A stretch of DNA of 64,000 nt. Source: Pseudorhodoferax sp. Leaf274 (lineage in GTDB: Bacteria > Pseudomonadota > Gammaproteobacteria > Burkholderiales > Burkholderiaceae_C). The notes beneath the pieces are model-generated. The model did no database searches. It worked only from the letters and a program-made list of their open reading frames with translations, and was not told the DNA's origin. The DNA lies in contig NZ_LMNA01000001.1 of NCBI RefSeq assembly GCF_001422445.1, forward strand, positions 976,735 through 1,040,734, written 5' to 3'. Of the stretch, positions 1 through 64,000 are shown piece by piece (position 1 is the stretch's first letter; every line of letters starts with the position of its first letter). The translations under genes and the position numbers were made by a program.

Positions 1-1067
1 ATGAGCTGCATCGCACCGCTCATGGAGGCCAGCAGGTTGTTGAAGTCGTGCGCGATGCCGCCCGTGAGCTGGCCCACGGCCTCCATCTTCTGCGCGTGGC
101 GCAGCGCGTCCTGGGTCTCGGCCAGGGCCTCCCAGGCCCGCTCGCGCGCCAGCGTGCGCTCGGCCACGCGCTGCTCCAGCGTGGCGTTCAGCTGGCGCAA
201 CTCGGTCTCGGCCTGCACGCGCTCGGTCACATCGTAGCCGCCGGCGAAGATGCCGCGCACCTGGCCTTGCGCATCGTGGATGGGCGCGTAGAGCAGGTCG
301 ACGAAGCGCTCGCCGGGCGCGTGGTCGAAGTGCACCGGCGCCGCGTGCGCGCGGACCGGCTCGCCCGTGGCGTACACCTGGTCCAGCATCTCGAAGAAGC
401 CCTGGCCCTGCAGCTCGGGGAAGGCCGCGCGCACCGGCAGGCCCACCAGCGGCCGCGGGCCGGCGAGCTGGATGTGCGCGTCGTTGACGTAGTCGAACAC
501 ATGCTCGGGCCCGCGCAGCACGGCCACGAAGCCCGGCATCTGCTGCAGCAGGCGCTGCTGGTGCTCGCGTTCCTCGCGCGAGCGGCGCTCGGCCAGCACC
601 TTGGAGGTGGTCTCCATCACGGTGTCCAGCATCGCGATGACCGTGCCGTGCTCGTCGAAGACGGGGCCGTAGTTGAAGGTGAACCAGGCATCCTCCATGC
701 GGCCGTTGCGGTCGATGTGGATCAGGTAGTCCTCGATGAAGGTGGACTCGCCGGCCAGCGCACGCTCGGCAATGGGCTGCAGCTGGGGCCAGACTTCCTG
801 CCAGGTCTCGCGCATGGGCCGCCCCAGCGCCTGCGCCTTGGTGGCCAGGATGGACTGGTAGCCATCGTTGTAGATCGCGATGAACTCCGGGCCGCAGAAC
901 AGGCAGGCCGGGAATTTGGAGGCGAGGATCTGGTCGACCGTGACGCGCAAGGCCACCGACCAGCCCGCGACCGGGCCGAGCGGCGTGCGCGCCCAGTCGA
1001 AGGCGCGGACCTGGGCGCCCATGTCGCCACCGCCGGATTGGAATGCGGAGGGGCCTGGGATCGTCAT
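1..1067 (-). CDS. PAS-domain sensor histidine kinase (partial, C-terminus outside window)
   Basis: The reading frame is open from an ATG at 1067 to the window edge, giving about 355 residues of the N-terminal part. Two PAS-type segments are visible: the first has a [16 protein letters not shown]-like stretch near residues 55-70, the second follows a [20 protein letters not shown] stretch in the middle. A coiled linker ([17 protein letters not shown]) then leads into the phosphoacceptor box, [11 protein letters not shown], whose histidine is in the last 20 visible residues. This is the HisKA class with an HDFNN box, usually followed by HATPase_c and often a receiver domain, both off the edge. 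No transmembrane segment is seen, so a cytosolic sensor is likely. The signal is unknown. The gene is separated by 180 bp from the convergent-side sulfur genes and is probably unrelated to them. Confidence 0.85.
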
Positions 1068-1247
1068 GGGCCGCGATCTTACGAACCGCACGCGTGCAGG
1101 CGCGGCAGCGCCGTGGCGTGCGCGGCGGATTGCGCGCGCTGCCGACGCGTGGGGGCGGCGCCGGCCTACAAGCCGTAGAACTCCGCGCGCGGCCCCGCCG
1201 CGCCGCGCACGCAGGCCGCCTGTCGAGCGGCCGGTGGATCCGGCCTT

Positions 1248-2591
1248 TTACGCAGCCTTGCGCGCGGCCGCGCGGCCGGCGGGGAAGGGCAGGCCCAGGT
1301 GCTCGCGCAGGGTGCGCCCGCTGTACTCGGTGCGGAAGATGCCGCGGCGCTGCAACAGCGGCACCACGCCGTCCACGAAGTCCGTGAGGCCGTCAGGCAG
1401 GGCATCGGGCATCAGGTTGAAGCCGTCGGCCGCGCCGGCCTCGAACCACAGCGCGATGTCGTCGGCGATCTGCTCGGGCGTGCCGACGATGATGCGGTGC
1501 CCGCCGCCGCCGCCCAGTTCGCGGATCAGCTGGCGCACCGTCAGGTTCTTGCGCCGCGCCAGCGCGATGGTCGCGGCGAAGAAGGTGTGGTTGCCGTTGC
1601 CGCCCGCCGGCACCGAGAGGTTCTCGGGCAGCGGCTGGTCCAGCTGCAGCCGGTCGGGCGTCGTGCCCAGCGTGCCGGCCAGGCGCGTCAGGCTGTAGTC
1701 CCAGGGGATCGCGTCGATGAAGTCGTCGCGGCGGCGGATGGCCTCCACCTCCGTCGCGCCGATGAAGGTGGTGAGGCCGGCCAGCACCTTGACGGCATGC
1801 GGCCCGCGGCCGAGTGCCGCGGCGCGGCTGTTGAGCGCCTGGCGGTAGGCCATCGATTCCTCCAGCGACTGCGAGGCCGAGAACACCGCCTCGGCATGGC
1901 GCGAGGCCAGTTCGCGCCCGTCGGCCGAGGCGCCGGCCTGCACCAGCACCGGCCGGCCCTGCGGCGAGCGCGGCAGCGTCAGCGCGCCCTGCACGTCGAA
2001 GAACTCGCCGCGGTGTGCGATCGGGTGCACCTTGGCCGGGTCGATGAAGCGGCCGGCGGCCTTGTCGCCGATGAAGGCGTCATCCTCCCAGCTGTCCCAC
2101 AGCGCCTTGACGACGTCGGTGAACTCCGAGGCGCGGGCGTAGCGCCGGCCGTGGTCGGGCACGGCGTCCAGCCCGAAGTTGCGGGCCGAGGCCACGTCGG
2201 CCGTGGTCACCACGTTCCAGCCGGCGCGCCCGCCGCTCACATGGTCCAGAGAGGCGAAGCGGCGCGCGATGTTGTAGGGCTCGTTGTAGCTGGTCGAGGC
2301 CGTGCCGATCACGCCGATGTGCGTGGTGGCCGCTGCCACGCTGGCCAGCAGCACGGTGGGCTCCAGCGCCGTGATCGGGCGGAAGTGGATCTGGTCGATG
2401 ATGGCCGCGTTGTCGGCCAGGAACACGGCGTCGAGCTTGCCGCGCTCGGCGATCTGCGCCACGCGGATGTAGTGCTGCACGTCGATGAAGGCGCGCGGGT
2501 CGGCCTCGCGCGTGCGCCAGGCCGAGGGCACGAAGCCCGAGTGCAGGATGTTGACGTTCAGGTGCAGCTGGCGCGGGGGAAGGCTGGCCAT
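1248..2591 (-). CDS. LLM class FMN-dependent monooxygenase (NtaA/SnaA/DszA family)
   Basis: A 447-residue protein of the NtaA/SnaA/DszA/SsuD-like luciferase superfamily, which uses reduced FMN and O2 to oxidise or cleave small S- or N-containing substrates. Family hallmarks are visible: FLADNAA after the first strands, ARRFASLDHVSGGRAGWNVV in the middle, RPVLVQAGASADGRELASRHA and a C-terminal ADGFNLMPDALPDGLTDFV segment. The ATG at 2591 is one base after the stop of the MetQ-like gene (2593-2595), so the two are translationally coupled; in-frame upstream starts would lie inside that gene. Pairing with a MetQ-type binding protein points to an imported organosulfur substrate (inference). The reduced flavin must come from a separate reductase; the nitroreductase-family protein at 8789-9652 is one local candidate. 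Exact substrate is not readable from the sequence. Confidence 0.9.
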   Translation of the reverse strand: MASLPPRQLHLNVNILHSGFVPSAWRTREADPRAFIDVQHYIRVAQIAERGKLDAVFLADNAAIIDQIHFRPITALEPTVLLASVAAATTHIGVIGTASTSYNEPYNIARRFASLDHVSGGRAGWNVVTTADVASARNFGLDAVPDHGRRYARASEFTDVVKALWDSWEDDAFIGDKAAGRFIDPAKVHPIAHRGEFFDVQGALTLPRSPQGRPVLVQAGASADGRELASRHAEAVFSASQSLEESMAYRQALNSRAAALGRGPHAVKVLAGLTTFIGATEVEAIRRRDDFIDAIPWDYSLTRLAGTLGTTPDRLQLDQPLPENLSVPAGGNGNHTFFAATIALARRKNLTVRQLIRELGGGGGHRIIVGTPEQIADDIALWFEAGAADGFNLMPDALPDGLTDFVDGVVPLLQRRGIFRTEYSGRTLREHLGLPFPAGRAAARKAA

Positions 2592-2592
2592 T

Positions 2593-3417
2593 TCAGTCCT
2601 TGCGGAAGTAGTCGGGCAGCCGGTAGCCGGCCCAGGCCGGGTTGGCCTGGAACACCTTCTGGAAGTCGGGCGAGCGGTAGGCCGCCACGATGTCCTGCGC
2701 GAACCTGGCGTTGGCATTGCCGCGCTTGACGGCCACCACGTTGACGTAGGGCAGCGTCATGTCTTCCAGCTTCAGGGCTTCGGTGAGCTTCAGGCCCGAG
2801 GCCACGGCGAAGTTGCCCTGCACGGCGGCGATGTCGGCGTCGGCCAGCGAGCGCGGCGCCTGGGCCGCGTCCAGCGGCACCAGCTTGAGCTTCTTGGGGT
2901 TGGCCACGATGTCGCGCTCGGACACCGAGATCGGGTCCACGCCCGGCTTGACCTGCACCCAGCCCACGGCGGCCAGGATGTTCAGCGCGCGCGCCGCGTT
3001 CACCGGGTCGGCCGGCAGCGTGACGGTGGCGCCATCGGGCACGCTGGCCAGCGTCCTGTGCTTGTGCGAGTACAGGCCCATGGGCGGCGTGGGCACGTGC
3101 ACCACGGGCACCAGGTCGAAGCCCTGGCGCTTGTTGGTGGCCTCCAGGTACAGGCTGTGCTGGAAGATGTTGGCCTGGATCTGGCCGCGCTCCACCGCGT
3201 CGTTGGGCTGCACGCCCTGGCTGAACTCCACGTACCTGATCACGTAGCCCTGTTTCTCGAGCTGGGGTGCGATGCCCTTGGCGAAGGCGTCGCGGTAGGG
3301 GCCTGGCATGAAGCCGACGGACAGTTCGGTGGCGCCGGCGGCGCTGGCGAGAAGGGCGCCGGCCAGGCCGGCCAGCAAGAGGCTGCGGCGCGCGGCGCCG
3401 CGGAAGTGGGAAAGCAT
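2593..3417 (-). CDS. MetQ/NlpA-family ABC substrate-binding protein
   Basis: A 274-residue periplasmic binding protein of the NlpA/MetQ family (D-/L-methionine and related sulfur compounds). The N-terminus is a typical Sec signal peptide (basic start, LLLAGLAGALLASAAGA, cleavage after ATA-like residues) and no lipobox cysteine is seen. Family motifs include NIFQHSLYLEA, TVTLPADPVNAARAL and the C-terminal YRSPDFQKVF. The ATG at 3417 is preceded by AAGGAG at proper spacing, which decides against in-frame starts upstream. It is orphaned: no MetN or MetI lies next to it, so it may dock with the MetNI pair at 44778-46494 (inference). It is cotranscribed with the LLM monooxygenase that follows one base later. 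The 165 bp upstream contain a TTATCTGCG stretch near 3488, a weak copy of the motif seen at other sulfur promoters here. Confidence 0.9.
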   Translation of the reverse strand: MLSHFRGAARRSLLLAGLAGALLASAAGATELSVGFMPGPYRDAFAKGIAPQLEKQGYVIRYVEFSQGVQPNDAVERGQIQANIFQHSLYLEATNKRQGFDLVPVVHVPTPPMGLYSHKHRTLASVPDGATVTLPADPVNAARALNILAAVGWVQVKPGVDPISVSERDIVANPKKLKLVPLDAAQAPRSLADADIAAVQGNFAVASGLKLTEALKLEDMTLPYVNVVAVKRGNANARFAQDIVAAYRSPDFQKVFQANPAWAGYRLPDYFRKD

Positions 3418-3582
3418 GCGGACTCCTTGGGGTGCGGGCACTCTAGGGTCGGCGCGTGCCCGGGCCAACGAAGATTTGCGTGCTTGGTTATCTGCGCTGC
3501 GATGAAGCGCCGGCCCCGGCCACCCGCCCAGGCCATGCGTGGGCAGGCCGCGCCGCCGGCGGCAGGCCCGCTGCGCAGCGGT

Positions 3583-4812
3583 TCAGGCCGCGGGCTTCTT
3601 CAACCCGCAGAGTTCGTCCAGGTCCCTGAACGGCCAGTCCGACGGCGACTCGTAGCAGACGATCGCGTCGCCCGCCGCAGACTCGGCCAGGTCGATCTCG
3701 CGTGGAAACACCCGCACATCGGACGCCAGGTCGTAGAACGCCTTCACGCGCGGCGCGAGCAGGTTGGCGGTGTTCTGCGCCGTGACGACGGCCAGGCGCC
3801 GGGACTGCAGGCGCACCAGCGAGCCCGTGGGGTAGATGCCGACGGTGCGCACGAACGCCTGGAACACCTTCTGGTCGAAGTGGCCCTTCCACTGCACCAT
3901 CTGGCGCAGCGACTCCGCCGGGCTCCAGCCCCGCTTGTACGGCCGGTCGGAGGTGATGGCGTCGTACACGTCGCAGATGGCGCCCATCTTGGCCACCGTG
4001 CTGATCTGGTCGCCGGCCAGCCGGTGCGGGTAGCCGGAGCCGTCGACCTTCTCGTGGTGGTGCAGGCACACGTCCAGCACCACCGGGCCGGCGCCGCCAC
4101 CCTCGACCAGCAACTCGTGGCCGCGCAGCGGGTGGTTGCGCATCACGGCGAACTCGAGGTCCGACAGCTTGCCGGGCCGGTTCAGGATCTCCAGCGGCAT
4201 GAGCGCCTTGCCCACGTCGTGCAGCATGCCGGCCAGGCCCACCTTCTTGAGCAGGCGTTCGTTCAGCCCCAGGTTGCGGCCCAGCGCGATCATCAGGGCG
4301 CAGACGGCCACCGAATGCATGTAGGTGTACTCGTCGTGGCGTTTCAGGCGCGCCACGCTGATGAGGGCGTCCGGCTTGGCGATCACCGACTGGCAGATGT
4401 CGTCGACCATGCTCTCGCAGCCCGGCAGGTCGAGCGCCTTGCCGAGGCGGGCGTCCGAGAACATCGAGGCGATCCGGGGCAGGGAGCGGTGGATCAGCTC
4501 GACGGCCTTGTCCACCGCGTTGTCGGCATCCCCGAACGGCGCCAGCAGCGGCGCCGGCATCGTGGCGTAGCGTTCGAGCTCCTGTTCGGCCGTGGCCCTG
4601 GCCTCGGCTTGCGACAACCCGGCGTCGACGTCCAGGCCCTTGGCGGTGTCGATCCACAGTTCCGGGATCCCCGATTCGCGCACCTTCCTCAGCTGGGCAT
4701 CGGTGGCGACGAGGAACTTGGCGCGCCAGAAGGGGTGGTCGATCCACGAGCCGCAGAACTCGTGGACGAACATGCCCAGGCCCAGCTGGGCCGTCGTGAT
4801 CTTCTTCAGCAT
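3583..4812 (-). CDS. HD-GYP domain protein (cyclic-di-GMP phosphodiesterase), DUF3391 N-terminus
   Basis: A 409-residue cytosolic protein. Residues 1 to about 60 match the DUF3391-type N-terminal domain that often precedes HD-GYP (MFVHEFCGSWIDHPFW). The HD-GYP domain spans about 150-330: the HD pair is in GMLHDVGKALMP near residue 198, and the GYP signature is HHHEKVDGSGYP near 251-262, so the metal-binding and GYP residues appear intact and c-di-GMP hydrolysis is expected. The ATG at 4812 opens MLKKITTAQL; the same frame is open further upstream but only as read-through of the antisense of the next gene. It lies between SfnB-type genes and the MetQ-LLM pair on the same strand, with gaps of 131 and 165 bp, so cotranscription is possible but a functional link with sulfur uptake is not evident. 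Confidence 0.92.
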   Translation of the reverse strand: MLKKITTAQLGLGMFVHEFCGSWIDHPFWRAKFLVATDAQLRKVRESGIPELWIDTAKGLDVDAGLSQAEARATAEQELERYATMPAPLLAPFGDADNAVDKAVELIHRSLPRIASMFSDARLGKALDLPGCESMVDDICQSVIAKPDALISVARLKRHDEYTYMHSVAVCALMIALGRNLGLNERLLKKVGLAGMLHDVGKALMPLEILNRPGKLSDLEFAVMRNHPLRGHELLVEGGGAGPVVLDVCLHHHEKVDGSGYPHRLAGDQISTVAKMGAICDVYDAITSDRPYKRGWSPAESLRQMVQWKGHFDQKVFQAFVRTVGIYPTGSLVRLQSRRLAVVTAQNTANLLAPRVKAFYDLASDVRVFPREIDLAESAAGDAIVCYESPSDWPFRDLDELCGLKKPAA

Positions 4813-4943
4813 GGCTGCACGCGCATTTGGCAGGTTGAAAGGTTCACCTGCGGATTCTCCACGCCCGGCGGCCCGGAGCGTTGCGCGACTGTGAAACCGG
4901 GCCTGCCGCCAGCCCGCTGGCACCGGGGTGCGGCGCAGAAGCG

Positions 4944-6197
4944 TCAGAACGCGCCGGTGGTCGGCGGCGGCTCGCCCTTGAGGTGCCAGGCGCCGGCCGC
5001 CGCGGCCTTCCACTGGCGCGGGTTGTGGTTGGCCACGGTGCGCGCGTTGCGCCAGTGGCGGTCCAGGTTGTGACGCCGGTCGGTGGCCGAGGCGCCGCCC
5101 ACGTCGAACGCGAGTTCCGAGGCCTGCAGCGCCGCGGCCACCGCGAAGTGCTGGGCCTGGGCGATCTCCACCGAGGCCCGGGTCAGCGCTTCCTCGCTGA
5201 GCTGCTCGGCCCAGGCGGCGTCCAGCGCCGATGCGGCGCGCAGCACCGTGGCCTCGGCCGCATAGGCCTGGGCGGCGATCTGGCCCACGGCCTCGCGCAC
5301 ATAGGGGTCGTCCACCGAGGCCTGGGCGCTGCTGTGGCGGATCGGGCGCGCGTGCTTCTGCGCGAAGTGCACGGCGTCGGCCAGCGCGTTGCGCGCGATG
5401 CCGGCCTCCACCGCCGCCAGGATCAGCTGGTACAGCGGCGTGACGGGGTTGCGCTTCTCGCGCGAGAAGTGGCCCGAGCGCACCTCGCCGGCCAGCACCT
5501 GCGTGTCGGTGAAGCGCGTGGTGCCGCTGGCCGTCAGGCGCTGGCCCGCGGTGTCGAAGTCGTCCACCAGCGCCACGCCGGCACGGCCGCGCGGCACGAA
5601 GAAGGCGGTTTCCTTGCCGTCCGCGTCGAGCGCGAGCGAGGTGATCCAGTCGGCGTACAGCGCGCCGGTGCTGTAGTACTTGGTGCCGTTCACGCGGTAG
5701 TGGTCGCCGTCGCGCAGGATGCGCGCGGCCGTGGAACCGTGCGCGCCGCCGCGCTCCAGCCCGCCGTTGCCCAGGATGTGGCCCGCCAGGAGCCGGCCGA
5801 ACCACAGCTGGCGCGCGGCCTCGTCGTTGCCGGCCAGCAGGCTCTCGATGAAGCCGTAGTTGGGCCGCAGCGCCTGCGCGATGTTGGAGTCCACCGCCGC
5901 CAGGTCGACCAGGAAGCGGACCACGTCGTGGATGGAGCCGCCCGGCCCGCCGTAGGCCTGGGGGATGCGGAAGGTCAGGAGGCCGGCCTCGGCGATCTGC
6001 CGCACCAGCGCATAGGGCAGCGCGCGTGCGCTCTCGCGCGCGGCCGCGCCTTCGGCCACCTGCGGCAGCAGGGCCTGCGCACGTGCGAACAGCACGGCGG
6101 CGTCGGCGGCCGGCGGCAGGGCCTGGCCCAGCGGCGCGGGGTGGGGATTGGCGGTGTCTGCGAGCAGGGGGCTGGCGGGTTCTGCGAGGGAGCTCAT
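4944..6197 (-). CDS. SfnB/DszC-type acyl-CoA dehydrogenase-fold monooxygenase (paralog 1)
   Basis: A 417-residue flavoprotein of the acyl-CoA dehydrogenase fold, in the branch containing SfnB, DszC and related FMNH2-dependent S-oxidising enzymes. Visible family marks: RIPQAYGGPGGS near residue 78, GTKYYSTGALYADW in the middle beta domain, RLTASGTTRF, and the C-terminal LDRHWRNARTVANHNP helix motif. Known DszC relatives oxidise sulfides to sulfoxides and sulfones with reduced flavin; the substrate here is unknown. It is the most downstream of three tandem paralogs (4944, 6242, 7572). No Shine-Dalgarno is seen: the 44 bp before the ATG are a pyrimidine tract on the coding strand, so translation may depend on coupling with the upstream gene. 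Confidence 0.88.
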   Translation of the reverse strand: MSSLAEPASPLLADTANPHPAPLGQALPPAADAAVLFARAQALLPQVAEGAAARESARALPYALVRQIAEAGLLTFRIPQAYGGPGGSIHDVVRFLVDLAAVDSNIAQALRPNYGFIESLLAGNDEAARQLWFGRLLAGHILGNGGLERGGAHGSTAARILRDGDHYRVNGTKYYSTGALYADWITSLALDADGKETAFFVPRGRAGVALVDDFDTAGQRLTASGTTRFTDTQVLAGEVRSGHFSREKRNPVTPLYQLILAAVEAGIARNALADAVHFAQKHARPIRHSSAQASVDDPYVREAVGQIAAQAYAAEATVLRAASALDAAWAEQLSEEALTRASVEIAQAQHFAVAAALQASELAFDVGGASATDRRHNLDRHWRNARTVANHNPRQWKAAAAGAWHLKGEPPPTTGAF

Positions 6198-6240
6198 GCG
6201 GGAGGGGCCGGAGGAAGGGAAGGGGATGGGGGAGGGATGC
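6198..6240. other. Purine/pyrimidine tract before SfnB paralog 1
   Basis: The plus strand is almost pure A/G over about 35 bp (GGAGGAAGGGAAGGGG and on), so the coding (minus) strand is a pyrimidine tract lacking a Shine-Dalgarno. It could adopt unusual DNA structure; more simply it may explain coupled, weak translation of the following gene. Confidence 0.4.
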
Positions 6241-6241
6241 G

Positions 6242-7465
6242 TCAGGCCGTGCCGACGCGGTAGAAGGTCGGCGGCGGCGTGCCGTTGACGGCGTAGTCGC
6301 CCGCCTGGCGCTCGCGGTAGACGCGCGGGTTGTGCGATGCGATGGTGCGCGCGTTGCGCCAGTAGCGGTCCAGCCCGGCGGGGCGCAGCGCGGCCGAGGC
6401 GCCCAGTGCGTCGAACAACTGGGTGCTGGCGTCCAGCACGAGCTGCGTGACCACGGGCACGGCCTGGTCCACCTCCACGTGGGCCAGCACGTTGGCCTGC
6501 TCGCGCGTGGCGGCCTCCAGCGTGCGGGCCTGCCAGGCGTGTTCCAGCGCGCGGGCGGCCTGCTGCACGATGGCGTTGGCGCCGTAGGCCGCGCCATGCA
6601 CGAGGCCCACGACCTGCAGCACCTGCGGGTCCTGCGCGCTGCGCCCGGCATTGGCGTGGCTGTAGGTGCGCGTGCGTTCGCGCACGCGCTGCGCCAGGTC
6701 TTCGGACAGCGCCCGCGCGATGCCGGCCAGCGATGCCAGGTGCACCAGCTGGTAGTAGGCCGACGAGTAGGGAAAGCGCGCCTTGGACGGGTTGACCCAG
6801 GCCGGCTCGATGGCCACCTGGTCGAAGTGCGCCGTGCCGCTGGCCGTGAGGGCCTGGCCGAAGCCGTCCCAGTCGTCGTCGACCTGCACGCCGGGGGCCT
6901 TGCGCGGCACCAGCAGCAGCGTGGGCTGGCCGTGCTCGTCGTCGGCGGCGGTGTTGATCCAGTCCGCGAACAGCGAGCCCGTGGTGTAGAACTTGCGGCC
7001 CGACAGGCGCAGCTGGCCCTGGGCATCGCGCGTGAGTGTGGTGGCGAAGCTGCCGACCTTGGCGTCGCCCGATTCGGAGAAGCCCGAGCCGATGGTCTGC
7101 CCCTCGGCGATCCTGCCCAGCCAGTGCGCGCGGAACTCGGCGAAGTCGGAGTGCAGCACGTCCTCGGTGAAGCCGAAGTGCGCGCGCAGCGCATTGACGA
7201 CGTTGGTGTCGGCCGCGCCGAGCTCGACCAGCAGGCCGAAGAACTCCGTCAGCGTGGCGCCCGCGCCGCCCTGCTCGACCGGCAGGCGCAGCCTGGCGAA
7301 GCCTTCGGCGCGCAGCCAGTGCAGTTCCTCGTGCGGCAGGCGGTGCTGCAGGTCGCGCTCCACCGCGGTGTCGCGGATGCGCTGGAACACGGGCCGAAAG
7401 CGCTGGGCCAGGCCCTCGTAGCGGGGGCTCGGGGCGGCGCCCCAGGCAAGGTGGTGTTGGGTCAT
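6242..7465 (-). CDS. SfnB/DszC-type acyl-CoA dehydrogenase-fold monooxygenase (paralog 2)
   Basis: A 407-residue member of the same SfnB/DszC-like branch. It has RLPVEQGGAGATL near residue 63, GRKFYTTGSLFADW, QALTASGTAHFD and the terminal LDRYWRNARTIASHNP motif with a tyrosine in place of the usual histidine. The start at 7465 (MTQHHLAW) is chosen because the family N-terminus aligns there; the frame is open upstream to 7561 through low-complexity sequence without homology. A 106-bp spacer separates it from paralog 3 and contains GATATGCGC on the coding strand (7557-7565), so it may have its own promoter. Likely role: flavin-dependent S-oxidation of an organosulfur compound (family knowledge); substrate unknown. 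Confidence 0.88.
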   Translation of the reverse strand: MTQHHLAWGAAPSPRYEGLAQRFRPVFQRIRDTAVERDLQHRLPHEELHWLRAEGFARLRLPVEQGGAGATLTEFFGLLVELGAADTNVVNALRAHFGFTEDVLHSDFAEFRAHWLGRIAEGQTIGSGFSESGDAKVGSFATTLTRDAQGQLRLSGRKFYTTGSLFADWINTAADDEHGQPTLLLVPRKAPGVQVDDDWDGFGQALTASGTAHFDQVAIEPAWVNPSKARFPYSSAYYQLVHLASLAGIARALSEDLAQRVRERTRTYSHANAGRSAQDPQVLQVVGLVHGAAYGANAIVQQAARALEHAWQARTLEAATREQANVLAHVEVDQAVPVVTQLVLDASTQLFDALGASAALRPAGLDRYWRNARTIASHNPRVYRERQAGDYAVNGTPPPTFYRVGTA

Positions 7466-7556
7466 GGTGGTGGTGCGCGCAAGGCCGTGGACCGGGCAGT
7501 GTGCCGGTGCCTGCGGCGCGCCGGTAGAAGCGTTTCGCGCTTGCTCAGACGCGGTG

Positions 7557-7565
7557 CGCATATCG
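7557..7565 (-). promoter_or_regulatory. GATATGCGC site before SfnB paralog 2
   Basis: On the minus strand GATATGCGC lies about 92 bp upstream of the ATG at 7465, followed after 23 bp by a GCAAGCGCGAAACGCTT segment that closely resembles the sequence following the operator at 30861 (GCAAGCGCGCAAAGCGCAT). Shared regulator sites are likely. Confidence 0.45.
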
Positions 7566-7571
7566 CAGCGC

Positions 7572-8792
7572 CTACGCGGCCTCGCGCGTGCCCACGGCCC
7601 AGTAGAAGGTCGGCCGCGTGCCGTTGAGCGCGTGGTCGCCCAGCACGCGGGCCTTGTAGATCACGGGGTTGTGCGAGGCCAGCGCGCGCGCATTGCGCCA
7701 GTGCCGGTCCAGCCGCCGGTCTTCCTGCAGGGCCGATGCGCCGCCCACGTCGAACAGCCGCGTGGCCGCGCCCAGCACCGCATCGGTCACGTGCACCTGG
7801 GCGCGCGAGGCGCGCAGTTCCACGTCGATGAGCAGCGCGTCCGCGATCGGCTCGCCCGCCAGGCGCAGCCGGTCCACGGTGTCCAGGCCGGCGGCCACGT
7901 CGCGCACGGCGAGCTGGGCCGCATAGGCCGTGGCGCCCAGCTGGCCGATCACCTGCTGGATCAGCGGGTCCTCGCGCGGCACCGCGCCGCTGCCGTGGCT
8001 GAACACGCGCCGGCGCGGCTGCACGAAGCGCACGGCATCGCGTTCCACGGCACGCGCGATGCCGGCCAGCGTGGCGATGTGGAACAGCTGGAACAGGGCC
8101 GTGAGCGGCGTGGCGATGTTGCGTGCCACGTCGACCACGGCGTCGGCGTCCACCTGCACGCCGCGCAGCCGCGTCGTGCCCGAGGCCGTCAGCCGCTGGC
8201 CGAAGCCGCGCCAGTCGTCCACGCACTCCACGCCGGGCGCGTCGGTGCGCACCAGTGCCAGGCTGCGCTGGATGTGGGGGTCGGCGCCGTCGCGCTGGGC
8301 CGTCACCTGCACCCAGTCGGCGTACAGCGTGCCGGTGCTGTAGTACTTGTCGCCGTCCAGCACGTAGCCCGTGCCCTGGGCGGTGAGCGTCGTCTGCAGG
8401 CTGCCCACGGCACCCTCGCCGAGCTCGGTTGTCGCGTTGCCGAAGATGGCGCCCTCGGCCACGCGGCGCAGCCAGGGCGCGCGGCGTTCGGCGGGAAACT
8501 CGATCAGCACGCGCTCGACGAAGCCGAAGTGCGCGCGCAGCGCCTGCGGCAGGTTGGAGTCGGCCTCGGCCAGTTCCACCAGCAGCGCGAACAGTTGCGA
8601 GGGCGTGGCGCCCAGCCCGCCGTATTCCACGGGCACGCGCAGCGCGCCGAAGCCGGCCTCGCGCAGCCAGCCGATGGCATCGTGGGCGAGTTCGCGGCCG
8701 TGCTCGCGCTCGGCGGCGCGTTCGGCGATGCGCGCGAAGATGGGGCGAAAGCGCGCGGCGAAGGCGGCGTCCTGGTCGGTGGCGAAGGTCAT
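7572..8792 (-). CDS. SfnB/DszC-type acyl-CoA dehydrogenase-fold monooxygenase (paralog 3)
   Basis: A 406-residue SfnB/DszC-like protein. Motifs in order: RVPVEYGGLGATPSQ near residue 58, LDGDKYYSTGTLYADW, RLTASGTTRLRG, and LDRHWRNARALASHNP at the C-terminus. Its ATG overlaps the TGA of the upstream nitroreductase-family gene by 4 bp (ATGA), so the two are translationally coupled. That arrangement, a flavin-using oxidase next to an NAD(P)H-dependent flavoprotein, fits a two-component monooxygenase whose reductase supplies FMNH2 (inference). It shares the fold but is clearly diverged from its neighbours, so the tandem copies look like old duplications with different substrates and not a recent amplification. 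Confidence 0.88.
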   Translation of the reverse strand: MTFATDQDAAFAARFRPIFARIAERAAEREHGRELAHDAIGWLREAGFGALRVPVEYGGLGATPSQLFALLVELAEADSNLPQALRAHFGFVERVLIEFPAERRAPWLRRVAEGAIFGNATTELGEGAVGSLQTTLTAQGTGYVLDGDKYYSTGTLYADWVQVTAQRDGADPHIQRSLALVRTDAPGVECVDDWRGFGQRLTASGTTRLRGVQVDADAVVDVARNIATPLTALFQLFHIATLAGIARAVERDAVRFVQPRRRVFSHGSGAVPREDPLIQQVIGQLGATAYAAQLAVRDVAAGLDTVDRLRLAGEPIADALLIDVELRASRAQVHVTDAVLGAATRLFDVGGASALQEDRRLDRHWRNARALASHNPVIYKARVLGDHALNGTRPTFYWAVGTREAA

Positions 8793-9652
8793 GCGGTGGT
8801 GTCTTGGTGCTTGGAGAGGGATGCGGTGACGTCGTCGAAGCGCAGGCCGGCGCCGAGCAGGGCCTCGAACAGCCGGTGCCGGCCCTTGAGCGCGGCCGGG
8901 TCGCGCAGGCGGTCGACCACCTGCTGGCTCCAGTCGGCCAGGGGCATGCCCTCGGCCGCCTGGAAGCGGCGCAGCTCGGCGTCGTAGTCGCCGGTCTCGG
9001 CCTGCGCGTTGGCCGGCGCGCGGTAGCGCTCCAGGTGCAGCACCGAGGCCTGCGGCAGCCGCGGCTTGACGGCGGCGGGCCGCGCCGGGTCGGGCCAGCC
9101 CACCACGAGGCCGAACACCGGGAACACGTGGGCCGGCGTGCCCAGCAGTTCGGCCACGGGCTCGGGCTGGTTGCGCAGCGCGCCCAGGTAGACCGTGCCC
9201 AGGCCCAGCGACTGCGCGGCCAGTACTGCGTTCTGCGCGGCCAGCGCGGCGTCGATCACGGCCATGAGGAAGGTGTCCAGGTAGCCCAGGCCACCGGCCT
9301 CGCGGCCACTGCGCCCGGCGATGCGCGCGATGCGCGACAGGTCGGCCAGGAAGGCCAGCACCAGCGGCGCGGTGCGCAGGTGGTTCTGCGGCCCGGTCAG
9401 TTCGGCCAGGCGGTCGCGGCCGGCCTGCGACTGCACGGCGACCACGCTCCAGGTCTGCAGGTTGGACGAGCTCGGCGCCGACTGGGCCGCCGCGACGAGC
9501 CGCTCCAGCGCGTGCGGCGGCAGCGCATCGGGCACGAAGTGGCGCACCGAGCGCTGCGTGAGCAGCGCGTCGAGCACGGGGTTCAGTGCCAGCGGGATGG
9601 CAGGGGCGGCGGCACCGTAGCGGGCCTTCAGGATGTGGTGGATGTCAGGCAT
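8789..9652 (-). CDS. Nitroreductase-family NAD(P)H-dependent flavin oxidoreductase (NfsA-like)
   Basis: A 287-residue protein of the NfsA/FRP-type nitroreductase family, FMN-containing enzymes that use NAD(P)H. Visible are LLTQRSVRHF near residue 31 (phosphate-binding RSxR-like segment), AAQSAPSSSNLQTWSVV near 55-72, GLGTVYLGALRNQP near 150, and VFGLVVGWPDP, all typical of the family. In this setting it is a plausible source of reduced FMN for the SfnB- and LLM-type oxygenases, although most members are annotated only as oxidoreductases. The ATG has AAAGGAC five bases upstream. Its stop overlaps the start of SfnB paralog 3 (ATGA). A 99-bp gap with an inverted repeat (9713-9738) separates it from the sigma-54 regulator gene. 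Confidence 0.88.
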   Translation of the reverse strand: MPDIHHILKARYGAAAPAIPLALNPVLDALLTQRSVRHFVPDALPPHALERLVAAAQSAPSSSNLQTWSVVAVQSQAGRDRLAELTGPQNHLRTAPLVLAFLADLSRIARIAGRSGREAGGLGYLDTFLMAVIDAALAAQNAVLAAQSLGLGTVYLGALRNQPEPVAELLGTPAHVFPVFGLVVGWPDPARPAAVKPRLPQASVLHLERYRAPANAQAETGDYDAELRRFQAAEGMPLADWSQQVVDRLRDPAALKGRHRLFEALLGAGLRFDDVTASLSKHQDTTA

Positions 9653-9712
9653 GAAGTCCTTTGGCTGCCAAAAAGTGATCGGGCCGCTGGCGGCGCCCCT
9701 GGAGGGAGGATG

Positions 9713-9738
9713 GGATGTCTACACGCAGTGAGACATCC
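9713..9738. repeat. Perfect inverted repeat in the sfnR-like/nitroreductase spacer
   Basis: GGATGTCT at 9713-9720 and AGACATCC at 9731-9738 are exact complements around a 10-bp loop. It sits between the regulator gene (ends at 9752) and the nitroreductase start (9652). There is no T-run on either side, so an intrinsic terminator is unlikely; an operator, an RNA stem that lowers expression, or chance are the alternatives. Confidence 0.45.
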
Positions 9739-9751
9739 AAGCGGTGTGGGC

Positions 9752-10827
<1,076 letters not shown>

Positions 10828-10831
<4 letters not shown>

Positions 10832-12051
10832 GTGTAGAAGCTCGCGTGGGGATGCTGCCGCTTGAGGGCCCATTCGCCGAGTTCGCGCAGCTTGTAGTCG
10901 GCCGGGTCGTGCAGCGATTGCGTGCGCAGGTTGCGCCAGTGCCGGTCCAGCCGCAGCCCGCCATGGGTGGCGCGCGCGCCGGCCACGTCGAACATGCGCG
11001 TGCACAGGTCCAGGCCCACGCGCGTGGCGGCGACTTTGGCCGCCGCGATGGCCACGGCCGCCTCGCCGCGGGTGGCGGCGTCCAGCTGCTCGCCGCGGCG
11101 CCACGCCGTGTCGAGCCGTTCGGCGGCACGTTCGGCCAGTGCACGCACGCCTTCCAGGCCGACCCAGAACTCGCCGTAGTGGGCCAGCACGTAGGGATCG
11201 TCGCCGGCCTGCGCGGCGGGCGAGGCGGGCCATGGCCGCGCTTCATGCAGCGTGTAGCGGCGGGCGTCCTCGAACGCGTTCTCGGCGATGCCCAGGTACA
11301 CGTTGGCCAGCACCAGCTGCGCCACCAGCGGGCGCAGGCAGGCGAACGGCGTGGACAGCGGGCCGGGGTCGGTCAGCAGCTCGGCCGCTTCCACGCGCAC
11401 CTTCTCGAAGGTCACGCTGCCGCTGTCGGTCTGGCGCTGGCCCATGTTGTCCCAGTCGGGCGCGGCGTGGATGCCGCTGCGCGCCGTGGGCACGGCCGCC
11501 ACCAGCAGCTGGCGCGTGTCCGCGTGCAGGGCCGAGGCCACCAGCATCTGCGAATCGAGCGCGCCCGAGCAGAAGCTCTTCTGGCCCGTGAAGGCGTGCC
11601 AGCCGTCCTGCGGCGTGGCAACGGTGCGCTCGTCCAGCGGGTTCAGCGCATTGCCCCAGAACCAGGCATGCCGCGCGGTCTGCGCGAACCATGGCTCCCA
11701 CTGCGCGCGCTGGCCGAACAGGCGGACCGTCGCCAGCATCAGGTGGTGGAAGCCGAACACGTGGGCCAGCGAGCTGTCGGCCGCGGCCAGCACGCGCACC
11801 ACGCGCAGCGTCAGCTGCCAGTCGGCGCCATGGCCGCCGTAGGCGCGCGGGATCGACAGCGCCAGCAGGCCGCTGTCGCGCAGCGCGTCGCGCTCGGCCT
11901 TGGGCGTGCCGCCGCGGCGGTCGCGCTCGGCCGCCGTGGCGGCGAAACGCGTGGCCAGCGCCTGCGCGCGCTGCAGCGCCGCGGCCGGGTCGCGCGCGTC
12001 CGCCGGGGCTGCGGCGGGCGCGGGGGCGCTGGCGAGGGCGGTGCTGCTCAT
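10828..12051 (-). CDS. sfnB: SfnB-type acyl-CoA dehydrogenase-fold monooxygenase (paralog 4), first gene of minus operon
   Basis: A 407-residue SfnB-like flavoprotein and the best SfnB candidate of the set, because it is coupled to the SfnR-like regulator gene by an ATGA overlap, as sfnB lies by sfnR in pseudomonads (family knowledge). Motifs: [34 protein letters not shown] where other paralogs have [25 protein letters not shown] and the terminal [16 protein letters not shown]. The start at 12051 ([10 protein letters not shown]) precedes an alanine-rich, probably disordered 25-residue leader; the frame stays open upstream through the divergent promoter region, which is not coding. It heads the minus-strand block and is read away from the fused-ATPase gene at 12344. 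Confidence 0.88.
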
Positions 12052-12095
12052 CCAGCAGATTGTGGGAAGAGGCGCGTGCCCGCGGGCGAAGCTTT

Positions 12096-12170
12096 CCGCA
12101 TATCGATGGTCGAAATGCTTCTGAGGCAGCAGGCCGCCGCGGCCGCGGCATGCGCTGGCCGCATATCGAT
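12096..12170. promoter_or_regulatory. Two direct copies of CCGCATATCGAT, 63 bp apart
   Basis: The 12-mer CCGCATATCGAT occurs at 12096-12107 and again at 12159-12170. The start-to-start distance of 63 bp is six helical turns, so both copies face the same side of the DNA. They lie 45 and 108 bp upstream of the SfnB start at 12051 and contain the ATATGCG core (on the minus strand) found at other sulfur promoters here. Likely binding sites for a transcription factor, possibly CysB/SsuR-like; the factor is inferred. Confidence 0.55.
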
Positions 12171-12188
12171 CCTCGCCCCGCCGCCGGT

Positions 12189-12228
12189 CTGCTGCTGCAG
12201 CAGCAGGGGTGCAGCAGGCTTGCTGTGC
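12189..12228. promoter_or_regulatory. Palindromes, candidate upstream activator sites for the SfnR-like protein
   Basis: An 18-bp perfect palindrome CTGCTGCTGCAGCAGCAG occupies 12189-12206; a second, imperfect one (GCAGCA, four bases, then TGCTGT) spans about 12211-12228. They end 60-100 bp before the sigma-54 promoter at 12288, the normal place for enhancer-binding-protein sites. Spacing and symmetry are seen; identity of the bound protein is inferred. Simple CTG/CAG repetitiveness is the main reason for doubt. Confidence 0.4.
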
Positions 12229-12287
12229 GCGGGGCAGCAAAACGCCTGGAAAGCCCCGCAAACCCCCCGGAAGCAGGCGTTTTCGCA

Positions 12288-12303
12288 TGGCATGGCGCCT
12301 GCA
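12288..12303 (+). promoter_or_regulatory. Sigma-54 promoter for the Dpp/Gsi-type importer operon
   Basis: TGGCATGGCGCCTGCA matches the -24/-12 consensus TGGCACG-N4-TTGCW at all but two conserved positions, with the essential GG and GC dinucleotides at correct spacing. Transcription should start near 12313, leaving a leader of about 30 nt before the ATG at 12344. A sigma-54 activator gene lies in the divergent operon, which strengthens the call. Confidence 0.65.
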
Positions 12304-12343
12304 ATGCCGTGTGCATCGACCACCACCCCGACCGCAGCCCCGC

Positions 12344-14107
<1,764 letters not shown>

Positions 14108-14117
14108 GGAGGATTCC

Positions 14118-15776
14118 ATGCAAGAACACGACGACACCACCGCCCCGGCCGACCTGCAACGCCGCCACCTGCTGGGCCTGGCCGGCGCCCTGCTGTTCGG
14201 CGGCCTCGCCGCGCAGGACGCGCTGGCGCTCACACAGGCCCTGCCCGACACCGAGCAGGGCGCGCAGCGCGGCGGCGCCATCAGCGCGCTGGTGCACCCC
14301 GAGCCGCCCACGCTGGCCTTCTTCGTCAACACCGCCACGCCCACGCGGCTGGTGGCCTCCAAGATCTTCGACGGCCTGCTCGACTACGGCCCCGACCTCA
14401 AGCCGCGCGCGCAGCTGGCCGAGCGCTGGGAACTCTCGGCCGACGGCCTGCAGCTGCGCCTGTGGCTGCGCAAGAACGCCTTCTGGCACGACGGCAAGCC
14501 GCTCACCGCGGCCGACGTGAAGTTCTCGGCCGAGGAAGTCTGGAAGAAGCACGCGCCCACCGGCCGCCGCGTGTTCCAGAACCTCGTGCGCGTGGAGACG
14601 CCCGACGCGCATGCCGTGGTGCTGCACCTGTCCAAGCCCGCGCCCGTGGTGCTCAACGCGCTGGACGTGGTGTCCGCCCCCGTGCTGCCGCGCCATCTCT
14701 ACGAGGGCACGGACATCCCGAACAACCCCCACAACAACAAGCCCGTGGGCTCGGGCCCCTTCGTGTTCAAGGAGTGGTCGCGCGGCAGCCACATCGCGCT
14801 GGAGCGCTTCGACAAGTACTGGGCCCCCGGCCTGCCCTACCTGGACAAGCTGACCTTCCGCGTGATCCCCGACGTGGCCGGCCGCGCCGCGGCGCTGGAG
14901 ACCGGCACCGTGCAGTACGGCGAGCGCAACCCGGTCACCTTCGCCGATGCCGACCGCCTGGCCCGGAGCGACAAGCTGGTCGTCAGCACGGCCGGCTACA
15001 ACGGCTTTGCGGCCACGCTGTGGCTGATCCCCAACCTGCGCGACCCCATCCTGGGCAAGCTCGAGGTGCGCCAGGCCCTGCTGCACGCGATCAACCGCGA
15101 CGTCCTGGTCAAGACCGTGTGGGGCGGCTACGCGGCGCCGGCCACGGGGCCGGTGTCCTCGCAGCTCAAGAGCTTCTACACGCCCGACACGCAGCAGTAC
15201 CCGTTCGACCGCGCCAAGGCCGAGAAGCTGCTCGACGCGGCGGGCTTTCCGAAGAAGGCCGACGGTTTCCGCTTCAAGCTCACGCACGCCTTCATCCCGT
15301 TCGGCGACGATTACCGGCGCACGGGCGAGTTCGTGCGCCAGTCGCTGCGCGCGGTCGGCATCGACCTGGAACTGAAGGCGCAGGACCTGGCCAGCTGGAC
15401 CCGAGACGTGTTCGCCGACTACAACTACCAGCTGGTCAGCTCCTGGGGTGTGAACTGGGCCGACCCGCAGCTGGGGCTGGAGCAGCACTACTGGTCCAAG
15501 GCCGAGAGCAAGGGCACGCCCTGGCAGAACGCCTCCGGCTACGCCAGCGCCGAGACCGACCGCGTGCTCGAAGCCGCCCAGGTCGAGCGCGACCCGGCGC
15601 GCCGCGTGCAGCTCTACAACGAGCTGCAAAGGCTCGTGCAGAAGGACCTGCCGCTGCTGCACCTGTTCGAGTACCGCTGGTTCGGCGTCTGGGACAAGCG
15701 GCTGCGCAACGTGACCGACACCTACAACAACAGCCAGAGCAACTTCGCGCGCGTCTGGCTGGACGGCGGCGCATGA
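14118..15776 (+). CDS. ABC transporter substrate-binding protein, family 5 (Dpp/Opp/Gsi type)
   Basis: A 552-residue periplasmic binding protein of the SBP_bac_5 class. The N-terminus QRRHLLGLAGALLFGGLA is a twin-arginine-like or long Sec signal ending near AQDALA. Typical features are the LAERWELSADGLQLRLWLRK segment, the WHDGKPLTAADVKFS motif, VGSGPFVFKEW and a C-terminal YNELQRLVQKDLPLLHLFE. GAGGAGGA lies 6-13 bases before the ATG at 14118. Such proteins bind peptides, glutathione or opines; a sulfur-bearing ligand is inferred only from the operon. Its stop overlaps the permease start by 4 bp. Confidence 0.93.
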   Translation: MQEHDDTTAPADLQRRHLLGLAGALLFGGLAAQDALALTQALPDTEQGAQRGGAISALVHPEPPTLAFFVNTATPTRLVASKIFDGLLDYGPDLKPRAQLAERWELSADGLQLRLWLRKNAFWHDGKPLTAADVKFSAEEVWKKHAPTGRRVFQNLVRVETPDAHAVVLHLSKPAPVVLNALDVVSAPVLPRHLYEGTDIPNNPHNNKPVGSGPFVFKEWSRGSHIALERFDKYWAPGLPYLDKLTFRVIPDVAGRAAALETGTVQYGERNPVTFADADRLARSDKLVVSTAGYNGFAATLWLIPNLRDPILGKLEVRQALLHAINRDVLVKTVWGGYAAPATGPVSSQLKSFYTPDTQQYPFDRAKAEKLLDAAGFPKKADGFRFKLTHAFIPFGDDYRRTGEFVRQSLRAVGIDLELKAQDLASWTRDVFADYNYQLVSSWGVNWADPQLGLEQHYWSKAESKGTPWQNASGYASAETDRVLEAAQVERDPARRVQLYNELQRLVQKDLPLLHLFEYRWFGVWDKRLRNVTDTYNNSQSNFARVWLDGGA

Positions 15777-16768
15777 AGGCCCTGGTCCGCCGGCTGGCCC
15801 AGCTGGCCGGTGTCGTGCTCGCCACCGCCGTGCTGAACTTCGCCTTGCTCAAGGCGCTGCCCGGCGACCTCGTCGACGTGATCGCCAGCGAGAGCGGCAG
15901 CGTCACGGCCGGGTACGTGGCCGAGCTGCGCCAGGCCTACGGGCTGGACCGCGGCACGGGCGAGCAGCTGGTGGCCTACCTGGGCCGCATGGTGCGCGGC
16001 GATGTGGGCTACTCGTTCCGCTTCAACGAGCCCGTGCTGGGGCTGGTGCTGGACCGGCTCGGCCCCACGCTGGCGCTGGTGGGCGCGGCGCTGGCGCTGT
16101 CGGTGGTGGTGGGCGTGCTGGTCGGCGTGGCCGCGGCACGCCGGCCGCACGGCCTGCTGGACACGGTGCTGTCGGCGCTGGCCACGCTGGGCTACTCCGC
16201 GCCCATGTTCTGGACCGCGCTGATGCTGATCGTGCTGTTCGGCGTGCAGCTGCAATGGCTGCCCATCGGCGGGCTGCGCAACATCGAGGCCGCGCACCAG
16301 GGCCTGCGGCTGTGGGGCGACTACCTGCAGCACCTGGTGCTGCCCGTGCTCACGCTGGCCATCTACTACGTGGCCATCTATGCGCGGCTCGCGCGCGCGG
16401 CCATGGTCGAGACGCTGGCCGAGGACTACATCCGCACGGCCCGCGCCAAGGGCGCGCGCGAAGGCCGCGTGCTGTTCGGCCATGCGCTGCGCAACGCCGT
16501 GCTGCCGGTGCTGACCATGCTGGGCCTGCAGAGCAGCGCGCTGCTGGGCGGCTCCATCGTCGTGGAGACCGTGTTCGCCTGGCCCGGCCTGGGCCAGCTG
16601 TCGTTCGAGGCCATCAAGAGCCGCGACATCCCGGTGCTGCTGGCCGTGCTGCTGGCCAGCGGCGTGCTCGTGGTGCTGGGCAACGCGCTGGTCGACCTGC
16701 TGCAGGCGCGGCTGGACCCGCGCGTGCGCGCCGTGCCGGACCGGGCGCCGGCGGGGGCACTGCCATGA
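15773..16768 (+). CDS. ABC transporter permease (DppB/GsiC type)
   Basis: A 331-residue inner-membrane permease of the BPD_transp_1 family, DppB branch. The first segment (VLATAVLNFALLKALPGDLVD) is the conserved N-terminal helix with the PGD motif; about six membrane segments follow. The cytoplasmic EAA loop that contacts the ATPase is visible as EDYIRTARAKGAREGRVLFG near residues 218-237. ATGA overlaps join it to the genes on both sides, so the whole importer is a tightly coupled unit. Confidence 0.93.
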   Translation: MKALVRRLAQLAGVVLATAVLNFALLKALPGDLVDVIASESGSVTAGYVAELRQAYGLDRGTGEQLVAYLGRMVRGDVGYSFRFNEPVLGLVLDRLGPTLALVGAALALSVVVGVLVGVAAARRPHGLLDTVLSALATLGYSAPMFWTALMLIVLFGVQLQWLPIGGLRNIEAAHQGLRLWGDYLQHLVLPVLTLAIYYVAIYARLARAAMVETLAEDYIRTARAKGAREGRVLFGHALRNAVLPVLTMLGLQSSALLGGSIVVETVFAWPGLGQLSFEAIKSRDIPVLLAVLLASGVLVVLGNALVDLLQARLDPRVRAVPDRAPAGALP

Positions 16769-17601
16769 CACGCTGGTACCTGCAGCCGTCCATCCTGCTC
16801 GGCGGCGGCCTCGTGCTGGCGGTGCTGGCCGGCGCGCTCGCGGCCGGCTGGCTGTACCCGGGCGACCCGCTGGACATGGTGGGCGCGCCCTTCACCTGGC
16901 CGGGCCAGGACGCCACGCTGCCGCTGGGCACCGACCTCATGGGCCGCGACCTGGCGGCCGGCCTGCTGCACGGCGCGCGCGTGTCGCTGCTGGTCGGCCT
17001 GTCGGCGGCGGCCATCGCGCTCGTGATCGGCATCGCCGTGGGCGCGGCGGCGGGCTTCTACCGTGGCTGGGTCGACGCGGTGCTCACGCGAACGACCGAG
17101 TTCTTCCAGACCATCCCGGCCTTCCTGCTGGCCATCATCCTCGTGGCGGTGCTCAAGCCCACGGTGGGCACCATCGTGTTCGCGCTGGGCGTGACCTCGT
17201 GGACCAGCGTGGCGCGGCTGGTGCGTGCCGAGTTCATCACGCTGCGCGAGCGCGAGTTCGTGCGCGCCAGCGTGGCGCTGGGCGCGGGCGATGCCCACCT
17301 GATCCTGCGCGAGATCCTGCCCAACGCCTGGACGCCCGTGGTCGTGTCCACGGGGCTGCTCGTGGCCAACGCCATCCTGTCGGAGGCCGGGCTGTCTTTC
17401 CTGGGGCTGGGCGATCCCAACCGCGTGAGCTGGGGCTCCATGGTGGGCCTGGGCCGCGACGCGCTGCGCACCGCCTGGTACATGACGGCCATCCCGGGGC
17501 TGGCCATCGTGCTCACGGTGCTGGGCCTGAACCTGCTCAGCGACGCGCTGCACGCCGCGCTGAACCCGCGCCTGCGCCGCCAGCGGCGGGGCACCGCCTG
17601 A
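16765..17601 (+). CDS. ABC transporter permease (DppC/GsiD type)
   Basis: A 278-residue permease, the second half of the importer channel. The N-terminal helix is followed by PLGTDLMGRDLAAGLLHGAR, the hallmark of DppC-like permeases, then five more helices and the EAA loop REFVRASVALGAGDAHLILR near residue 162-181. It ends with SFLGLGDPNRVSWGSMVG, also typical. It is shorter than most DppC proteins because the N-terminal cytoplasmic tail is brief. The downstream SfnB-type gene starts 13 bp after the stop. Confidence 0.93.
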   Translation: MTRWYLQPSILLGGGLVLAVLAGALAAGWLYPGDPLDMVGAPFTWPGQDATLPLGTDLMGRDLAAGLLHGARVSLLVGLSAAAIALVIGIAVGAAAGFYRGWVDAVLTRTTEFFQTIPAFLLAIILVAVLKPTVGTIVFALGVTSWTSVARLVRAEFITLREREFVRASVALGAGDAHLILREILPNAWTPVVVSTGLLVANAILSEAGLSFLGLGDPNRVSWGSMVGLGRDALRTAWYMTAIPGLAIVLTVLGLNLLSDALHAALNPRLRRQRRGTA

Positions 17602-17614
17602 AGGAGACCACCGA

Positions 17615-18763
17615 ATGACCGCCCCCCTGTGGCCGCGCGCGCCGCGCCTGGCCGACGAACGACAGGCGCTGGACGCCGCACGCCGCCTGGCCGATGCCGC
17701 CCGGGCGGGCGCTGCCGAACGCGACCAGACCCGCACCGCGCCGCATGCCGAACGCCGCCTGTGGGCGCAGAGCGGCCTGGCCGGGCTCAGCGTGCCGGCC
17801 GCGCAGGGCGGTGCCGACCTGCCGCTCGGCGTGCTGGCCGAGGTGTTCGTGCTGCTGGGCGTGGCCGATCCCGCGCTGGCCACGCTGCTGTGCGGCCACT
17901 ACGCGCTGGTGGCCGAACTGCGCGCCGCCGGCGCGCACGCGGCCGCCACGCGCCAGCTGGCCCTGGCGGCCGATGGCGTGCTGCTGGCCGGCGCCGAGGA
18001 GACCGCCCAGCGCACGCCATCGCCGCCCGTGCAGCGCCTGGGCGGGCGCCTGCGCGCCGCGCCCGGTGCGCTGCTGGCCGACCGCCTGCGCGTGCCGGCC
18101 CGCGATGCCCAGGGCCAGCTGCTGCACGCCTGGATCGCGCACGGCGCGGCCGGCCTGCGCGTGGACGATGCGGCCGCGCTGTTCGGCCTGCGCGGCGCGC
18201 CGGGCGGCGTGCTCGTGCTGGACCAGGTCGCCGTGGCCGGGACCGACCTCTACCCCGCGCCCGACGCCGGCCCCGCGGCCCGCGTCACGCGGCTGCTGGA
18301 CGCCGCCATCGACGTGGGCCTGGCCCAGGCCGCCACCGAGGACGCCGCCAGCTTCGTGCGCGAACGCGCGCGCCCCTGGATGGACGCAGGCGTCGCGCGC
18401 GCGGCCGACGACCCGCTGCTCGTGCACGACTTCGGCCAGCTGCGCATCGCGCTGCATGCCGCGCAGGCCCTGCTGCACGAAGCTGCGCAGGCCAGTTCGG
18501 ATGCGGCCGATGCAGCAGACGCCGCCGACGCAGCAGACGCCGCCGTGGATGCCGCGGGTGCGCAGGCCGCGCGCACGGCCCTGCTGGCCGGCGAGAAGCT
18601 GCTGGAGCTGGCCGGCTCGTCCGCCACGCGTGCCGCGCACCGGCTCGACCGCCACTGGCGCAACGCGCGCGTGCACCAGCTGCGGGCCCTCCCCGCCCAT
18701 GCGCTGCAACGCCTGGGCCAGCGCCTGCTGGGTGCGGCCCGGCCAACCCCCTCCGGAACCTGA
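17615..18763 (+). CDS. Divergent SfnB-type acyl-CoA dehydrogenase-fold protein (paralog 5)
   Basis: A 382-residue protein that belongs to the SfnB-like group by overall layout and by its C-terminal LDRHWRNARVHQL motif, but it is atypical. The middle-domain motif K-Y/F-Y-S/C-T-G-A-L-Y-A-D/H-W of the other paralogs is replaced by RLRAAPGALLADRL, and the AYGG loop is AAQGG. The part before the last helix carries five tandem Asp-Ala-Ala units (residues 296-310). These changes suggest altered flavin or substrate binding or a non-catalytic partner of the next gene, which starts 3 bp downstream (inference). GGAGA precedes the ATG. It follows the importer genes in the same operon. Confidence 0.75.
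   Translation: MTAPLWPRAPRLADERQALDAARRLADAARAGAAERDQTRTAPHAERRLWAQSGLAGLSVPAAQGGADLPLGVLAEVFVLLGVADPALATLLCGHYALVAELRAAGAHAAATRQLALAADGVLLAGAEETAQRTPSPPVQRLGGRLRAAPGALLADRLRVPARDAQGQLLHAWIAHGAAGLRVDDAAALFGLRGAPGGVLVLDQVAVAGTDLYPAPDAGPAARVTRLLDAAIDVGLAQAATEDAASFVRERARPWMDAGVARAADDPLLVHDFGQLRIALHAAQALLHEAAQASSDAADAADAADAADAAVDAAGAQAARTALLAGEKLLELAGSSATRAAHRLDRHWRNARVHQLRALPAHALQRLGQRLLGAARPTPSGT
18500..18544 (+). repeat. Five tandem 9-bp units encoding Asp-Ala-Ala
   Basis: Five consecutive GAY-GCN-GCN units encode (DAA)5 inside the SfnB-type gene; the related triplet GTGGATGCC follows. The units differ at third positions, so the array is not freshly expanded. It probably forms an acidic helix or linker. 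Confidence 0.7.
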
Positions 18764-18765
18764 CG

Positions 18766-19983
18766 ATGAACCTGTCGCTCTCTCCCGCACCGCCCTGCGG
18801 CGCCACGCCGCGCGCGCAGCCGCCTGCCCACGTGCCCGGGCGGCTGGCCGACGACGCCGCGGCCGTGGCGGCTGCGCACCGCCTGGCCGCGCTGTTCGCC
18901 CCCGAGGCCGCGCTGCGCGACCGCACACGCCGCCTGCCCTGGGCCGAACTCGATGCCTTCGTGGCGAGCGGCCTGTGGGCCATCTCGGTGCCGCGTGCCT
19001 TCGGCGGCACGGGCGTGTCCAGCGCCACGCTGGCCGAAGTGGTCGCCGCGGTCTCGGCGGCCGACGGCTCGCTGGGCCAGATCCCGCAGAACCACTTCTT
19101 CGCGCTGGAGGTGCTGCGCCGCCATGGCAGCGCCGCGCAGCAAGGCCTGCTGTTCGGCCGCGTGCTGGCGGGCGAACGCCTGGGCAACGCGCTGGCCGAG
19201 ATCGGCCACAAGGACTTCCAGCGCCGCACGCAACTCGTGCCCGCGGGCGACGGCTGGCGGCTGGACGGCCGCAAGTTCTACTGCACCGGCGCGCTGTACG
19301 CGCACTGGATTCCCACGCTGGCGCTGCGCACCGGGCACGGGCAGCCGGGCCAGGTGCTCGTGTTCGTGCCGCGCGATGCGCAGGGCGTCACCGTCACCGA
19401 CGACTGGGACGGCTTCGGCCAGCGCGTGACGGGCAGCGGCTCTGTAGCGTTCGACGGCGTGCATGTGCGGGACGAATGGGTCGTGCCCTACGCGCCCAGC
19501 GCCGAGGAACCGACCACCGCCGGCCCGCTGGCGCAGCTGCTGCACGCGGCCATCGACCTGGGCCTGGGGCAGGGGGCGCTCGCGGCTGCGCTGGAACTGC
19601 TGCGCCAGAACACATCGCCCGACCGGGCGCTGGCGCGGCAGGTCGGCGAGCTCGACCTGCAGCTGCGTGCCGCCCGGGCGCTCGTGCGCCGCGCGGGCGG
19701 GACCGTCGATGCCTCGCGCGCTGCGCCCGATGGGGCCAGCGTGGCCGCCGCATCGGCGGCCGTGGCCGAAGCGCGCGCGCTGACCACCACGGCCGCGCTG
19801 GCGGCGTCCGGCCAGCTGTTCGAACTGGCCGGCCCCGGCAGCGCGCAGGAGCACCTGGGCCTGGACCGCTTCTGGCGCAACGTGCGCACGCACACGCTGC
19901 ACGACCCGCTGCGCTGGCGCGTGCATGCCGTGGGCGACTACCACCTCAATGGCAAGGCGCCGCCGCGGCACGGCGCCATCTGA
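18766..19983 (+). CDS. SfnB/DszC-type acyl-CoA dehydrogenase-fold monooxygenase (paralog 6)
   Basis: A 405-residue SfnB/DszC-like protein with all usual marks: SVPRAFGGTGVSSATLAEVV near residue 76, LDGRKFYCTGALYAHW in the middle domain, QRVTGSGSVAFDGV, and LDRFWRNVRTHTLHDP at the C-terminus. It starts 3 bp after paralog 5, so the two may form a pair. The N-terminal 27 residues are proline/alanine-rich and probably flexible. It lies between the importer and the MetQ/LLM pair, which places an S-oxidising step (family knowledge for DszC; substrate unknown) between uptake and FMN-dependent C-S cleavage. Confidence 0.88.
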   Translation: MNLSLSPAPPCGATPRAQPPAHVPGRLADDAAAVAAAHRLAALFAPEAALRDRTRRLPWAELDAFVASGLWAISVPRAFGGTGVSSATLAEVVAAVSAADGSLGQIPQNHFFALEVLRRHGSAAQQGLLFGRVLAGERLGNALAEIGHKDFQRRTQLVPAGDGWRLDGRKFYCTGALYAHWIPTLALRTGHGQPGQVLVFVPRDAQGVTVTDDWDGFGQRVTGSGSVAFDGVHVRDEWVVPYAPSAEEPTTAGPLAQLLHAAIDLGLGQGALAAALELLRQNTSPDRALARQVGELDLQLRAARALVRRAGGTVDASRAAPDGASVAAASAAVAEARALTTTAALAASGQLFELAGPGSAQEHLGLDRFWRNVRTHTLHDPLRWRVHAVGDYHLNGKAPPRHGAI

Positions 19984-20019
19984 CCGTTTTCTCCTCTCGC
20001 CTTCACCGGAATCCAAGAA

Positions 20020-20871
20020 ATGAACGAGCACTTTCCATCGCGCCGCCAGGTCCTGCAACTCGCCGGCGGCGCCAGCCTGCTGGCCGGCCTGCCCGTGCCG
20101 TCTGCGCTGGCAGCCCTCAAGGAGCAGCCCGGCACCACCAAGGTTCTCAAGGTCGGCGTGACCACGGGCCCGCACGAACAGGTGTTCGAGCAGGTGCGCC
20201 GGATCGCCGAGCGCGACTACGGGCTGAAGATCCAGCTCGTGCCCTTCACCGACTACAGCCGGCCCAATGCCGCGCTGGACGCGGGCGACCTGGACGCCAA
20301 CAGCTTCCAGCACCGGCCCTTCCTCGCGGCCCAGATCCGCGCGCGCGGCTACAGGATCGTGGGCTTCGGCCGCACCTGGATCGGGCCCATCGCGATCTAC
20401 TCCAAGAAGTTCAAGGGCTTCGCCGACCTGCCCGAGGGCGCGCGCATCGCCATCCCCAACGATCCGGCCAACGAGAGCCGCGTGCTGCTGCTGTTGCAGA
20501 AGGCCGGCGCCATCACGCTCAAGACCGGCATCGACCCTGTGGCCGGCGTCAACGCCACGCCGCGCGACATCGTGGAGAACCCGAGGAAGTTCCGCTTCGT
20601 CGAGATCGAGGCCGCCCAGCTGCCGCGCACGCTGGACGACACCGACGCCTCGGCCATCAACGCCGACTACGCCAACAAGGCCGGCCTGAACCCGGCCAAG
20701 GACGCGATCCTGCTGGAGGACAAGGACGGCCCCTACGCCTGCCTGGTGGCGGTGCGCGAGCAGGACAAGGACCAGCCCTGGGTGCAGCAGCTGGTCAAGG
20801 CCTACCAGACCGACGAGGTGCGCGAGTACATCGTGAAGACCTTCGCCGGCGGCGTCATTCCAGCGTTCTGA
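20020..20871 (+). CDS. MetQ/NlpA-family ABC substrate-binding protein
   Basis: A 283-residue NlpA/MetQ-type binding protein. The N-terminus SRRQVLQLAGGASLLAGL resembles a twin-arginine signal and ends near SALA. Family segments: ALDAGDLDANSFQHRPFLA, the IAIPNDPANESRVLLLLQ loop, AAQLPRTLDDTDASAINADY, and the C-terminal VKAYQTDEVREYIVKTF. It has no ATPase or permease beside it and probably uses the MetNI pair at 44778-46494 or another system. Its TGA shares one base with the ATG of the LLM monooxygenase, the same MetQ-then-LLM pairing as at 2593-3417, so the two pairs are related modules on opposite strands. Confidence 0.9.
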   Translation: MNEHFPSRRQVLQLAGGASLLAGLPVPSALAALKEQPGTTKVLKVGVTTGPHEQVFEQVRRIAERDYGLKIQLVPFTDYSRPNAALDAGDLDANSFQHRPFLAAQIRARGYRIVGFGRTWIGPIAIYSKKFKGFADLPEGARIAIPNDPANESRVLLLLQKAGAITLKTGIDPVAGVNATPRDIVENPRKFRFVEIEAAQLPRTLDDTDASAINADYANKAGLNPAKDAILLEDKDGPYACLVAVREQDKDQPWVQQLVKAYQTDEVREYIVKTFAGGVIPAF

Positions 20872-22244
20872 TGAGCACGCCGAAGAAGATCCTGCTCAAC
20901 GCGTTCAACATGAACTGCGTGGGCCACATCAACCACGGACTGTGGACGCACCCGCGCGACCGCTCGGCCGACTACAACACGCTGGAACACTGGACCGGCA
21001 TCGCGCGCACGCTGGAGCGGGGCCTGTTCGACGGGCTGTTCATCGCCGACATCGTGGGCGTGTACGACATCTACCAGGGTGGCGTGGACCTCACGCTGCG
21101 CGAGTCCATCCAGCTGCCCGTGAACGACCCGCTGCTGCTGGTGCCGGCCATGGCCGCGGCCACGAAGCACCTGGGCTTCGGCGTCACGGTCAACCTGGGC
21201 TACGAGGAGCCCTACCTGCTGGCGCGGCGCTTCTCCACGCTGGACCACCTCACGCGCGGGCGCATCGGCTGGAACATCGTGACGGGCTACCTGGACAGCG
21301 CGGCGCGCGCCATGGGCCGCGCCACCCAGCTGGCGCACGACGAGCGCTACGACCGCGCCGACGAGTACCTCGACGTGCTCTACCAGCTCTGGGAAGGCAG
21401 TTGGGAAGAGGGCGCCGTGCTGCGCGACAAGGCTGGCCGGCGCTTCGCCGATCCGGCCAAGGTGCACCCGGTGCGCCACCACGGCAAGTACTACCAGGTC
21501 CAGGGCTACCACCTGGCCGAGCCCTCGCCGCAGCGCACTCCGGTGCTCTACCAGGCCGGCAGCTCGGGCCGGGGCCAGCGCTTCGCGGCGCGGCATGCGG
21601 AGTGCGTGTTCATCGCACCGCCGAACCAGGAGGTGGCGCGCACCGGCGTGCGCGCGCTGCGCGAGCAACTCGTGCAGGCCGGCCGCCGGGGCGACGACAT
21701 CAAGGTCTTCGCAGGCATCAACGTGGTGGTGGGCCGCACCGAACGCGAGGCGCGCGAGAAGCACGCCGAGTACCTGCGCCATGCGAGCCCCGAATCGGGC
21801 CTGGCGCACTTCGCGGCTGGCACCGGCATCGACTTCGCGCGCTACGGGCTGGACGAGCCCATCCCCTACGGCAGCACCAACGGCATCGAGTCGGCCGCGC
21901 GCACGGCCGAGCAGCAGGGCTGGACACGGCGGCGCATGCTCGATCTGTTCGCGCTCGGCGGACGCTTTCCGACCCTCGTGGGCGACCCGGGCCAGGTGGC
22001 CGACGCGCTGCAGGACTGGGTGGACGCCACGGGCATCGACGGCTTCAACCTCGCGCGCACCGTGGTGCCCGAGAGCTACGAGGACTTCGTCGACCTGGTC
22101 GTGCCGGAACTGCAGAGCCGCGGGCTCTACAAGACCGCCTACGAGGAGGGCACGCTGCGTTCGCGCCTGTTCGGCCAAGGCCACCACCTGCCGGCGCGGC
22201 ATGCGGCCCACGCCTTTCGCCGCACCGTGCAAGCCACGGCCTGA
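20871..22244 (+). CDS. LLM class FMN-dependent monooxygenase, DszA/NtaA-like
   Basis: A 457-residue member of the NtaA/SnaA/DszA group. Marks: ARTLERGLFDGLFIADIVGV near residue 46, LLVPAMAAATKHLGFGVT, ARRFSTLDHLTRGRIGWNIV, TPVLYQAGSSGRGQRFAARH and TGIDGFNLARTVVPESYEDF. DszA itself cleaves dibenzothiophene sulfone with FMNH2, and SfnG cleaves dimethylsulfone; the family therefore fits the final desulfurisation step after S-oxidation by SfnB/DszC-like enzymes of this operon. The start overlaps the preceding stop (TGATG). The exact substrate cannot be read. It is the last gene of the sigma-54-linked operon; a 6-bp GC hairpin without T-run (22296-22311) follows. Confidence 0.9.
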   Translation: MSTPKKILLNAFNMNCVGHINHGLWTHPRDRSADYNTLEHWTGIARTLERGLFDGLFIADIVGVYDIYQGGVDLTLRESIQLPVNDPLLLVPAMAAATKHLGFGVTVNLGYEEPYLLARRFSTLDHLTRGRIGWNIVTGYLDSAARAMGRATQLAHDERYDRADEYLDVLYQLWEGSWEEGAVLRDKAGRRFADPAKVHPVRHHGKYYQVQGYHLAEPSPQRTPVLYQAGSSGRGQRFAARHAECVFIAPPNQEVARTGVRALREQLVQAGRRGDDIKVFAGINVVVGRTEREAREKHAEYLRHASPESGLAHFAAGTGIDFARYGLDEPIPYGSTNGIESAARTAEQQGWTRRRMLDLFALGGRFPTLVGDPGQVADALQDWVDATGIDGFNLARTVVPESYEDFVDLVVPELQSRGLYKTAYEEGTLRSRLFGQGHHLPARHAAHAFRRTVQATA

Positions 22245-22469
22245 ACCCTCCAGAGGTGGCGGCGCGCCGCGCCCGGCGGTCCTGGCGCGGCCGAACCGGC
22301 CTGTCGGCCGGGGATCACGCCCGTCGGGACACGCTGGCCCGCGCGGCACGCATTGGATGGCCTGCAGGCTGCATGAAGGCCTACGCGGGCGCCGAGTGCC
22401 GCGGCGCATCGTGGCCTGGCAAGCCAGCCCTGCCGTGCAGACGCTGGACTTTCCGATGAAGGAGATGCC

Positions 22470-22595
22470 ATGCCAGACCTCGAAACCCTCGCCGTGCAGA
22501 TGCGCCAGGCCTTCGCGTCCGGGATCCCGGTGCGGATGCCGTTGATGCGCTTTCGGGACTTGGAAGTCCTGTTCGACCTGCTGCAGGACGATTGA
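22470..22595 (+). CDS. Small hypothetical protein (41 residues)
   Basis: An ATG at 22470 opens a 41-codon frame preceded by AAGGAG at 22459-22464, an excellent ribosome binding site. The product starts MPDLETLAVQMRQAF and ends LEVLFDLLQDD. It is acidic at the end, with two possible short helices around a GIPVRMPLMRF segment. No family was recognised. It is on the same strand as the LLM gene, 225 bp downstream, and convergent with the peroxidase gene, whose stop is 10 bp beyond. Without comparative evidence it remains a prediction from the ribosome binding site and codon structure. Confidence 0.5.
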   Translation: MPDLETLAVQMRQAFASGIPVRMPLMRFRDLEVLFDLLQDD

Positions 22596-22605
22596 GCGCA
22601 CAGCC

Positions 22606-23715
22606 TCACAGCGTGCGCAGGAATGCCACCAGCGCGGCCTGCTCGTCGTCGCTGAGATCCAGCGGCCGGATGAGGGGCGACAGCCGCGCCGCATGCGGGT
22701 AGAGCGGTTGCGCCGCCTCGGCCGCGTTGCGCGCCCAGACCTCGCCGCCGCCGCGCATGTACAGGCGCACCACGCCCTCCAGGCTGGCGACCAGGCCGTT
22801 GTGCAGGTAGGGCGGCGACTGCGCTACGCGGCGCAGGCTGGGCGTGCGGAAGGCGCCCGTGTCCTCGGGCCGGCCGGAGACGCGCTGGCGCCCGCGGTCC
22901 TCTGCCGGCTCGCCGAAGGAGGACAGGCGCAGGTTGTGGAACAGCCCGTCGCTGAGCCAGGGGCCATGGTGGCACTGGACGCAGCGCGCCTTGGTGCGGA
23001 ACAGGTGCAGGCCCCGCAGCTCCTGCGGGCCGAGGGCCGTGCGCTCGCCGCGCAGAAAGCGCTCGTAGCGCGTGGGCGAGGCGTCGGCGCCGGCCTGCAG
23101 CACATGGGCGGCCAGCGCGGCGCCCAGGGATGCGGGCGTGAGCCGGGCGGCGGGGCCGGGCAGGGCCTGCAGCCGCGCCAGCACCGCCTGCACGGACGCA
23201 TTGCCCATCTCGTCGGGATCGGTCAGGGGCGCCAGCGATTGCGCGGCCAGCGTGCGGCCGCGGCCGTCCCAGCCCCAGCGTCCGTGCGGAACGTGGGCGC
23301 CGGCCTGGCGCAGGTCGGGCGGGTTGCGCCGGCCGCGGCGGCCATCGATGCCCAAGGCCACGGGCTGGTCGACGCTCCAGCCGCGGGCCGGGTCGTGGCA
23401 ACTGGCGCAGGCGATGCGGCCCGAGGCCGACAGCCGTGGGTCGGCGAACAGTGCGCGGCCCAGCGCGGCCTGGGCGCGTTGCCGCGGCGTGGCGCGCGGG
23501 GTGTCCGGCAGTGGGGCCAGTTCGACGAAGGCCACGCCGGGGTCGATCTGCGCGGCGGGCCAGCCTGACGGCGGGCCCCTGTAGGCGGCCAGGGCCGCAT
23601 CGTCGTCGGCCTGCGCGTGCGGGGCGGCCAGCAGCAGTGCGCACAGGGCCGCTGCCGCGCGGTGCCACGACCCGCGGGTCGGTCGAGGCGTCCATCCAGG
23701 TCCGGTCCGGTGCAA
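22606..23715 (-). CDS. Diheme cytochrome c peroxidase (MauG/CcpA family)
   Basis: A periplasmic diheme protein of about 369 residues. The signal peptide is WHRAAAALCALLLAAPHAQA. Two heme-binding sites are visible, CASCH (near residue 120) and CVQCH (near 240), with the typical RTPSLRRVAQSPPYLHNG segment and a LVAFLRTL end. Family members reduce H2O2 with electrons from small cytochromes, or, as MauG, modify partner proteins. No ATG exists in frame before the signal peptide; TTG at 23715 is the best start (weak GGTGAAG upstream), 16 bp after the stop of the binding-protein-like gene, so the two are likely cotranscribed. Confidence 0.85.
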   Translation of the reverse strand: MHRTGPGWTPRPTRGSWHRAAAALCALLLAAPHAQADDDAALAAYRGPPSGWPAAQIDPGVAFVELAPLPDTPRATPRQRAQAALGRALFADPRLSASGRIACASCHDPARGWSVDQPVALGIDGRRGRRNPPDLRQAGAHVPHGRWGWDGRGRTLAAQSLAPLTDPDEMGNASVQAVLARLQALPGPAARLTPASLGAALAAHVLQAGADASPTRYERFLRGERTALGPQELRGLHLFRTKARCVQCHHGPWLSDGLFHNLRLSSFGEPAEDRGRQRVSGRPEDTGAFRTPSLRRVAQSPPYLHNGLVASLEGVVRLYMRGGGEVWARNAAEAAQPLYPHAARLSPLIRPLDLSDDEQAALVAFLRTL

Positions 23716-23731
23716 TCCAGCTTCACCAGGC

Positions 23732-24619
23732 TCAATGGCAGTCCGGCCCGATCTGGTCGAAGTAGGCCTCGTAGGCCACGTTCGCCGCCCAGCGCCGGTT
23801 GCGCTCCTGCCAGGCCGGCGCGCGCCGCTCGGCGGCCACGGCCTGTTGCAGGGCCTGCAGTGCCTGCGGCCTGGCGGCGGAGGCCAGCAGCAGCAGCTCG
23901 GCCGGTGCGGCGGCCGGCAGCGTGGCCGAGAACTTGTGCCATTCCTTGCGCAGGAACAGCGCCTGCAGCTGGGCCTCGTCGTGCAGCGCGGCATCGCAGG
24001 CGCCCGTGCGCACCTGCACCAGGGCCTGGGCCGGCGCATCGACCAACTGGAGCCGCGCACCGGCGCGCTGCGCGAGGGCCTGCGCGCCCTGGTGCGCCCG
24101 GGAGACGCAGACGGTCTTGCCGCGCAGGTCGTCCCAGCGGCGCAGCGGCGTGTCCGAGCGCATCGCGGCGGCGGTGCCCGAGCGGTAGCCCGTGCGCAGC
24201 GCCTCGGTGCCGGCGCGGGCCGTGGCGGCCAGCGGCTCGCGCACGAGCACGGCGTCGACCCGGCCCTGGGCCAGTGCGTCGGCGAAGGCCTCGGGCGCCA
24301 GCGCAACGAACTGCGGCGCCACGCCCAGGCGTTCGCCGAGCGCGCGGGCCAGCGTCAGTTCATGGCCTTCCTCGGTGTAGGCCCGCGTGGGGCTGTGCAG
24401 CGGCATGGCACTGGCCAGCACGCCGATGCGCAGCAGGGGCCAGCGCGCGGGCGGCGGTTCGGGCGGCACCAGGGCCCAGGCGGCCGCCGTCGCGGCGGCG
24501 GCACAGGCGAGCGCGAGCAGCCACACGGGCACGCGCTGGACGAGGCGGGGGAGGGCTTGCACGGCGGCGATTGCAGCACCGGCGGCGGCGCCGACCAACT
24601 GCGCAATGCGCAGATGCAT
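23732..24619 (-). CDS. Membrane-anchored solute-binding-like protein (SBP family 3 type)
   Basis: A 295-residue protein with a single hydrophobic segment near residues 31-50 (VPVWLLALACAAAATAAAWA), not followed by a clear cleavage site, so it may stay anchored in the inner membrane with the rest periplasmic. The remainder resembles amino-acid-type binding proteins: LLRIGVLASAMPLHSP, EEGHELTLARALGERLGV, RVDAVLVREPLAATA, and DDLRGKTVCVSRAHQGAQAL. No ATPase or permease accompanies it; the next gene is a diheme peroxidase. The annotated ATG at 24619 lies inside the GCATATGCG palindrome shared with other sulfur promoters, so a later start such as the GTG at 24562 is possible. Confidence 0.65.
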   Translation of the reverse strand: MHLRIAQLVGAAAGAAIAAVQALPRLVQRVPVWLLALACAAAATAAAWALVPPEPPPARWPLLRIGVLASAMPLHSPTRAYTEEGHELTLARALGERLGVAPQFVALAPEAFADALAQGRVDAVLVREPLAATARAGTEALRTGYRSGTAAAMRSDTPLRRWDDLRGKTVCVSRAHQGAQALAQRAGARLQLVDAPAQALVQVRTGACDAALHDEAQLQALFLRKEWHKFSATLPAAAPAELLLLASAARPQALQALQQAVAAERRAPAWQERNRRWAANVAYEAYFDQIGPDCH

Positions 24620-24624
24620 ATGCG
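24616..24624. promoter_or_regulatory. GCATATGCG site in the divergent sulfonate-importer promoter region
   Basis: The nonamer GCATATGCG lies 103 bp upstream of the sulfonate binding-protein gene. The same nonamer occurs at 48240-48248 before the second methionine-type binding protein. It is the most A/T-rich spot in the spacer. A sulfur-starvation regulator of LysR type is a reasonable guess. Confidence 0.45.
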
Positions 24625-24726
24625 AAATGCGCGGTTCACAAGCGGCCCTGCCATTCCAAGAATGCGTGCCGCACGCTGGGCCGCCGGTCCGGTGGCCTTG
24701 TCTTTTTCACCGACCACGGGATCCGC

Positions 24727-25815
24727 ATGAACGACGCTTCCTCCACCTCCCTGCGCCGCGGCCTGCGGCGTCCGCTGCATGCCATGGCCATCGCACTGGG
24801 CCTGGCGCTCGGTGCCGGCGCCGCCACCGCCGAAGTGCTGCCCGAGATCAACCTGCAACTCTCGCCCTGGACCGTGGTGGCCCGCGAGAAAGGCTTCTTC
24901 AAGGAAGAGTTCGACAAGATCGGCACCAGGAAGATCAACCTGATCGCCACCAGCACGGCCGAGCTGATCGGCGCCGAGAGCGCGGCCGTCGGCGGCGGCA
25001 AGCTGGCCATCGCCCAGCGCATGATCTACCCGGCCACGGTGCACCGCGCCAACGGGCTGGACGGCGTGGTGGTGTGGGTCTCCGAGCCCTCCAACCGCTA
25101 CCGCGCGCCCATCCTCGCGCGCGCCGACAACGACAGGATCAAGACCGTGGCCGACCTGGACGGCAAGAAGTTCGGCAGCAGCCGCATCAGCTGCTACTGG
25201 TCCTCGCCGTTCGAGACATTGACCAAGGCCGGCCTGCCGCTGGATTCGCGCGAGAAGAAGGGCCGCGTGCGCTACGAGTCCATCGACAACGGCTCGGTCG
25301 TGGTCTCGGGCATCCTGTCGGGCGCCATCGACGCGACCTCCGCCCACCTGGCCTCCGGGGCGTTCACGGGCGCCTGGCTGGCCGGCAAGCTCAAGGTGGT
25401 GGGCCGTTCGCCCGACGACGGGGTCTACGTGCAGAACGGCGGCCGCGTGACCTACTTCGCCCGGCGCGAGTTCGCCGAGAAGCACCCCGACGTGGTGAAG
25501 GCCTTCCTGGCCGCGCGCGAGCGCACCTCCGAGTGGGCCACCGACAACGTGGACGAAGCCGCCAAGATCATCGCCCGCGAAACGCGGGTGCCGGTCGAGG
25601 TCGCCAAGTTCCAGATCACCCACCTGGGCCAGTGGGACTTCATGGCCGGCGAGCCCAACGCCGACAAGGCACGCCTGGCCATCAAGACCTTCCGCGACTG
25701 GTACATCGCCAACGGCGACGACATCCTGTCCGAGCGCAAGCTCACCGATGCCCAGGTCGATGCCTTCATCGACGGCCGCTTCTTCGTGGGCGGCTCCCAC
25801 ACGATCTACCGATGA
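24727..25815 (+). CDS. Sulfonate/taurine-type ABC substrate-binding protein (SsuA-like)
   Basis: A 362-residue periplasmic protein of the SsuA/TauA/NMT1 class. The signal peptide is LHAMAIALGLALGAGAATAE. Typical elements are PWTVVAREKGFFKEEF (the mobile-lid segment), KTVADLDGKKFGSSRIS, and VVKAFLAARERTSEWATDN. Ligands of the class are alkanesulfonates, taurine, nitrate or pyrimidine precursors; sulfonate is favoured by the surrounding genes (inference). No desulfonating monooxygenase (SsuD) or TauD follows, so an imported compound must be desulfurised by enzymes elsewhere, perhaps the LLM/SfnB set. A palindromic GC-rich element separates it from the permease gene. Confidence 0.88.
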   Translation: MNDASSTSLRRGLRRPLHAMAIALGLALGAGAATAEVLPEINLQLSPWTVVAREKGFFKEEFDKIGTRKINLIATSTAELIGAESAAVGGGKLAIAQRMIYPATVHRANGLDGVVVWVSEPSNRYRAPILARADNDRIKTVADLDGKKFGSSRISCYWSSPFETLTKAGLPLDSREKKGRVRYESIDNGSVVVSGILSGAIDATSAHLASGAFTGAWLAGKLKVVGRSPDDGVYVQNGGRVTYFARREFAEKHPDVVKAFLAARERTSEWATDNVDEAAKIIARETRVPVEVAKFQITHLGQWDFMAGEPNADKARLAIKTFRDWYIANGDDILSERKLTDAQVDAFIDGRFFVGGSHTIYR

Positions 25816-25819
25816 GCGC

Positions 25820-25884
25820 CGCGCTGGGCCGCCCCGAGCAAGCTCGCTCCCCCTCGGGGGGACAGGCCGCAGGCCGAAGGGGGC
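25820..25884. repeat. GC-rich palindromic intergenic element (REP-like)
   Basis: Between the binding-protein and permease genes is a run of nested hairpins: CGAGCAAGCTCG, CCCCCTCGGGGGG, and CTGTCC/GGACAG plus AGGCCGCAGGCC, ending AAGGGGGC. I recognise this type of sequence as an interspersed element in Comamonadaceae genomes. It may stabilise the upstream mRNA segment so that more binding protein than permease is made. Confidence 0.5.
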
Positions 25885-25888
25885 ATCA

Positions 25889-26737
25889 ATGAGCGCGACC
25901 GCTGACGTGATCGGCGCCGTGCAGGCGCCAGCTGCTCGGCTCGCCGGGCCGGGAAGGCTGCGCCGCGCGCTCGGCAACGGCGGCTGGATCGGCTTCATGC
26001 TGCCGCTGCTGGTGCTGGCCTGGTGGCAGACCGCCGTCTCGCTGCAGTGGGTCGACAAGGTCTTCCTGCCCGAGCCCGTCGCCGTGGTGAAGGCGTTCTG
26101 GACCATGCTGACCACGCAGAACCTGCTGCTGGACTTCGTGGTCAGCCTGAACATCGTGGGCCAGGCCTTCCTGTACGGCAGCCTGCTGGGCGTGGGCCTG
26201 GGCATCGCGGCCGGGCTGTCGCAGAAGGTCGAGCGCTTCTTCGGGCCGACCTTCGACACCATCCGCCACATCCCGGGCATCGCCTGGTTTCCGCTGATCG
26301 TGCTGTGGCTGGGGCTGGGCGCGCCGGCCAAGATCCTGGTGATCGCCAAGTCGGTGTTCTTCCCGGTGTTCCTGAACACGCTGCAGGGCATCCGCAGCGT
26401 GGACAAGAACTACGTGGAGCTGGCCGAGGTGCTCACGCTTTCGCGCGGCCAGCTCGTGCGCAAGGTGATCCTGCCGGCCGCCACGCCCAGCATCATGGTC
26501 GCGCTGCGCTACGCCGCGGGCCTGGCCTGGGCGCTGGTGGTGGTGGCCGAGGGGCTGAGCGGGCTGGAAGGCCTGGGCTTTCTGATCTTCCGCGCGCAAA
26601 GCCTGCTCATGACGGACCAGCTCCTGGTCTGCATGGCGGTGATCGGGCTGATCGGCTTTGCAATCGACCGCGGCATGTACGCGCTGCAGCGGCGCGTGCT
26701 GCGCTGGAAGCAGGGCTTCGAAGGAGCTGCCAGATGA
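25889..26737 (+). CDS. ABC transporter permease (SsuC/TauC-like)
   Basis: A 282-residue inner-membrane permease with about six helices (IGFMLPLLVLAWWQTAVSL; FLYGSLLGVGLGIAAGLS; IAWFPLIVLWLGLGAPAKIL and others). The EAA loop is VDKNYVELAEVLTLSRGQLV near residue 172. The N-terminal 25 residues are cytosolic. ATG at 25889 is the first start after the palindromic spacer; the frame is open upstream to 25748 in non-coding sequence. It overlaps the ATPase gene by ATGA, giving a binding protein-permease-ATPase order as in ssuACB. Confidence 0.9.
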   Translation: MSATADVIGAVQAPAARLAGPGRLRRALGNGGWIGFMLPLLVLAWWQTAVSLQWVDKVFLPEPVAVVKAFWTMLTTQNLLLDFVVSLNIVGQAFLYGSLLGVGLGIAAGLSQKVERFFGPTFDTIRHIPGIAWFPLIVLWLGLGAPAKILVIAKSVFFPVFLNTLQGIRSVDKNYVELAEVLTLSRGQLVRKVILPAATPSIMVALRYAAGLAWALVVVAEGLSGLEGLGFLIFRAQSLLMTDQLLVCMAVIGLIGFAIDRGMYALQRRVLRWKQGFEGAAR

Positions 26738-27516
26738 GCAAGGGGCAACTGCAGATCCGCGATGTGTCCAAGAGCTACGACGTCGAGGGACGGCCGCGGC
26801 TGGACGTGCTGCAGCACGCCAGCTTCGACGTGGCGCCGGGCGCCTTCGTCTCCATCGTCGGCCCCAGCGGCTGCGGCAAGTCGACGCTGCTGCGCCTGAT
26901 CGCCGGGCTCGACCGTGATTACTCGGGCGACATCCTCGTGCACGGCGAACGCATCGCGGGCGCCAGCCTGTCGCGCGGCATCGTGTTCCAGGACCACCGG
27001 CTGCTGCCCTGGCTCACGCTGGAGCAGAACGTGGGGCTGTCGCTGCTCAACTCGCCCTGGCCGCAGGCGCGCAAGCACCAGTCGGTGCGCGAGCACATCG
27101 CGCTCGTGGGTCTGTCGGGCTTCGAGAAGGCCTACCCGCACCAGCTGTCGGGCGGCATGGCGCAGCGCGCGGCGATCGCGCGGGCGCTGGTCAACAAGCC
27201 CGAGATCCTGCTGCTGGACGAGCCGCTGGGCGCGCTGGACGCGCTCACGCGCATCCGGCTGCAGGAGGAGATCCAGCGCATCTGGCGCGTCGAGGGCGTG
27301 ACCATGATCCTGGTCACGCACGACGTGGACGAGGCGCTGTTCCTCAGCGACAAGGTGATCGTGATGAACTCCGGCCCGGGCCGCATCGTGCGCGAGCTCG
27401 ATGTGGCACTGGACCGCCCGCGCGACCGCGCCGGTGCGCGCTTCGCCGCGTACAAGCGCGAGATCCTGTCGGCGATGGGCGAGTACCAGCGCAGCCCGGA
27501 GAGCGTCGCCGCATGA
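26734..27516 (+). CDS. ABC transporter ATPase (SsuB/TauB-like)
   Basis: A 260-residue ATPase of the nitrate/sulfonate/taurine importer class. Walker A is GPSGCGKST near residue 44-52, the Q-loop is GIVFQDHRLLPW, the signature is LSGGMAQRAAIARAL (the M in place of Q is characteristic of this class), and Walker B is ILLLDEPLGALD, followed by the switch histidine in LVTHDVDEAL. ATGA overlaps link it to the permease before it and to a small TPR protein gene after it. With those neighbours it forms an operon from 24727 to 27959. Confidence 0.93.
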   Translation: MSKGQLQIRDVSKSYDVEGRPRLDVLQHASFDVAPGAFVSIVGPSGCGKSTLLRLIAGLDRDYSGDILVHGERIAGASLSRGIVFQDHRLLPWLTLEQNVGLSLLNSPWPQARKHQSVREHIALVGLSGFEKAYPHQLSGGMAQRAAIARALVNKPEILLLDEPLGALDALTRIRLQEEIQRIWRVEGVTMILVTHDVDEALFLSDKVIVMNSGPGRIVRELDVALDRPRDRAGARFAAYKREILSAMGEYQRSPESVAA

Positions 27517-27959
27517 AGCCGCTGGCGGCCCTGGCGCTGCTGGCCGCGCTGGCGCAGGCCGCACCCGCCCACGCGGTGGCGGCCGCGCCCAGCGGCGACC
27601 TGCCCGACCTGGCGGCCGAGAAGGCGCTGATCTACGCCGGCGAGTACGCGCAGGCTATCGCCCGGCTCGAAGCGCGCGCACGCGCGGTGCAGCACGCCGA
27701 GATCTACAACCTGCTGGGCTACAGCCAGCGCCAGCTGCGCCGCTACGACGACGCCGCGCGCAGCTACCAGGAGGCGCTGTTCTTCGACGGCAGCTACCGG
27801 CCCGCGCTGCAGTACCAGGGCGAACTGTTCATCGCCACCGGCGACATCGAAGGCGCGCGGCGCAACCTGGGCTACCTGCGCATCGTCTGCGGCCCGGCCG
27901 GCTGCGAGGAGATCGACAGGCTGGCGGCGGCGCTGGAGAAGGCCGGGCACCGGCCCTGA
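27513..27959 (+). CDS. Small periplasmic TPR-like protein coupled to the sulfonate importer
   Basis: A 148-residue protein with a signal peptide (LAALALLAALAQAAPAHA) and about three TPR-like helical hairpins: EKALIYAGEYAQAIARLE, IYNLLGYSQRQLRRYDDAAR, and LQYQGELFIATGDIEGARRN. Two cysteines in RIVCGPAGCEEI near the end could form a disulfide in the periplasm. The ATG overlaps the ATPase stop, so it is made with the importer. A periplasmic TPR module may help present or organise the binding protein, but I know no established role. Export and repeats are seen; function is unknown. Confidence 0.75.
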   Translation: MKPLAALALLAALAQAAPAHAVAAAPSGDLPDLAAEKALIYAGEYAQAIARLEARARAVQHAEIYNLLGYSQRQLRRYDDAARSYQEALFFDGSYRPALQYQGELFIATGDIEGARRNLGYLRIVCGPAGCEEIDRLAAALEKAGHRP

Positions 27960-28129
27960 GCCGCGCGCGGCCCTGCAAGGCCATGCGCCAGAGGGCGCGC
28001 GGCGCTTCGCGCTAAGCTCCGCGGCTTTTGCCGTGCCGCCCGCATGCCACTGTTCCATTGCCAGGCCGATGCCCTGGTTCCCATTGCCGTCCGCGCGCTG
28101 AAGCCTGGCTGCGCGCCGCAGGTGCCGCG

Positions 28130-30268
28130 GTGAGCGCCACGGGCCTGGACTGGCGCGTCACCTGGAGCCGCACGCGCAACCACGAGGGCGTGGCCCGCGG
28201 CGTGCGCGCCTTCGTGGCGCTGCTCTGCGTGCTGCTGCTGGGCTGGTGGGCCGGCTGGGACCATCGCTTCATGCCGGCCATGCTGGGCGTGATCGCCAGC
28301 GCCCTGGCCGAGTCCGACGACGGCTGGCGGGGCAGGCTGCGCGCGCAGCTGCTGGCGCTGGCGGCGTTCGCGGTGGTCGGCCTGGCGGTGCAGGCCAGCC
28401 AGCCGCTGCCGCTGCTCCAGGCCCTGGTGCTGGCCGCCGCGGCGCTCGCGCTGACGCTGGTCGGCGCGTTGGGCGAACGCTACCGCGCGGTGGCGCTCGG
28501 GGTGCTGGTGTTCGCCATCTACATTGCGATGCTGGGGCGGCAGGGCCGTGCCGATGGCGCCCTGGTGCTGCTGTTGCTGGGTGCGGCCTGGTATGGCGTG
28601 GTGTCGGTGCTGTGGGCGGCGCTGCTGCCGCGCGCGACGCTGCGCCACCGCATGTCGCGCCTGTATGCGCTGCTCGGCGAGCAGCTGCGCCTGAAGGCCC
28701 AGCTGCTGGAGCCCGTGCGCGACGTCGACCAGGCCGGGCGCCGCATGGCGCTGGCCCTGCACAACGGCCGCGTGGTGCTGGCCTTGACGGCCACCAAGGA
28801 GAGCCTGTTCAGCCGCCTGCATGACAGAGAGGGGAAGGGGGAGGGGCCGCGCCCGGTGTGGCTGCAGCTGGCGATGCGCCAGTACCTCGCCGCGCAGGAC
28901 ATCCACGAGCGCGTGAACTCCTCGCACGAGGACTACGGCCTGCTGTCCGAGACCCTGTTCCATTCGGATGCGCTGTACCGCTGCCAGCGCGTGCTGACCC
29001 AGCTGGGCGAGCAGCTGCTCAAGTTCGCCGAGGCGATCGCAGCCCGTGGCAGCCCGGTCCACACCGGCAGCACCGCACGCGCCATCGAGGACATGCAGGC
29101 GGCCATCGCGCACCTGCTGGCCGGCCCGCTGCCGCGACAGCCCGAGGCCGCGCGGGCACTCGGCGCGGTGCAGCAGCTGGGCCGCAACCTGGCCGCGATG
29201 GCCGGCGTGCTGCCCGCGCTCGAGCAGCCGCTGCAGGGCGGGGCCGGCGAGGCGCTGCACGACCGCGGCCCGCGCGACTGGCGTGCCGCTTGGCAGCGCG
29301 TGCGCGAGCAGCTGCATTTGCAGTCGCCGCTGCTGCGGCACGGGCTGCGGCTGGCACTGACGCTGCTGCTGGGCAGCGCCATCGTGGCGACGACCCGTGA
29401 CCCGCATGCCTACTGGGTGCTGCTGACCATCGTCTTCGTGAGCCAGCCGCGCTATGCCGACACGCGCCACCGCATGGTGCAGCGGGCCACCGGCACGGCG
29501 CTGGGCCTGTGCCTGGGCTGGGCGGCGATCCGCCTGTTCCCCGCCACGGTGCTGCAGTCGGCCCTGCTGGTGGTGGCGGGCGGGGTGTTCCTCGGCAGCC
29601 GCCACACGCATTACACGCGGGCCACGGCCTCGGTCACGGTGCTATTGCTGCTCAGCTTCCACCAGGCCGGCATGGGCGACGGCGTGATTCCCACGCGCAT
29701 GCTGGACACCGTGGTCGGCGGCGTGCTGGCCTGGCTGGCCGCATGGCTGGTGCTGCCGAACTGGCAGTCGCGCCAGTGGCCGCAGCTGGCCGAACAGGCC
29801 CTGCGCAGCCAGGCCGGGTATCTGCAGGAGATCGTGGCGCAGGCGGGCGCCGGCAAGCAGGACCACCTGGCCTACCGGCTCGCGCGGCGCAACGCCCACA
29901 GCGCCGACGCGGCGCTGTCCAACGCCTATGCGTCCATGCTCAGGGAGCCGGCCCATGCGCGGCGCATGTTCGAGGCCTGCGGCCGCTTCCTGGTGCTGTC
30001 GCACACGCTGCTCAACTACCTGTCGGCGCTGGGCGCGCACCGCGGCACGCTAGCGGACGCGGGGCAGGACGGGGTGCTGCGCCGCGATGCCGCCGCGCTC
30101 GGTGCGCAGCTCACGGCGCTGGCCGGGTGCATGCGCCAGCCGCAGGCACAGATGGCCACCGCGGCCCTGCACGAACCCAGCGCATCGGCCCAGCCGCAGC
30201 TGGCGCTGGCCATGCAGCTGCTGCCGCAGTTGCAGCGCGAAGCGCAGACCATGCTGCCAGCGGCGTGA
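28130..30268 (+). CDS. FUSC/YccS-family inner-membrane protein
   Basis: A 712-residue protein resembling YccS/YhfK of the FUSC superfamily (aromatic-acid efflux-like). Two hydrophobic clusters of several helices are visible: the first near residues 20-165 (FVALLCVLLLGWWAGWDHRF onward), the second near residues 400-540 (LRLALTLLLGSAIVATTRDP; YWVLLTIVFVSQPRYADTRH), separated by a large soluble domain. The second cluster carries the FUSC motif with RYADTRHRMVQRATGTALG. No ATG is available near the expected N-terminus; GTG at 28130 gives the best fit, TTG at 28028 is the alternative. Substrate is unknown. It follows the sulfonate operon by 170 bp and looks independent. Confidence 0.8.
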   Translation: MSATGLDWRVTWSRTRNHEGVARGVRAFVALLCVLLLGWWAGWDHRFMPAMLGVIASALAESDDGWRGRLRAQLLALAAFAVVGLAVQASQPLPLLQALVLAAAALALTLVGALGERYRAVALGVLVFAIYIAMLGRQGRADGALVLLLLGAAWYGVVSVLWAALLPRATLRHRMSRLYALLGEQLRLKAQLLEPVRDVDQAGRRMALALHNGRVVLALTATKESLFSRLHDREGKGEGPRPVWLQLAMRQYLAAQDIHERVNSSHEDYGLLSETLFHSDALYRCQRVLTQLGEQLLKFAEAIAARGSPVHTGSTARAIEDMQAAIAHLLAGPLPRQPEAARALGAVQQLGRNLAAMAGVLPALEQPLQGGAGEALHDRGPRDWRAAWQRVREQLHLQSPLLRHGLRLALTLLLGSAIVATTRDPHAYWVLLTIVFVSQPRYADTRHRMVQRATGTALGLCLGWAAIRLFPATVLQSALLVVAGGVFLGSRHTHYTRATASVTVLLLLSFHQAGMGDGVIPTRMLDTVVGGVLAWLAAWLVLPNWQSRQWPQLAEQALRSQAGYLQEIVAQAGAGKQDHLAYRLARRNAHSADAALSNAYASMLREPAHARRMFEACGRFLVLSHTLLNYLSALGAHRGTLADAGQDGVLRRDAAALGAQLTALAGCMRQPQAQMATAALHEPSASAQPQLALAMQLLPQLQREAQTMLPAA

Positions 30269-30295
30269 CCGGCGCCTGTGGCGCCGGCCCGGGCT

Positions 30296-30502
30296 TCACT
30301 CCAGCGTGAAGCCGATCTTCAGGCCCACCTGCCAGTGGGCCACCTTGCCGTCGACCACATGGCCGCGCGTCTCGGTGACCTGGAACCACTGGATGTTGCG
30401 CACCGTCTCGTGCGCCTTGGCGATGGCGGTCTGCACGGCGTCTTCGACGCCCTTGGGCGACGAGCCCGTGAGCTCCAGCGTCTTGTAGACATGGTTGGAC
30501 AT
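30296..30502 (-). CDS. Dodecin flavin-binding protein
   Basis: A 68-residue dodecin, a hollow dodecameric protein that stores or buffers flavins. The full family pattern is visible: [19 protein letters not shown], then [18 protein letters not shown] with the tryptophan that stacks on flavin, and the glycine-valine-dominated C-terminal strand [14 protein letters not shown] clear GGAGAACC lies just before the ATG. Flavin buffering would suit a region so rich in reduced-flavin enzymes, though dodecins are common and the link is only by proximity. Confidence 0.95.
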
Positions 30503-30547
30503 GGTGGTTCTCCTGTGGTGGTGGGGGGATGGACCGTGAACACGGTC

Positions 30548-30781
30548 TCAGTGTGCGCCAGCGCCGCGCTCGATGAAGGCGCGCGCCTTCGCGGCCAGCG
30601 CCACCAGGGCGGTCGATCCGCGCCGGTGGTCGCTGTCGAGTTCCAGCAGGTGGCGCCTGGCCGAGGCGTCCAGCAGTTCCGCGCGCGCGCTGAGCCGGCC
30701 GAGGTCGGGCCGGCCGTGCAGGCTGATGCGCACGTCCCATCCGAGGTGGGTGAAGCGGTGGATGTTGGTCAGGGCTTGCAT
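30548..30781 (-). CDS. Hypothetical protein (77 residues)
   Basis: A short frame with start MQALTNIHRFTHLGWDVRIS and an Arg/Ala-rich rest including RHLLELDSDHRRGSTALVAL, predicted as mixed helix with no signal or membrane segment. It is 45 bp upstream of the dodecin gene on the same strand and may be cotranscribed. The family is not recognised. Codon third positions are GC-rich as in real genes here, and no longer frame competes. Confidence 0.55.
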   Translation of the reverse strand: MQALTNIHRFTHLGWDVRISLHGRPDLGRLSARAELLDASARRHLLELDSDHRRGSTALVALAAKARAFIERGAGAH

Positions 30782-30831
30782 GGGCCCATCCTAGGGCCGG
30801 CAGCCGGTCGGGTGGCGCGCTTTTCTTCCAT

Positions 30832-30870
30832 GCTTATGCGGGCATGCGCAGCATCGCTAACCGCATAAGC
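30832..30870. promoter_or_regulatory. Perfect 10-bp inverted repeat, operator of the LLM-remnant region
   Basis: GCTTATGCGG at 30832-30841 and CCGCATAAGC at 30861-30870 are perfect complements with a 19-bp spacer. It lies 82 bp upstream of the GTG at 30952. The half-site GCTTATGCG recurs exactly at 39052-39060. The geometry fits a LysR-type regulator site; the regulator is inferred. Confidence 0.6.
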
Positions 30871-30951
30871 AAGCGCGCAAAGCGCATTCGACAAGCGCGC
30901 CGAGGCTTCCTAAGCTGGCCGGCCCCCCTGCACCGACGCCAAGGATTGCCC

Positions 30952-31365
30952 GTGCCTTCGAACCGTCAACTGCACCTGGGCGCCTTCATGCGCCCGGTCA
31001 GCATCCACACCGGCGCCTGGCGCTACCCAGGCGCCTGGCGCGATGCCAACTTCAACTTCGAGCGGCTCAAGACGCTGGCCCAGGCGCTGGAGCGGGCCTG
31101 CTTCGACGCCTTCTTCGTGGCCGACCACCTGGGCCTGGTGGCCACGGCCTCGACCACCTTCGACGAGCCCTTCCACATCGCGCGGCGCTTCGCCTCGCTG
31201 GACCACCTGAGCGGCGGGCGCGCGGGCTGGAACATCGTCACCACCTCCAACCCCGACGCGGCGCTGAACTTCGACCCGGACCGCCTGCACACGCTGGACC
31301 ACAAGGGCCAGTACCTCAGCGTGCGCGGCCCGCTGCACATCGCCCGCCAACCGCTTCTTTCCTGA
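30952..31365 (+). pseudogene. Truncated LLM class monooxygenase with internal deletions
   Basis: A 137-codon frame beginning PSNRQLHLGAFMRPVSIHTG is the N-terminal part of a DszA/NtaA-type monooxygenase. Against family layout (usually about 440-460 residues) it lacks roughly 40 residues between FFVADHL and GLVATASTTFDEP, lacks about 35 residues between NPDAALNF and DPDRLHTLDHKGQ, and stops shortly after VRGPLHIAR, where the other two thirds of the protein should follow. All internal joins keep the frame. The start is GTG with an AAGGA ahead. The flavin-binding core cannot be complete, so it should be inactive. The next gene begins 20 bp later, so the end of the monooxygenase has been deleted, not separated by a frameshift. 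Confidence 0.75.
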
Positions 31366-31385
31366 CCGAACCGCTCGTGCACACC

Positions 31386-32921
31386 ATGCCAACTCCTGAC
31401 ACCCGCCCCCATGTCGTCATCGTCGGCGGCGGCCTCGCCGGCACGGCCGTCGCGCTGCGCATCCTGAAGGATGTGGAGCAGCCGATCCGGCTGTCCATCG
31501 TCGAATCGCGCCCCACGCTGGGCCTGGGCATCGCCTACGGCACGGCGCACCCCGAGCATCTGGTCAACGGCCTGGCCAAGCTGTTCAGCCTGTACGACGA
31601 CGAGCCCGACCACCTCGTGCGCTGGCTGCGCGCGGGCGCCGGCGTGGGCGGCTGGCAGCCGCCGGCCGGCGTGGCGATTGAGGAGAGCATGCCGCCGCGC
31701 CAGGTCTACGGCGCCTATGTGCTGGCCAGCCTGACGGCGGCGCTGTCGCGCGCGGGCCATCGCGTGGAGTTCCGCCACCTGCGTGCGCGGGCGGTCGACG
31801 TGCTCGCGCAGCACGACACCGGCCAGCCGCGCTACCGCGTGGTGCTCGACGACGGCAGCCAGCCGCTGGCCGATGCGCTCGTGCTGGCCACCGGCATCTT
31901 CGCCAAGCCGCTCGCGCGCCAGGCCTTCACGGTGGGCGCGGGTGTGGCGCCATCGCCGCGCTACGTGGGCGACATCTGGCAGGCCGGGGCGTGGGACGGC
32001 GTGGCGCGGGACGCGCAGATCGTCTACCTGGGCGCGGGCCTCAGTGCCGTCGACAGCCTGATCATGGCCGAGAAGGCGGGCTTCAAGGGCCGGCACCTGG
32101 TGCTGAGCCGGCGCGGCCAGGGCGTGCGCGTGCGCGAGGACGTGCAGCCCTGGCCCGACTTCCTGCGCTACGCGCCGGACGCGGTGTCGCTGCGCGACCT
32201 GCTGGCGCAGATCCGCGTGCAGCGCCGCGAGATCCGCCGCCAGGGCGCGTCCTGGCAGCGCCTGGTGCCGGCCATCCGCGCCCACGTGCCGCAGCTGTGG
32301 ACGCTGGCCAGCCCGCGCGACCGCCAGCGCTTCCTGGGCCGGCTGCGGGCCTACTGGGAGGCCGCGTTGCACCGCAGTGCTGCCGCGCCGCTGGCCTGGC
32401 AGGCGCGCGTGCACGAAGAGGGCCGGCACCGGCACGAGGCCGGCCGCGTGCAGTCCATCGCCGCGCAGGCCGATGGCCGCCTGGCCGTCGCCTGGCTGCC
32501 GCGTGACGGCCGCCCCGTGCAGACGCTGGTGGCCGACCGCGTGGTCAACTGCCTGGGCTTCGATTTCGACTGGCGCCAGATCGACGATCCGCTGGTGCGC
32601 CAGCTGGTCGCGCGCGGCCTGGCGCAGCCCGACCCGCTGGGCTTCGGCGTGCAGGCCACGCGCGAGACGCATGCGCTGCGCGACGCGGCCGGCCAGCCCC
32701 AGCCCGGGCTGTATGCCGTGGGCCATGCGCTGCGCGGCTTGATCTGGGAATCGAACGCCATCGGCGAGCAGGTGCCGCAGGCCGGCACCGTGGGCCGCGC
32801 CATCCTGCAGCAGCTGGCGCCTGCGGCGGCGGCCACCGTGCTGGCGCGCGCGGCCGCCGCGGCCGGTGCGACGGTGCGCGCGCAGCGTGCCGGCCAGGAA
32901 GCCGGGACGGCGCCGGGCTGA
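31386..32921 (+). CDS. FAD/NAD(P)-binding oxidoreductase (NAD_binding_9 type)
   Basis: A 511-residue flavoprotein. The dinucleotide-binding motif VVIVGGGLAGTAVALR stands at residues 10-25, followed by the family segment LGLGIAYGTAHPEHLVNGLA; a second nucleotide-binding strand is IVYLGAGLSAVDSL near residue 217. C-terminal VNCLGFDFDW and YAVGHALRGLIWESNAIGEQ are typical of this uncharacterised family of FAD-dependent proteins found in metabolic and siderophore loci. ATG at 31386 or GTG at 31377 may start it. It lies 20 bp downstream of the LLM remnant and probably uses its promoter. Reaction unknown; a role in sulfur oxidation is only contextual. Confidence 0.8.
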   Translation: MPTPDTRPHVVIVGGGLAGTAVALRILKDVEQPIRLSIVESRPTLGLGIAYGTAHPEHLVNGLAKLFSLYDDEPDHLVRWLRAGAGVGGWQPPAGVAIEESMPPRQVYGAYVLASLTAALSRAGHRVEFRHLRARAVDVLAQHDTGQPRYRVVLDDGSQPLADALVLATGIFAKPLARQAFTVGAGVAPSPRYVGDIWQAGAWDGVARDAQIVYLGAGLSAVDSLIMAEKAGFKGRHLVLSRRGQGVRVREDVQPWPDFLRYAPDAVSLRDLLAQIRVQRREIRRQGASWQRLVPAIRAHVPQLWTLASPRDRQRFLGRLRAYWEAALHRSAAAPLAWQARVHEEGRHRHEAGRVQSIAAQADGRLAVAWLPRDGRPVQTLVADRVVNCLGFDFDWRQIDDPLVRQLVARGLAQPDPLGFGVQATRETHALRDAAGQPQPGLYAVGHALRGLIWESNAIGEQVPQAGTVGRAILQQLAPAAAATVLARAAAAAGATVRAQRAGQEAGTAPG

Positions 32922-33042
32922 ACCGCCGGCCTGCGAGGCCGTGCAAGGATGCCGCCTAGAATGCCCCGCAGGGTGCTGCGCCGGATCTTCGGCCAGCAGG
33001 GCACATGCGTTGGTCGGGCCGCCACGCGGAAAGCGTTCGCCC

Positions 33043-34314
33043 ATGCCCGCACCGTCTCCCGACACGGTCCAGACCATTGCCGCCGTCCTCTTCGGCATCG
33101 CCCTCGTCCACACCTTCGCAGCCAAGCAGTTCGAGCGGCTTGCGCACCGGATGCCGGCCCACGCCGGCCTGTTCCACCTGCTCGGCGAGGTCGAGGTCGT
33201 CTTCGGCTTCTGGGCCATCGTCCTCGTGGGCGCGATGGCCCTGCTGGCAGGGCCCGCAGACGCGCTGGCCTACGCCGAATCGCGCCAATACACCGAGCCG
33301 CTGTTCGTCTTCGTGGTCATGGTGGTCGCGGCTTCGCGGCCGATCTTCCAGGCCGTGACCGTTGCCGTCGGCGCGGTGGCGCAGCGCATGCCGGTGCGAA
33401 CGCCCCTGGCCACCGCCTGGCTGGGCCTGGCGGCCGTGCCGCTGCTCGGCTCGCTGATCACCGAGCCGGCCGCGATGACCATCGCCGCGCTGCTGCTGTC
33501 GTTCCTGGTCTTCCGGCCAGGCGTGCCCGAGGCGCCCAAGTACCTGGCGCTCGGCGTGCTGTTCGTGAACGTCTCCATCGGCGGCACGCTGAGTTCCTTT
33601 GCCGCGCCGCCCGTGCTGATGGTGGCCGCCACCTGGAACTGGGACAGCGCGTTCATGGTGGCCAACTTCGGCTGGAAGTCCGCCCTCGCGGTGGTCGTCA
33701 ACGCCACGCTCGCCACGGTGTTCCTCGCGCGGCATCTGGGCCATGCGCCAGACCCGGCCGACGCCATGGCGCGGTCGGCACCCGTGCCCTGGCCCGTCGT
33801 GGCGATCCACATCGCCTTCCTGGCCGGCGTCGTGCTGCTCGCGCACCATCCGGTGGCGTTCCTGGGCCTGTTCCTGCTGTTCCTGGGATTCACCCAGGCG
33901 TATGTGCGGCACCAGAACCCACTGATCGTCAAGGAAGCCTTGCTCGTCGCCTTCTTCCTGGCCGGGCTGGTCGTGCTGGGCGGAATGCAGCAATGGTGGC
34001 TGCAGCCCATCGTGGCCGACATGTCTTCCGAGGCCTTGTTCTTCGGCGCCGTCGGCCTGACGGCCATCACCGACAACGCCGCGCTGACCTACCTGGGCTC
34101 GCTGATCGAAGGCATGACGGACGAGGCCAAGTACGCGCTGGTGGCCGGCGCAGTCGCGGGAGGCGGGCTCACGGTGATCGCCAACGCGCCGAATCCGGCC
34201 GGCGTTGCGCTGCTGAAGTCCGGCTTTGCCGACGAGACCGTGAGCGCGGGCGGGCTGTTGCTGGGAGCCCTCGTGCCCACGGCCGTGGCCATGGCCGCGC
34301 TGCTGTGGCTGTAG
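33043..34314 (+). CDS. Putative Na+/H+ antiporter (Na_H_antiport_2 family)
   Basis: A 423-residue integral membrane protein with about eleven hydrophobic segments (IAAVLFGIALVHTFAAKQFE; EVVFGFWAIVLVGAMALLA; FLAGVVLLAHHPVAFLGLFL; LLVAFFLAGLVVLGGMQ). Conserved-looking polar segments in membrane stretches are FVNVSIGGTLSSFAAPPVLM and AITDNAALTYLGSLIEGM, as in the putative Na+/H+ antiporter family related to ion-transporter folds. ATG at 33043 is chosen because hydrophobic sequence begins soon after; the earlier open frame is charged and overlaps the oxidoreductase. The ClC gene follows after 23 bp on the same strand. Confidence 0.8.
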   Translation: MPAPSPDTVQTIAAVLFGIALVHTFAAKQFERLAHRMPAHAGLFHLLGEVEVVFGFWAIVLVGAMALLAGPADALAYAESRQYTEPLFVFVVMVVAASRPIFQAVTVAVGAVAQRMPVRTPLATAWLGLAAVPLLGSLITEPAAMTIAALLLSFLVFRPGVPEAPKYLALGVLFVNVSIGGTLSSFAAPPVLMVAATWNWDSAFMVANFGWKSALAVVVNATLATVFLARHLGHAPDPADAMARSAPVPWPVVAIHIAFLAGVVLLAHHPVAFLGLFLLFLGFTQAYVRHQNPLIVKEALLVAFFLAGLVVLGGMQQWWLQPIVADMSSEALFFGAVGLTAITDNAALTYLGSLIEGMTDEAKYALVAGAVAGGGLTVIANAPNPAGVALLKSGFADETVSAGGLLLGALVPTAVAMAALLWL

Positions 34315-34337
34315 CGCTGCTGACAGAATCCCGTGGC

Positions 34338-35702
34338 ATGCAGCAAGAGCCCGACTTCCTCCAGAACCTGCGCGCCGAGTTCTCCAGCTGGCGCCTGTGG
34401 CTCGACCGCGCGATCGTGCTCGGCTACGCCGTGGCCGCCGGGCTGTTCGTGGTGGGCTTCACCGTCGCGGCCGAGTGGGCTTCCCGCTGGTTCGAGCGGC
34501 TGCACCATGCCCAGCCCTGGGCCGTGCTGTTCTGGACGCCGGCGCTGACCGCCGGCATCGTCTGGGCCACCCGGCGCTGGTTCCCCGGGGCCGGCGGCTC
34601 GGGCATTCCGCAGATCAAGGCGGCGCTCGATCCCGCGGTGCTGGCCGCGCAGCGTGGGCTGTTCGCGTCGCTGCGCCTCACGGTGGCCAAGATCGGCCTG
34701 GGTGTCGCCGGGTTCGCGGCCGGCCTGTCGATCGGGCGCGAAGGCCCCTCGGTGCAGGTGGCGGCCGGCGTGATGCAGCATGCGCGGCGCTGGCTCTCGC
34801 CGGGCAGCACGATCGACGCGCGGGCGCTGTTGATCGCAGGGGGCGCCGCAGGCATCGCCGCGGCGTTCAACGCGCCGCTGGCCGGCGTGGTGTTCGCCAT
34901 CGAGGAGCTCTCCGGCCGGTTGGAGGCGCGGGCCAGCGGCGTCATCATCACGGCCATCGTGCTGGCCGGGCTGGTCGCCGTCTCGGCCTTCGGCAACCTG
35001 AGCTACTTCGGCATCATCCGCGTGCCGCCGCTGGGCTGGGACCTGCTCGGGCCGGGCCTGCTGGTGGCGCTGGCCAGTGGCGTGGCAGGGGGCCTCTTCG
35101 CGCGCCTGATGGTCGCGTCGCTGACCGGCTCGCCGCAACGGCTGAACCGCTGGCGTGCACGCTGGCCGGTGCGTTTCGCGGCCGCGGGCGGGCTGGCCGT
35201 CGCCGTGATCGGGCTGGCCACGGGCGGCGCCACGTTCGGCGCGGGTTCCGAGGCCGTCAAGCAGATGCTGGCCGGGCACGACGAGCTCACGCCGCTCTAC
35301 ACGCTGCTCAAGTTCATCGCCACCTGGCTCACGGCCTGGTGCGGCGTGCCGGGCGGCATCTTCGCGCCGTCGCTGTCCATCGGTGCCGGCATCGGCGACG
35401 GCATTGCCCAGCTGGCCGGGCCGGGCCTCGGGCCGGCCCTGATCGCCATGGGCATGGCCGGCTTCCTGGCCGCCGTGACACAGGCGCCGTTGACGGCCTT
35501 CATCATCGTGATGGAGATGGTCGACGGCCATTCGATGGTGCTGAGCCTCATGGCCAGCGCGATGCTCGCCAGCCTGGTCTCGCGCATGATCAGCCGGCCC
35601 CTGTACCACACGCTGGCAGAGCACATGGTGGCCGCGGCGCGCCAGCCGTCCAGCGGCGAGCCGCGCACGGCCCCGGCGGGGCCGCCCGGCACGCCCGGGT
35701 AG
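34338..35702 (+). CDS. ClC-family chloride channel/transporter
   Basis: A 454-residue ClC protein. All three ion-pathway signatures are visible: GGSGIPQIKAALD near residue 90, GREGPSVQ near 133 with the gating glutamate, and GGIFAPSLSIGAGIG near 342. The gating glutamate is kept; whether the protein is a Cl-/H+ exchanger or a channel depends on the inner glutamate, which I did not assign. No CBS domains follow, the C-terminus being a short proline-rich tail. It is transcribed right after the putative antiporter gene, so the two may balance ion gradients together (inference). Confidence 0.92.
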   Translation: MQQEPDFLQNLRAEFSSWRLWLDRAIVLGYAVAAGLFVVGFTVAAEWASRWFERLHHAQPWAVLFWTPALTAGIVWATRRWFPGAGGSGIPQIKAALDPAVLAAQRGLFASLRLTVAKIGLGVAGFAAGLSIGREGPSVQVAAGVMQHARRWLSPGSTIDARALLIAGGAAGIAAAFNAPLAGVVFAIEELSGRLEARASGVIITAIVLAGLVAVSAFGNLSYFGIIRVPPLGWDLLGPGLLVALASGVAGGLFARLMVASLTGSPQRLNRWRARWPVRFAAAGGLAVAVIGLATGGATFGAGSEAVKQMLAGHDELTPLYTLLKFIATWLTAWCGVPGGIFAPSLSIGAGIGDGIAQLAGPGLGPALIAMGMAGFLAAVTQAPLTAFIIVMEMVDGHSMVLSLMASAMLASLVSRMISRPLYHTLAEHMVAAARQPSSGEPRTAPAGPPGTPG

Positions 35703-35927
35703 CGCTTGCGGGCCTGGCGCCCGCGGGAGGCGGCAGGGGCGAAGCAGGCGGTGCGTCCCTGCGCATCCGTTGCGCGCCCGCGGTCTACGCCGATGCGTGG
35801 TCGCCATGCGCCGCCGTGCGCACGTGCGGCGCGGCGCCGGATCGCCGGGCGCATACTCGGCCGCACCCAGCCGCCGCCACGCCCCCGTCCATGCACCGTT
35901 CCACCTGCTGCATCCCGGCCTTCGCGC

Positions 35928-37649
35928 ATGGCCACTGACGCACTGGTGCGCGTGCTCGATGCGCTTGACAACGGCGATGCCGAAGCGGCCTGCCGGCTCG
36001 GCATGCTGGCCCTGCAGGCCGACCCCGAAGACGCCAGGCTGTGGAGCGCCTGCGGCATCGCCGCCCGGCTGTGCGGCCGCGATGAGGAGGCCGAACGCTG
36101 CTGGCGCCGCGCGCTCGCGCTGCGGCCCGACGCGCTCGTCACCCACCACCTCGCCAGCCTGCTGCGCGCGCGGGGCCGGGACGGCGAGGCCCTGGCCTGC
36201 TACCAGGCGGCTGCCGACGATGGCAGCGCCGACGCGCGCTGCTGGCTCGGCCTGGGCGTGCTGCTCGCGGCCCGCAGGCGCCTGGCGCAGGCCGAGGCGG
36301 CCTACCGCAGCGCCCTGGAACTGCAGCCCGACGACGTGGCCGCCCTCACCAACCTGGGCCTGGTGCTGGAGCAGCAGCGCCGGATCGACGAGGCCGAGGC
36401 CTGCCAGCGCCGGGCCCTTGCGCTGGCGCCCGACGAGGCCGAGGTGCACAACCACCTGGCCGGCGTGCTGGCGCGCCGCCCGTCTGCCGACGGCCGCTGC
36501 GAGGCCGAGGCCGAGTGGCACTACCGCGAGGCGCTGCGCCTGCAGCCGCGGGACGCGCGCCACCTCTCCAACCTGGGCGCGCTGCTTTACGACCTGGGCC
36601 GCGTGCACGAGGCCGAGCGCGTCCTGCGCGCCGCCGTGGCGCAGGCGCCCGGCCTGGCTTCGGCACGGATCAACCTGGGCCAGCTGCTGCTGTCGGTGGA
36701 CCGGCTGGCCGAAGGTTTCGCACAGGCCGCGGCGGGCTACGCGCTGCTGCCGCCCGGCGCGGTGGCGCCCGGCTTTCCCGACCCGCCGCCGCCCGGCGCG
36801 GCGCCGCAGTGGACCGGCCAGCCGCTGCAGGGCAAGCGCCTGCTGGTCTGGGCCGGGCAGGGGCATGGCGACCAGTTGCAGTGGTGCCGCTACCTGCCGC
36901 TGGTGCGCGGCCAGCACCGGCCCGCGCACATCACGCATGCGGGCGCGGCCGCGCTGCAGGGGCTCCTGCGCGGCATGGCCGGCGCCGACCGGCACATCGC
37001 GCTGCACGACGCGCCGGCCGCCTTGCCGCTGCACGACTACTGGGTGCCGCTGCAGAACCTGCCGCTGTTCTGCGGCACGCGCACCGGGTCCGTTCCTGCC
37101 CAGGCGCCTTGCCTGCGGCCTGCCTCCGCCGCGCTGGCGCGCTGGGCGCCGCGCATTCCGGCCGCGCCGCTCAAGGTCGGCCTGGTCTGGCGCGGCAACC
37201 CAAACCACGACAACGATGCCGACCGCTCGCTGCCGGGCCTGGCCACGCTGGCGCCGCTGTGGCAGGTGCCTGGCGTTGCCTTCGTGAGCCTGCAGAAAGG
37301 GGCCGGCGAGGAGGAGGGCCTGCAGCCACCGGCCGGCCAGCCGCTCGTGCACCTGGCCAGCGCCGTGGAGAATTTCGCCGACACGGCGGCGGTGCTGTCC
37401 CAGCTCGACCTGCTGGTCTCGGTCGACACCGCCGCCTGCCACCTGGCGGGCGCGCTCGGTCGCCCCTGCTGGGTGCTGCTGCCCGCCTACCGCGTGGACT
37501 GGCGCTGGCTGCGCGCGCGCAGCGACACACCCTGGTATCCGCGCACGCGGCTGTTCCGCCAGGGCCGGCGCGGCGACTGGGCGGGCGTGGTGGACGCCGT
37601 GCGGCAGGCGCTGGCCCGGCTGCGGCAGGACGCGCCCGGCGCCACTTAG
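35928..37649 (+). CDS. TPR repeat protein with glycosyltransferase-like C-terminal domain
   Basis: A 573-residue protein. Residues 1 to about 260 form six or more TPR units, for example AEAAYRSALELQPDDVAALT and EAERVLRAAVAQAPGLASAR. The C-terminal half (LVWAGQGHGDQLQWCRYLPL; KVGLVWRGNPNHDNDADRSL; SVDTAACHLAGALGRPCWVL) matches the GT-B-like domain often found behind TPRs in Burkholderiales, related to glycosyltransferase family 9/41 domains. No signal peptide. ATG at 35928 is the first start before TPR homology; the 225 bp before it are GC-rich without recognised signals. Acceptor and sugar are unknown. Confidence 0.82.
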   Translation: MATDALVRVLDALDNGDAEAACRLGMLALQADPEDARLWSACGIAARLCGRDEEAERCWRRALALRPDALVTHHLASLLRARGRDGEALACYQAAADDGSADARCWLGLGVLLAARRRLAQAEAAYRSALELQPDDVAALTNLGLVLEQQRRIDEAEACQRRALALAPDEAEVHNHLAGVLARRPSADGRCEAEAEWHYREALRLQPRDARHLSNLGALLYDLGRVHEAERVLRAAVAQAPGLASARINLGQLLLSVDRLAEGFAQAAAGYALLPPGAVAPGFPDPPPPGAAPQWTGQPLQGKRLLVWAGQGHGDQLQWCRYLPLVRGQHRPAHITHAGAAALQGLLRGMAGADRHIALHDAPAALPLHDYWVPLQNLPLFCGTRTGSVPAQAPCLRPASAALARWAPRIPAAPLKVGLVWRGNPNHDNDADRSLPGLATLAPLWQVPGVAFVSLQKGAGEEEGLQPPAGQPLVHLASAVENFADTAAVLSQLDLLVSVDTAACHLAGALGRPCWVLLPAYRVDWRWLRARSDTPWYPRTRLFRQGRRGDWAGVVDAVRQALARLRQDAPGAT

Positions 37650-37736
37650 CCCCGCGCGCCGGGTGGTGGCCCGGCCAGCCGGACACCGCGGCCGCAGTGG
37701 TGCGGGCCATGGCAGGCTTGTCGGCACAATGGCGGC

Positions 37737-38000
37737 ATGGCCCAAGGCAAACGCATCTCCGTCGACATCGGCAACGAGGCGCTCGGCGCGATCAAGGCGC
37801 TCGGCGAGGCCGCCAGGGCCGCGCGCCTGGCGGCGGGCGAAGGGCAGGCCGCCGCGGCGGCGCGCCTGGGCGTGCACGTGCAGACGATCGGCCGCATCGA
37901 GGCCGGCGAAGCGGGCGTGGCCATCGGCCATGTGCTGGGCCTGCTGGCGCTCTACGGGCTCGCCGTGCGCAGCGGCCCCGCGGCCACGCCCACGTCCTGA
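37737..38000 (+). CDS. Small XRE-like helix-turn-helix protein
   Basis: An 87-residue protein with one HTH: RAARLAAGEGQAAAAARLGV, then HVQTIGRIEAGEAGVAIGHV, as in XRE/Cro-type domains (the usual Q-x-x-x-A-x-x-x-G-V pattern is present, with QTI/GRIE for the recognition helix). Nothing else is fused to it. It stands alone between the TPR gene and the convergent decarboxylase-like gene. Toxin-antitoxin partner genes are not seen beside it. Targets are unknown. Confidence 0.7.
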   Translation: MAQGKRISVDIGNEALGAIKALGEAARAARLAAGEGQAAAAARLGVHVQTIGRIEAGEAGVAIGHVLGLLALYGLAVRSGPAATPTS

Positions 38001-38121
38001 GCGGCGGCATGGCCACGCCGCGACGCCGACATGGCGGATCCTGGCCGGTACGGCCTGGCGGGCGTTTCAGGTGTCCAGGGCGTCGCGGGTGTTTCCGGCG
38101 CGCGGCGTGGGATGCCGTGTC

Positions 38122-38523
38122 TCACGCCGCCACCGCATCGGCAGCGCCGGCCGCGAACACCTCGCGTGCGGCCGCCAGCGCGTTGAGTGCCGCCGGGAAG
38201 CCCGCGTACACGGCCATCTGCATGATGACCTCCACGATCTCCGCGCGCGTGACGCCCACGTTCAGCGCTGCCTGCAGGTGCACCTTGAGCTGCGGCGCGG
38301 CGTTGCCCATCGCGGTCAACGCGGCCACCACCGCGATCTCGCGGCTGCGCAGGTCCAGGCCGGGGCGCGAATAGATGTCGCCGAAGGGGAACTCGATCAG
38401 GTAGCGGGCGAAGTCGGGCGCGATGTCGGCCAGGCTGGCAACGACGTGCTCACCGGCTTGCCCGTCGATCTCGCGCAGCTTGGCGAGGCCCTGCAGGTAA
38501 CGTGGACTGGTCTCGGGGGACAT
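38122..38523 (-). CDS. Carboxymuconolactone decarboxylase family protein
   Basis: A 133-residue protein of the CMD family, PcaC-like branch. Features: GDIYSRPGLDLRSREIAVVA, then AQLKVHLQAALNVGVTRAEI-type sequence (here APQLKVHLQAALNVG) and VEVIMQMAVYAGFPAALNAL. The CxxC of the AhpD peroxidase branch is absent, so a thiol peroxidase role is unlikely. AAGGAG stands 10 bp before the ATG at 38523. The start lies 74 bp inside the 3-prime end of the MerR gene in another frame, so expression of the two is tightly linked; a MerR sensor controlling this gene and itself is a common layout. Confidence 0.88.
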   Translation of the reverse strand: MSPETSPRYLQGLAKLREIDGQAGEHVVASLADIAPDFARYLIEFPFGDIYSRPGLDLRSREIAVVAALTAMGNAAPQLKVHLQAALNVGVTRAEIVEVIMQMAVYAGFPAALNALAAAREVFAAGAADAVAA

Positions 38524-38944
38524 GGGGATCTTCTCCTTGGCGTGGTGGCGTTGGCGTTGGCGTCGGCGTGTTGCGAAGGGAAGCCTCCAGGCCCCGGTAG
38601 TGCCCGATCTTGGCCTGCAGCGCCTGGGCGGCCTGCTGCATCGCGTTGACCGTGGCCAGCACCTGCGCGAGGTGCTGCTCCAGCATGGCGCGCCGTTCGG
38701 CGGCGGTGGCGTTCCCCTCGCTGCGCAGCCGCGCGAACGCCTGCATCTGCCCGATGGGCATGCGGGTGTCGCGCAGGCGCAGCAGGAATCCGATCCATTC
38801 CATGTCCGAGGCCGCATAGCGGCGCTGGCCGCCAGGCGCACGCGCCACGGGCGCGATCAGGCCCGCGCGCTCGTAGTAGCGCAGCGTGTGCGCGCTCAAG
38901 CCCGTGCGTTCGGCGACTTCGGCAATGGTGAGGAGGGATGCCAT
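38450..38944 (-). CDS. MerR-family transcriptional regulator
   Basis: A 164-residue MerR protein. The winged HTH is TIAEVAERTGLSAHTLRYYE near residues 6-25, followed by RAGLIAPVARAPGGQRRYAA and MEWIGFLLRLRDTRMPIGQM; a helical dimerisation region follows (ERRAMLEQHLAQVLATVNAM). No cysteines typical of metal sensors are present near the end. ATG at 38944 fits the HTH; the frame is open upstream. The C-terminus beyond about residue 120 passes through a Thr-Pro repeat and overlaps the downstream decarboxylase-family gene for 74 bp, which suggests that an original stop was lost. Confidence 0.88.
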   Translation of the reverse strand: MASLLTIAEVAERTGLSAHTLRYYERAGLIAPVARAPGGQRRYAASDMEWIGFLLRLRDTRMPIGQMQAFARLRSEGNATAAERRAMLEQHLAQVLATVNAMQQAAQALQAKIGHYRGLEASLRNTPTPTPTPPRQGEDPHVPRDQSTLPAGPRQAARDRRASR

Positions 38945-39051
38945 GGGCGCGATTCTGGAAGTTCGAGCGCACTCTAAGTCAAGCGCCAGCTGCAAGAAGC
39001 CGCGGTGGGCCGGCGGCGCGCGCGCCCGCGCCTGCTGCGCAGACCGAGATT

Positions 39052-39060
39052 GCTTATGCG
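39052..39060 (+). promoter_or_regulatory. GCTTATGCG half-site upstream of the second Dpp/Gsi-type importer
   Basis: GCTTATGCG, identical to the half-site at 30832-30840, lies 113 bp upstream of the binding-protein ATG at 39173 in the 228-bp spacer divergent from merR. GAAACCATGC follows it. It is likely the same regulator site as at the other sulfur promoters. Confidence 0.45.
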
Positions 39061-39172
39061 AAACCATGCTGAGCCGCACGCGGCATTCGCCCTACATTGC
39101 CAGCGCCGCCGGCAGCTGCGCACCCATTGCGCGTTCGCCGGCCTGTCGGTTCAACTCGCAAGGATTTCCCTC

Positions 39173-40783
39173 ATGAAGAAGCTCGTGTCGCGCCGCACCG
39201 TCGGCGCGCTGGCGCTGTCGTTGCTCGCCACCAGCGCCGTGCTGGCGGCACCCGCTGGCGAGGCCGGCCCGCCCCAACGCGGTGGCCAGCTGGTGGTGGC
39301 GCTGCGCGCCGAGCCCGTGCTGCTCAATCCGCTGGTGGACCAGGGCTCGGGCGCGCACTCGGTGCGGCCCGTGCTCGACTCGCTGGTCTGGGACAACGGC
39401 GACGGCAGCTACGACCCCTGGCTGGCCGAACGCTGGGACATTTCTGCCGACGCCAGGGTCTACACCTTCCACCTGCGCCGCGACGTGAAGTTCCACGACG
39501 GCACGCCGTTCAACGCCGAGGCCGTGAAGGCCAACTTCGACTTCATCGCCAACCCGGCCAACAAGTCCACCGGCTCCACGGCCAAGCTCAAGCCCGTGGC
39601 GCGCGTCATCGACGCGTACACGCTGGAGGTGACGCTGGGCACGCCCGAGTCGAGCTTCCTCACGCTGATCGCGGCGCCGTACTTCGGCATCGTCTCCAGG
39701 CAGCAGCTGGAGCAGGATCCGAAGTCGCTGGCCAGCAAGCTGATCGGCACCGGCCCCTTCAAGTTCGACCGCTGGGTCAAGGGCCAGAGCCTGTCCTATG
39801 TGCGCAACGACGAGTACAACTGGGCGCCGCCCAGGTTCCACCGCGGCAACGCCTACGTGGACAGCGTGCGCTACGTGTTCCTGCCCGAAGACCAGACCCG
39901 CTACAACGCGCTGCTGACGGGCGAGGCCCATGTGGTGGACTACATCCCGCCCGAGCACGCCAGGACCGTCAAGGCCGGCAAGTACCAGACCTCGGAGTTC
40001 CTGCTGCCCGGCGTGGGCTACAGCCTGCACCTGAACACGCGCCGCCCGCCCTTCGACCAGAAGGAAGTGCGCCTGGCCCTGCTGGCGGGCCTGGACCGCG
40101 CCGGCATCGCGAGCGCCGCGAGCTTCGGCGCCTACCCGGTGCAGGAGTACCTGGCCACCAGCACGCCGGACTTCGCCAAGAGCCTCAAGAACAGGATCCG
40201 CCACGACCCCAAGCGCGCCGGTGAACTGCTGGACGCCGCGGGCTGGACCCAGCGCGACGCGCAGGGCTACCGCACCAAGGACGGCAAGCGCCTGTCCACC
40301 GCGTCGCCCTATGCCGACAACGACCAGCTGGCGCAGCGCACCCTGGAGCAGGTGCAGGTCGACGCCCGCAAGCTGGGCATCGAGATCCAACTGCAACCCG
40401 TGACCGCGACCGACCTGGCACAGCGCCTGTACAACGGCAACTACGGCATCCTGGGCTCGTTCCAGTCCGAGGCCACGGGCATGCAGCTGTGGCGCCTGTA
40501 CGGCAGCGACAACATCAGCGATGGCAGCACGGTGGGCTCGAACGCCTCGTTCCTGAGCATCCCCGAACTCGACGCCGTGCTGGCCAAGGCCCGTGCGTCC
40601 GGCAAGGCCGCCGACCGCGCGCGCCACTACGCCGAGGCGCAGGAGATCCTGCCGAACTACGCACCCTCGGTGCCGCTGTACACGCGCGGTCGCCTGGTGG
40701 CGGCGCAGTCCAACGTGCATGGCGTGTCCTGGGACAAGGCCTGGCCGCAGCCCTACCTGTTCGATGCCTGGATCGCCAAGTAA
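39173..40783 (+). CDS. ABC transporter substrate-binding protein, family 5 (second Dpp/Gsi-type system)
   Basis: A 536-residue SBP_bac_5 protein with a Sec signal peptide (RRTVGALALSLLATSAVLAA). Typical elements: RGGQLVVALRAEPVLLNPLV, LAERWDISADARVYTFHLRR, FHDGTPFNAEAVKANFDFI, and IGTGPFKFDRWVKGQS. The ATG has an AAGGA about 9 bp upstream. It is only modestly similar in text to the first system's binding protein (14118-15776), so the ligands probably differ. The TAA at 40781-40783 lies inside the permease gene, which starts 20 bp earlier. Confidence 0.92.
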   Translation: MKKLVSRRTVGALALSLLATSAVLAAPAGEAGPPQRGGQLVVALRAEPVLLNPLVDQGSGAHSVRPVLDSLVWDNGDGSYDPWLAERWDISADARVYTFHLRRDVKFHDGTPFNAEAVKANFDFIANPANKSTGSTAKLKPVARVIDAYTLEVTLGTPESSFLTLIAAPYFGIVSRQQLEQDPKSLASKLIGTGPFKFDRWVKGQSLSYVRNDEYNWAPPRFHRGNAYVDSVRYVFLPEDQTRYNALLTGEAHVVDYIPPEHARTVKAGKYQTSEFLLPGVGYSLHLNTRRPPFDQKEVRLALLAGLDRAGIASAASFGAYPVQEYLATSTPDFAKSLKNRIRHDPKRAGELLDAAGWTQRDAQGYRTKDGKRLSTASPYADNDQLAQRTLEQVQVDARKLGIEIQLQPVTATDLAQRLYNGNYGILGSFQSEATGMQLWRLYGSDNISDGSTVGSNASFLSIPELDAVLAKARASGKAADRARHYAEAQEILPNYAPSVPLYTRGRLVAAQSNVHGVSWDKAWPQPYLFDAWIAK

Positions 40784-41723
40784 GCGCAGCACCCTGCTGC
40801 TGCGCCGCCTGGGCCTGGCGCTGCTCACGCTCTGGGGCGCGGCCACGTTCGCGTTCCTCGCGCTGCGCTTGGTGCCCACAGACCCGGCCCTGGTCATCGC
40901 CGGGGCAGGGCTGGATGCCGTCGCCATCACCAAGGAGGTGCTGGACGCGATCCGCGTCGAATACCACCTGGACCAGCCGCTCGTCGTGCAGTACCTGCTG
41001 TACCTCGGGCGGCTGCTGCGTGGCGACCTCGGCATCTCCTACGCGCAGGACCAGCCCGTGCTGGCCCTGATCGCCGAGCAGGCCTTGCCCACGCTGGCGC
41101 TGGCCGGCCTGGCCAGCCTGTTCGCGGTCGTGCTGTCTGCGGGCGTCGCCCTGCTGACCGCAGGGCACCGCACGGCCAGCGCCTTGGCCAGCGCGGTGGA
41201 ACTGGTGCTTGCCTCCACGCCCGTGTTCTGGGTCGGCTTCCTGCTGATGCTGGGGTTGGCCGTGCAGTGGCGCGTGTTCCCGCTGCTCGACACGGGCGAC
41301 CTGCGCACGCTGGTGCTGCCCGCGCTGACCATCGCACTGCCCACGGCGGCGCCGCTGGCCCAGGTGCTGCGCCGTGCGCTGGACGAGGTGCTGGAGCAGC
41401 CCTTCATCCTCACGGCGCGTGCGCGCGGCCTGTCGCGCCTGGGCGTGAAGCTGCGGCATGCGCTGCGCCATGCCGTGATCCCCTACCTCACGATGCTGGG
41501 CTTTTCGTTCGGCGCGCTGCTGGGCGGCGCGGCCATCACCGAGACGCTGTTCGGCCGCCCCGGCCTGGGCCGGCTGCTCGTCAACGCCGTCACGCGGCAG
41601 GACATGCCGCTGGTGCTGGGCCTGGTCATCGTCGGCACGCTGGCCTTCATCGCCATCAACACGCTCATCGACATGGCCTACATCCTGATCGACCACCGCA
41701 TCGACGCGGCGCCTGCCACATGA
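40764..41723 (+). CDS. ABC transporter permease (DppB type)
   Basis: A 319-residue permease of the BPD_transp_1 family. The opening helix (LGLALLTLWGAATFAFLALR) is followed by LVPTDPALV where the DppB branch has PGDP. The EAA loop reads EQPFILTARARGLSRLGVKL near residue 210. ATG at 40764 is the only start giving the normal N-terminal length and overlaps the binding-protein gene by 20 bp. It is coupled by ATGA to the next permease. Confidence 0.9.
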   Translation: MPGSPSKRSTLLLRRLGLALLTLWGAATFAFLALRLVPTDPALVIAGAGLDAVAITKEVLDAIRVEYHLDQPLVVQYLLYLGRLLRGDLGISYAQDQPVLALIAEQALPTLALAGLASLFAVVLSAGVALLTAGHRTASALASAVELVLASTPVFWVGFLLMLGLAVQWRVFPLLDTGDLRTLVLPALTIALPTAAPLAQVLRRALDEVLEQPFILTARARGLSRLGVKLRHALRHAVIPYLTMLGFSFGALLGGAAITETLFGRPGLGRLLVNAVTRQDMPLVLGLVIVGTLAFIAINTLIDMAYILIDHRIDAAPAT

Positions 41724-42577
41724 GTTCGGCCGCTGTTCCTTCCGGCCTGGCGCTGCCGGCCGTGCGCTGGCCCGGCATCGGCGAGCTGTTCGCCGCGCTG
41801 AGCCTGGCCGTGGTGCTGCTGTTCGCCGTGGCCGCGCTGTGGCCCGAACTGCTGGCACCCGGCGATCCTCTGGCGGCCGACCGCAGCGCGCTGCTGGCGC
41901 CGCCTTCGGTTTCTCATCCCTTCGGCACCGACCAGATCGGCCGCGACGTCTACACGCGCGTGGTGCACGGCGCCCGCTCCTCGCTCGCGCTGGGCTTCGG
42001 CGCCGTGGCGCTGGCCGTCACCTTGGGCTCGGCGCTGGGCCTGGTGGCCGGCCTCACGCGCCGCTTCGCGCCGACCATCGTCATGCGGCTGACCGACATC
42101 GGCGCGGCCTTCCCCGAGCTGCTGCTGGCCATCTTCATCGTCGCGCTGTTCGGCAGCGGCGTGCTGCATGCCGCGCTGGCCATCGGCGTGGCCGGCATTC
42201 CCTACTACACGCGCGTGGTGCGGGCCCAGGCCCTGCGCACGCGCGCCGAGCCGTATGTGGAGGCGGCGCGCGCGCTGGGCCTGTCGCCGGCCGAGGTGCT
42301 GTGGCGCCACACCATCCCCAACGCGCTGCGGCCCGTGGGCACCATCGCCACGCTGGGCCTGGGCGGTGCCACGCTGGCGGGCGCGGCGCTGAGCTTCCTG
42401 GGCCTGGGCAGCCCGCCGCCCGCGCCCGAGTGGGGTTCCATGCTGACCAATGCGCGCAGCTTTCTGACCATGGGCTGGTGGGCCGCGGTGTTCCCGGGCG
42501 CGGCACTGACGGTGTTCGTGGCCAGCACCACGGTGCTGGGGCAGTGGCTGCAGCGGCGGTCGGAGGGCCGGTCATGA
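41720..42577 (+). CDS. ABC transporter permease (DppC type)
   Basis: A 285-residue permease with the family hallmark HPFGTDQIGRDVYTRVVHGA near residue 65, several membrane helices and the EAA loop RAEPYVEAARALGLSPAEVL near residue 175. SFLGLGSPPPAPEWGSML, near the end, is the usual DppC closing motif. ATGA overlaps join it to both neighbours, so permease, permease and ATPase are translated in sequence. Confidence 0.92.
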   Translation: MSSAAVPSGLALPAVRWPGIGELFAALSLAVVLLFAVAALWPELLAPGDPLAADRSALLAPPSVSHPFGTDQIGRDVYTRVVHGARSSLALGFGAVALAVTLGSALGLVAGLTRRFAPTIVMRLTDIGAAFPELLLAIFIVALFGSGVLHAALAIGVAGIPYYTRVVRAQALRTRAEPYVEAARALGLSPAEVLWRHTIPNALRPVGTIATLGLGGATLAGAALSFLGLGSPPPAPEWGSMLTNARSFLTMGWWAAVFPGAALTVFVASTTVLGQWLQRRSEGRS

Positions 42578-44196
42578 GGCTGTTGCCAGAGCATGCGGCG
42601 CAAGGCGCTGCGCCCGCCAAGGCCCCGCCGCTCGTGCGCGTGCGCAACCTCGCGGTGGATTTCCGCCAGGGCTGGCACTGGCGCCAGGCCGTCGGCGGCG
42701 TGAGCTTCGACATTCCGAGCGGTGGCTGCGTGGCGCTGGTGGGCGAGTCCGGTTCGGGCAAGAGCGTCACGGCGCGCAGCCTGCTGGGCTTGCACGGTGC
42801 CGGCGCGCGCGTGCGTGCCGATGCGCTGGAACTGGGCGGCCGCGACCTGCTGCGCCTGCGCGAGCGCCAATGGCGTGCGGTGCGCGGCCGCGAGATCGGC
42901 TACATCCTGCAGGACGCGCTGGTCTCGCTCGACCCGCTGCGCAGCATCGGCCAGGAGCTGGCCGAGGCCGTGCGCGCCACGGGCGGCCCGCGCGGCGCAG
43001 CCACCCAGGCGCGCGTGATGGAACTGCTGGCACGCGCCCGGCTCGACGGTGCGGCCGAGCGCCTGCACGCCTACCCGGGCCAGCTGTCGGGCGGGCAGCG
43101 CCAGCGCGCGCTGATCGCCAGCGCGCTGGCCGGCGCGCCGCCGCTGCTGATCGCCGACGAGCCGACCACGGCGCTGGACGCCTCGGTGCAGCAGCAGATC
43201 CTGGCGCTGTTCCGCGAACTGCGCGACGCCGGCACGGCGTTGCTGCTGATCAGCCACGACCTGGGCGTGGTGGCGCAGCTGGCAGACCATGTGCTGGTGC
43301 TGCGCGGCGGCGAGGTGGTCGAGTCCGGCCCCACGGCCCAGGTGCTGCGCCGGCCCCGGCACGCCTACACGCGCGCGCTGCTCGACGCGGTGCCGCGCGT
43401 CCATGGTCCGGCGCGCGGCGGCGCGCCGGCTGCGCCCGTGGCGCCGGGCGCCGAACCGCTGCTGCGCGTGCAAGGCATCCGCAAGCGCTTCGGCGACCGC
43501 GAGGTGGTGCGTGGCGTGGACCTCGTGCTGCACCCGGGCCGCACGCTGGGCCTGGTCGGCGAATCGGGTTCGGGCAAGACCACGCTGGCGCGCATCGTGG
43601 CCGGGCTGGAAGTGCCCAGCGCGGGCGAGATCGTCGCCGGCCCGCTGCTGCAGCGTCCAGCCGCCGGCCGCGCGCGCGCGGTCCAGTTCGTCTACCAGGA
43701 CCCCTTGTCTTCCTTCGACCCGCGCCACACGGTCGGCACCATCCTGGCCGAGGCGCTGGCCCTGCGTTTCGGCCGCGAGCCGCCGGCGCGCGTGCGCGGG
43801 CGTGTGGCCGAATGGCTCGCGCGCGTGGAGCTGCCGGCCGCCCTGGCCGCGCGCCGTCCGCTCCTGCTCTCGGGCGGGCAGCGCCAGCGCGTGGCCATCG
43901 CCCGCGCGCTGGCCGTGGAGCCGCGGCTGGTCGTCATGGACGAGCCTGTGTCCGCGCTCGACGTCTCGGTGCAGCAGCAGGTGCTGCGGCTCGTGGCGGC
44001 GCTGCAGCGCGACACGGGCGCCGCCTTCCTGTTCATCTCGCACGACCTGGGCGTGATCCGGCAGGTCAGCCACGACGTGGCGGTGCTGCAGGGCGGGGTG
44101 CTGCGCGAGGCCGGGCCGGCGCACGAGGTGCTGGACCACCCGCGGGACGCCTACACGCAGGCCTTGCTGGGGGCGGTGGCGCGGTTGCCGGCGTGA
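42574..44196 (+). CDS. ABC transporter, fused double ATPase (second Dpp/Gsi-type system)
   Basis: A 540-residue double ATPase. First domain: Walker [10 protein letters not shown] near residue 57, [32 protein letters not shown]. Second domain: Walker [10 protein letters not shown] near 329, [33 protein letters not shown], and the end [10 protein letters not shown]. The layout is the same as in the gene at 12344, but the order in the operon differs: here binding protein, two permeases, ATPase. Substrate unknown; the shared upstream motif and the neighbouring methionine-type importer favour a sulfur compound. Confidence 0.93.
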
Positions 44197-44264
44197 GGGG
44201 CGGCGGGTACGCCGCATGCTTGGCAAGACGGACAATGCGCCGCTGACCCGCCGAGGCCACCACG

Positions 44265-44765
44265 ATGCTCTTTTCTCCGTCCACGTTCCATTCGCTGCCC
44301 CCGGGCTTGCTGCGCGACCCGCCGTCGGCGCGGACCAGCGCGATCGCGCAGGCCTTCCGTTCGGGGGGCGTCGACGAAGGGCTGCGCGCCATGAACGCCG
44401 GCGTTGCGCACCGCTACTCCGGCATCTTCGCGCTGGACGGCGAGCTGCTGCGCAACACGCACATGTTCGACAAGCTCGGCGAGGTGAGACCCGAGGCGCT
44501 GGAGGTGGTCGTGCTCAAGGACAGCTTCTGCCAGATCGTGCTGCGCGAAGGCTATTTCCTGACCGACAACACGCGGCAGGACCGCCGGCTGGACTACAGC
44601 CCCTTCCAGGGCGTGGTGATGGCCTACCACGGCGTTCCGCTGCTCAACGACCGCGGCGACCTGCACGGCACGCTGTGCCATTTCGACCTGGTCGAGCAGG
44701 CGATCTCGGACGAGGAACTGGCCTGCCTGCAGTTCACTGCCAGGCTGTTGCCGGCGTATCTATAG
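44265..44765 (+). CDS. GAF-domain protein
   Basis: A 166-residue cytosolic protein built almost entirely of one GAF-like sensory domain: AHRYSGIFALDGELLRNTHM, then LVLREG-type core SFCQIVLREGYFLTDNTRQD near residues 87-106 (the SFC segment is typical of GAF domains in two-component sensors), and a closing DEELACLQFTARLLP helix. No output domain is attached. It is 68 bp after the importer operon, on the same strand and convergent with the MetNIQ operon. A small-molecule sensor is likely; ligand and partner are unknown. Confidence 0.75.
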   Translation: MLFSPSTFHSLPPGLLRDPPSARTSAIAQAFRSGGVDEGLRAMNAGVAHRYSGIFALDGELLRNTHMFDKLGEVRPEALEVVVLKDSFCQIVLREGYFLTDNTRQDRRLDYSPFQGVVMAYHGVPLLNDRGDLHGTLCHFDLVEQAISDEELACLQFTARLLPAYL

Positions 44766-44777
44766 GGGCGCGGTGGC

Positions 44778-45434
44778 TCAGGCCCGGTGGTCGGTGCGCC
44801 GCGCCAGCCACTCGCCGGCGAACTGCAGCACCGAGACCAGCGCGATCAGGATCACGATGACCTCGAACATCACGCGCGTCTCGTAGCGCTCGTAGCCGTA
44901 GCGGATGGCCAGGTCGCCCAGGCCGCCGGCACCGACCGCGCCGGCCATGGCCGAGGCGTTGACCATGGCGATCACGCTGACCGTCATGCCGCCGATGATG
45001 CCGGGCAGGGCCTCGGGCAGCAGCACGTGGCGCACGATGTGCCAGCGCTTGCAGCCCATCGCGCGCGCCGCCTCGATGAGGCCGCCGTCCACCTCGTTCA
45101 GGCTGACCTGCGCGATGCGCGCGTAGAACGGGATCAGGTTGGCCGCCAGCGGCACCACCGCCGCCCAGGTGCCGAGCGTGGTGCCGACGATGGCGCGCGT
45201 GACGGGCAGCAGCGCCACCAGCAGGATGATGAAGGGGATGGCGCGGCAGATGTTGACCGTGACCGACAACCCCTTGTGCAGCCGCGGCCGCGCATAGACG
45301 CCGCGCGGCCCCGTCACGTTCAGCACGATGGCCAGCAGCAGGCCCACGCCGATGGCGATGACGGCCGAGACGCCGACCATGGCCAGGGTTTCCAGCAGGG
45401 CCTGCAGGTAGCGTTCAAGCGGGGGCAGGGACAT
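44778..45434 (-). CDS. metI: Methionine-type ABC transporter permease
   Basis: A 218-residue permease of the MetI type with five helices (LLETLAMVGVSAVIAIGVGL; ICRAIPFIILLVALLPVTRA and others). The EAA loop EAARAMGCKRWHIVRHVLLP near residues 137-156 and the AMAGAVGAGGLGDLAIRYGY segment are nearly invariant in MetI. ATG at 45434 sits 20 bp inside the end of the ATPase gene. With the ATPase and two binding proteins it makes a complete importer for methionine or its oxidised or substituted relatives. Confidence 0.94.
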   Translation of the reverse strand: MSLPPLERYLQALLETLAMVGVSAVIAIGVGLLLAIVLNVTGPRGVYARPRLHKGLSVTVNICRAIPFIILLVALLPVTRAIVGTTLGTWAAVVPLAANLIPFYARIAQVSLNEVDGGLIEAARAMGCKRWHIVRHVLLPEALPGIIGGMTVSVIAMVNASAMAGAVGAGGLGDLAIRYGYERYETRVMFEVIVILIALVSVLQFAGEWLARRTDHRA

Positions 45435-46494
45435 GGCCGAGCAGTGCGAGGTGGTCGGCGCCGAGGATCTGGCGCAACCGGTCTTCGGAAGGGGCGGTGT
45501 CGGCCGGCAGCGACAGCAGCAGCCGGCCGTGCGCATGGCCGCGGATGCGGTCCAGGCCGCCGTGCAGCAGCTCGGCGCCGGGGCCCAGCGCGGCCAGGGA
45601 CGCCAGCGGCAGGCCCTGGGCCGGCGTGCGGCCTGCGAAGCCGGCGCTGTAGATGGCGCGGCCGGGCCGGCCGTCCAGCGTGGGCACCAGCGCCTGCGCC
45701 AGGTCGGCCGGCAGCTCCTGCTGCAGCGGGCGCAGCAGCGCGCGCGTGGCCTCGGCCTGCGGATCGCCGAACACGCGCCAGACCTCGCCGATCTCCTGGC
45801 GCCGGCCCGCGTCCAGCACCAGCACGCGGTCGCAGATGGCGCGGATCACGGCCATGTCGTGCGTGATCAGCACCACGGTGAGGCCGAGCGTCTGGTTGAT
45901 CTGGCGCAGCAACGCGAGGATGGACTGGGTGGTCTCGGGGTCCAGCGCCGAGGTGGCCTCGTCGCACAGCAGCACCTCCGGGCCGTGCACCAGCGCGCGT
46001 GCGATGCCCACGCGCTGCTTCTGGCCACCCGAGAGCTTGGCGGGGTAGACATCGGCCTTGTCGGCCAGGCCGACCAAGGCCAGCAGTTCCTCCACCCGGG
46101 CGTGGATGGCGGCGGGACGCCAGCCGGCCACGCGCAGCGGCAGCGCCACGTTCTCGCGCACGGTCTTGGCGGCCAGCAGGTTGAAGTGCTGGAAGATCAT
46201 GCCGATGCGCCGGCGCAGCGCGACGAGGGCGTCCTCGTCCAGCGCGCCGACCTCGACGCCGTCCACGGTCACCTGGCCGCCGCTGGGCGCCTCCAGTGCA
46301 TTGATGGCGCGCAGCAGCGTGGACTTGCCGGCGCCGCTGCGGCCGATGATGCCGAACACCTCGCCGCGCAGCACCGAGAAGCTCAGCGCCTCGAGCGCCT
46401 GCACGTCGCCGTGCGGGCCGGCGAAGCGCTTGTGCACCTGCTCGAAGACGATGTGGGGCGTGGCGATGTCCACGGCGGGCGGGGGACCGCTCAT
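45415..46494 (-). CDS. metN: Methionine-type ABC transporter ATPase
   Basis: A 359-residue ATPase of MetN type. Walker A is GRSGAGKST near residue 53, the Q-loop IGMIFQHFNLLAAKTV, signature LSGGQKQRVGIARAL, Walker B VLLCDEATSALD, then LITHDMAVIRAICDRV. After about residue 255 there is a C-terminal regulatory domain of the NIL type, which in E. coli MetN binds methionine and inhibits transport. The start MSGPPPAV at 46494 is used because earlier in-frame ATGs lie inside the binding-protein gene. Four bases separate its start from the end of the upstream binding-protein gene. Confidence 0.94.
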   Translation of the reverse strand: MSGPPPAVDIATPHIVFEQVHKRFAGPHGDVQALEALSFSVLRGEVFGIIGRSGAGKSTLLRAINALEAPSGGQVTVDGVEVGALDEDALVALRRRIGMIFQHFNLLAAKTVRENVALPLRVAGWRPAAIHARVEELLALVGLADKADVYPAKLSGGQKQRVGIARALVHGPEVLLCDEATSALDPETTQSILALLRQINQTLGLTVVLITHDMAVIRAICDRVLVLDAGRRQEIGEVWRVFGDPQAEATRALLRPLQQELPADLAQALVPTLDGRPGRAIYSAGFAGRTPAQGLPLASLAALGPGAELLHGGLDRIRGHAHGRLLLSLPADTAPSEDRLRQILGADHLALLGHVPAPA

Positions 46495-46498
46495 GGAC

Positions 46499-47335
46499 TC
46501 AGAACGCCGGGACGACCGAGCCCTGGTACTTGCTTTCGATGAAGGCACGCACCTCGGGCGACTGGTAGGACTTGACCAGCGGTGCGACCCAGGCCGCGCC
46601 GCGGTCCTGCTCGCGCACCACGATGATGTTGACGTAGGGGTTGTTCTCGCGCTTTTCCACCGCGAGCCCGTCGCGCGTGGCGATCAGGCCGGCCTGGTAG
46701 GCGAAGGTGTTGACGATGGCCGAGGCGTCCAGGTCTTCCAGCGAACGCGCCAGCACCACGGAGGCGGCCTCTACCAGCTGCACCTTCTTCTTGTAGCCCG
46801 TGATGTCGGCCAGCGTGGCCGTGCCCTTGGCCGGATCGAAGCCGTTGCGCAGCGTCAGCACGCCCTGGTCGCGCAGCACCACGAGCGCGCGCGTCTGGTT
46901 GCTCGGGTCGTTCGGGATGCCCAGGCGCGCGTTCTCGGGCAGGTCGCCAAAGCGCTTGTGCTTCTTCGAGTAGAAGGCGATGGGCGAGATGTAGGTGTCG
47001 CCCACCGAGACCAGCTTGTAGCCGCGCTGCTGCACCTGGTCGCGCAGGAAGGGCACGTGCTGGAACGAGTTGGCCTCCAGGTCGCCGTTGTTGAGCGCCT
47101 CGTTGGGGCTGGCCGCGCCCGTCACCACCACGGGCTTGACGTTCAGGCCGTTCTTCTTGGCCACCTGGGTCACCACCTCCCAGATCTCCTCGTCGGTACC
47201 GCCGCGCACGCCCACGCGCAGGGTGGGCGTCTGGGCCTGGGCGCCGCCGAAGCGGGCCGCGGTCAGGAACACGGCCAGGGTGCCGATGCGGCGCAGGCTG
47301 GCCCGCTTGTCGTTGTGTTGTTGGTTGTTGTGCAT
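46499..47335 (-). CDS. metQ: MetQ-type ABC substrate-binding protein (first of two)
   Basis: A 278-residue binding protein. It has a signal peptide (SLRRIGTLAVFLTAARFGGA) and family motifs EALNNGDLEANSFQHVPFLR, NDPSNQTRALVVLRDQG, SLEDLDASAIVNTFAYQAG and SPEVRAFIESKYQGSVVP. The N-terminus MHNNQQHNDKR is asparagine/glutamine-rich and unusual for this GC-rich genome. It is encoded just upstream of metN and 10 bp downstream of a second MetQ-like gene, so the importer has two receptors, probably for related ligands such as methionine and a sulfoxide or derivative (inference). Confidence 0.92.
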   Translation of the reverse strand: MHNNQQHNDKRASLRRIGTLAVFLTAARFGGAQAQTPTLRVGVRGGTDEEIWEVVTQVAKKNGLNVKPVVVTGAASPNEALNNGDLEANSFQHVPFLRDQVQQRGYKLVSVGDTYISPIAFYSKKHKRFGDLPENARLGIPNDPSNQTRALVVLRDQGVLTLRNGFDPAKGTATLADITGYKKKVQLVEAASVVLARSLEDLDASAIVNTFAYQAGLIATRDGLAVEKRENNPYVNIIVVREQDRGAAWVAPLVKSYQSPEVRAFIESKYQGSVVPAF

Positions 47336-47345
47336 GGCAATGTCC

Positions 47346-48164
47346 TCAGAAGGCCGGCACCAGGGCGCCGTTGAATTGGGTCTCGATGAACCGCTTGACC
47401 TCGGGCGACTGGTAGGCCGCCACCAGGCGCTTGGCCCAGGGCTTGTCCTGGTCGGCGCGGCGCACCGCGATCAGGTTGGCGTAGGGGCTCCTGGGCGATT
47501 CCTTGATCACGGCGTCGCGCGCCAGCGACAGGCCGGCCTTCTCGGCGTAGTCGTTGTTGATCGAGGCGATGGCCAGGTCGTCCAGCGAGCGCGGCAACTG
47601 CGCCGCATCCAGCGCAATGAGCTTGAGCTTCTTCGGGTTGCCCACCACGTCGAGCGGCGTGGCCGTGTTGTTCTTCACGGCCTCGGGCTTGAGCGTGACG
47701 AGGCCGGCGCTCTGCAGCAGCAGCAAGGCGCGGTTGCCGTTGGACGGATCGTTCTGGATGCCGACCGAGGCGCCGTCGGGCAGCGCGTCCAGCGACTTGA
47801 TCTTGCGCGAGTAAAAGCCCAGCGGCGCGGTGACGGTCAGGCCCACGGGCACGATGTCGAAGCCGCGCGCCTTGTTCTGGTTGTCCAGGAAGGGCTGGTG
47901 CTGGAAGGCGTTGGCGTCCAGGTCGCCGGCGGCCAGTGCGGCGTTGGGCAGCTGGTAGTCGTTGAACACCACCACGTCGAGCTGCAGGCCCTGCTGGGCG
48001 GCGACCTTCTTGACCACCTCGAAGATCTGCTCGGCGTTGCCGACCGAGATGCCGACCTTCAGGCGCTGCTTGTCCTGTGCAAAGGCCGGGCCGGCGCCCA
48101 GGGCGAGCAGGGCGGCGGCGGTGCCGGCCAGCAGGTTGCGTCGGTGGCGGAGAAATGGGGTCAT
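47346..48164 (-). CDS. metQ: MetQ-type ABC substrate-binding protein (second of two, first gene of operon)
   Basis: A 272-residue binding protein with the signal peptide RRNLLAGTAAALLALGAGPA ending near AFAQ. Family motifs: ALAAGDLDANAFQHQPFLDN, NDPSNGNRALLLLQSAG, AAQLPRSLDDLAIASINNDY, YQSPEVKRFIETQFNGALVP. It is clearly different from the next gene, so the pair is not a recent tandem copy. It is the first gene of the MetNIQ operon; upstream lie a GCATATGCG motif 76 bp before the ATG and an intrinsic-terminator-like hairpin at 48274-48307. No strong ribosome binding site is seen. Confidence 0.92.
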   Translation of the reverse strand: MTPFLRHRRNLLAGTAAALLALGAGPAFAQDKQRLKVGISVGNAEQIFEVVKKVAAQQGLQLDVVVFNDYQLPNAALAAGDLDANAFQHQPFLDNQNKARGFDIVPVGLTVTAPLGFYSRKIKSLDALPDGASVGIQNDPSNGNRALLLLQSAGLVTLKPEAVKNNTATPLDVVGNPKKLKLIALDAAQLPRSLDDLAIASINNDYAEKAGLSLARDAVIKESPRSPYANLIAVRRADQDKPWAKRLVAAYQSPEVKRFIETQFNGALVPAF

Positions 48165-48239
48165 GGCGCGCTGTGCGAAGTGTTGGAGCCGGCACTGTCG
48201 CTGCGGGCCGTGCGCAGGGGAACGAAGGAAGCCGCATGT

Positions 48240-48248
48240 GCATATGCG
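48240..48248. promoter_or_regulatory. GCATATGCG site upstream of the MetNIQ operon
   Basis: GCATATGCG, the same nonamer as at 24616-24624, lies 76 bp before the metQ ATG at 48164 on the minus strand. Position fits an activator site of a LysR-type regulator with the promoter close to the gene. Confidence 0.5.
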
Positions 48249-48273
48249 CCGCGCAGTGCCTGCGGCTGCGGCC

Positions 48274-48307
48274 CAAGAAAAAGCCCCGGAGCTTGCGCGC
48301 CGGGGCT
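48274..48307 (-). terminator. Intrinsic terminator or attenuator before the MetNIQ operon
   Basis: On the minus strand AGCCCCGG (from 48307), a 10-nt loop and CCGGGGCT form a perfect 8-bp stem followed by TTTTTCTT. It points toward metQ and stands 110 bp before its ATG. It either insulates the operon from upstream transcription or, if the promoter is further upstream, ends a leader RNA conditionally. Confidence 0.7.
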
Positions 48308-48591
48308 GAACGGCCCCAAGAGGCCAGGAGACAAGGGTGAAAACGGGCCGCCTGCAGCAGCGGGCGGCGTTGCCACTCTAGGCCCGCCGGGGTCATGGGC
48401 CAAGGAACGAAAACCGATATGCATAGACGCTTTGCGTGGGCGGGGCGCATCCTCGTTTTCCGAGCAAGCATCTGAACAAGTCTTCGTTCGCGCGCGCCTG
48501 GGCCGCGCCAAGAATGCAGCCACTGCCCAGTGCCAGGCCGCATCGGCCGGCGCGCAGGAGACCCAACCGACGCGCAAGGAAGCTCTTCACC

Positions 48592-48747
48592 ATGGCCAGC
48601 ATCCGCCCCCTGCACGACCGCCTGGTCGTCCGATGCAGCGAACCCGAGACCGGGACCGCCAGCGGCATCGCCGGGACGAGCCGGCACCTGCTCCCGGCGC
48701 TTGCCTCCGGCGGTGCGCCAGGTGGCTTCGGCGGCGCGGACGTCTGA
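48592..48747 (+). pseudogene. groES remnant (N-terminal fragment of co-chaperonin)
   Basis: A 51-codon frame starts MASIRPLHDRLVVRCSEPET and continues GTASGI, matching the first 26 residues of GroES (MxxRPLHDRVxVKR...ExxTASGI). After that the sequence leaves the family, where VIPD... should follow, and ends 25 codons later. AAGGAAG precedes the ATG. The mobile-loop and the beta-barrel remainder are missing, so it cannot act as GroES. No groEL follows; an intact groESL must be elsewhere. A GC hairpin (48753-48772) follows the stop. Confidence 0.6.
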
Positions 48748-48752
48748 AGGAC

Positions 48753-48772
48753 GGCCCGCCACGCGGCGGGCC
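48753..48772. terminator. GC-rich hairpin after the groES remnant
   Basis: GGCCCGCC (48753-48760), a 4-base loop and GGCGGGCC (48765-48772) form a perfect 8-bp stem 5 bp after the remnant's stop codon. There is no T-run, so it is at best a weak or relic terminator. Confidence 0.35.
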
Positions 48773-48971
48773 CATCCGGGATTCGACAGGGTTCAGGCTG
48801 TGGCCGGGCTTGCGGCGGGCGTGGGGCTCGCGGGGACCGCAAGACCGGCCACGGCCCTGGACCTGGGCTTGTGCAGAGACTCAAGATCGATGCCGGTCCC
48901 GGTTCTGGCGCAATGCGCGCACGCACACGCCGCGCAGCAGGATCGCGCGGGACGTGCCCGGCCAGGCGGCT

Positions 48972-49352
48972 TCAGGGCGCCGCGGTGCCGTCTGGGTCGG
49001 GGTCCGAGGCCAGCGGCCCGGATGTGCGCCAGTCCGTCACCGTGGCGCGCGTGTGCGGGCGCGGGTTGTCTGCGTGTGCGGGGCGCGCCGGCGGTGCGCC
49101 GGCCCAGCGGCGCAGGCCATCGCGGCCGGACGCGGCGCGCAGCAGCAGCGCGCCGGCCACCATGGCGTGCAGCACCGCGCCCAGCCGGGTCGGTGCGCGC
49201 AGGGCGCACAGCGCAAAGGCGCCCGCGCCGAGCAGCGTGGCGGCATGCTCCTGTGGCGCGCTGTCGCGCGCGTCGTCGTAGGCGATGAGCGCGCGCACCT
49301 GCTGCTTCAAACCCGTGGCGGACGGGGTGGTGGTGTCGAAGGCGTCTGGCAT
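48972..49352 (-). CDS. Hypothetical small membrane protein
   Basis: A 126-residue protein. Start MPDAFDTTTPSATGLKQQVR, preceded by GGGAGA, then a stretch HAATLLGAGAFALCALRAPT and LGAVLHAMVAGALLLRAASG that could form two membrane helices. The C-terminal 40 residues are proline- and aspartate-rich and probably disordered. The family is not recognised. It is the last minus gene before the groES remnant and 98 bp downstream of the PEP-CTERM gene. Confidence 0.6.
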   Translation of the reverse strand: MPDAFDTTTPSATGLKQQVRALIAYDDARDSAPQEHAATLLGAGAFALCALRAPTRLGAVLHAMVAGALLLRAASGRDGLRRWAGAPPARPAHADNPRPHTRATVTDWRTSGPLASDPDPDGTAAP

Positions 49353-49449
49353 GGCGTGGTCTCCCAAATAGGGCACCACTGTGCGCGCGACGGCCGGCTT
49401 CGGCTGGGCGGGGCGCGGCCATCCCGCCGTCGGAGAAGGCGCCGACCTG

Positions 49450-49980
49450 TCAGGTGCCGGGGCGGCGGCGGCGGGCACCGGCCCAGCCCGCAGCGCCCAG
49501 CGCCGCCAGCCACAGCAGCATGCTGGACGGCTCGGGCACCGCCGAGGCCGTGAACGTGATGGCGTCCTCGCTGTAGCTCGACGCGGTGGTGAACACCTCC
49601 ATGTAGATCGCCGGGTTGTTGAAGTCGGCGAAGAAGGGGTTGGCGTAGCCACCCGACGCGGTGGTGAAACCGAAGCCATGCACCGTGATCTGTCCCTGCG
49701 GGCCGGAGCGGATCAGGTTGTCCAGCGCGTAGGGCGCGTTGCCTGGAATGGCCGCGCCGGTGGGGTACAGGCCGGTGATCGCATCGCCGTTGCGCATGCC
49801 GGTGATGGCCGTGATCAGGTGGAAGCCATCGGCATCGGCGGCGTCCGCCGTGGTGAGCGTGCCGCCGGCCTGGATGCCGGTGCCGGCGTAGTTCCAGTTC
49901 CAGACGATGTCTGCCCATGCGGGGGTTGCAGCGAGCGCGCTGGCCATGGCAATGGCGGCGAGGGCCTGTGGTGCTTTCAT
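49450..49980 (-). CDS. PEP-CTERM sorting-domain secreted protein
   Basis: A 176-residue exported protein. A signal peptide (MKAPQALAAIAMASALAATP) ends near AWA, and the C-terminus has the PEP-CTERM layout: VPEPSSMLLWLAALGAAGWA followed by GARRRR. In bacteria with exosortase EpsH this tag is cleaved during export to the surface with exopolysaccharide. The middle part (WNWNYAGTGIQAGGTLTTAD; ITAITGMRNGDAITGLY) is a beta-rich domain seen in other PEP-CTERM proteins. No exosortase gene is in the window. ATG at 49980 begins the signal peptide; the frame is open 12 codons upstream. Confidence 0.85.
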   Translation of the reverse strand: MKAPQALAAIAMASALAATPAWADIVWNWNYAGTGIQAGGTLTTADAADADGFHLITAITGMRNGDAITGLYPTGAAIPGNAPYALDNLIRSGPQGQITVHGFGFTTASGGYANPFFADFNNPAIYMEVFTTASSYSEDAITFTASAVPEPSSMLLWLAALGAAGWAGARRRRPGT

Positions 49981-50093
49981 TCGATGTTGGGGAAGGTTGA
50001 GAGGCCCGCGCAGCATACCGAGGCAGGCGCGGCCCGGGCCGGCCAGCAGTCCTCCAAACAGAGGATGCGCGGCGGGCCGGTGCGGCCGTGCCG

Positions 50094-51185
50094 TCAGGCC
50101 CCGCCGTCGCGGGCGGCCTTGGCCTGGGGCGCCGCGGGCAGCCGCACCACCACCGCCGGCAGGCCCTGCGCGCGGATGCGCTCGCCCGCGCGCTGCGCCT
50201 GCTCCTGCGTGGCGAACGGACCGGCACGCACGCGCTGCTGGCCTGAAGGCGCCAAGGTCTCGCTGCGCGCCGGCAGGCCGGCCGCCTGCAGCCTGGCCAG
50301 CGCCGCCTGCGCATTGGCGGCTTCGGCGAACACGCCGATCTGCACGGCGTAGCGGGCCACCGCTCCGGTGGGCCCGGTCGCGGCCGGCGGGGCTTCGGCG
50401 GCGGGCGATGCCGCGCGCCGGGGCTCAGCCGCGGCCGCCGCCGTGCTGGCCGTCGTGGCGGGCACCGCCGGGCCGGGGGCGCTGGCTTGGGGGGCCATGG
50501 GTGGCGCGGCCGGAGCATCGGTGGCGGGGGCCGTTGCAGGGGCCGGCGCGGAGGCCGCTGCGGGGGATGCGGCCGGCACTGGTTCGGGCCTGGGCGCGGG
50601 TACCGGCGCAGTGCGCACGGCAGTGGCCTGCGCGCCGGCGGGTGCAGCCGCCGCCACGCGCACCGCAGGTGGTTGCGCCGGCAGCGGCCGCAGCGCCAAG
50701 GCCAGTCCCGCCAGGGCCGCCAGCACGGTGGCCTGCAGGGCCAGCAGCGCGGCCCAGCGGCCCAGGCGGCCGGGTTGGCGCCGCTGCAGTGCGGCGCAGG
50801 CCTGGGCGACGCTGGCGTGCGTGGCCACGGCGTCGAGGATGCGGCGGCTGCACACCCGGTGGTAGAGGCTTTCGGCCCCGAGCCCCCAGGCCAGCGAGGC
50901 CGCGAGCGTGAGCCCCAGCAACAGCAGGGCCAGCTGCGTGGCGTCGGCGCCGAACACCAGGCGCGCCAGGCCCAGCGCCAGCACGCTGCCCAGCAGCGCC
51001 GCGCCGGCCCACAGGGCGGCCGTGCCGATCAGGCCGCGCCAGGCGAGCCAGGCCACTGCCGAGGCGAAGGCCCCCCAGTGCCAGCGGCGCGTGCGCGGCG
51101 CCTGCGCAGCACCGGCGTCCAGGGCCTGGAAACGCTGCAGGTAATGCCCGTCCCGGTCCGGGCCAATGGCCGCGCGGTACAACAT
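50094..51185 (-). CDS. SPOR-domain protein with DUF2628-like membrane part
   Basis: A 363-residue inner-membrane protein. Residues 1-60 look like DUF2628 (MLYRAAIGPDRDGHYLQRFQ; RRWHWGAFASAVAWLAWRGL), then about three hydrophobic segments including LIGTAALWAGAALLGSVLAL and LGRWAALLALQATVLAALAG. A long Ala/Pro-rich periplasmic linker follows, and a SPOR domain ends the protein (ARYAVQIGVFAEAANAQAAL; RVRAGPFATQEQAQRAGERI). SPOR domains bind denuded glycan strands at division sites. ATG at 51185 is preferred; a GTG 15-16 codons upstream is possible. It is divergent from the GGDEF/EAL gene. Confidence 0.82.
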   Translation of the reverse strand: MLYRAAIGPDRDGHYLQRFQALDAGAAQAPRTRRWHWGAFASAVAWLAWRGLIGTAALWAGAALLGSVLALGLARLVFGADATQLALLLLGLTLAASLAWGLGAESLYHRVCSRRILDAVATHASVAQACAALQRRQPGRLGRWAALLALQATVLAALAGLALALRPLPAQPPAVRVAAAAPAGAQATAVRTAPVPAPRPEPVPAASPAAASAPAPATAPATDAPAAPPMAPQASAPGPAVPATTASTAAAAAEPRRAASPAAEAPPAATGPTGAVARYAVQIGVFAEAANAQAALARLQAAGLPARSETLAPSGQQRVRAGPFATQEQAQRAGERIRAQGLPAVVVRLPAAPQAKAARDGGA

Positions 51186-51302
51186 GGCAGAGACATCCGT
51201 CGCATCGACCGGCTTGGAAGAGGGGTCCACCGCACGACTGTCGCACAACCTACACTGTCTGCCCCGCCGTGCCCGCGGCACCGATGGAGATCCGCAGCTT
51301 CC

Positions 51303-54300
51303 ATGAGCCCCGCCCCGCCCAGAGTCGTGCACGCGGATGCGCGCATCGTGCTGGATGCCGCGGGGGCGGTCTGCGAGGCGAACGGCAAGGCCGCGCGGCT
51401 GCTGCGGCGTTCGCTGGCCCGGCTGCAGGGCCTGTCGCTGCAGGCGGTGTTCGAGGCCCCGGGCGAGGCGGTGTTCGCCGCCGAGTGCGCCTGGGCCCTG
51501 CGCGAGTCCTGCGCCGTGGCCTTCGAGGCCTATGCCGCCAGCCTGGACCGCTGGCTCGAGGTGCGCGCCCAGCCGCTGCCCGACGGCCGCCTGCAGGTGC
51601 TGCTGCGCGATGTGTCCAGGCGCAAGCAGGCCTCCGACACGCTGCGCGAGGGCGAGGAGCGCTTTCGCCACCTGCTGCGCGCCATGGCCGATGCGGTGTG
51701 GGACTGGGACCTGCAGGCCAGCACGGTCTGGTGGAGCGACGGCGCGCAGCGCGTCATGGGGCCGCAGGCCGCCGCCTGGTTCGAGGCCGGCCGCGGCTGG
51801 CTGGCCGACGTGCACCCGGAAGACGCCACACGCGTGCAGGCCGCGCTGGACGCGGCATTGGCCGGCAGCCAGGACACCTGGACCGACAGCTTGCGGCTGC
51901 AGCGCGACGATGGCGTGGTCGTGCCCGTCAGCTTGCGCGCCTATCTGATCCGCGACGCGGCCGGGCGCGTGCGCCGCGTGGTCGGTGGCCTGGCCGACGT
52001 GACGCTGCGGCTGCAGGCCGACCGCGAACTGGCGCGGCTGAGCCGGGCCCAGCGCATGCTCAGCGCCTGCAACGAGACGCTGATCCGCGCCGAGTCCGAG
52101 GCGGGCCTGCTGCGCGGCGTGTGCCGCATCTCGGTGGAGATCGGCGGCTACGCCATGGCCTGGGTCGGCTACGCGCACGACGATGCCGGCCGCACCATCG
52201 ACGTGATGGCCCATGCCGGCGACGACGCCGATTTCATGAAGGGCATCCCGATGTCCTGGGCCGAGGACGGGCCCAACGGCCAGGGCCCGGCCGCGCGCAC
52301 CGTGCGCAGCGGCGAGCTCGTGATCGTGGAGGACATCGCCCAGGACCCGACCTTCGCACCGTGGCTGGCGCAAGCCCAGGCCAGCGGCTTTCGCGGCGTG
52401 GCCTGCCTGCCGCTGCGCGACAAGCAGCGCACCTTCGGATTCTTCTACCTGTATGCGCCCGACGTGGTGCAGATCGGCCGCGACGAGATCGCGCTGCTGC
52501 AGGAGCTGGCCAACAACCTGGCCTTCGGCATCGGCAACCTGCAGACCGAGCAGCGCCAGCGCCGGCTGCACGCCGCCGTGCTGCAGGTGGCGGCCGCGGT
52601 GTCGGCCTCCACGGGCGACGCCTTCTTCCGCACCATGGCCCAGCACATGGCGCAGGCCGTGGCCGCGCGTGCCGCCTTCATCGGCCGCATGCACCACAGC
52701 GGCCACCAGACGGTGCGCAGCATCGCCGCCGTGGTCGATGGCCAGTTCCGCGAGAACGCGGAGTTCGCGCTGCTCGGCACGCCGGCCGAGCCGCTGCTGC
52801 ACCAGCCCAGCTGCTACACCGAGACGCTGCCGCCGCCTTCGCCGGCCATGGCGCACGCGCTGGGCAGCTGGCGGCCCGCGGCCTATGCCGGCGTGCGGCT
52901 GGAGGATTCGGCCGGCGGGCTGCTGGGCATGCTCGTGACGCTGTTCGACGTGCGCCCGCCCGATGTGGCGCTGGTGCTGTCCACCATGCAGATCTTCGCC
53001 GCGCGCGTCGGTGCCGAGCTCGAGCGCCAGGAGCAGGACCGCCGGCTGCGCCGCCAGGCCTCGTTGCTGGACCTCGCGCAGGACGCCATCGTGGTCTACG
53101 GCATGGACCACCAGGTGCTGTTCTGGAGCCAGGGCGCCGAGCGCCTGTACGGCTGGCGTGGCAGCGAGGTCGGCGAGGACTTCCGCGTGACGCAGCTGCA
53201 GCACGACCGCGCCGCGTTCGACCAGGCGCTGCACGACGTGCACGCGCGCGGCGAGTGGAGCGGCGAGCTGGTGCAGACGCGGCGCGACGGCCACGCCGTG
53301 ACCGTGGGCGCGCGCTGGACGCTGGTGCGCGACGAGCAGGGCGCGCCCGAATCGGTGCTGGCCATCCACACCGACATCACCGAGCGCAAGGCGGCCGAGC
53401 GCGAGATCCAGCAGCTGGCCTTCTACGATCCGCTCACGCAGCTGCCCAACCGCCTGCTGCTGATGGAGCGGCTGCAGCATGCGCTGGCCACCGAGCACCG
53501 CAGCGGCCGCGGCGGCGCGCTGATGTTCATCGACCTGGACAACTTCAAGACGCTCAACGACACGCTGGGCCACGGCATGGGCGACCTGCTGCTGCAGCAG
53601 GTCGCCGCGCGGCTGCTGCACAGCGTGCGCGAGAGCGACACCGTGGCGCGCCTGGGCGGCGACGAGTTCGTCGTGATGCTCGAAGACCTCGGCCAGGACG
53701 ACCAGGCCGTGGCCCAGCACGCGCGCCAGATCGGCGAGAAGATCCTGTCCGCGCTGAGCACGCCGTTCGCGCTGGCCGGCAACGAGCACCTGTCGACCTG
53801 CAGCATCGGCATCGCGCCGTTCCATGGCCACGGCGGCGGCATGGGCGAGCTGCTCAAGCAGGCCGACATCGCCATGTACCAGGCCAAGGGCGCGGGCCGC
53901 AACACGCTGCGCTTCTTCGATCCCGGGCTGCAGGCGGCCGTGTCCGCGCGCGCGGCGCTGGAGGCCGACCTGCGCGTGGCGCTGGCCCAGAGCGCGCTGA
54001 CGCTGCACTACCAGCCCCAGATCGGTGCCGACGGCCGCGTCACCGGGGTGGAGGCGCTGGTGCGCTGGCAGCATCCGCGGCACGGCCCCATCGCGCCGGC
54101 CGATTTCATCCCGATGGCCGAGGACACGGGCCTGATCATGCAGCTGGGCCGCTGGGTGCTGCGCCAGGCCTGCTTCCAGCTGGCGCGTTGGGCGCAGAAC
54201 CCGGCCACGGCCGGCCTGGAGATGGCCATCAACGTGAGCCCGCGCCAGTTCCGCCATCCCGATTTCGTGGCGCAATGCACCAGCGTTCTCGCGCGCACGC

Positions 54301-54746
54301 GCGCCGATGGGCGACGCCTCAAGTTCGAGCTGACCGAGGGCCTGCTGGTCGAGGACATGGAGGGCACCTCGGCCAAGATGGCGGCGCTCAAGGCCTACGG
54401 CGTGGGTTTCGCGCTGGACGATTTCGGCACCGGCTACTCCTCGCTGGCCTACCTGCGCCGGCTGCCGCTGGACCAGATCAAGATCGACCAGTCGTTCGTG
54501 CGTGCGCTGGGCCGCGACGCCAACGACGACGCCATCGTGCGCACCATCATCGGCCTGGCGAAGAGCCTGGGCCTGCAGGTCATGGCCGAGGGCGTGGAGA
54601 CGCAGGCGCAGCGCGACTTCCTGCTGCGCGAGGGCTGCCGCGACTACCAGGGCTACCTGTTCAGCCGCCCGCTGCCGGTGGCCGCGCTGGCCAGCTACCT
54701 CGCAGGGGCCGGCGTGTCGGCCGCCACTTCCACCAGGCAGTCGTAG
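51303..54746 (+). CDS. PAS/GAF/GGDEF/EAL signalling protein (c-di-GMP turnover)
   Basis: A 1147-residue cytosolic protein with, in order: a PAS-like domain (residues 10-110), a second PAS/PAC domain (about 120-240), a GAF domain (about 255-415), a second GAF-like domain (about 420-570), another PAS domain (about 580-700), GGDEF (about 705-875) and EAL (about 885-1140). The cyclase motif is intact (ARLGGDEFVVML) and the phosphodiesterase motif reads GVEALVRW with ALDDFGTGYSSL and IKIDQSFVR, so both activities are possible; such tandems often show net hydrolysis. No membrane segment is visible. The 3-prime end overlaps the convergent molybdoenzyme gene by 52 bp. Confidence 0.92.
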   Translation: MSPAPPRVVHADARIVLDAAGAVCEANGKAARLLRRSLARLQGLSLQAVFEAPGEAVFAAECAWALRESCAVAFEAYAASLDRWLEVRAQPLPDGRLQVLLRDVSRRKQASDTLREGEERFRHLLRAMADAVWDWDLQASTVWWSDGAQRVMGPQAAAWFEAGRGWLADVHPEDATRVQAALDAALAGSQDTWTDSLRLQRDDGVVVPVSLRAYLIRDAAGRVRRVVGGLADVTLRLQADRELARLSRAQRMLSACNETLIRAESEAGLLRGVCRISVEIGGYAMAWVGYAHDDAGRTIDVMAHAGDDADFMKGIPMSWAEDGPNGQGPAARTVRSGELVIVEDIAQDPTFAPWLAQAQASGFRGVACLPLRDKQRTFGFFYLYAPDVVQIGRDEIALLQELANNLAFGIGNLQTEQRQRRLHAAVLQVAAAVSASTGDAFFRTMAQHMAQAVAARAAFIGRMHHSGHQTVRSIAAVVDGQFRENAEFALLGTPAEPLLHQPSCYTETLPPPSPAMAHALGSWRPAAYAGVRLEDSAGGLLGMLVTLFDVRPPDVALVLSTMQIFAARVGAELERQEQDRRLRRQASLLDLAQDAIVVYGMDHQVLFWSQGAERLYGWRGSEVGEDFRVTQLQHDRAAFDQALHDVHARGEWSGELVQTRRDGHAVTVGARWTLVRDEQGAPESVLAIHTDITERKAAEREIQQLAFYDPLTQLPNRLLLMERLQHALATEHRSGRGGALMFIDLDNFKTLNDTLGHGMGDLLLQQVAARLLHSVRESDTVARLGGDEFVVMLEDLGQDDQAVAQHARQIGEKILSALSTPFALAGNEHLSTCSIGIAPFHGHGGGMGELLKQADIAMYQAKGAGRNTLRFFDPGLQAAVSARAALEADLRVALAQSALTLHYQPQIGADGRVTGVEALVRWQHPRHGPIAPADFIPMAEDTGLIMQLGRWVLRQACFQLARWAQNPATAGLEMAINVSPRQFRHPDFVAQCTSVLARTRADGRRLKFELTEGLLVEDMEGTSAKMAALKAYGVGFALDDFGTGYSSLAYLRRLPLDQIKIDQSFVRALGRDANDDAIVRTIIGLAKSLGLQVMAEGVETQAQRDFLLREGCRDYQGYLFSRPLPVAALASYLAGAGVSAATSTRQS

Positions 54747-56788
54747 AAGGTCGGCGCGCGGCCCAGGTCGGTCAGGCGCTGGCTGGTCAGCTCGTTCACG
54801 TTGCGCCCGTCCAGGCCGAGCTTGCGCCACCAGATGCCCAGGCCGTTGACCACGCCCTCGCGCGCCCGCGTGGAGACGGCCGCGCGCACGCGGTAGGCGC
54901 CGCGCGCATTGAACACGCGCACCGTGCTGCCGTCCGCGATGCCGCGCGCGGCCGCGTCCGCCGGGTGGATCTCCAGCAGCTGCTCGCCCTCGATGGCGCG
55001 CAGGCTGGTCACGTTGACGAAGCTGGAGTTCAGGAAGTTGCGCGCCGGCGGCGAGATCATGGCCAGCGGGTAATCGGCCGAGCTGCCAATGGCCTCGTGG
55101 TTGGGCAGGTAATCGGGCAGGCCGTCCAGGCCCTGGGCTGCCAGCCGGCTGCTGAAGAACTCGCAGCGGCCCGAGGGCGAGGGAAAGCCGCCCTGCGCAA
55201 ACGGCGCATCCGGCAGGTCCAGCGTGGCGAAGCCGTCCTGCAGCAGCGCGGCGAAGTCCACCTGCCCGCCGAAGGCCTGGCGGCACAGGGCCTCGTCGTC
55301 GTCCTGCAGGCAGGGATGGTCCAGGCCCATGCGCGCGGCCAGCGCGCGGAAGATGGCGGTGTTGGGACGGGCCTGGCCCAGCGGCGCGATGGCCGGGCGG
55401 TTCAGCAGCACGTCGGTGTGGCCGTAGGCCGAGTGGATGTCCCAGTGTTCGAGCTGGGTGGTGGCCGGCAGCACGTAGTCGGCATGGTCGGCCGTGTCGG
55501 TCTGGAACTGCTCCAGCACCACGGTGAACAGGTCCTCGCGCGCGAAGCCGCGCACCACCTTGGCCGATTCGGGCGCCACCGCCACCGGGTTGCTGTTGTA
55601 GACCACCACGGCCTCGATCCGCGGGCCGAAGGCGGCGTCGCCCGGGTGCAGCAGCGCATCGCCGATGGTGCTCATGTTGACGGTGCGCGGGCTGCGGCCG
55701 GCCAGCAGGTCGGGGCGCTGCAGGGCCGCGCGCTGGACGGGGAATTGGCCGGAACTGCTCAGCAGCACGCCGCCGGCGCGGTGGCGCCAGGCGCCGATCA
55801 ACGCGGGCAGGCAGGCCACGGCGCGCACGGCGTTGCCGCCGCCGCGGGCGCGCTGCATGCCGTAGTTCAGGCGGATGGCGGCGGGGCCGGCCCCTTCCGA
55901 GCTTGCCCTGCAGGCGCCGTAGTCGCGTGCGAGCCGCTCGATCTGCTCCACGGGGATGCCGCAGACCTCGGCCGCGCGCGCGGGCGGCCACTGCAGCGCA
56001 CGTTCGCGCAACGGCTCCCAGCCCAGCGTGTGCTCGCGCAGGTAATCGTGGTCCAGCCAGTCGTGATGGACAAGCTCGTGCATGAGCGCCAGCGCCAGCG
56101 CGGCATCGGTGCCGGGCCGCAGCGCGATGTGCTCATGGCATTTGTCCGCTGTCTCGGTGCGCCGCGGGTCGATGCACACCAGCCGTGCGCCGCGGCGCTT
56201 GGCCTCCTGCGCGTAGCGCCAGAAGTGCAGGCTGCTGGCGATCGCATTGCCGCCCCAGACCAGGATCAGCTTCGACTCGGCGAAGAACTCCACCTTCATG
56301 CCGACCTTGCCGCCCAGGGTCTGCGTCAGGCCTTCGGCGCCGGCCGAGGCGCAGATGGTGCGGTCCAGCAGCGAGGCGCCCAGCGCGTGGAAGAAGCGCG
56401 CCGCGATGCTCTCGCCCTGCACCAGGCCCATGGTGCCGGCGTAGCTGTAGGGCAGCACGGCCTCGGGCGCCCGCGCGGCGATGGCCGACAGGCGCGCGGC
56501 GATGTCGTCCAGGGCCTCGTCCCAGCCCACGGGCTCGAACCGGCCCGCGCCCTTGGGGCCGACGCGCTTGAGCGGCTGCAGCAGGCGCTCGGGGTGGTAG
56601 CTGCGTTCCACGTAGCGCGAGACCTTGGTGCACAGCACGCCGCCGGTCTGCGCGTGGTCCGGGTTGCCCTGCACGCGCGTGGCCACGCCGTCCGCCACCG
56701 TGGTGACGAGCGCGCAGGTGTCGGGGCAGTCGTGCGGGCAGGCGCCGCGCACCTGGCCGTTGCGTGGGGGGGCGAGGACGATGGACAT
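54695..56788 (-). CDS. Molybdopterin oxidoreductase (DMSO reductase superfamily)
   Basis: A 697-residue enzyme with an N-terminal 4Fe-4S motif (ACPHDCPDTCAL ... GGVLCTK), a molybdopterin-binding core (GWDEALDDIAARLSAIAARA; ILVWGGNAIASSLHFWRYAQ; CIDPRRTETADKCHEHIALR; DYVLPATTQLEHWDIHSAYG) and the C-terminal MopB dinucleotide domain (LLEIHPADAAARGIADGSTV). No twin-arginine signal is present, so it is cytosolic. It resembles the single-subunit enzymes annotated as biotin/TMAO-sulfoxide reductase-like or anaerobic dehydrogenases; the substrate is not readable. Sulfoxide reduction would fit the window but is only a guess. Its stop lies within the GGDEF/EAL gene on the other strand. Confidence 0.88.
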   Translation of the reverse strand: MSIVLAPPRNGQVRGACPHDCPDTCALVTTVADGVATRVQGNPDHAQTGGVLCTKVSRYVERSYHPERLLQPLKRVGPKGAGRFEPVGWDEALDDIAARLSAIAARAPEAVLPYSYAGTMGLVQGESIAARFFHALGASLLDRTICASAGAEGLTQTLGGKVGMKVEFFAESKLILVWGGNAIASSLHFWRYAQEAKRRGARLVCIDPRRTETADKCHEHIALRPGTDAALALALMHELVHHDWLDHDYLREHTLGWEPLRERALQWPPARAAEVCGIPVEQIERLARDYGACRASSEGAGPAAIRLNYGMQRARGGGNAVRAVACLPALIGAWRHRAGGVLLSSSGQFPVQRAALQRPDLLAGRSPRTVNMSTIGDALLHPGDAAFGPRIEAVVVYNSNPVAVAPESAKVVRGFAREDLFTVVLEQFQTDTADHADYVLPATTQLEHWDIHSAYGHTDVLLNRPAIAPLGQARPNTAIFRALAARMGLDHPCLQDDDEALCRQAFGGQVDFAALLQDGFATLDLPDAPFAQGGFPSPSGRCEFFSSRLAAQGLDGLPDYLPNHEAIGSSADYPLAMISPPARNFLNSSFVNVTSLRAIEGEQLLEIHPADAAARGIADGSTVRVFNARGAYRVRAAVSTRAREGVVNGLGIWWRKLGLDGRNVNELTSQRLTDLGRAPTFYDCLVEVAADTPAPAR

Positions 56789-56803
56789 AGGCGGGCGGCT
56801 CCG

Positions 56804-57961
56804 TCAGGCGAGTGCGGGTGTGCTGGCCAGGCCGCGCACGAAGGCCTCGGCGCGCGCCAGTTGGTCCAGGCTCACGTATTCGTCGGGCTGGTGCGCCTGC
56901 GTGATGCTGCCGGGGCCGCAGACCACGGTCGGGATGCCGGCGCTCTTGAACAGCCCGGCCTCGGTGCCGAAGGCCACCAGCGTGGTCTGGCGCTCGCCCG
57001 AGAGCTGCAGCGCCAGCTGCGTGACGGCGTCGTTGGCCGAGCCGAGGAAGGCCGGCACCTCGCAGATGGTCTCGAAGCGAAAACCCGCGTCGGGCGCCAC
57101 CTGCTGCATGGGCGGCTCCAGTGCCTGCGCGGCCTGGCGCACCGCCTGCTGCATCGCATGCGCATCGGCGGTGGGCAGGTTGCGGAATTCGTAGCGGAAC
57201 TCGGCATCTCGCGGCACCACGTTGTCGGCGATGCCGCCGTGGAACTGGCCCACGCTGGCGGTGGAGAACGGCACGTCGAAGCCGGCGTAGCGCGGCTCCT
57301 CGCGCTCGAAGCCCTCGGCCATGTCGCGCACCTTGCCGACCAGCCGCGCGGCCATCTCGATGGCGTTGACCGACAGCGGTGTCAGCGAGGAATGCGCCTC
57401 CTTGCCGCGCACGCAGCACTTGTAGCGGTACACGCCCTTGTGGGCGATGGCCGGCACCATGTTCGTCGGCTCGCCGACGATGCAGGCCACGGGCCGGATG
57501 CCGGCTTCGCGCAGGTCGGCGATGAGTTCGCGCACGCCGAAGCAGCCGACCTCCTCGTCGTAGGACAGCGCCAGGTGCACGGCGAACGGGGCCGATCCCT
57601 CGGCCAGCCAGCGCGCGTTGGCCAGCGCCACGGCGATGAAGCCCTTCATGTCGGCGCTGCCGCGGCCGTACAGCCGGCCGTCCCGCACCTGGGCCGACAG
57701 CGGATCGACCGACCAGTCCTGCCCGTCCCAGGGCACGGTGTCGGTGTGGCCCGAAAGGACCACGCCGGCGGGCCGGTGCTCGCCCAGCGTGGCGAACAGG
57801 TTGGCCTTGGTCCTGTCGGTGTTGTAGGTCAGCCGGCTCGCGATGCCGAGCCCGGCCAGGTGGTCGCGCACGAAGTGGATCAGCGGCAGGTTGCTGACGT
57901 GGCTGCGGGTGTCGAGCTGCACCAGGGCCTGGGCGAGCTGCAAGGAGGTGTCGGACAACAT
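56804..57961 (-). CDS. argE: Acetylornithine deacetylase-type M20 peptidase
   Basis: A 385-residue zinc-dependent amidohydrolase of the ArgE/DapE group. Metal-binding segments: SGHTDTVPWDGQDW near residue 70, YGRGSADMKGFIAVALA near 98-114 and SYDEEVGCFGVRELI near 130; a GKEAHSSLTPLSVNAIEMAA segment opens the dimerisation domain. ATG at 57961 (MLSDTSLQLAQAL) is the family start; the frame is open 12 codons further. It ends 15 bp before the molybdoenzyme start on the same strand. Arginine biosynthesis by N-acetylornithine deacetylation is likely; a relative acting on another N-acyl amino acid is possible. Confidence 0.88.
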   Translation of the reverse strand: MLSDTSLQLAQALVQLDTRSHVSNLPLIHFVRDHLAGLGIASRLTYNTDRTKANLFATLGEHRPAGVVLSGHTDTVPWDGQDWSVDPLSAQVRDGRLYGRGSADMKGFIAVALANARWLAEGSAPFAVHLALSYDEEVGCFGVRELIADLREAGIRPVACIVGEPTNMVPAIAHKGVYRYKCCVRGKEAHSSLTPLSVNAIEMAARLVGKVRDMAEGFEREEPRYAGFDVPFSTASVGQFHGGIADNVVPRDAEFRYEFRNLPTADAHAMQQAVRQAAQALEPPMQQVAPDAGFRFETICEVPAFLGSANDAVTQLALQLSGERQTTLVAFGTEAGLFKSAGIPTVVCGPGSITQAHQPDEYVSLDQLARAEAFVRGLASTPALA

Positions 57962-58100
57962 CGCGCCATTTTGCGCGCTGGCGTTCCCGTCACACACCTC
58001 TGCACCACTTCCACCCCGGCCAGCAGCTGGCCAGCACCGCCAGGCCGCCGGCCGGCAGCAGCAGGCCGCCGGGGCGGTTGCCGCCCGGCGGCGTGCCCCA

Positions 58101-61100
58101 TCAGGCCCTTGCGCCTTGCGACACGGCCGACGGCACCACCTTCAGCGCGACGGTCGGCAGCGCCGCGTCGCGGCTGGCGGCGGCGCTGCGGGTGGCGCTG
58201 TCGCTGGAGGCCGTGGCCAGCCCGATGCTGCCGCCGTTGGCCAGCGCGAAGTTCGCCAGGCTGCCGGAGAGGTTCAGCACCGGCACATCGGACTGCACCG
58301 GCGTGGCCGGGATCGCCGGGATGGTGGCGGTGGAGCCCGACACCGCCAGCCGGCGCTGCTGGACCATGGCGGAGTCCATCGCGTTCAGGGCACCGTCGCC
58401 GTTGACATCGCCCACCACCAGGAAGTCGATGTCGTTGGCCCAGGGCAGGTGGTTGTCCAGCCGCACGATGAGCCGCTGCACGCCCGTCACGTCGGCGGCC
58501 TCGTACTTGCCGTTGCCGTCCATGTCGCCGGCGTAGCCGACGAAGACCAGGCCGGCATCGGCCGACTCGGGCCGGGCCGCGCCGTTGACCACCAGCTGGT
58601 CGACCACCAGCAGGCCCGCGCTGCCCAGCGTGGCCGTGGCGCTGACCGTGCCGACCACGCCCAGCAGCTGCAGGCTGCCGGCGGGCAGCGCGGATGCGGT
58701 GGTGATGGTGATGCGCACGCCACCCTCGGCCGCCTGCACCGTCAGCGTGGCGCCGGCCGGCAGCTGGCTGCCGCGCCGCACCTCGGTGATGCGCAGCAGC
58801 GCCGGGTCGGCCTTGAGCAGGAAGCTCAGGCTGGTGACCGTGCCGTCCGTGGACAGCGTGATCGGCATGCCGCCGTTGGCCGTGGCCGGGACCGCCTGGC
58901 CCGGACCGCGCGCGAAGTCCGGCAGGCGCAGCCGCACGGCCGGCAGGGTGCCGACCTGGAACTGGCCGCCCCAATCGCCGCCGGCCTGGCCATCCGCATC
59001 GCCGTCCAGGTGGCCGCGTTGCGTGCTGGTCAGCGCCTGCGCGCCGGACTTCAGCTGCAGCGTGTAGGCATCGGACTCCAGCGCCGCGCCGGTGCGCACC
59101 CAGGTCAGGCCCTTGCCGTCGGCATCGAACACCACCGAGCCGAACACCTGGCCTGCGCGCGCGCCCGTCACCGTGAAGTCCGGGTTGGCGCCGTACAGGT
59201 TGAACTGGCTGGCGTCGATGGTGTCGTTGAAGCGCAGCGAGAAGCCCCAGGCGAACTGTTGCACCGCGCTCACGCGCAGCGTGCCCATCTGCACGGCGAC
59301 GCTGAAGCTGCGCTCGGCCGTGCCGCCCTGGCCATCGCTGACCTGCACACGCACCGTCTGCGGGCCGGGCAGCGCCACGGCGGTCCAGCGCAGCTGGCCG
59401 GTGGCCTCGTCGAGCGTGGTGCCCTCGGGCGCCTGCAGCAGGGTGTAGCGCAGCGTGTCGCCGTCCACGTCCCGGGCCTGCAGCTGCAGCACCAGGGCCT
59501 GGCCTTCGCTGAGCTGCTGGTCGGGCAGGGTGTCGAGCGTCGGCAGGTCGTTCACGGCACGCACCGTGATCTGCACGGTGGCGCTGCTGCTGCGCCCGCC
59601 CGGGCCGGCGATGTTGTAGGCGAAGCTGTCGCTGCCGTGGAAGTCGGCATCGGGCGTGTAGACCAACTGGCCTTCGACCAGGGCCACCGTGCCGTGCGCC
59701 GGGCCGTCGCCGATGACGCTCAGCACCAGCCCCGCGGCGTCGGCGACCTGGTCGTTGGCCAGCACGTTGACCGTCACCGAGCCGTCCTCGTCCAGCGTGG
59801 CTTCGTCGTCGGTCGCCTGGAAGGCGCCGGCGTCCACGCTGCGCAGGCCCAGCGCGATGCCGGCCTGGTCCAGCCCGCTCGTGACGGCCAGCGGCAGGCT
59901 GTTGCCGGCCACCTGGCCGCTGGGCGCCACCGCCCGCAGCGTGACGCTGCCCGGGCCCATGCCGTGGAAGGCGAAGCGCCCGTCCGCACCCGTCACCATG
60001 GACTGTTCGCCCTGGTCGAGGCTGCCGTTGTCGTTGGCGTCCAGGTAGACCTGGATGCCGGCCTGCACGGCCTCGCCCGCATCCTGCTGGCCGTCCTTGT
60101 CGGCATCGGTGTAGACCACGCCCGCCACCTGGCCGAGCCGGAAGTTGCCGAAGTCCTGGCCGCCCACGGAGGCGCCCGGCGTCACCGTCAAGGTGCGTGC
60201 GCTGTAGGCCGACAGCGGGCTGTCCGTCGGCGTCTCGGCCTGGCCGCCGCCGCCCGTGCTGCCGCCGCCGGCCGCCGCGTAGGCCTGCAGGCCGCGCAGC
60301 AGCTTGGGGATGTCCAGCTTGTTGTAGGACGCGCTGGTGTTGACCACGTTGTCGCTCTCGTCGTCGCCGTCCACCGCGCGGTAGGTGTTCTTGGCCAGCA
60401 GGTCGGCGAACTCGCCGGTGGTCAGGTAGCGGCCCATCAGCTGCTTGGCCGCCTGCTGCACGAGCGCCGCCGCGCCGCTCATGAAGGCCGCCGCCTGGCT
60501 GGTGCCCTGCATGGTCGACAGGCCGCCGTTCAGGCCGGCCGAGGTGAAGCGGGCGCCCGGCGCCATCACGTCGATCTGGTCGGGGTCGCGCTGCGTGAAG
60601 CTGGCAATCCGCCCGTAGGCCGTGGTGTAGTCGGTCGCGCCGCTGGAGAAGCGCCACGGTCCGCCGAAGTTGCCGGCCCACATGGCGCCGACCGACAGCA
60701 CGGCCGGGTCGGAGCCGGGGTAGGCCACGCCCATTGCGCCACCGGTCTGGTAGTAGTTGTTGCCGGCCGCGGCGATGGTCACCAGGCCGCGGGCGGCCAG
60801 GCGCTCGAACAGGTCGCCCATGCCGTAGCGGCTGATGGCCTCGCCCCAGTTGCCGCCGTCGCCCAGCGACATGTTGACCACGCCGATGTTGTAGGCCTCG
60901 GCGTTGGCATCGACCCACTCCAGCGCGGCCTTGAGCTTGCTGAAGTAGCCCTGGCTGTTCGCATCGAACACCTTGAGCACGACCAGGTCGGACCCGGTGG
61001 CGATGCCGCTGTACTGCGCGTCCTGCCCGGCGATCACGCCGGCCACGTTGGTGCCGTGGCCGATCATGTCGTTGGCATCCGCATCGCCGTCGCCGAAGTC

Positions 61101-64000
61101 GTACTGGTACACGATGCGGTCGGCCACGCCGTCGCCATCGCTGTCCGGGCCGAAGAAGCTCGAATCGGTGTCGATGCCGGTGTCGATCACCACCACGCGC
61201 ACGCCCTGGCCGGTCAGCGAGGCCAGCATGGGGTCGGTCAGCGTGTCCATCTTGGAGAAGTGCGAGGCGGCCTGGCCCTGCGTGTACTTCTCCAGCACGA
61301 AGGTGCCGCAGCCGCAGTCGTAGTTCATGCCGGTGCCGTTGAGGTAGGCCTGCAGCAGGTCTTCCTCCACGTCGGCCACCATGCCGGGCAGGGTCAGCAG
61401 CGCGTCCAGCGCCTGCTCGTGCCCGCCGCCGGCCTCCACCGTGCCGGGCGCGGTCTGGATCCAGCCGGTGCGCGCCTGCTCCACCACGCGGAAGCTGCCG
61501 GGCAGGAGGCCCGTGAACACATAGCGGCCCTCGGCGTCGGTCAGCGTGGAGCGCTCGCCGGCGTCCAGCGCGTCGTTGCCGTTGTCGTCCAGGAACACGG
61601 TCCAGCCGGCCACGCCGAGCTCGCCCGCGTCGCGCTGGCCGTTGCCGTTGGTGTCCTCGTACTTCACGCCGCTGATGCTGCCGGAGCGCACCGCGGCGAT
61701 GTCGCGCGTGAAGGCCTCGCCCGACTTGGGCGAATACACCGTCGAGGCCAGCAGCGGCAGGTAGCCGTCGCCGGCGAACAGCACCACGCGCAGCGTGGCC
61801 GGCGCCAGGTCCTGGAAGCTGTAGCCGCCCTGCGCGTCGGTGGTGGTGGTGGCCTCGCCCGCGTCGGCCACGCCGTTGTTGTTGGCGTCCAGCAGCACCA
61901 GGCGGCCGGCCAGCGCGGCCTCCTCGATGTCGCGCAGGCCGTTGGCGTTGGCGTCGTCGAACACCGTGCCCGACAGGCTGGCCAGCGCGAAGGCGCCGAA
62001 GTTCTGCGTGACCTCCGGCGCGTCGGCGCCCACCGTCACCTGCACCAGCGTGCCCGGCGTCATGGTCCAGCCGCTCGGCGCGACCACCATGATGCGGTGC
62101 GTGCCGATGGACAGGCCAGACAGCGTGTAGCGCCCGGTGACCTCGTCGGTCACGGCCGAGACCTCGCCGGCGTCGAGCCGTCCGTTGCTGTTGTCGTCGG
62201 CGAACACGGTCCATCCGCCCTGGGCCAGTTCGTCGGACTCGCGCGTGCCGGTGCCGTCGATGTCGTCGTAGACCACGCCGCTGATGGATCCGGTGCTGGC
62301 CTGCAGGCCCGAGAACTGCAGCGCCACGCTGCCCTCGCCGGCATTGCCGACCTCGTCGCGCACCTGCGGCATGGCCACGCTGAAGCGGTAGCTGCCGGCG
62401 TCGGCCGTGCGCGCGGCCAGGCCGCCCAGCACGTACTGCGTAGCGCTCACGCGGGTCAGCGTCGCGCCCTGCAGCAGGTTGGCGCCGCCGTCGCGGGTCA
62501 GGCTCAGCGCGGCCAGCGTGAGGCTGGCCGCGTCGATCGCCTCGCTGAAGTTCAGCGTGAGCGTGTCGACGTTGCCGTCGGCGTCGCGGTGCAGCACCGG
62601 CTCGGCCAGTGTCGGCTTGACCACGTCGACGAACACGGTCACCACGGCATCGGCCAGGTTGCCGGCCGCGTCCACGGTGCGCACGCGCAGCTCGTGGATG
62701 CCGGCGGCGTCGAGCTGGACGGCGATGCGGAAGGACTGGCCGTCCACGGTGGCGTAGCCGATCTCGTTGCCGGTGGTGCGGTCGGTCACGCGCACCGACA
62801 GGCCCGCCTCGCCCAGCGACCCAGTCAGCGTGAAGTTCAGCTGGTTGCTGCGCATGTCGCTGCCGGAGACGCCGTTGTCCGGCGCGATCTGGAGGTTGGT
62901 GGCGGCCGCCGGGTCGTGGAAGTCCATGAACCAGCTCTGGCTGGCCTGGCCCGTGCCGGCGTTGCCGGCCTCGTCGGCCAGGCCCGCGCCATCGACGCTG
63001 AACTGGTAGCTGCCCTCCAGCCCGCTGACCCAGTTGAAGCCGCTCACGCGGTAGGTGTTGCCCGACAGGTACTCGACCTTGGTCTGCGCGTCGATGAGGT
63101 TGCCGCTCTTGATGCCGTTCACGGTGCGCGTGAGCACGATGTCGCGGTAGTCGAAGGTGGCCAGGTCCACGCGCTCGGACAGCTCCACGTCGAGCCCCAG
63201 CACCACCGTCTTGCGCACGGTGTCGATGAGGTCCACCACGTCGAGCACGCGCGGCGCCACCGTGTCCATGCGCCAGCCGACCGACTGGCTGCCCAGGCCG
63301 GCCGCGCCGCCGGACGACAGCAGCCCGGTGGACAGCAGCGTCAGCGTGTAGTTGCCATCGGGCACCGTGGCGGACGCCAGCCCGCCCAGGCGGTACTGGT
63401 TGCCGGCCAGCGCGGTCAGCGTGAGCGTGGCACCGGCCAGGCTCTGCACCACGCCGTCGCGCTCCAGGCGCAGGTCGCCGGCGCTGAAGCTGGCGGCGTC
63501 CAGCGCGGTGTTGAACGTGATGTCCACCACATCCAGCGCGGTGTGGCGCGCGGCCGGGCCGGCCGCCATGCTCAGCACATAGGGGCCGATGTCGCCCATG
63601 CCCCAGGTCTCGGTCAGCACGCCCTGGCCGGCGTTGCCGGCGTAGTCGGCGATGCCGGTGGCGTTGACCGTCAGCCGGTACAGCCCGCTGCCGGCGGTGA
63701 AGTTGGCCAGGCCGGAGATGCGGTACAGGTGGTCGGCCGCGGCACCGATCTGCGCCACCGTGATGCCGCTGGCACCGGCCAGGAGGTTGCTGCCGTCGCC
63801 GCCTTCCAGCGCCAGCGCCAGGTCGGCCACCGAGAAGCTGGCCAGGTCCAGCGCCTCGCTGAAGCGCACGTCCACCGTGTCGACCGGCGCGGTGGCCGGG
63901 TCGGGCGAGACCGCCAGGATCTCCACCAGGCGCGGCGCCACCGCGTCGTCGATCTTGAAGAAGGCGGTGTAGCTGCCGGTGGAGTTCTCGTCGATGAAGT
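58101..64000 (-). CDS. Giant secreted S8 serine protease with SdrD-B, cadherin-like, cohesin-like and dockerin-like modules (partial)
   Basis: At least 1965 residues are visible; the N-terminus is beyond the edge (the last codons before it read FIDENSTGSYTAFFKID). In order: repeated Ig-like units with SEALDLASFSVADL-type sequence (to about residue 560), SdrD-B-like beta domains (SISGVVYDDIDGTGTRESDE and several others, about 570-850), a subtilisin domain with the triad Asp in VVIDTGID (about 937), His in GHGTNVAGV (about 981), Ser in GTSQAAAFMSG (about 1168), another SdrD-B unit, a cadherin-like region with DEDGSVTVNVLANDQV, an Ig unit with PLPGPQTVRVQVSDGQGG-type text, a cohesin-like domain (about 1690-1800) and a dockerin-like pair (GDMDGNGKYEAADVTGVQRL; GDVNGDGALNAMDSAM, about 1815-1885). 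Likely surface or secreted. Confidence 0.85.
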   Translation of the reverse strand, partial: FIDENSTGSYTAFFKIDDAVAPRLVEILAVSPDPATAPVDTVDVRFSEALDLASFSVADLALALEGGDGSNLLAGASGITVAQIGAAADHLYRISGLANFTAGSGLYRLTVNATGIADYAGNAGQGVLTETWGMGDIGPYVLSMAAGPAARHTALDVVDITFNTALDAASFSAGDLRLERDGVVQSLAGATLTLTALAGNQYRLGGLASATVPDGNYTLTLLSTGLLSSGGAAGLGSQSVGWRMDTVAPRVLDVVDLIDTVRKTVVLGLDVELSERVDLATFDYRDIVLTRTVNGIKSGNLIDAQTKVEYLSGNTYRVSGFNWVSGLEGSYQFSVDGAGLADEAGNAGTGQASQSWFMDFHDPAAATNLQIAPDNGVSGSDMRSNQLNFTLTGSLGEAGLSVRVTDRTTGNEIGYATVDGQSFRIAVQLDAAGIHELRVRTVDAAGNLADAVVTVFVDVVKPTLAEPVLHRDADGNVDTLTLNFSEAIDAASLTLAALSLTRDGGANLLQGATLTRVSATQYVLGGLAARTADAGSYRFSVAMPQVRDEVGNAGEGSVALQFSGLQASTGSISGVVYDDIDGTGTRESDELAQGGWTVFADDNSNGRLDAGEVSAVTDEVTGRYTLSGLSIGTHRIMVVAPSGWTMTPGTLVQVTVGADAPEVTQNFGAFALASLSGTVFDDANANGLRDIEEAALAGRLVLLDANNNGVADAGEATTTTDAQGGYSFQDLAPATLRVVLFAGDGYLPLLASTVYSPKSGEAFTRDIAAVRSGSISGVKYEDTNGNGQRDAGELGVAGWTVFLDDNGNDALDAGERSTLTDAEGRYVFTGLLPGSFRVVEQARTGWIQTAPGTVEAGGGHEQALDALLTLPGMVADVEEDLLQAYLNGTGMNYDCGCGTFVLEKYTQGQAASHFSKMDTLTDPMLASLTGQGVRVVVIDTGIDTDSSFFGPDSDGDGVADRIVYQYDFGDGDADANDMIGHGTNVAGVIAGQDAQYSGIATGSDLVVLKVFDANSQGYFSKLKAALEWVDANAEAYNIGVVNMSLGDGGNWGEAISRYGMGDLFERLAARGLVTIAAAGNNYYQTGGAMGVAYPGSDPAVLSVGAMWAGNFGGPWRFSSGATDYTTAYGRIASFTQRDPDQIDVMAPGARFTSAGLNGGLSTMQGTSQAAAFMSGAAALVQQAAKQLMGRYLTTGEFADLLAKNTYRAVDGDDESDNVVNTSASYNKLDIPKLLRGLQAYAAAGGGSTGGGGQAETPTDSPLSAYSARTLTVTPGASVGGQDFGNFRLGQVAGVVYTDADKDGQQDAGEAVQAGIQVYLDANDNGSLDQGEQSMVTGADGRFAFHGMGPGSVTLRAVAPSGQVAGNSLPLAVTSGLDQAGIALGLRSVDAGAFQATDDEATLDEDGSVTVNVLANDQVADAAGLVLSVIGDGPAHGTVALVEGQLVYTPDADFHGSDSFAYNIAGPGGRSSSATVQITVRAVNDLPTLDTLPDQQLSEGQALVLQLQARDVDGDTLRYTLLQAPEGTTLDEATGQLRWTAVALPGPQTVRVQVSDGQGGTAERSFSVAVQMGTLRVSAVQQFAWGFSLRFNDTIDASQFNLYGANPDFTVTGARAGQVFGSVVFDADGKGLTWVRTGAALESDAYTLQLKSGAQALTSTQRGHLDGDADGQAGGDWGGQFQVGTLPAVRLRLPDFARGPGQAVPATANGGMPITLSTDGTVTSLSFLLKADPALLRITEVRRGSQLPAGATLTVQAAEGGVRITITTASALPAGSLQLLGVVGTVSATATLGSAGLLVVDQLVVNGAARPESADAGLVFVGYAGDMDGNGKYEAADVTGVQRLIVRLDNHLPWANDIDFLVVGDVNGDGALNAMDSAMVQQRRLAVSGSTATIPAIPATPVQSDVPVLNLSGSLANFALANGGSIGLATASSDSATRSAAASRDAALPTVALKVVPSAVSQGARA

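What the first reader, a model, noticed from the sequence alone, without database searches (positions are those of the whole stretch)
1248..22244. Two divergent blocks with six SfnB/DszC-like and two LLM monooxygenases around one sigma-54 regulator
Seen: six separate proteins with the LDR-x-WRN-x-R-type C-terminal motif (at 4944, 6242, 7572, 10828, 17615, 18766), two intact FMN-dependent LLM enzymes, a nitroreductase, two MetQ-like receptors and a full Dpp/Gsi-type importer in 21 kb. Known: SfnB/DszC relatives S-oxidise and DszA/SfnG relatives cleave sulfones with FMNH2. Inference: the locus is a complete uptake-oxidation-cleavage pathway for one or several organosulfur compounds that may not be described. 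Paralogs differ enough to suggest different substrates.
Basis: partly seen in the sequence, partly recalled or inferred. Interest (0 to 1): 0.8.

Follow-up and report, generated by a model that had tools for sequence, protein, structure and literature searches.

The report
Expanded sulfur-scavenging flavin monooxygenase cluster
A bacterium related to Pseudorhodoferax carries an unusually large gene cluster that, judged from sequence, lets it pull sulfur out of organic compounds when sulfate is scarce; the parts are known kinds, but the set and most of the substrates are not described.

Summary
Six SfnB/DszC-type (group D) proteins, two NtaA/DmoA-type LLM monooxygenases, a nitro/flavin reductase, two MetQ/NlpA receptors, a Gsi/Dpp-type importer and a sigma-54 activator lie where described. 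Best reading: a sulfate-starvation organosulfur-scavenging locus built round a recognisable msuC-sfnR pair. The protein at 10828 is an MsuC orthologue (67% identity) and the regulator is SfnR-like; the pair is adjacent in 79 of 80 related loci. The locus is composite: a quartet (b-a-NlpA1-LLM1) is shared by four of five congeners, and a 14.9-kb island (about 7567-22426) was found only here and in Pseudorhodoferax sp. Leaf265; its modules recur elsewhere in other orders. MsuE and MetN/MetI-like genes lie 3-5.5 kb outside the window and SsuD elsewhere, so the pathway is not complete inside the span. One of the 'six monooxygenases' (17615) has lost the flavin/oxygen-handling residues checked, yet is under purifying selection. 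The HD-GYP gene sits in a variable slot. A 14-bp element upstream of msuC has three exact copies in the genome, two here and one before a tauD-like gene. Substrates are inferred, not shown. New variant of a known kind.

The parts
1248..2591 (-). LLM1, NtaA/DmoA-family FMN monooxygenase, nearest solved relative YtnJ
   Evidence: TIGR03860 526.5 bits, cut-off 279.7; YtnJ best PDB hit 344.6 bits, 41% identity
2593..3417 (-). NlpA1, MetQ-like substrate-binding lipoprotein
   Evidence: PF03180 219 bits; TIGR00363 152 bits, under its cut-off 228.85
3583..4812 (-). HD-GYP (DUF3391 + HD_5) gene in a variable slot; not counted as part of the system
   Evidence: Pfam; slot holds other genes in two congeners and only 670 bases in two more
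4944..6197 (-). ACADa, SfnB-like group-D flavin monooxygenase
   Evidence: TIGR04022 328 bits, under cut-off; separate clade with b and c; dN/dS 0.158
6242..7465 (-). ACADb, SfnB-like group-D flavin monooxygenase
   Evidence: TIGR04022 264 bits, under cut-off; dN/dS 0.219
7572..8792 (-). ACADc, SfnB-like group-D flavin monooxygenase
   Evidence: TIGR04022 279 bits, under cut-off; dN/dS 0.070
8789..9652 (-). NfsA/NfrA/Frp-like NAD(P)H nitro/flavin reductase
   Evidence: PF00881; PDB NfrA2 136 bits, NfsA 131, Frp 109
9752..10831 (-). SfnR-like sigma-54 activator without N-terminal sensor domain
   Evidence: PF00158 from residue 39; GAFTGA at residue 107; adjacent to msuC in 79 of 80 loci
10828..12051 (-). 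ACADd = MsuC (alkanesulfinate monooxygenase) orthologue
   Evidence: 6u76 580 bits, 67% identity, MsuC clade 99*
12097..12107 (+). CGCATATCGAT element, copy 1, between the divergent operons
12160..12170 (+). CGCATATCGAT element, copy 2
12288..12303 (+). sigma-54-like -24/-12 sequence TGGCATGGCGCCTGCA, about 40 bp before the importer operon (weak evidence)
   Evidence: 2 mismatches (not enriched in the window: 10 found, 16.5 expected); conserved but for one base in Leaf265
12344..14107 (+). GsiA-like two-domain importer ATPase
   Evidence: two ABC_tran stretches; YejF/GsiA models, under cut-offs
14118..15776 (+). SBP_bac_5 solute receptor (GsiB/DppA type)
   Evidence: PF00496 281 bits; GsiB model 154 of 594
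15773..16768 (+). importer permease B
   Evidence: PF00528, Opp2B/GsiC-type models under cut-offs
16765..17601 (+). importer permease C
   Evidence: PF00528
17615..18763 (+). ACADe, divergent SfnB-like paralogue without the flavin/oxygen-handling residues
   Evidence: residues; dN/dS 0.289; fold kept
18766..19983 (+). ACADf, bona fide SfnB-family oxidoreductase
   Evidence: TIGR04022 506 bits, cut-off 430.9; SfnB clade 95*
20020..20871 (+). NlpA2, MetQ/NlpA lipoprotein
   Evidence: TIGR00363 259 bits, cut-off 228.85
20871..22244 (+). LLM2, NtaA/DmoA-family FMN monooxygenase, nearest solved relative DmoA
   Evidence: TIGR03860 557 bits; DmoA 509 bits, 51% identity
7567..22426 (.). accessory island: shared with Leaf265 (to about 22229), absent from G003, G004 and G005
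   Evidence: blastn breakpoints

Best explanation
A composite sulfate-starvation locus for sulfur scavenging from organosulfur compounds, controlled by a CysB/SfnR-type cascade. Inferred flow: thioethers or their conjugates enter through the Gsi-type importer and the MetQ-like receptors (with the MetN/MetI-like pair just outside the window). SfnB-type enzymes (f, and probably a, b, c) use FMNH2 to make sulfoxides and sulfones. The LLM enzymes cleave C-S bonds, giving sulfinates (LLM2, DmoA side) or, for LLM1 (YtnJ/CmoJ side), perhaps dealkylating a sulfoxide. MsuC (d) turns sulfinate into sulfonate and SsuD, elsewhere in the genome, releases sulfite. MsuE, and possibly the NfsA/Frp-like protein, supplies FMNH2. 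The set arose by joining a msuC-sfnR-centred island to a b-a-NlpA1-LLM1 quartet. Shown here: gene content, families, phylogeny, synteny, breakpoints, active-site state, selection, the shared DNA element. Inferred: substrates, order of steps, regulation, direction of the gain or loss.
For: MsuC orthology. msuC-sfnR adjacency in 79 of 80 loci (gap 0-165 bases; the exception, L075, ends 138 bases after msuC); the 80 are the loci most similar to ACADd out of 543. SfnB model passed by f, and SfnB or DszC best for all six. LLM families. MsuE over cut-off at window -5460..-4945, MetN/MetI-like genes beside it, SsuD over cut-off on C27. The same kinds of parts co-occur elsewhere: G156 has, in coordinate order, SfnR-MsuC-MsuE-ACADc-LLM2-NlpA-ACADf-ACADf-MetI-MetN-NlpA-NlpA relatives; Aquitalea L051, Pseudomonas L030 and G021 have msuC-sfnR close to LLM2, ACADf and MetNI relatives; a Paracoccus plasmid is annotated SfnB-SfnB-LLM-MetI-ABC ATPase-NlpA-NlpA-SsuD. 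Leaf265 has an SsuD over cut-off beside LLM2 and a TauD in the variable slot. The element CGNATATCGATSST has three exact sites in 6.7 Mb: two here and one about 105 bp before a TauD gene. Literature: PMC13352529 (abstract, sections 22, 26, 27, 29 and passages: group-D Dms1-3 oxidise DMS and DMSO with MsuE; strong induction on DMS versus sulfate); PMC8234197 (passages); PMC11852219 (passages: sfnB 312-fold up on DBT).
Against: No expression or activity data for this organism. No SfnG over cut-off in the genome, so the described DMSO2 route is not complete here. a, b, c and e score well under the SfnB cut-off and d under those of SfnB and DszC, so most substrates are open. ACADe lacks the catalytic residues. 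TIGR03860 relatives also include enzymes that do not act on sulfur (nitrilotriacetate, EDTA, alkane, hexachlorobenzene, riboflavin). The sigma-54 site is weak, and two copies of the 11-bp element at up to one mismatch also arose in 6 of 100 shuffles of the window. The LLM2 relative of G156 has an in-frame TGA. No MsuE or MetN/MetI relative over 55% identity was seen in the 5-7 kb read past LLM1 in four congeners. No plasmid record holds most of the locus (0 of 405 with a match cover 80%). Dms1-3 sequences could not be obtained, so orthology to them is untested.
Confidence: 0.78

Rival explanations
1. Two independent pathways that merely adjoin: the genus-level quartet (b-a-NlpA1-LLM1, perhaps a CmoJ-like S-conjugate dealkylation) and a separate SfnR/MsuC island for small sulfides and sulfones, with no shared substrate flow.
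For: Quartet stands without the island in G003, G004, G005. Sharp breakpoints at 7563-7566 and 22427. LLM1 is nearer YtnJ and LLM2 nearer DmoA.
Against: In this genome and Leaf265 the quartet lies directly downstream of c on one strand (107-bp gap here), so cotranscription from the msuC promoter is possible. b and c are in one 16-row clade.
Confidence: 0.4
2. The locus serves carbon or nitrogen catabolism, or attack on a non-sulfur xenobiotic (amine, aromatic or alkane oxygenation); sulfur names are only inherited annotation.
For: LLM relatives include NTA, EDTA, alkane, hexachlorobenzene and riboflavin enzymes; group D also holds N- and C-oxygenases such as DnmZ, KijD3 and HsaA.
Against: DszC, TdsC and MsuC are the top solved relatives of d and f, well ahead of DnmZ and KijD3; MsuC, SfnR, MsuE, SsuD and TauD neighbours here and in relatives are sulfur genes.
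Confidence: 0.08
3. The six are true acyl-CoA dehydrogenases.
For: They share the acyl-CoA dehydrogenase Pfam domains.
Against: SfnB or DszC is the best curated model for all six; N129, S163 (or Thr) and H391 of DszC are kept in a, c, d, f, and all but N129 in b.
Confidence: 0.02

Closest known systems
msuEDC-sfnR / sfn genes of Pseudomonas (dimethyl sulfone to sulfite)
   Same: MsuC orthologue next to an SfnR-like sigma-54 activator; MsuE nearby; SsuD in the genome. In P. putida an sfnAB pair and ABC transporters lie in the sfn region (PMC8234197, passages).
   Different: No SfnG or MsuD among the genes typed in the cluster and no SfnG over cut-off in the genome; five further group-D genes, two NtaA/DmoA-type LLMs and a Gsi-type importer added.
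Dms1/Dms2/Dms3-MsuE DMS pathway of Acinetobacter baylyi ADP1 (PMC13352529)
   Same: Several redundant group-D FMNH2 enzymes feeding a sulfone-sulfinate-sulfonate route.
SfnB-SfnB-LLM-MetNI-NlpA module (annotated in Paracoccus sp. MA, NZ_CP087599.1)
   Same: SfnB genes, an LLM2-type enzyme and NlpA together (relatives also in G156, G021, Aquitalea).
   Different: Here the importer next to them is Gsi/Dpp-type, the MetN/MetI-like pair is more than 20 kb away outside the window, and the first of the two SfnB-like genes is degenerate at the active site.
CmoO/CmoJ S-alkylcysteine salvage of Bacillus (PMC10863075, passages)
   Same: LLM1's best solved match is YtnJ, which I recall to be CmoJ.
   Different: 41% identity only; no N-acetyltransferase or deacetylase among the genes typed by Pfam; the S-oxidation would be by group-D enzymes.
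dszABC 4S pathway
   Same: Group-D S-oxidation followed by LLM C-S cleavage, as logic.
   Different: ACADd far below the DszC cut-off (348 vs 850 bits); no DszB-like gene among the genes typed in the locus.

Membership tests
SfnB family (TIGR04022) | score over curated cut-off 430.9 bits: ACADf | tested here: met
   506 bits
SfnB family (TIGR04022) | score over curated cut-off 430.9 bits: ACADa, b, c, d, e | tested here: not met
   a 328, b 264, c 279, d 286.5, e 258
MsuC (methanesulfinate monooxygenase) | clade with the solved MsuC and next to sfnR | tested here: met
   ACADd: 67% identity to 6u76, MsuC clade 99*, sfnR adjacent as in 79 of 80 loci
MsuC (methanesulfinate monooxygenase) | FMNH2-dependent oxidation of methanesulfinate | not testable with these tools
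   needs enzyme assay
DszC equivalog (NF043015) | score over 850 bits | tested here: not met
   ACADd 348 bits
SfnR | sigma-54 activator with GAFTGA and no N-terminal sensor domain, beside msuC (definition recalled) | tested here: met
   PF00158 starts at residue 39 of 359; GAFTGA at residue 107; adjacency. No SfnR model among the 25 NCBIfam matches; best is NorR under its cut-off
SfnR | activates sfn targets under sulfate starvation | not testable with these tools
   only a weak sigma-54-like site
NtaA/DmoA family (TIGR03860) | score over 279.7 bits | tested here: met
   LLM1 526.5, LLM2 556.6
DMSO2 pathway SfnG-MsuC-MsuD/SsuD | an SfnG over its cut-off in the genome | tested here: not met
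   best 167 of 382.95 bits, at a place that scores 232 bits with the SsuD model, also under cut-off
GsiABCD glutathione importer | curated GsiA and GsiB models passed | tested here: not met
   GsiA 540 of 1077, GsiB 154 of 594 bits; architecture alone agrees
MetQ/NlpA lipoproteins (TIGR00363) | score over 228.85 bits: NlpA2 | tested here: met
   259 bits
MetQ/NlpA lipoproteins (TIGR00363) | score over 228.85 bits: NlpA1 | tested here: not met
   152 bits, though PF03180 is passed
group-D flavin monooxygenase active site | DszC N129, S163, H391 equivalents: a, c, d, f | tested here: met
   d all; a, c, f with Thr for S163. Role of His391 from PMC11134501 (passages); roles of the others recalled
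group-D flavin monooxygenase active site | DszC N129, S163, H391 equivalents: b | tested here: inconclusive
   H391 kept, Thr for S163, Ser for N129
group-D flavin monooxygenase active site | DszC N129, S163, H391 equivalents: e | tested here: not met
   gap, Pro and Arg at these columns, shared with Leaf265

The most novel reading that the evidence does not exclude
The island encodes an undescribed route for larger imported thioether conjugates (through the peptide-type importer), in which ACADe is a catalytically silent SfnB paralogue that works as a partner or regulator of ACADf, and the whole is under a dedicated starvation operator (CGNATATCGATSST) shared with a tauD-like gene.
Probability: 0.2. 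Interest if true: 0.65.

Novelty: new variant of a known kind. Interest (0 to 1): 0.4.

Why it matters
SfnB-type enzymes are common in annotation, but among those met in this work only MsuC, DszC/TdsC and, since 2026, the Dms enzymes have assigned sulfur substrates. A locus with at least three clades of them and two different LLM partners is a compact test set for which group-D enzyme goes with which C-S-cleaving partner. It also shows that one apparent monooxygenase gene is probably not a monooxygenase, a caution for counting such genes in metagenomes.

Tried and rejected
True acyl-CoA dehydrogenases: rejected. Nitroreductase as the sole FMN reductase: doubtful once MsuE was found outside the window. 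HD-GYP as part of the system: unlikely because the slot varies among congeners. Mobile-element origin by composition or tRNA: no support; island GC 0.734 against 0.685-0.773 in the other segments measured, and no tRNA in 1-30000. The locus as a plasmid-borne whole: 405 plasmid records match parts, none covers 80%. Sigma-54 consensus scan: not enriched. The 11-bp element at up to 2 mismatches upstream of msuC in the 80 loci: 37 sites against 17.8 expected from the rest of the loci, about two-fold, most of them weak; of 13 loci then listed for the exact TATCGAT core, 8 have it and 5 (L015, L022, L027, L029, L031) do not. In five named genomes the exact 14-mer occurs three times, each upstream of msuC, and not in two of them (L024, L022); those three sites were already known, so the scan adds only that these genomes hold no other exact copy. 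Finding an Acinetobacter genome to test Dms orthology failed: 1 of 276 genomes (our own) matched at 1e-140, but at most six candidates per genome were scored, so this is a lower bound. ACADa outside the genus: 0 of 149 others at 1e-90, at most 12 candidates scored each. ACADe could not be placed in the tree (long branch).

Rows dropped in the tree: duplicates of window genes and of L009, domains under 90 bits or of 300 residues or fewer, then rows over 82% identical (229 domains; 200 rows, then 102).

Full report
Observation. The two divergent blocks are real. On the minus strand lie msuC-like ACADd, an SfnR-like regulator, an NfsA/Frp-like reductase, ACADc, ACADb, ACADa, an HD-GYP gene, NlpA1 and LLM1; on the plus strand a two-domain ATPase, SBP_bac_5, two permeases, ACADe, ACADf, NlpA2 and LLM2. 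The plus-strand genes are tightly packed, three neighbouring pairs with overlapping ends (coordinates). The genome has 57 PF08028 matches, but only seven SfnB-like proteins at E<=1e-70, six of them here; the next best match is at 7e-29. The seventh lies on C7 between two LLM genes. Among 40 related genomes 11 (our own among them) have a match at 1e-40, and besides our own only G002 has six within 21 kb (from the rows; at most 35 candidates per genome were scored).

Families. NCBIfam: best model SfnB for a, b, c, e, f, passed only by f; DszC for d, not passed. Solved structures: d matches MsuC 6u76 with 580 bits and DszC with 325; f matches DszC with 157 bits and MsuC with 137. LLM1 matches YtnJ best (345 bits) and LLM2 DmoA (509) and LadA (489); identities 41% to YtnJ and 51% to DmoA. 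That YtnJ is CmoJ is recalled.

Tree. In 102 rows (after dropping near-copies) all six lie on the SfnB/DszC/MsuC side of a 99* split from seven other acyl-CoA-dehydrogenase-like rows, six of them from the same genome. d sits in a 32-row clade with the solved MsuC (99*), f in a 20-row clade (95*) that I call the SfnB clade because rows over that model's cut-off lie in it, and a, b, c in a third clade of 19 rows (100*), with a next to a Pseudomonas delhiensis row. e is a long branch that the program warns may be misplaced. The outgroup rows are not curated true dehydrogenases, so the split alone is not proof; carry that point.

Active sites. Using DszC numbering, a, c, d, f keep N129, Ser or Thr at 163, T213, S215 and H391; b has Ser for N129; e has a gap at N129, Pro at 163 and lacks T213, S215 and H391. 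Of 96 non-window rows, five lack H391 and all five are outgroup rows. PMC11134501 (passages) states that His391 of DszC assists protonation of O2 on the way to the flavin C4a-hydroperoxide; the roles of the other residues are recalled. The loss in e is shared with Leaf265. dN/dS against Leaf265 is 0.289 for e, 0.172 for f, 0.063 for d, 0.070 for c, 0.158 for a, 0.219 for b, with no stops; the importer ATPase is higher than e, at 0.332. So e is constrained, if less so than the other five. Its model (pLDDT 80.6, five sequences) finds TdsC, DszC and MsuC first. The low-confidence stretch 187-196 falls at the TxSG loop. I conclude that e is probably not a flavin monooxygenase, though it is a maintained protein.

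Architecture and history. msuC-sfnR adjacency is found in 79 of 80 loci of Pseudomonas, Burkholderia, Variovorax and others, the loci most similar to ACADd; of these 80 only Leaf265 has the full set that the 10-kb flanks could show. G002 is taken to be Leaf265: the 15,160 overlapping bases of L107 and L009 are identical. In congeners G003, G004, G005 the order b-a-(slot)-NlpA1-LLM1 stands without the island at 88-94% protein identity. DNA similarity to the window stops at 7563-7566, short paralogue matches apart, and in G004 and G005 resumes at 22427. In G003-G005 two Crp/Fnr-like genes follow b (one of them typed by Pfam); in Leaf265 the same kind of pair lies beyond the island, which there carries an extra SsuD (565 bits, cut-off 518). 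The slot between a and NlpA1 holds HD-GYP here; in Leaf265 an aminotransferase, an amino-acid importer (my reading of the sequence) and TauD; in G003 a TctC-type receptor (my reading); in G004 and G005 it is only 670 bases, too short for HD-GYP, with a longest stop-free stretch of 187 codons. G001, the fifth congener, has no SfnB-like match at 1e-40. Insertion in two lineages and loss in the others are both possible.

Recurring modules. LLM2 relatives at 1e-120 occur in 9 of 150 genomes of the order including our own (at most 11 candidates scored each). In coordinate order, G156: relatives of SfnR-MsuC-MsuE-ACADc(59%)-LLM2(64%, with one in-frame TGA)-NlpA-ACADf(58%)-ACADf(46%)-MetI-MetN-NlpA-NlpA. 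G079: LLM2-GsiA-permeases-ACADf(46%)-SBP. G081: LLM2 with ACADf- and ACADb-like neighbours. Not all fit: in G142, G093 and G029 no group-D gene was found beside LLM2 in the stretches read (G029's is 4.5 kb), and G128 was not read. On plasmids, LLM2 relatives are in 351 records; a Caballeronia plasmid has ACAD-LLM and, on the other side of the record's start, SBP-permease-permease-NlpA-ACAD, a short SBP and NlpA; Paracoccus sp. MA has SfnB-SfnB-LLM-MetI-ABC ATPase-NlpA-NlpA-SsuD. So the window's set is a variant assembly of recurring parts.

Missing pieces. MsuE (247 bits, cut-off 212.5) lies at window -5460..-4945, divergent from MetN-like (289 of 499.7 bits) and MetI-like (184 of 212) genes and an ARD-type gene. 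In the four congener stretches read, which reach 5.1-6.9 kb past LLM1, no MsuE or MetN/MetI relative over 55% identity was seen (one search printed only those over 55%), so their link to the quartet is not supported by synteny. SsuD (605 bits, cut-off 518) is on C27. No SfnG passes.

Regulation. The element CGCATATCGAT occurs twice between the divergent operons; ATATCGAT occurs nowhere else in the 64 kb, though two matches at up to one mismatch also arose in 6 of 100 shuffles. CGNATATCGATSST has three exact sites in the 6.7-Mb genome; the third is about 105 bp before a TauD gene (PF02668, 259 bits) in the region that holds the C7 organosulfur genes. The reversed-pattern control gave two matches at up to one mismatch, against nine for the pattern. 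In five named genomes the 14-mer with CCT occurs three times, always before msuC, and not in two of them; these sites were known before, so the scan adds that no other exact copy exists there. Whether CysB, SfnR or another protein binds it is unknown. The SfnR-driven sigma-54 start of the importer operon is only suggested.

Literature. A search for Pseudorhodoferax with sulfur and monooxygenase listed two papers, neither on this by title and start of abstract. The other listings, judged likewise, showed no paper on such a cluster; they cover open PMC text only. PMC13352529 was seen as abstract, sections 22, 26, 27, 29 and passages; PMC8234197, PMC10863075, PMC11134501, PMC11852219 and PMC12581299 as passages. 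They show that group-D enzymes oxidise DMS and DMSO with MsuE, that such genes are induced on DMS or DBT in other bacteria, and that organosulfur genes rise under sulfur starvation in P. aeruginosa. [quoted passage not shown]

Verdict. A new variant of a known kind: well supported as a sulfur-scavenging locus, with substrates open, one probable pseudoenzyme and a candidate operator worth testing.

Noticed in passing
window 3583-4812: HD-GYP gene in the sulfur block; the same slot carries TauD, an importer and an aminotransferase in Leaf265, a TctC-like receptor in G003, and only 670 bases in G004 and G005.
   Followed up: partly
L119 8953-11091 (window -1047 to 1091, minus strand): Hybrid PAS/HisKA/receiver kinase left of LLM1; the listed ORF window 48-1178(+) lies antisense to it, has no Pfam or NCBIfam hit and is probably spurious.
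   Followed up: partly
window 22606-23664: CCP_MauG-type di-haem peroxidase gene to the right of the island, on the minus strand.
   Followed up: no
window 22470-22595: 41-codon ORF in DNA about 83% conserved in G004 and G005; nature unknown.
   Followed up: no
L117 1179-18086 (G000 C7): Second organosulfur region: TauD, an acyl-CoA-dehydrogenase-like gene, SBP_bac_5 receptors, LLM-ACAD-LLM and an importer, with the third exact copy of the DNA element in front of TauD.
   Followed up: partly
L119 6892-7494: ARD-type (acireductone dioxygenase family) gene beside the MetN/MetI-like pair outside the window.
   Followed up: no
G021 (contigs C71, C104, C119 and others): A genome of the same family with 21 SfnB-like matches spread over many contigs, the most in the 40-genome sample.
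   Followed up: partly
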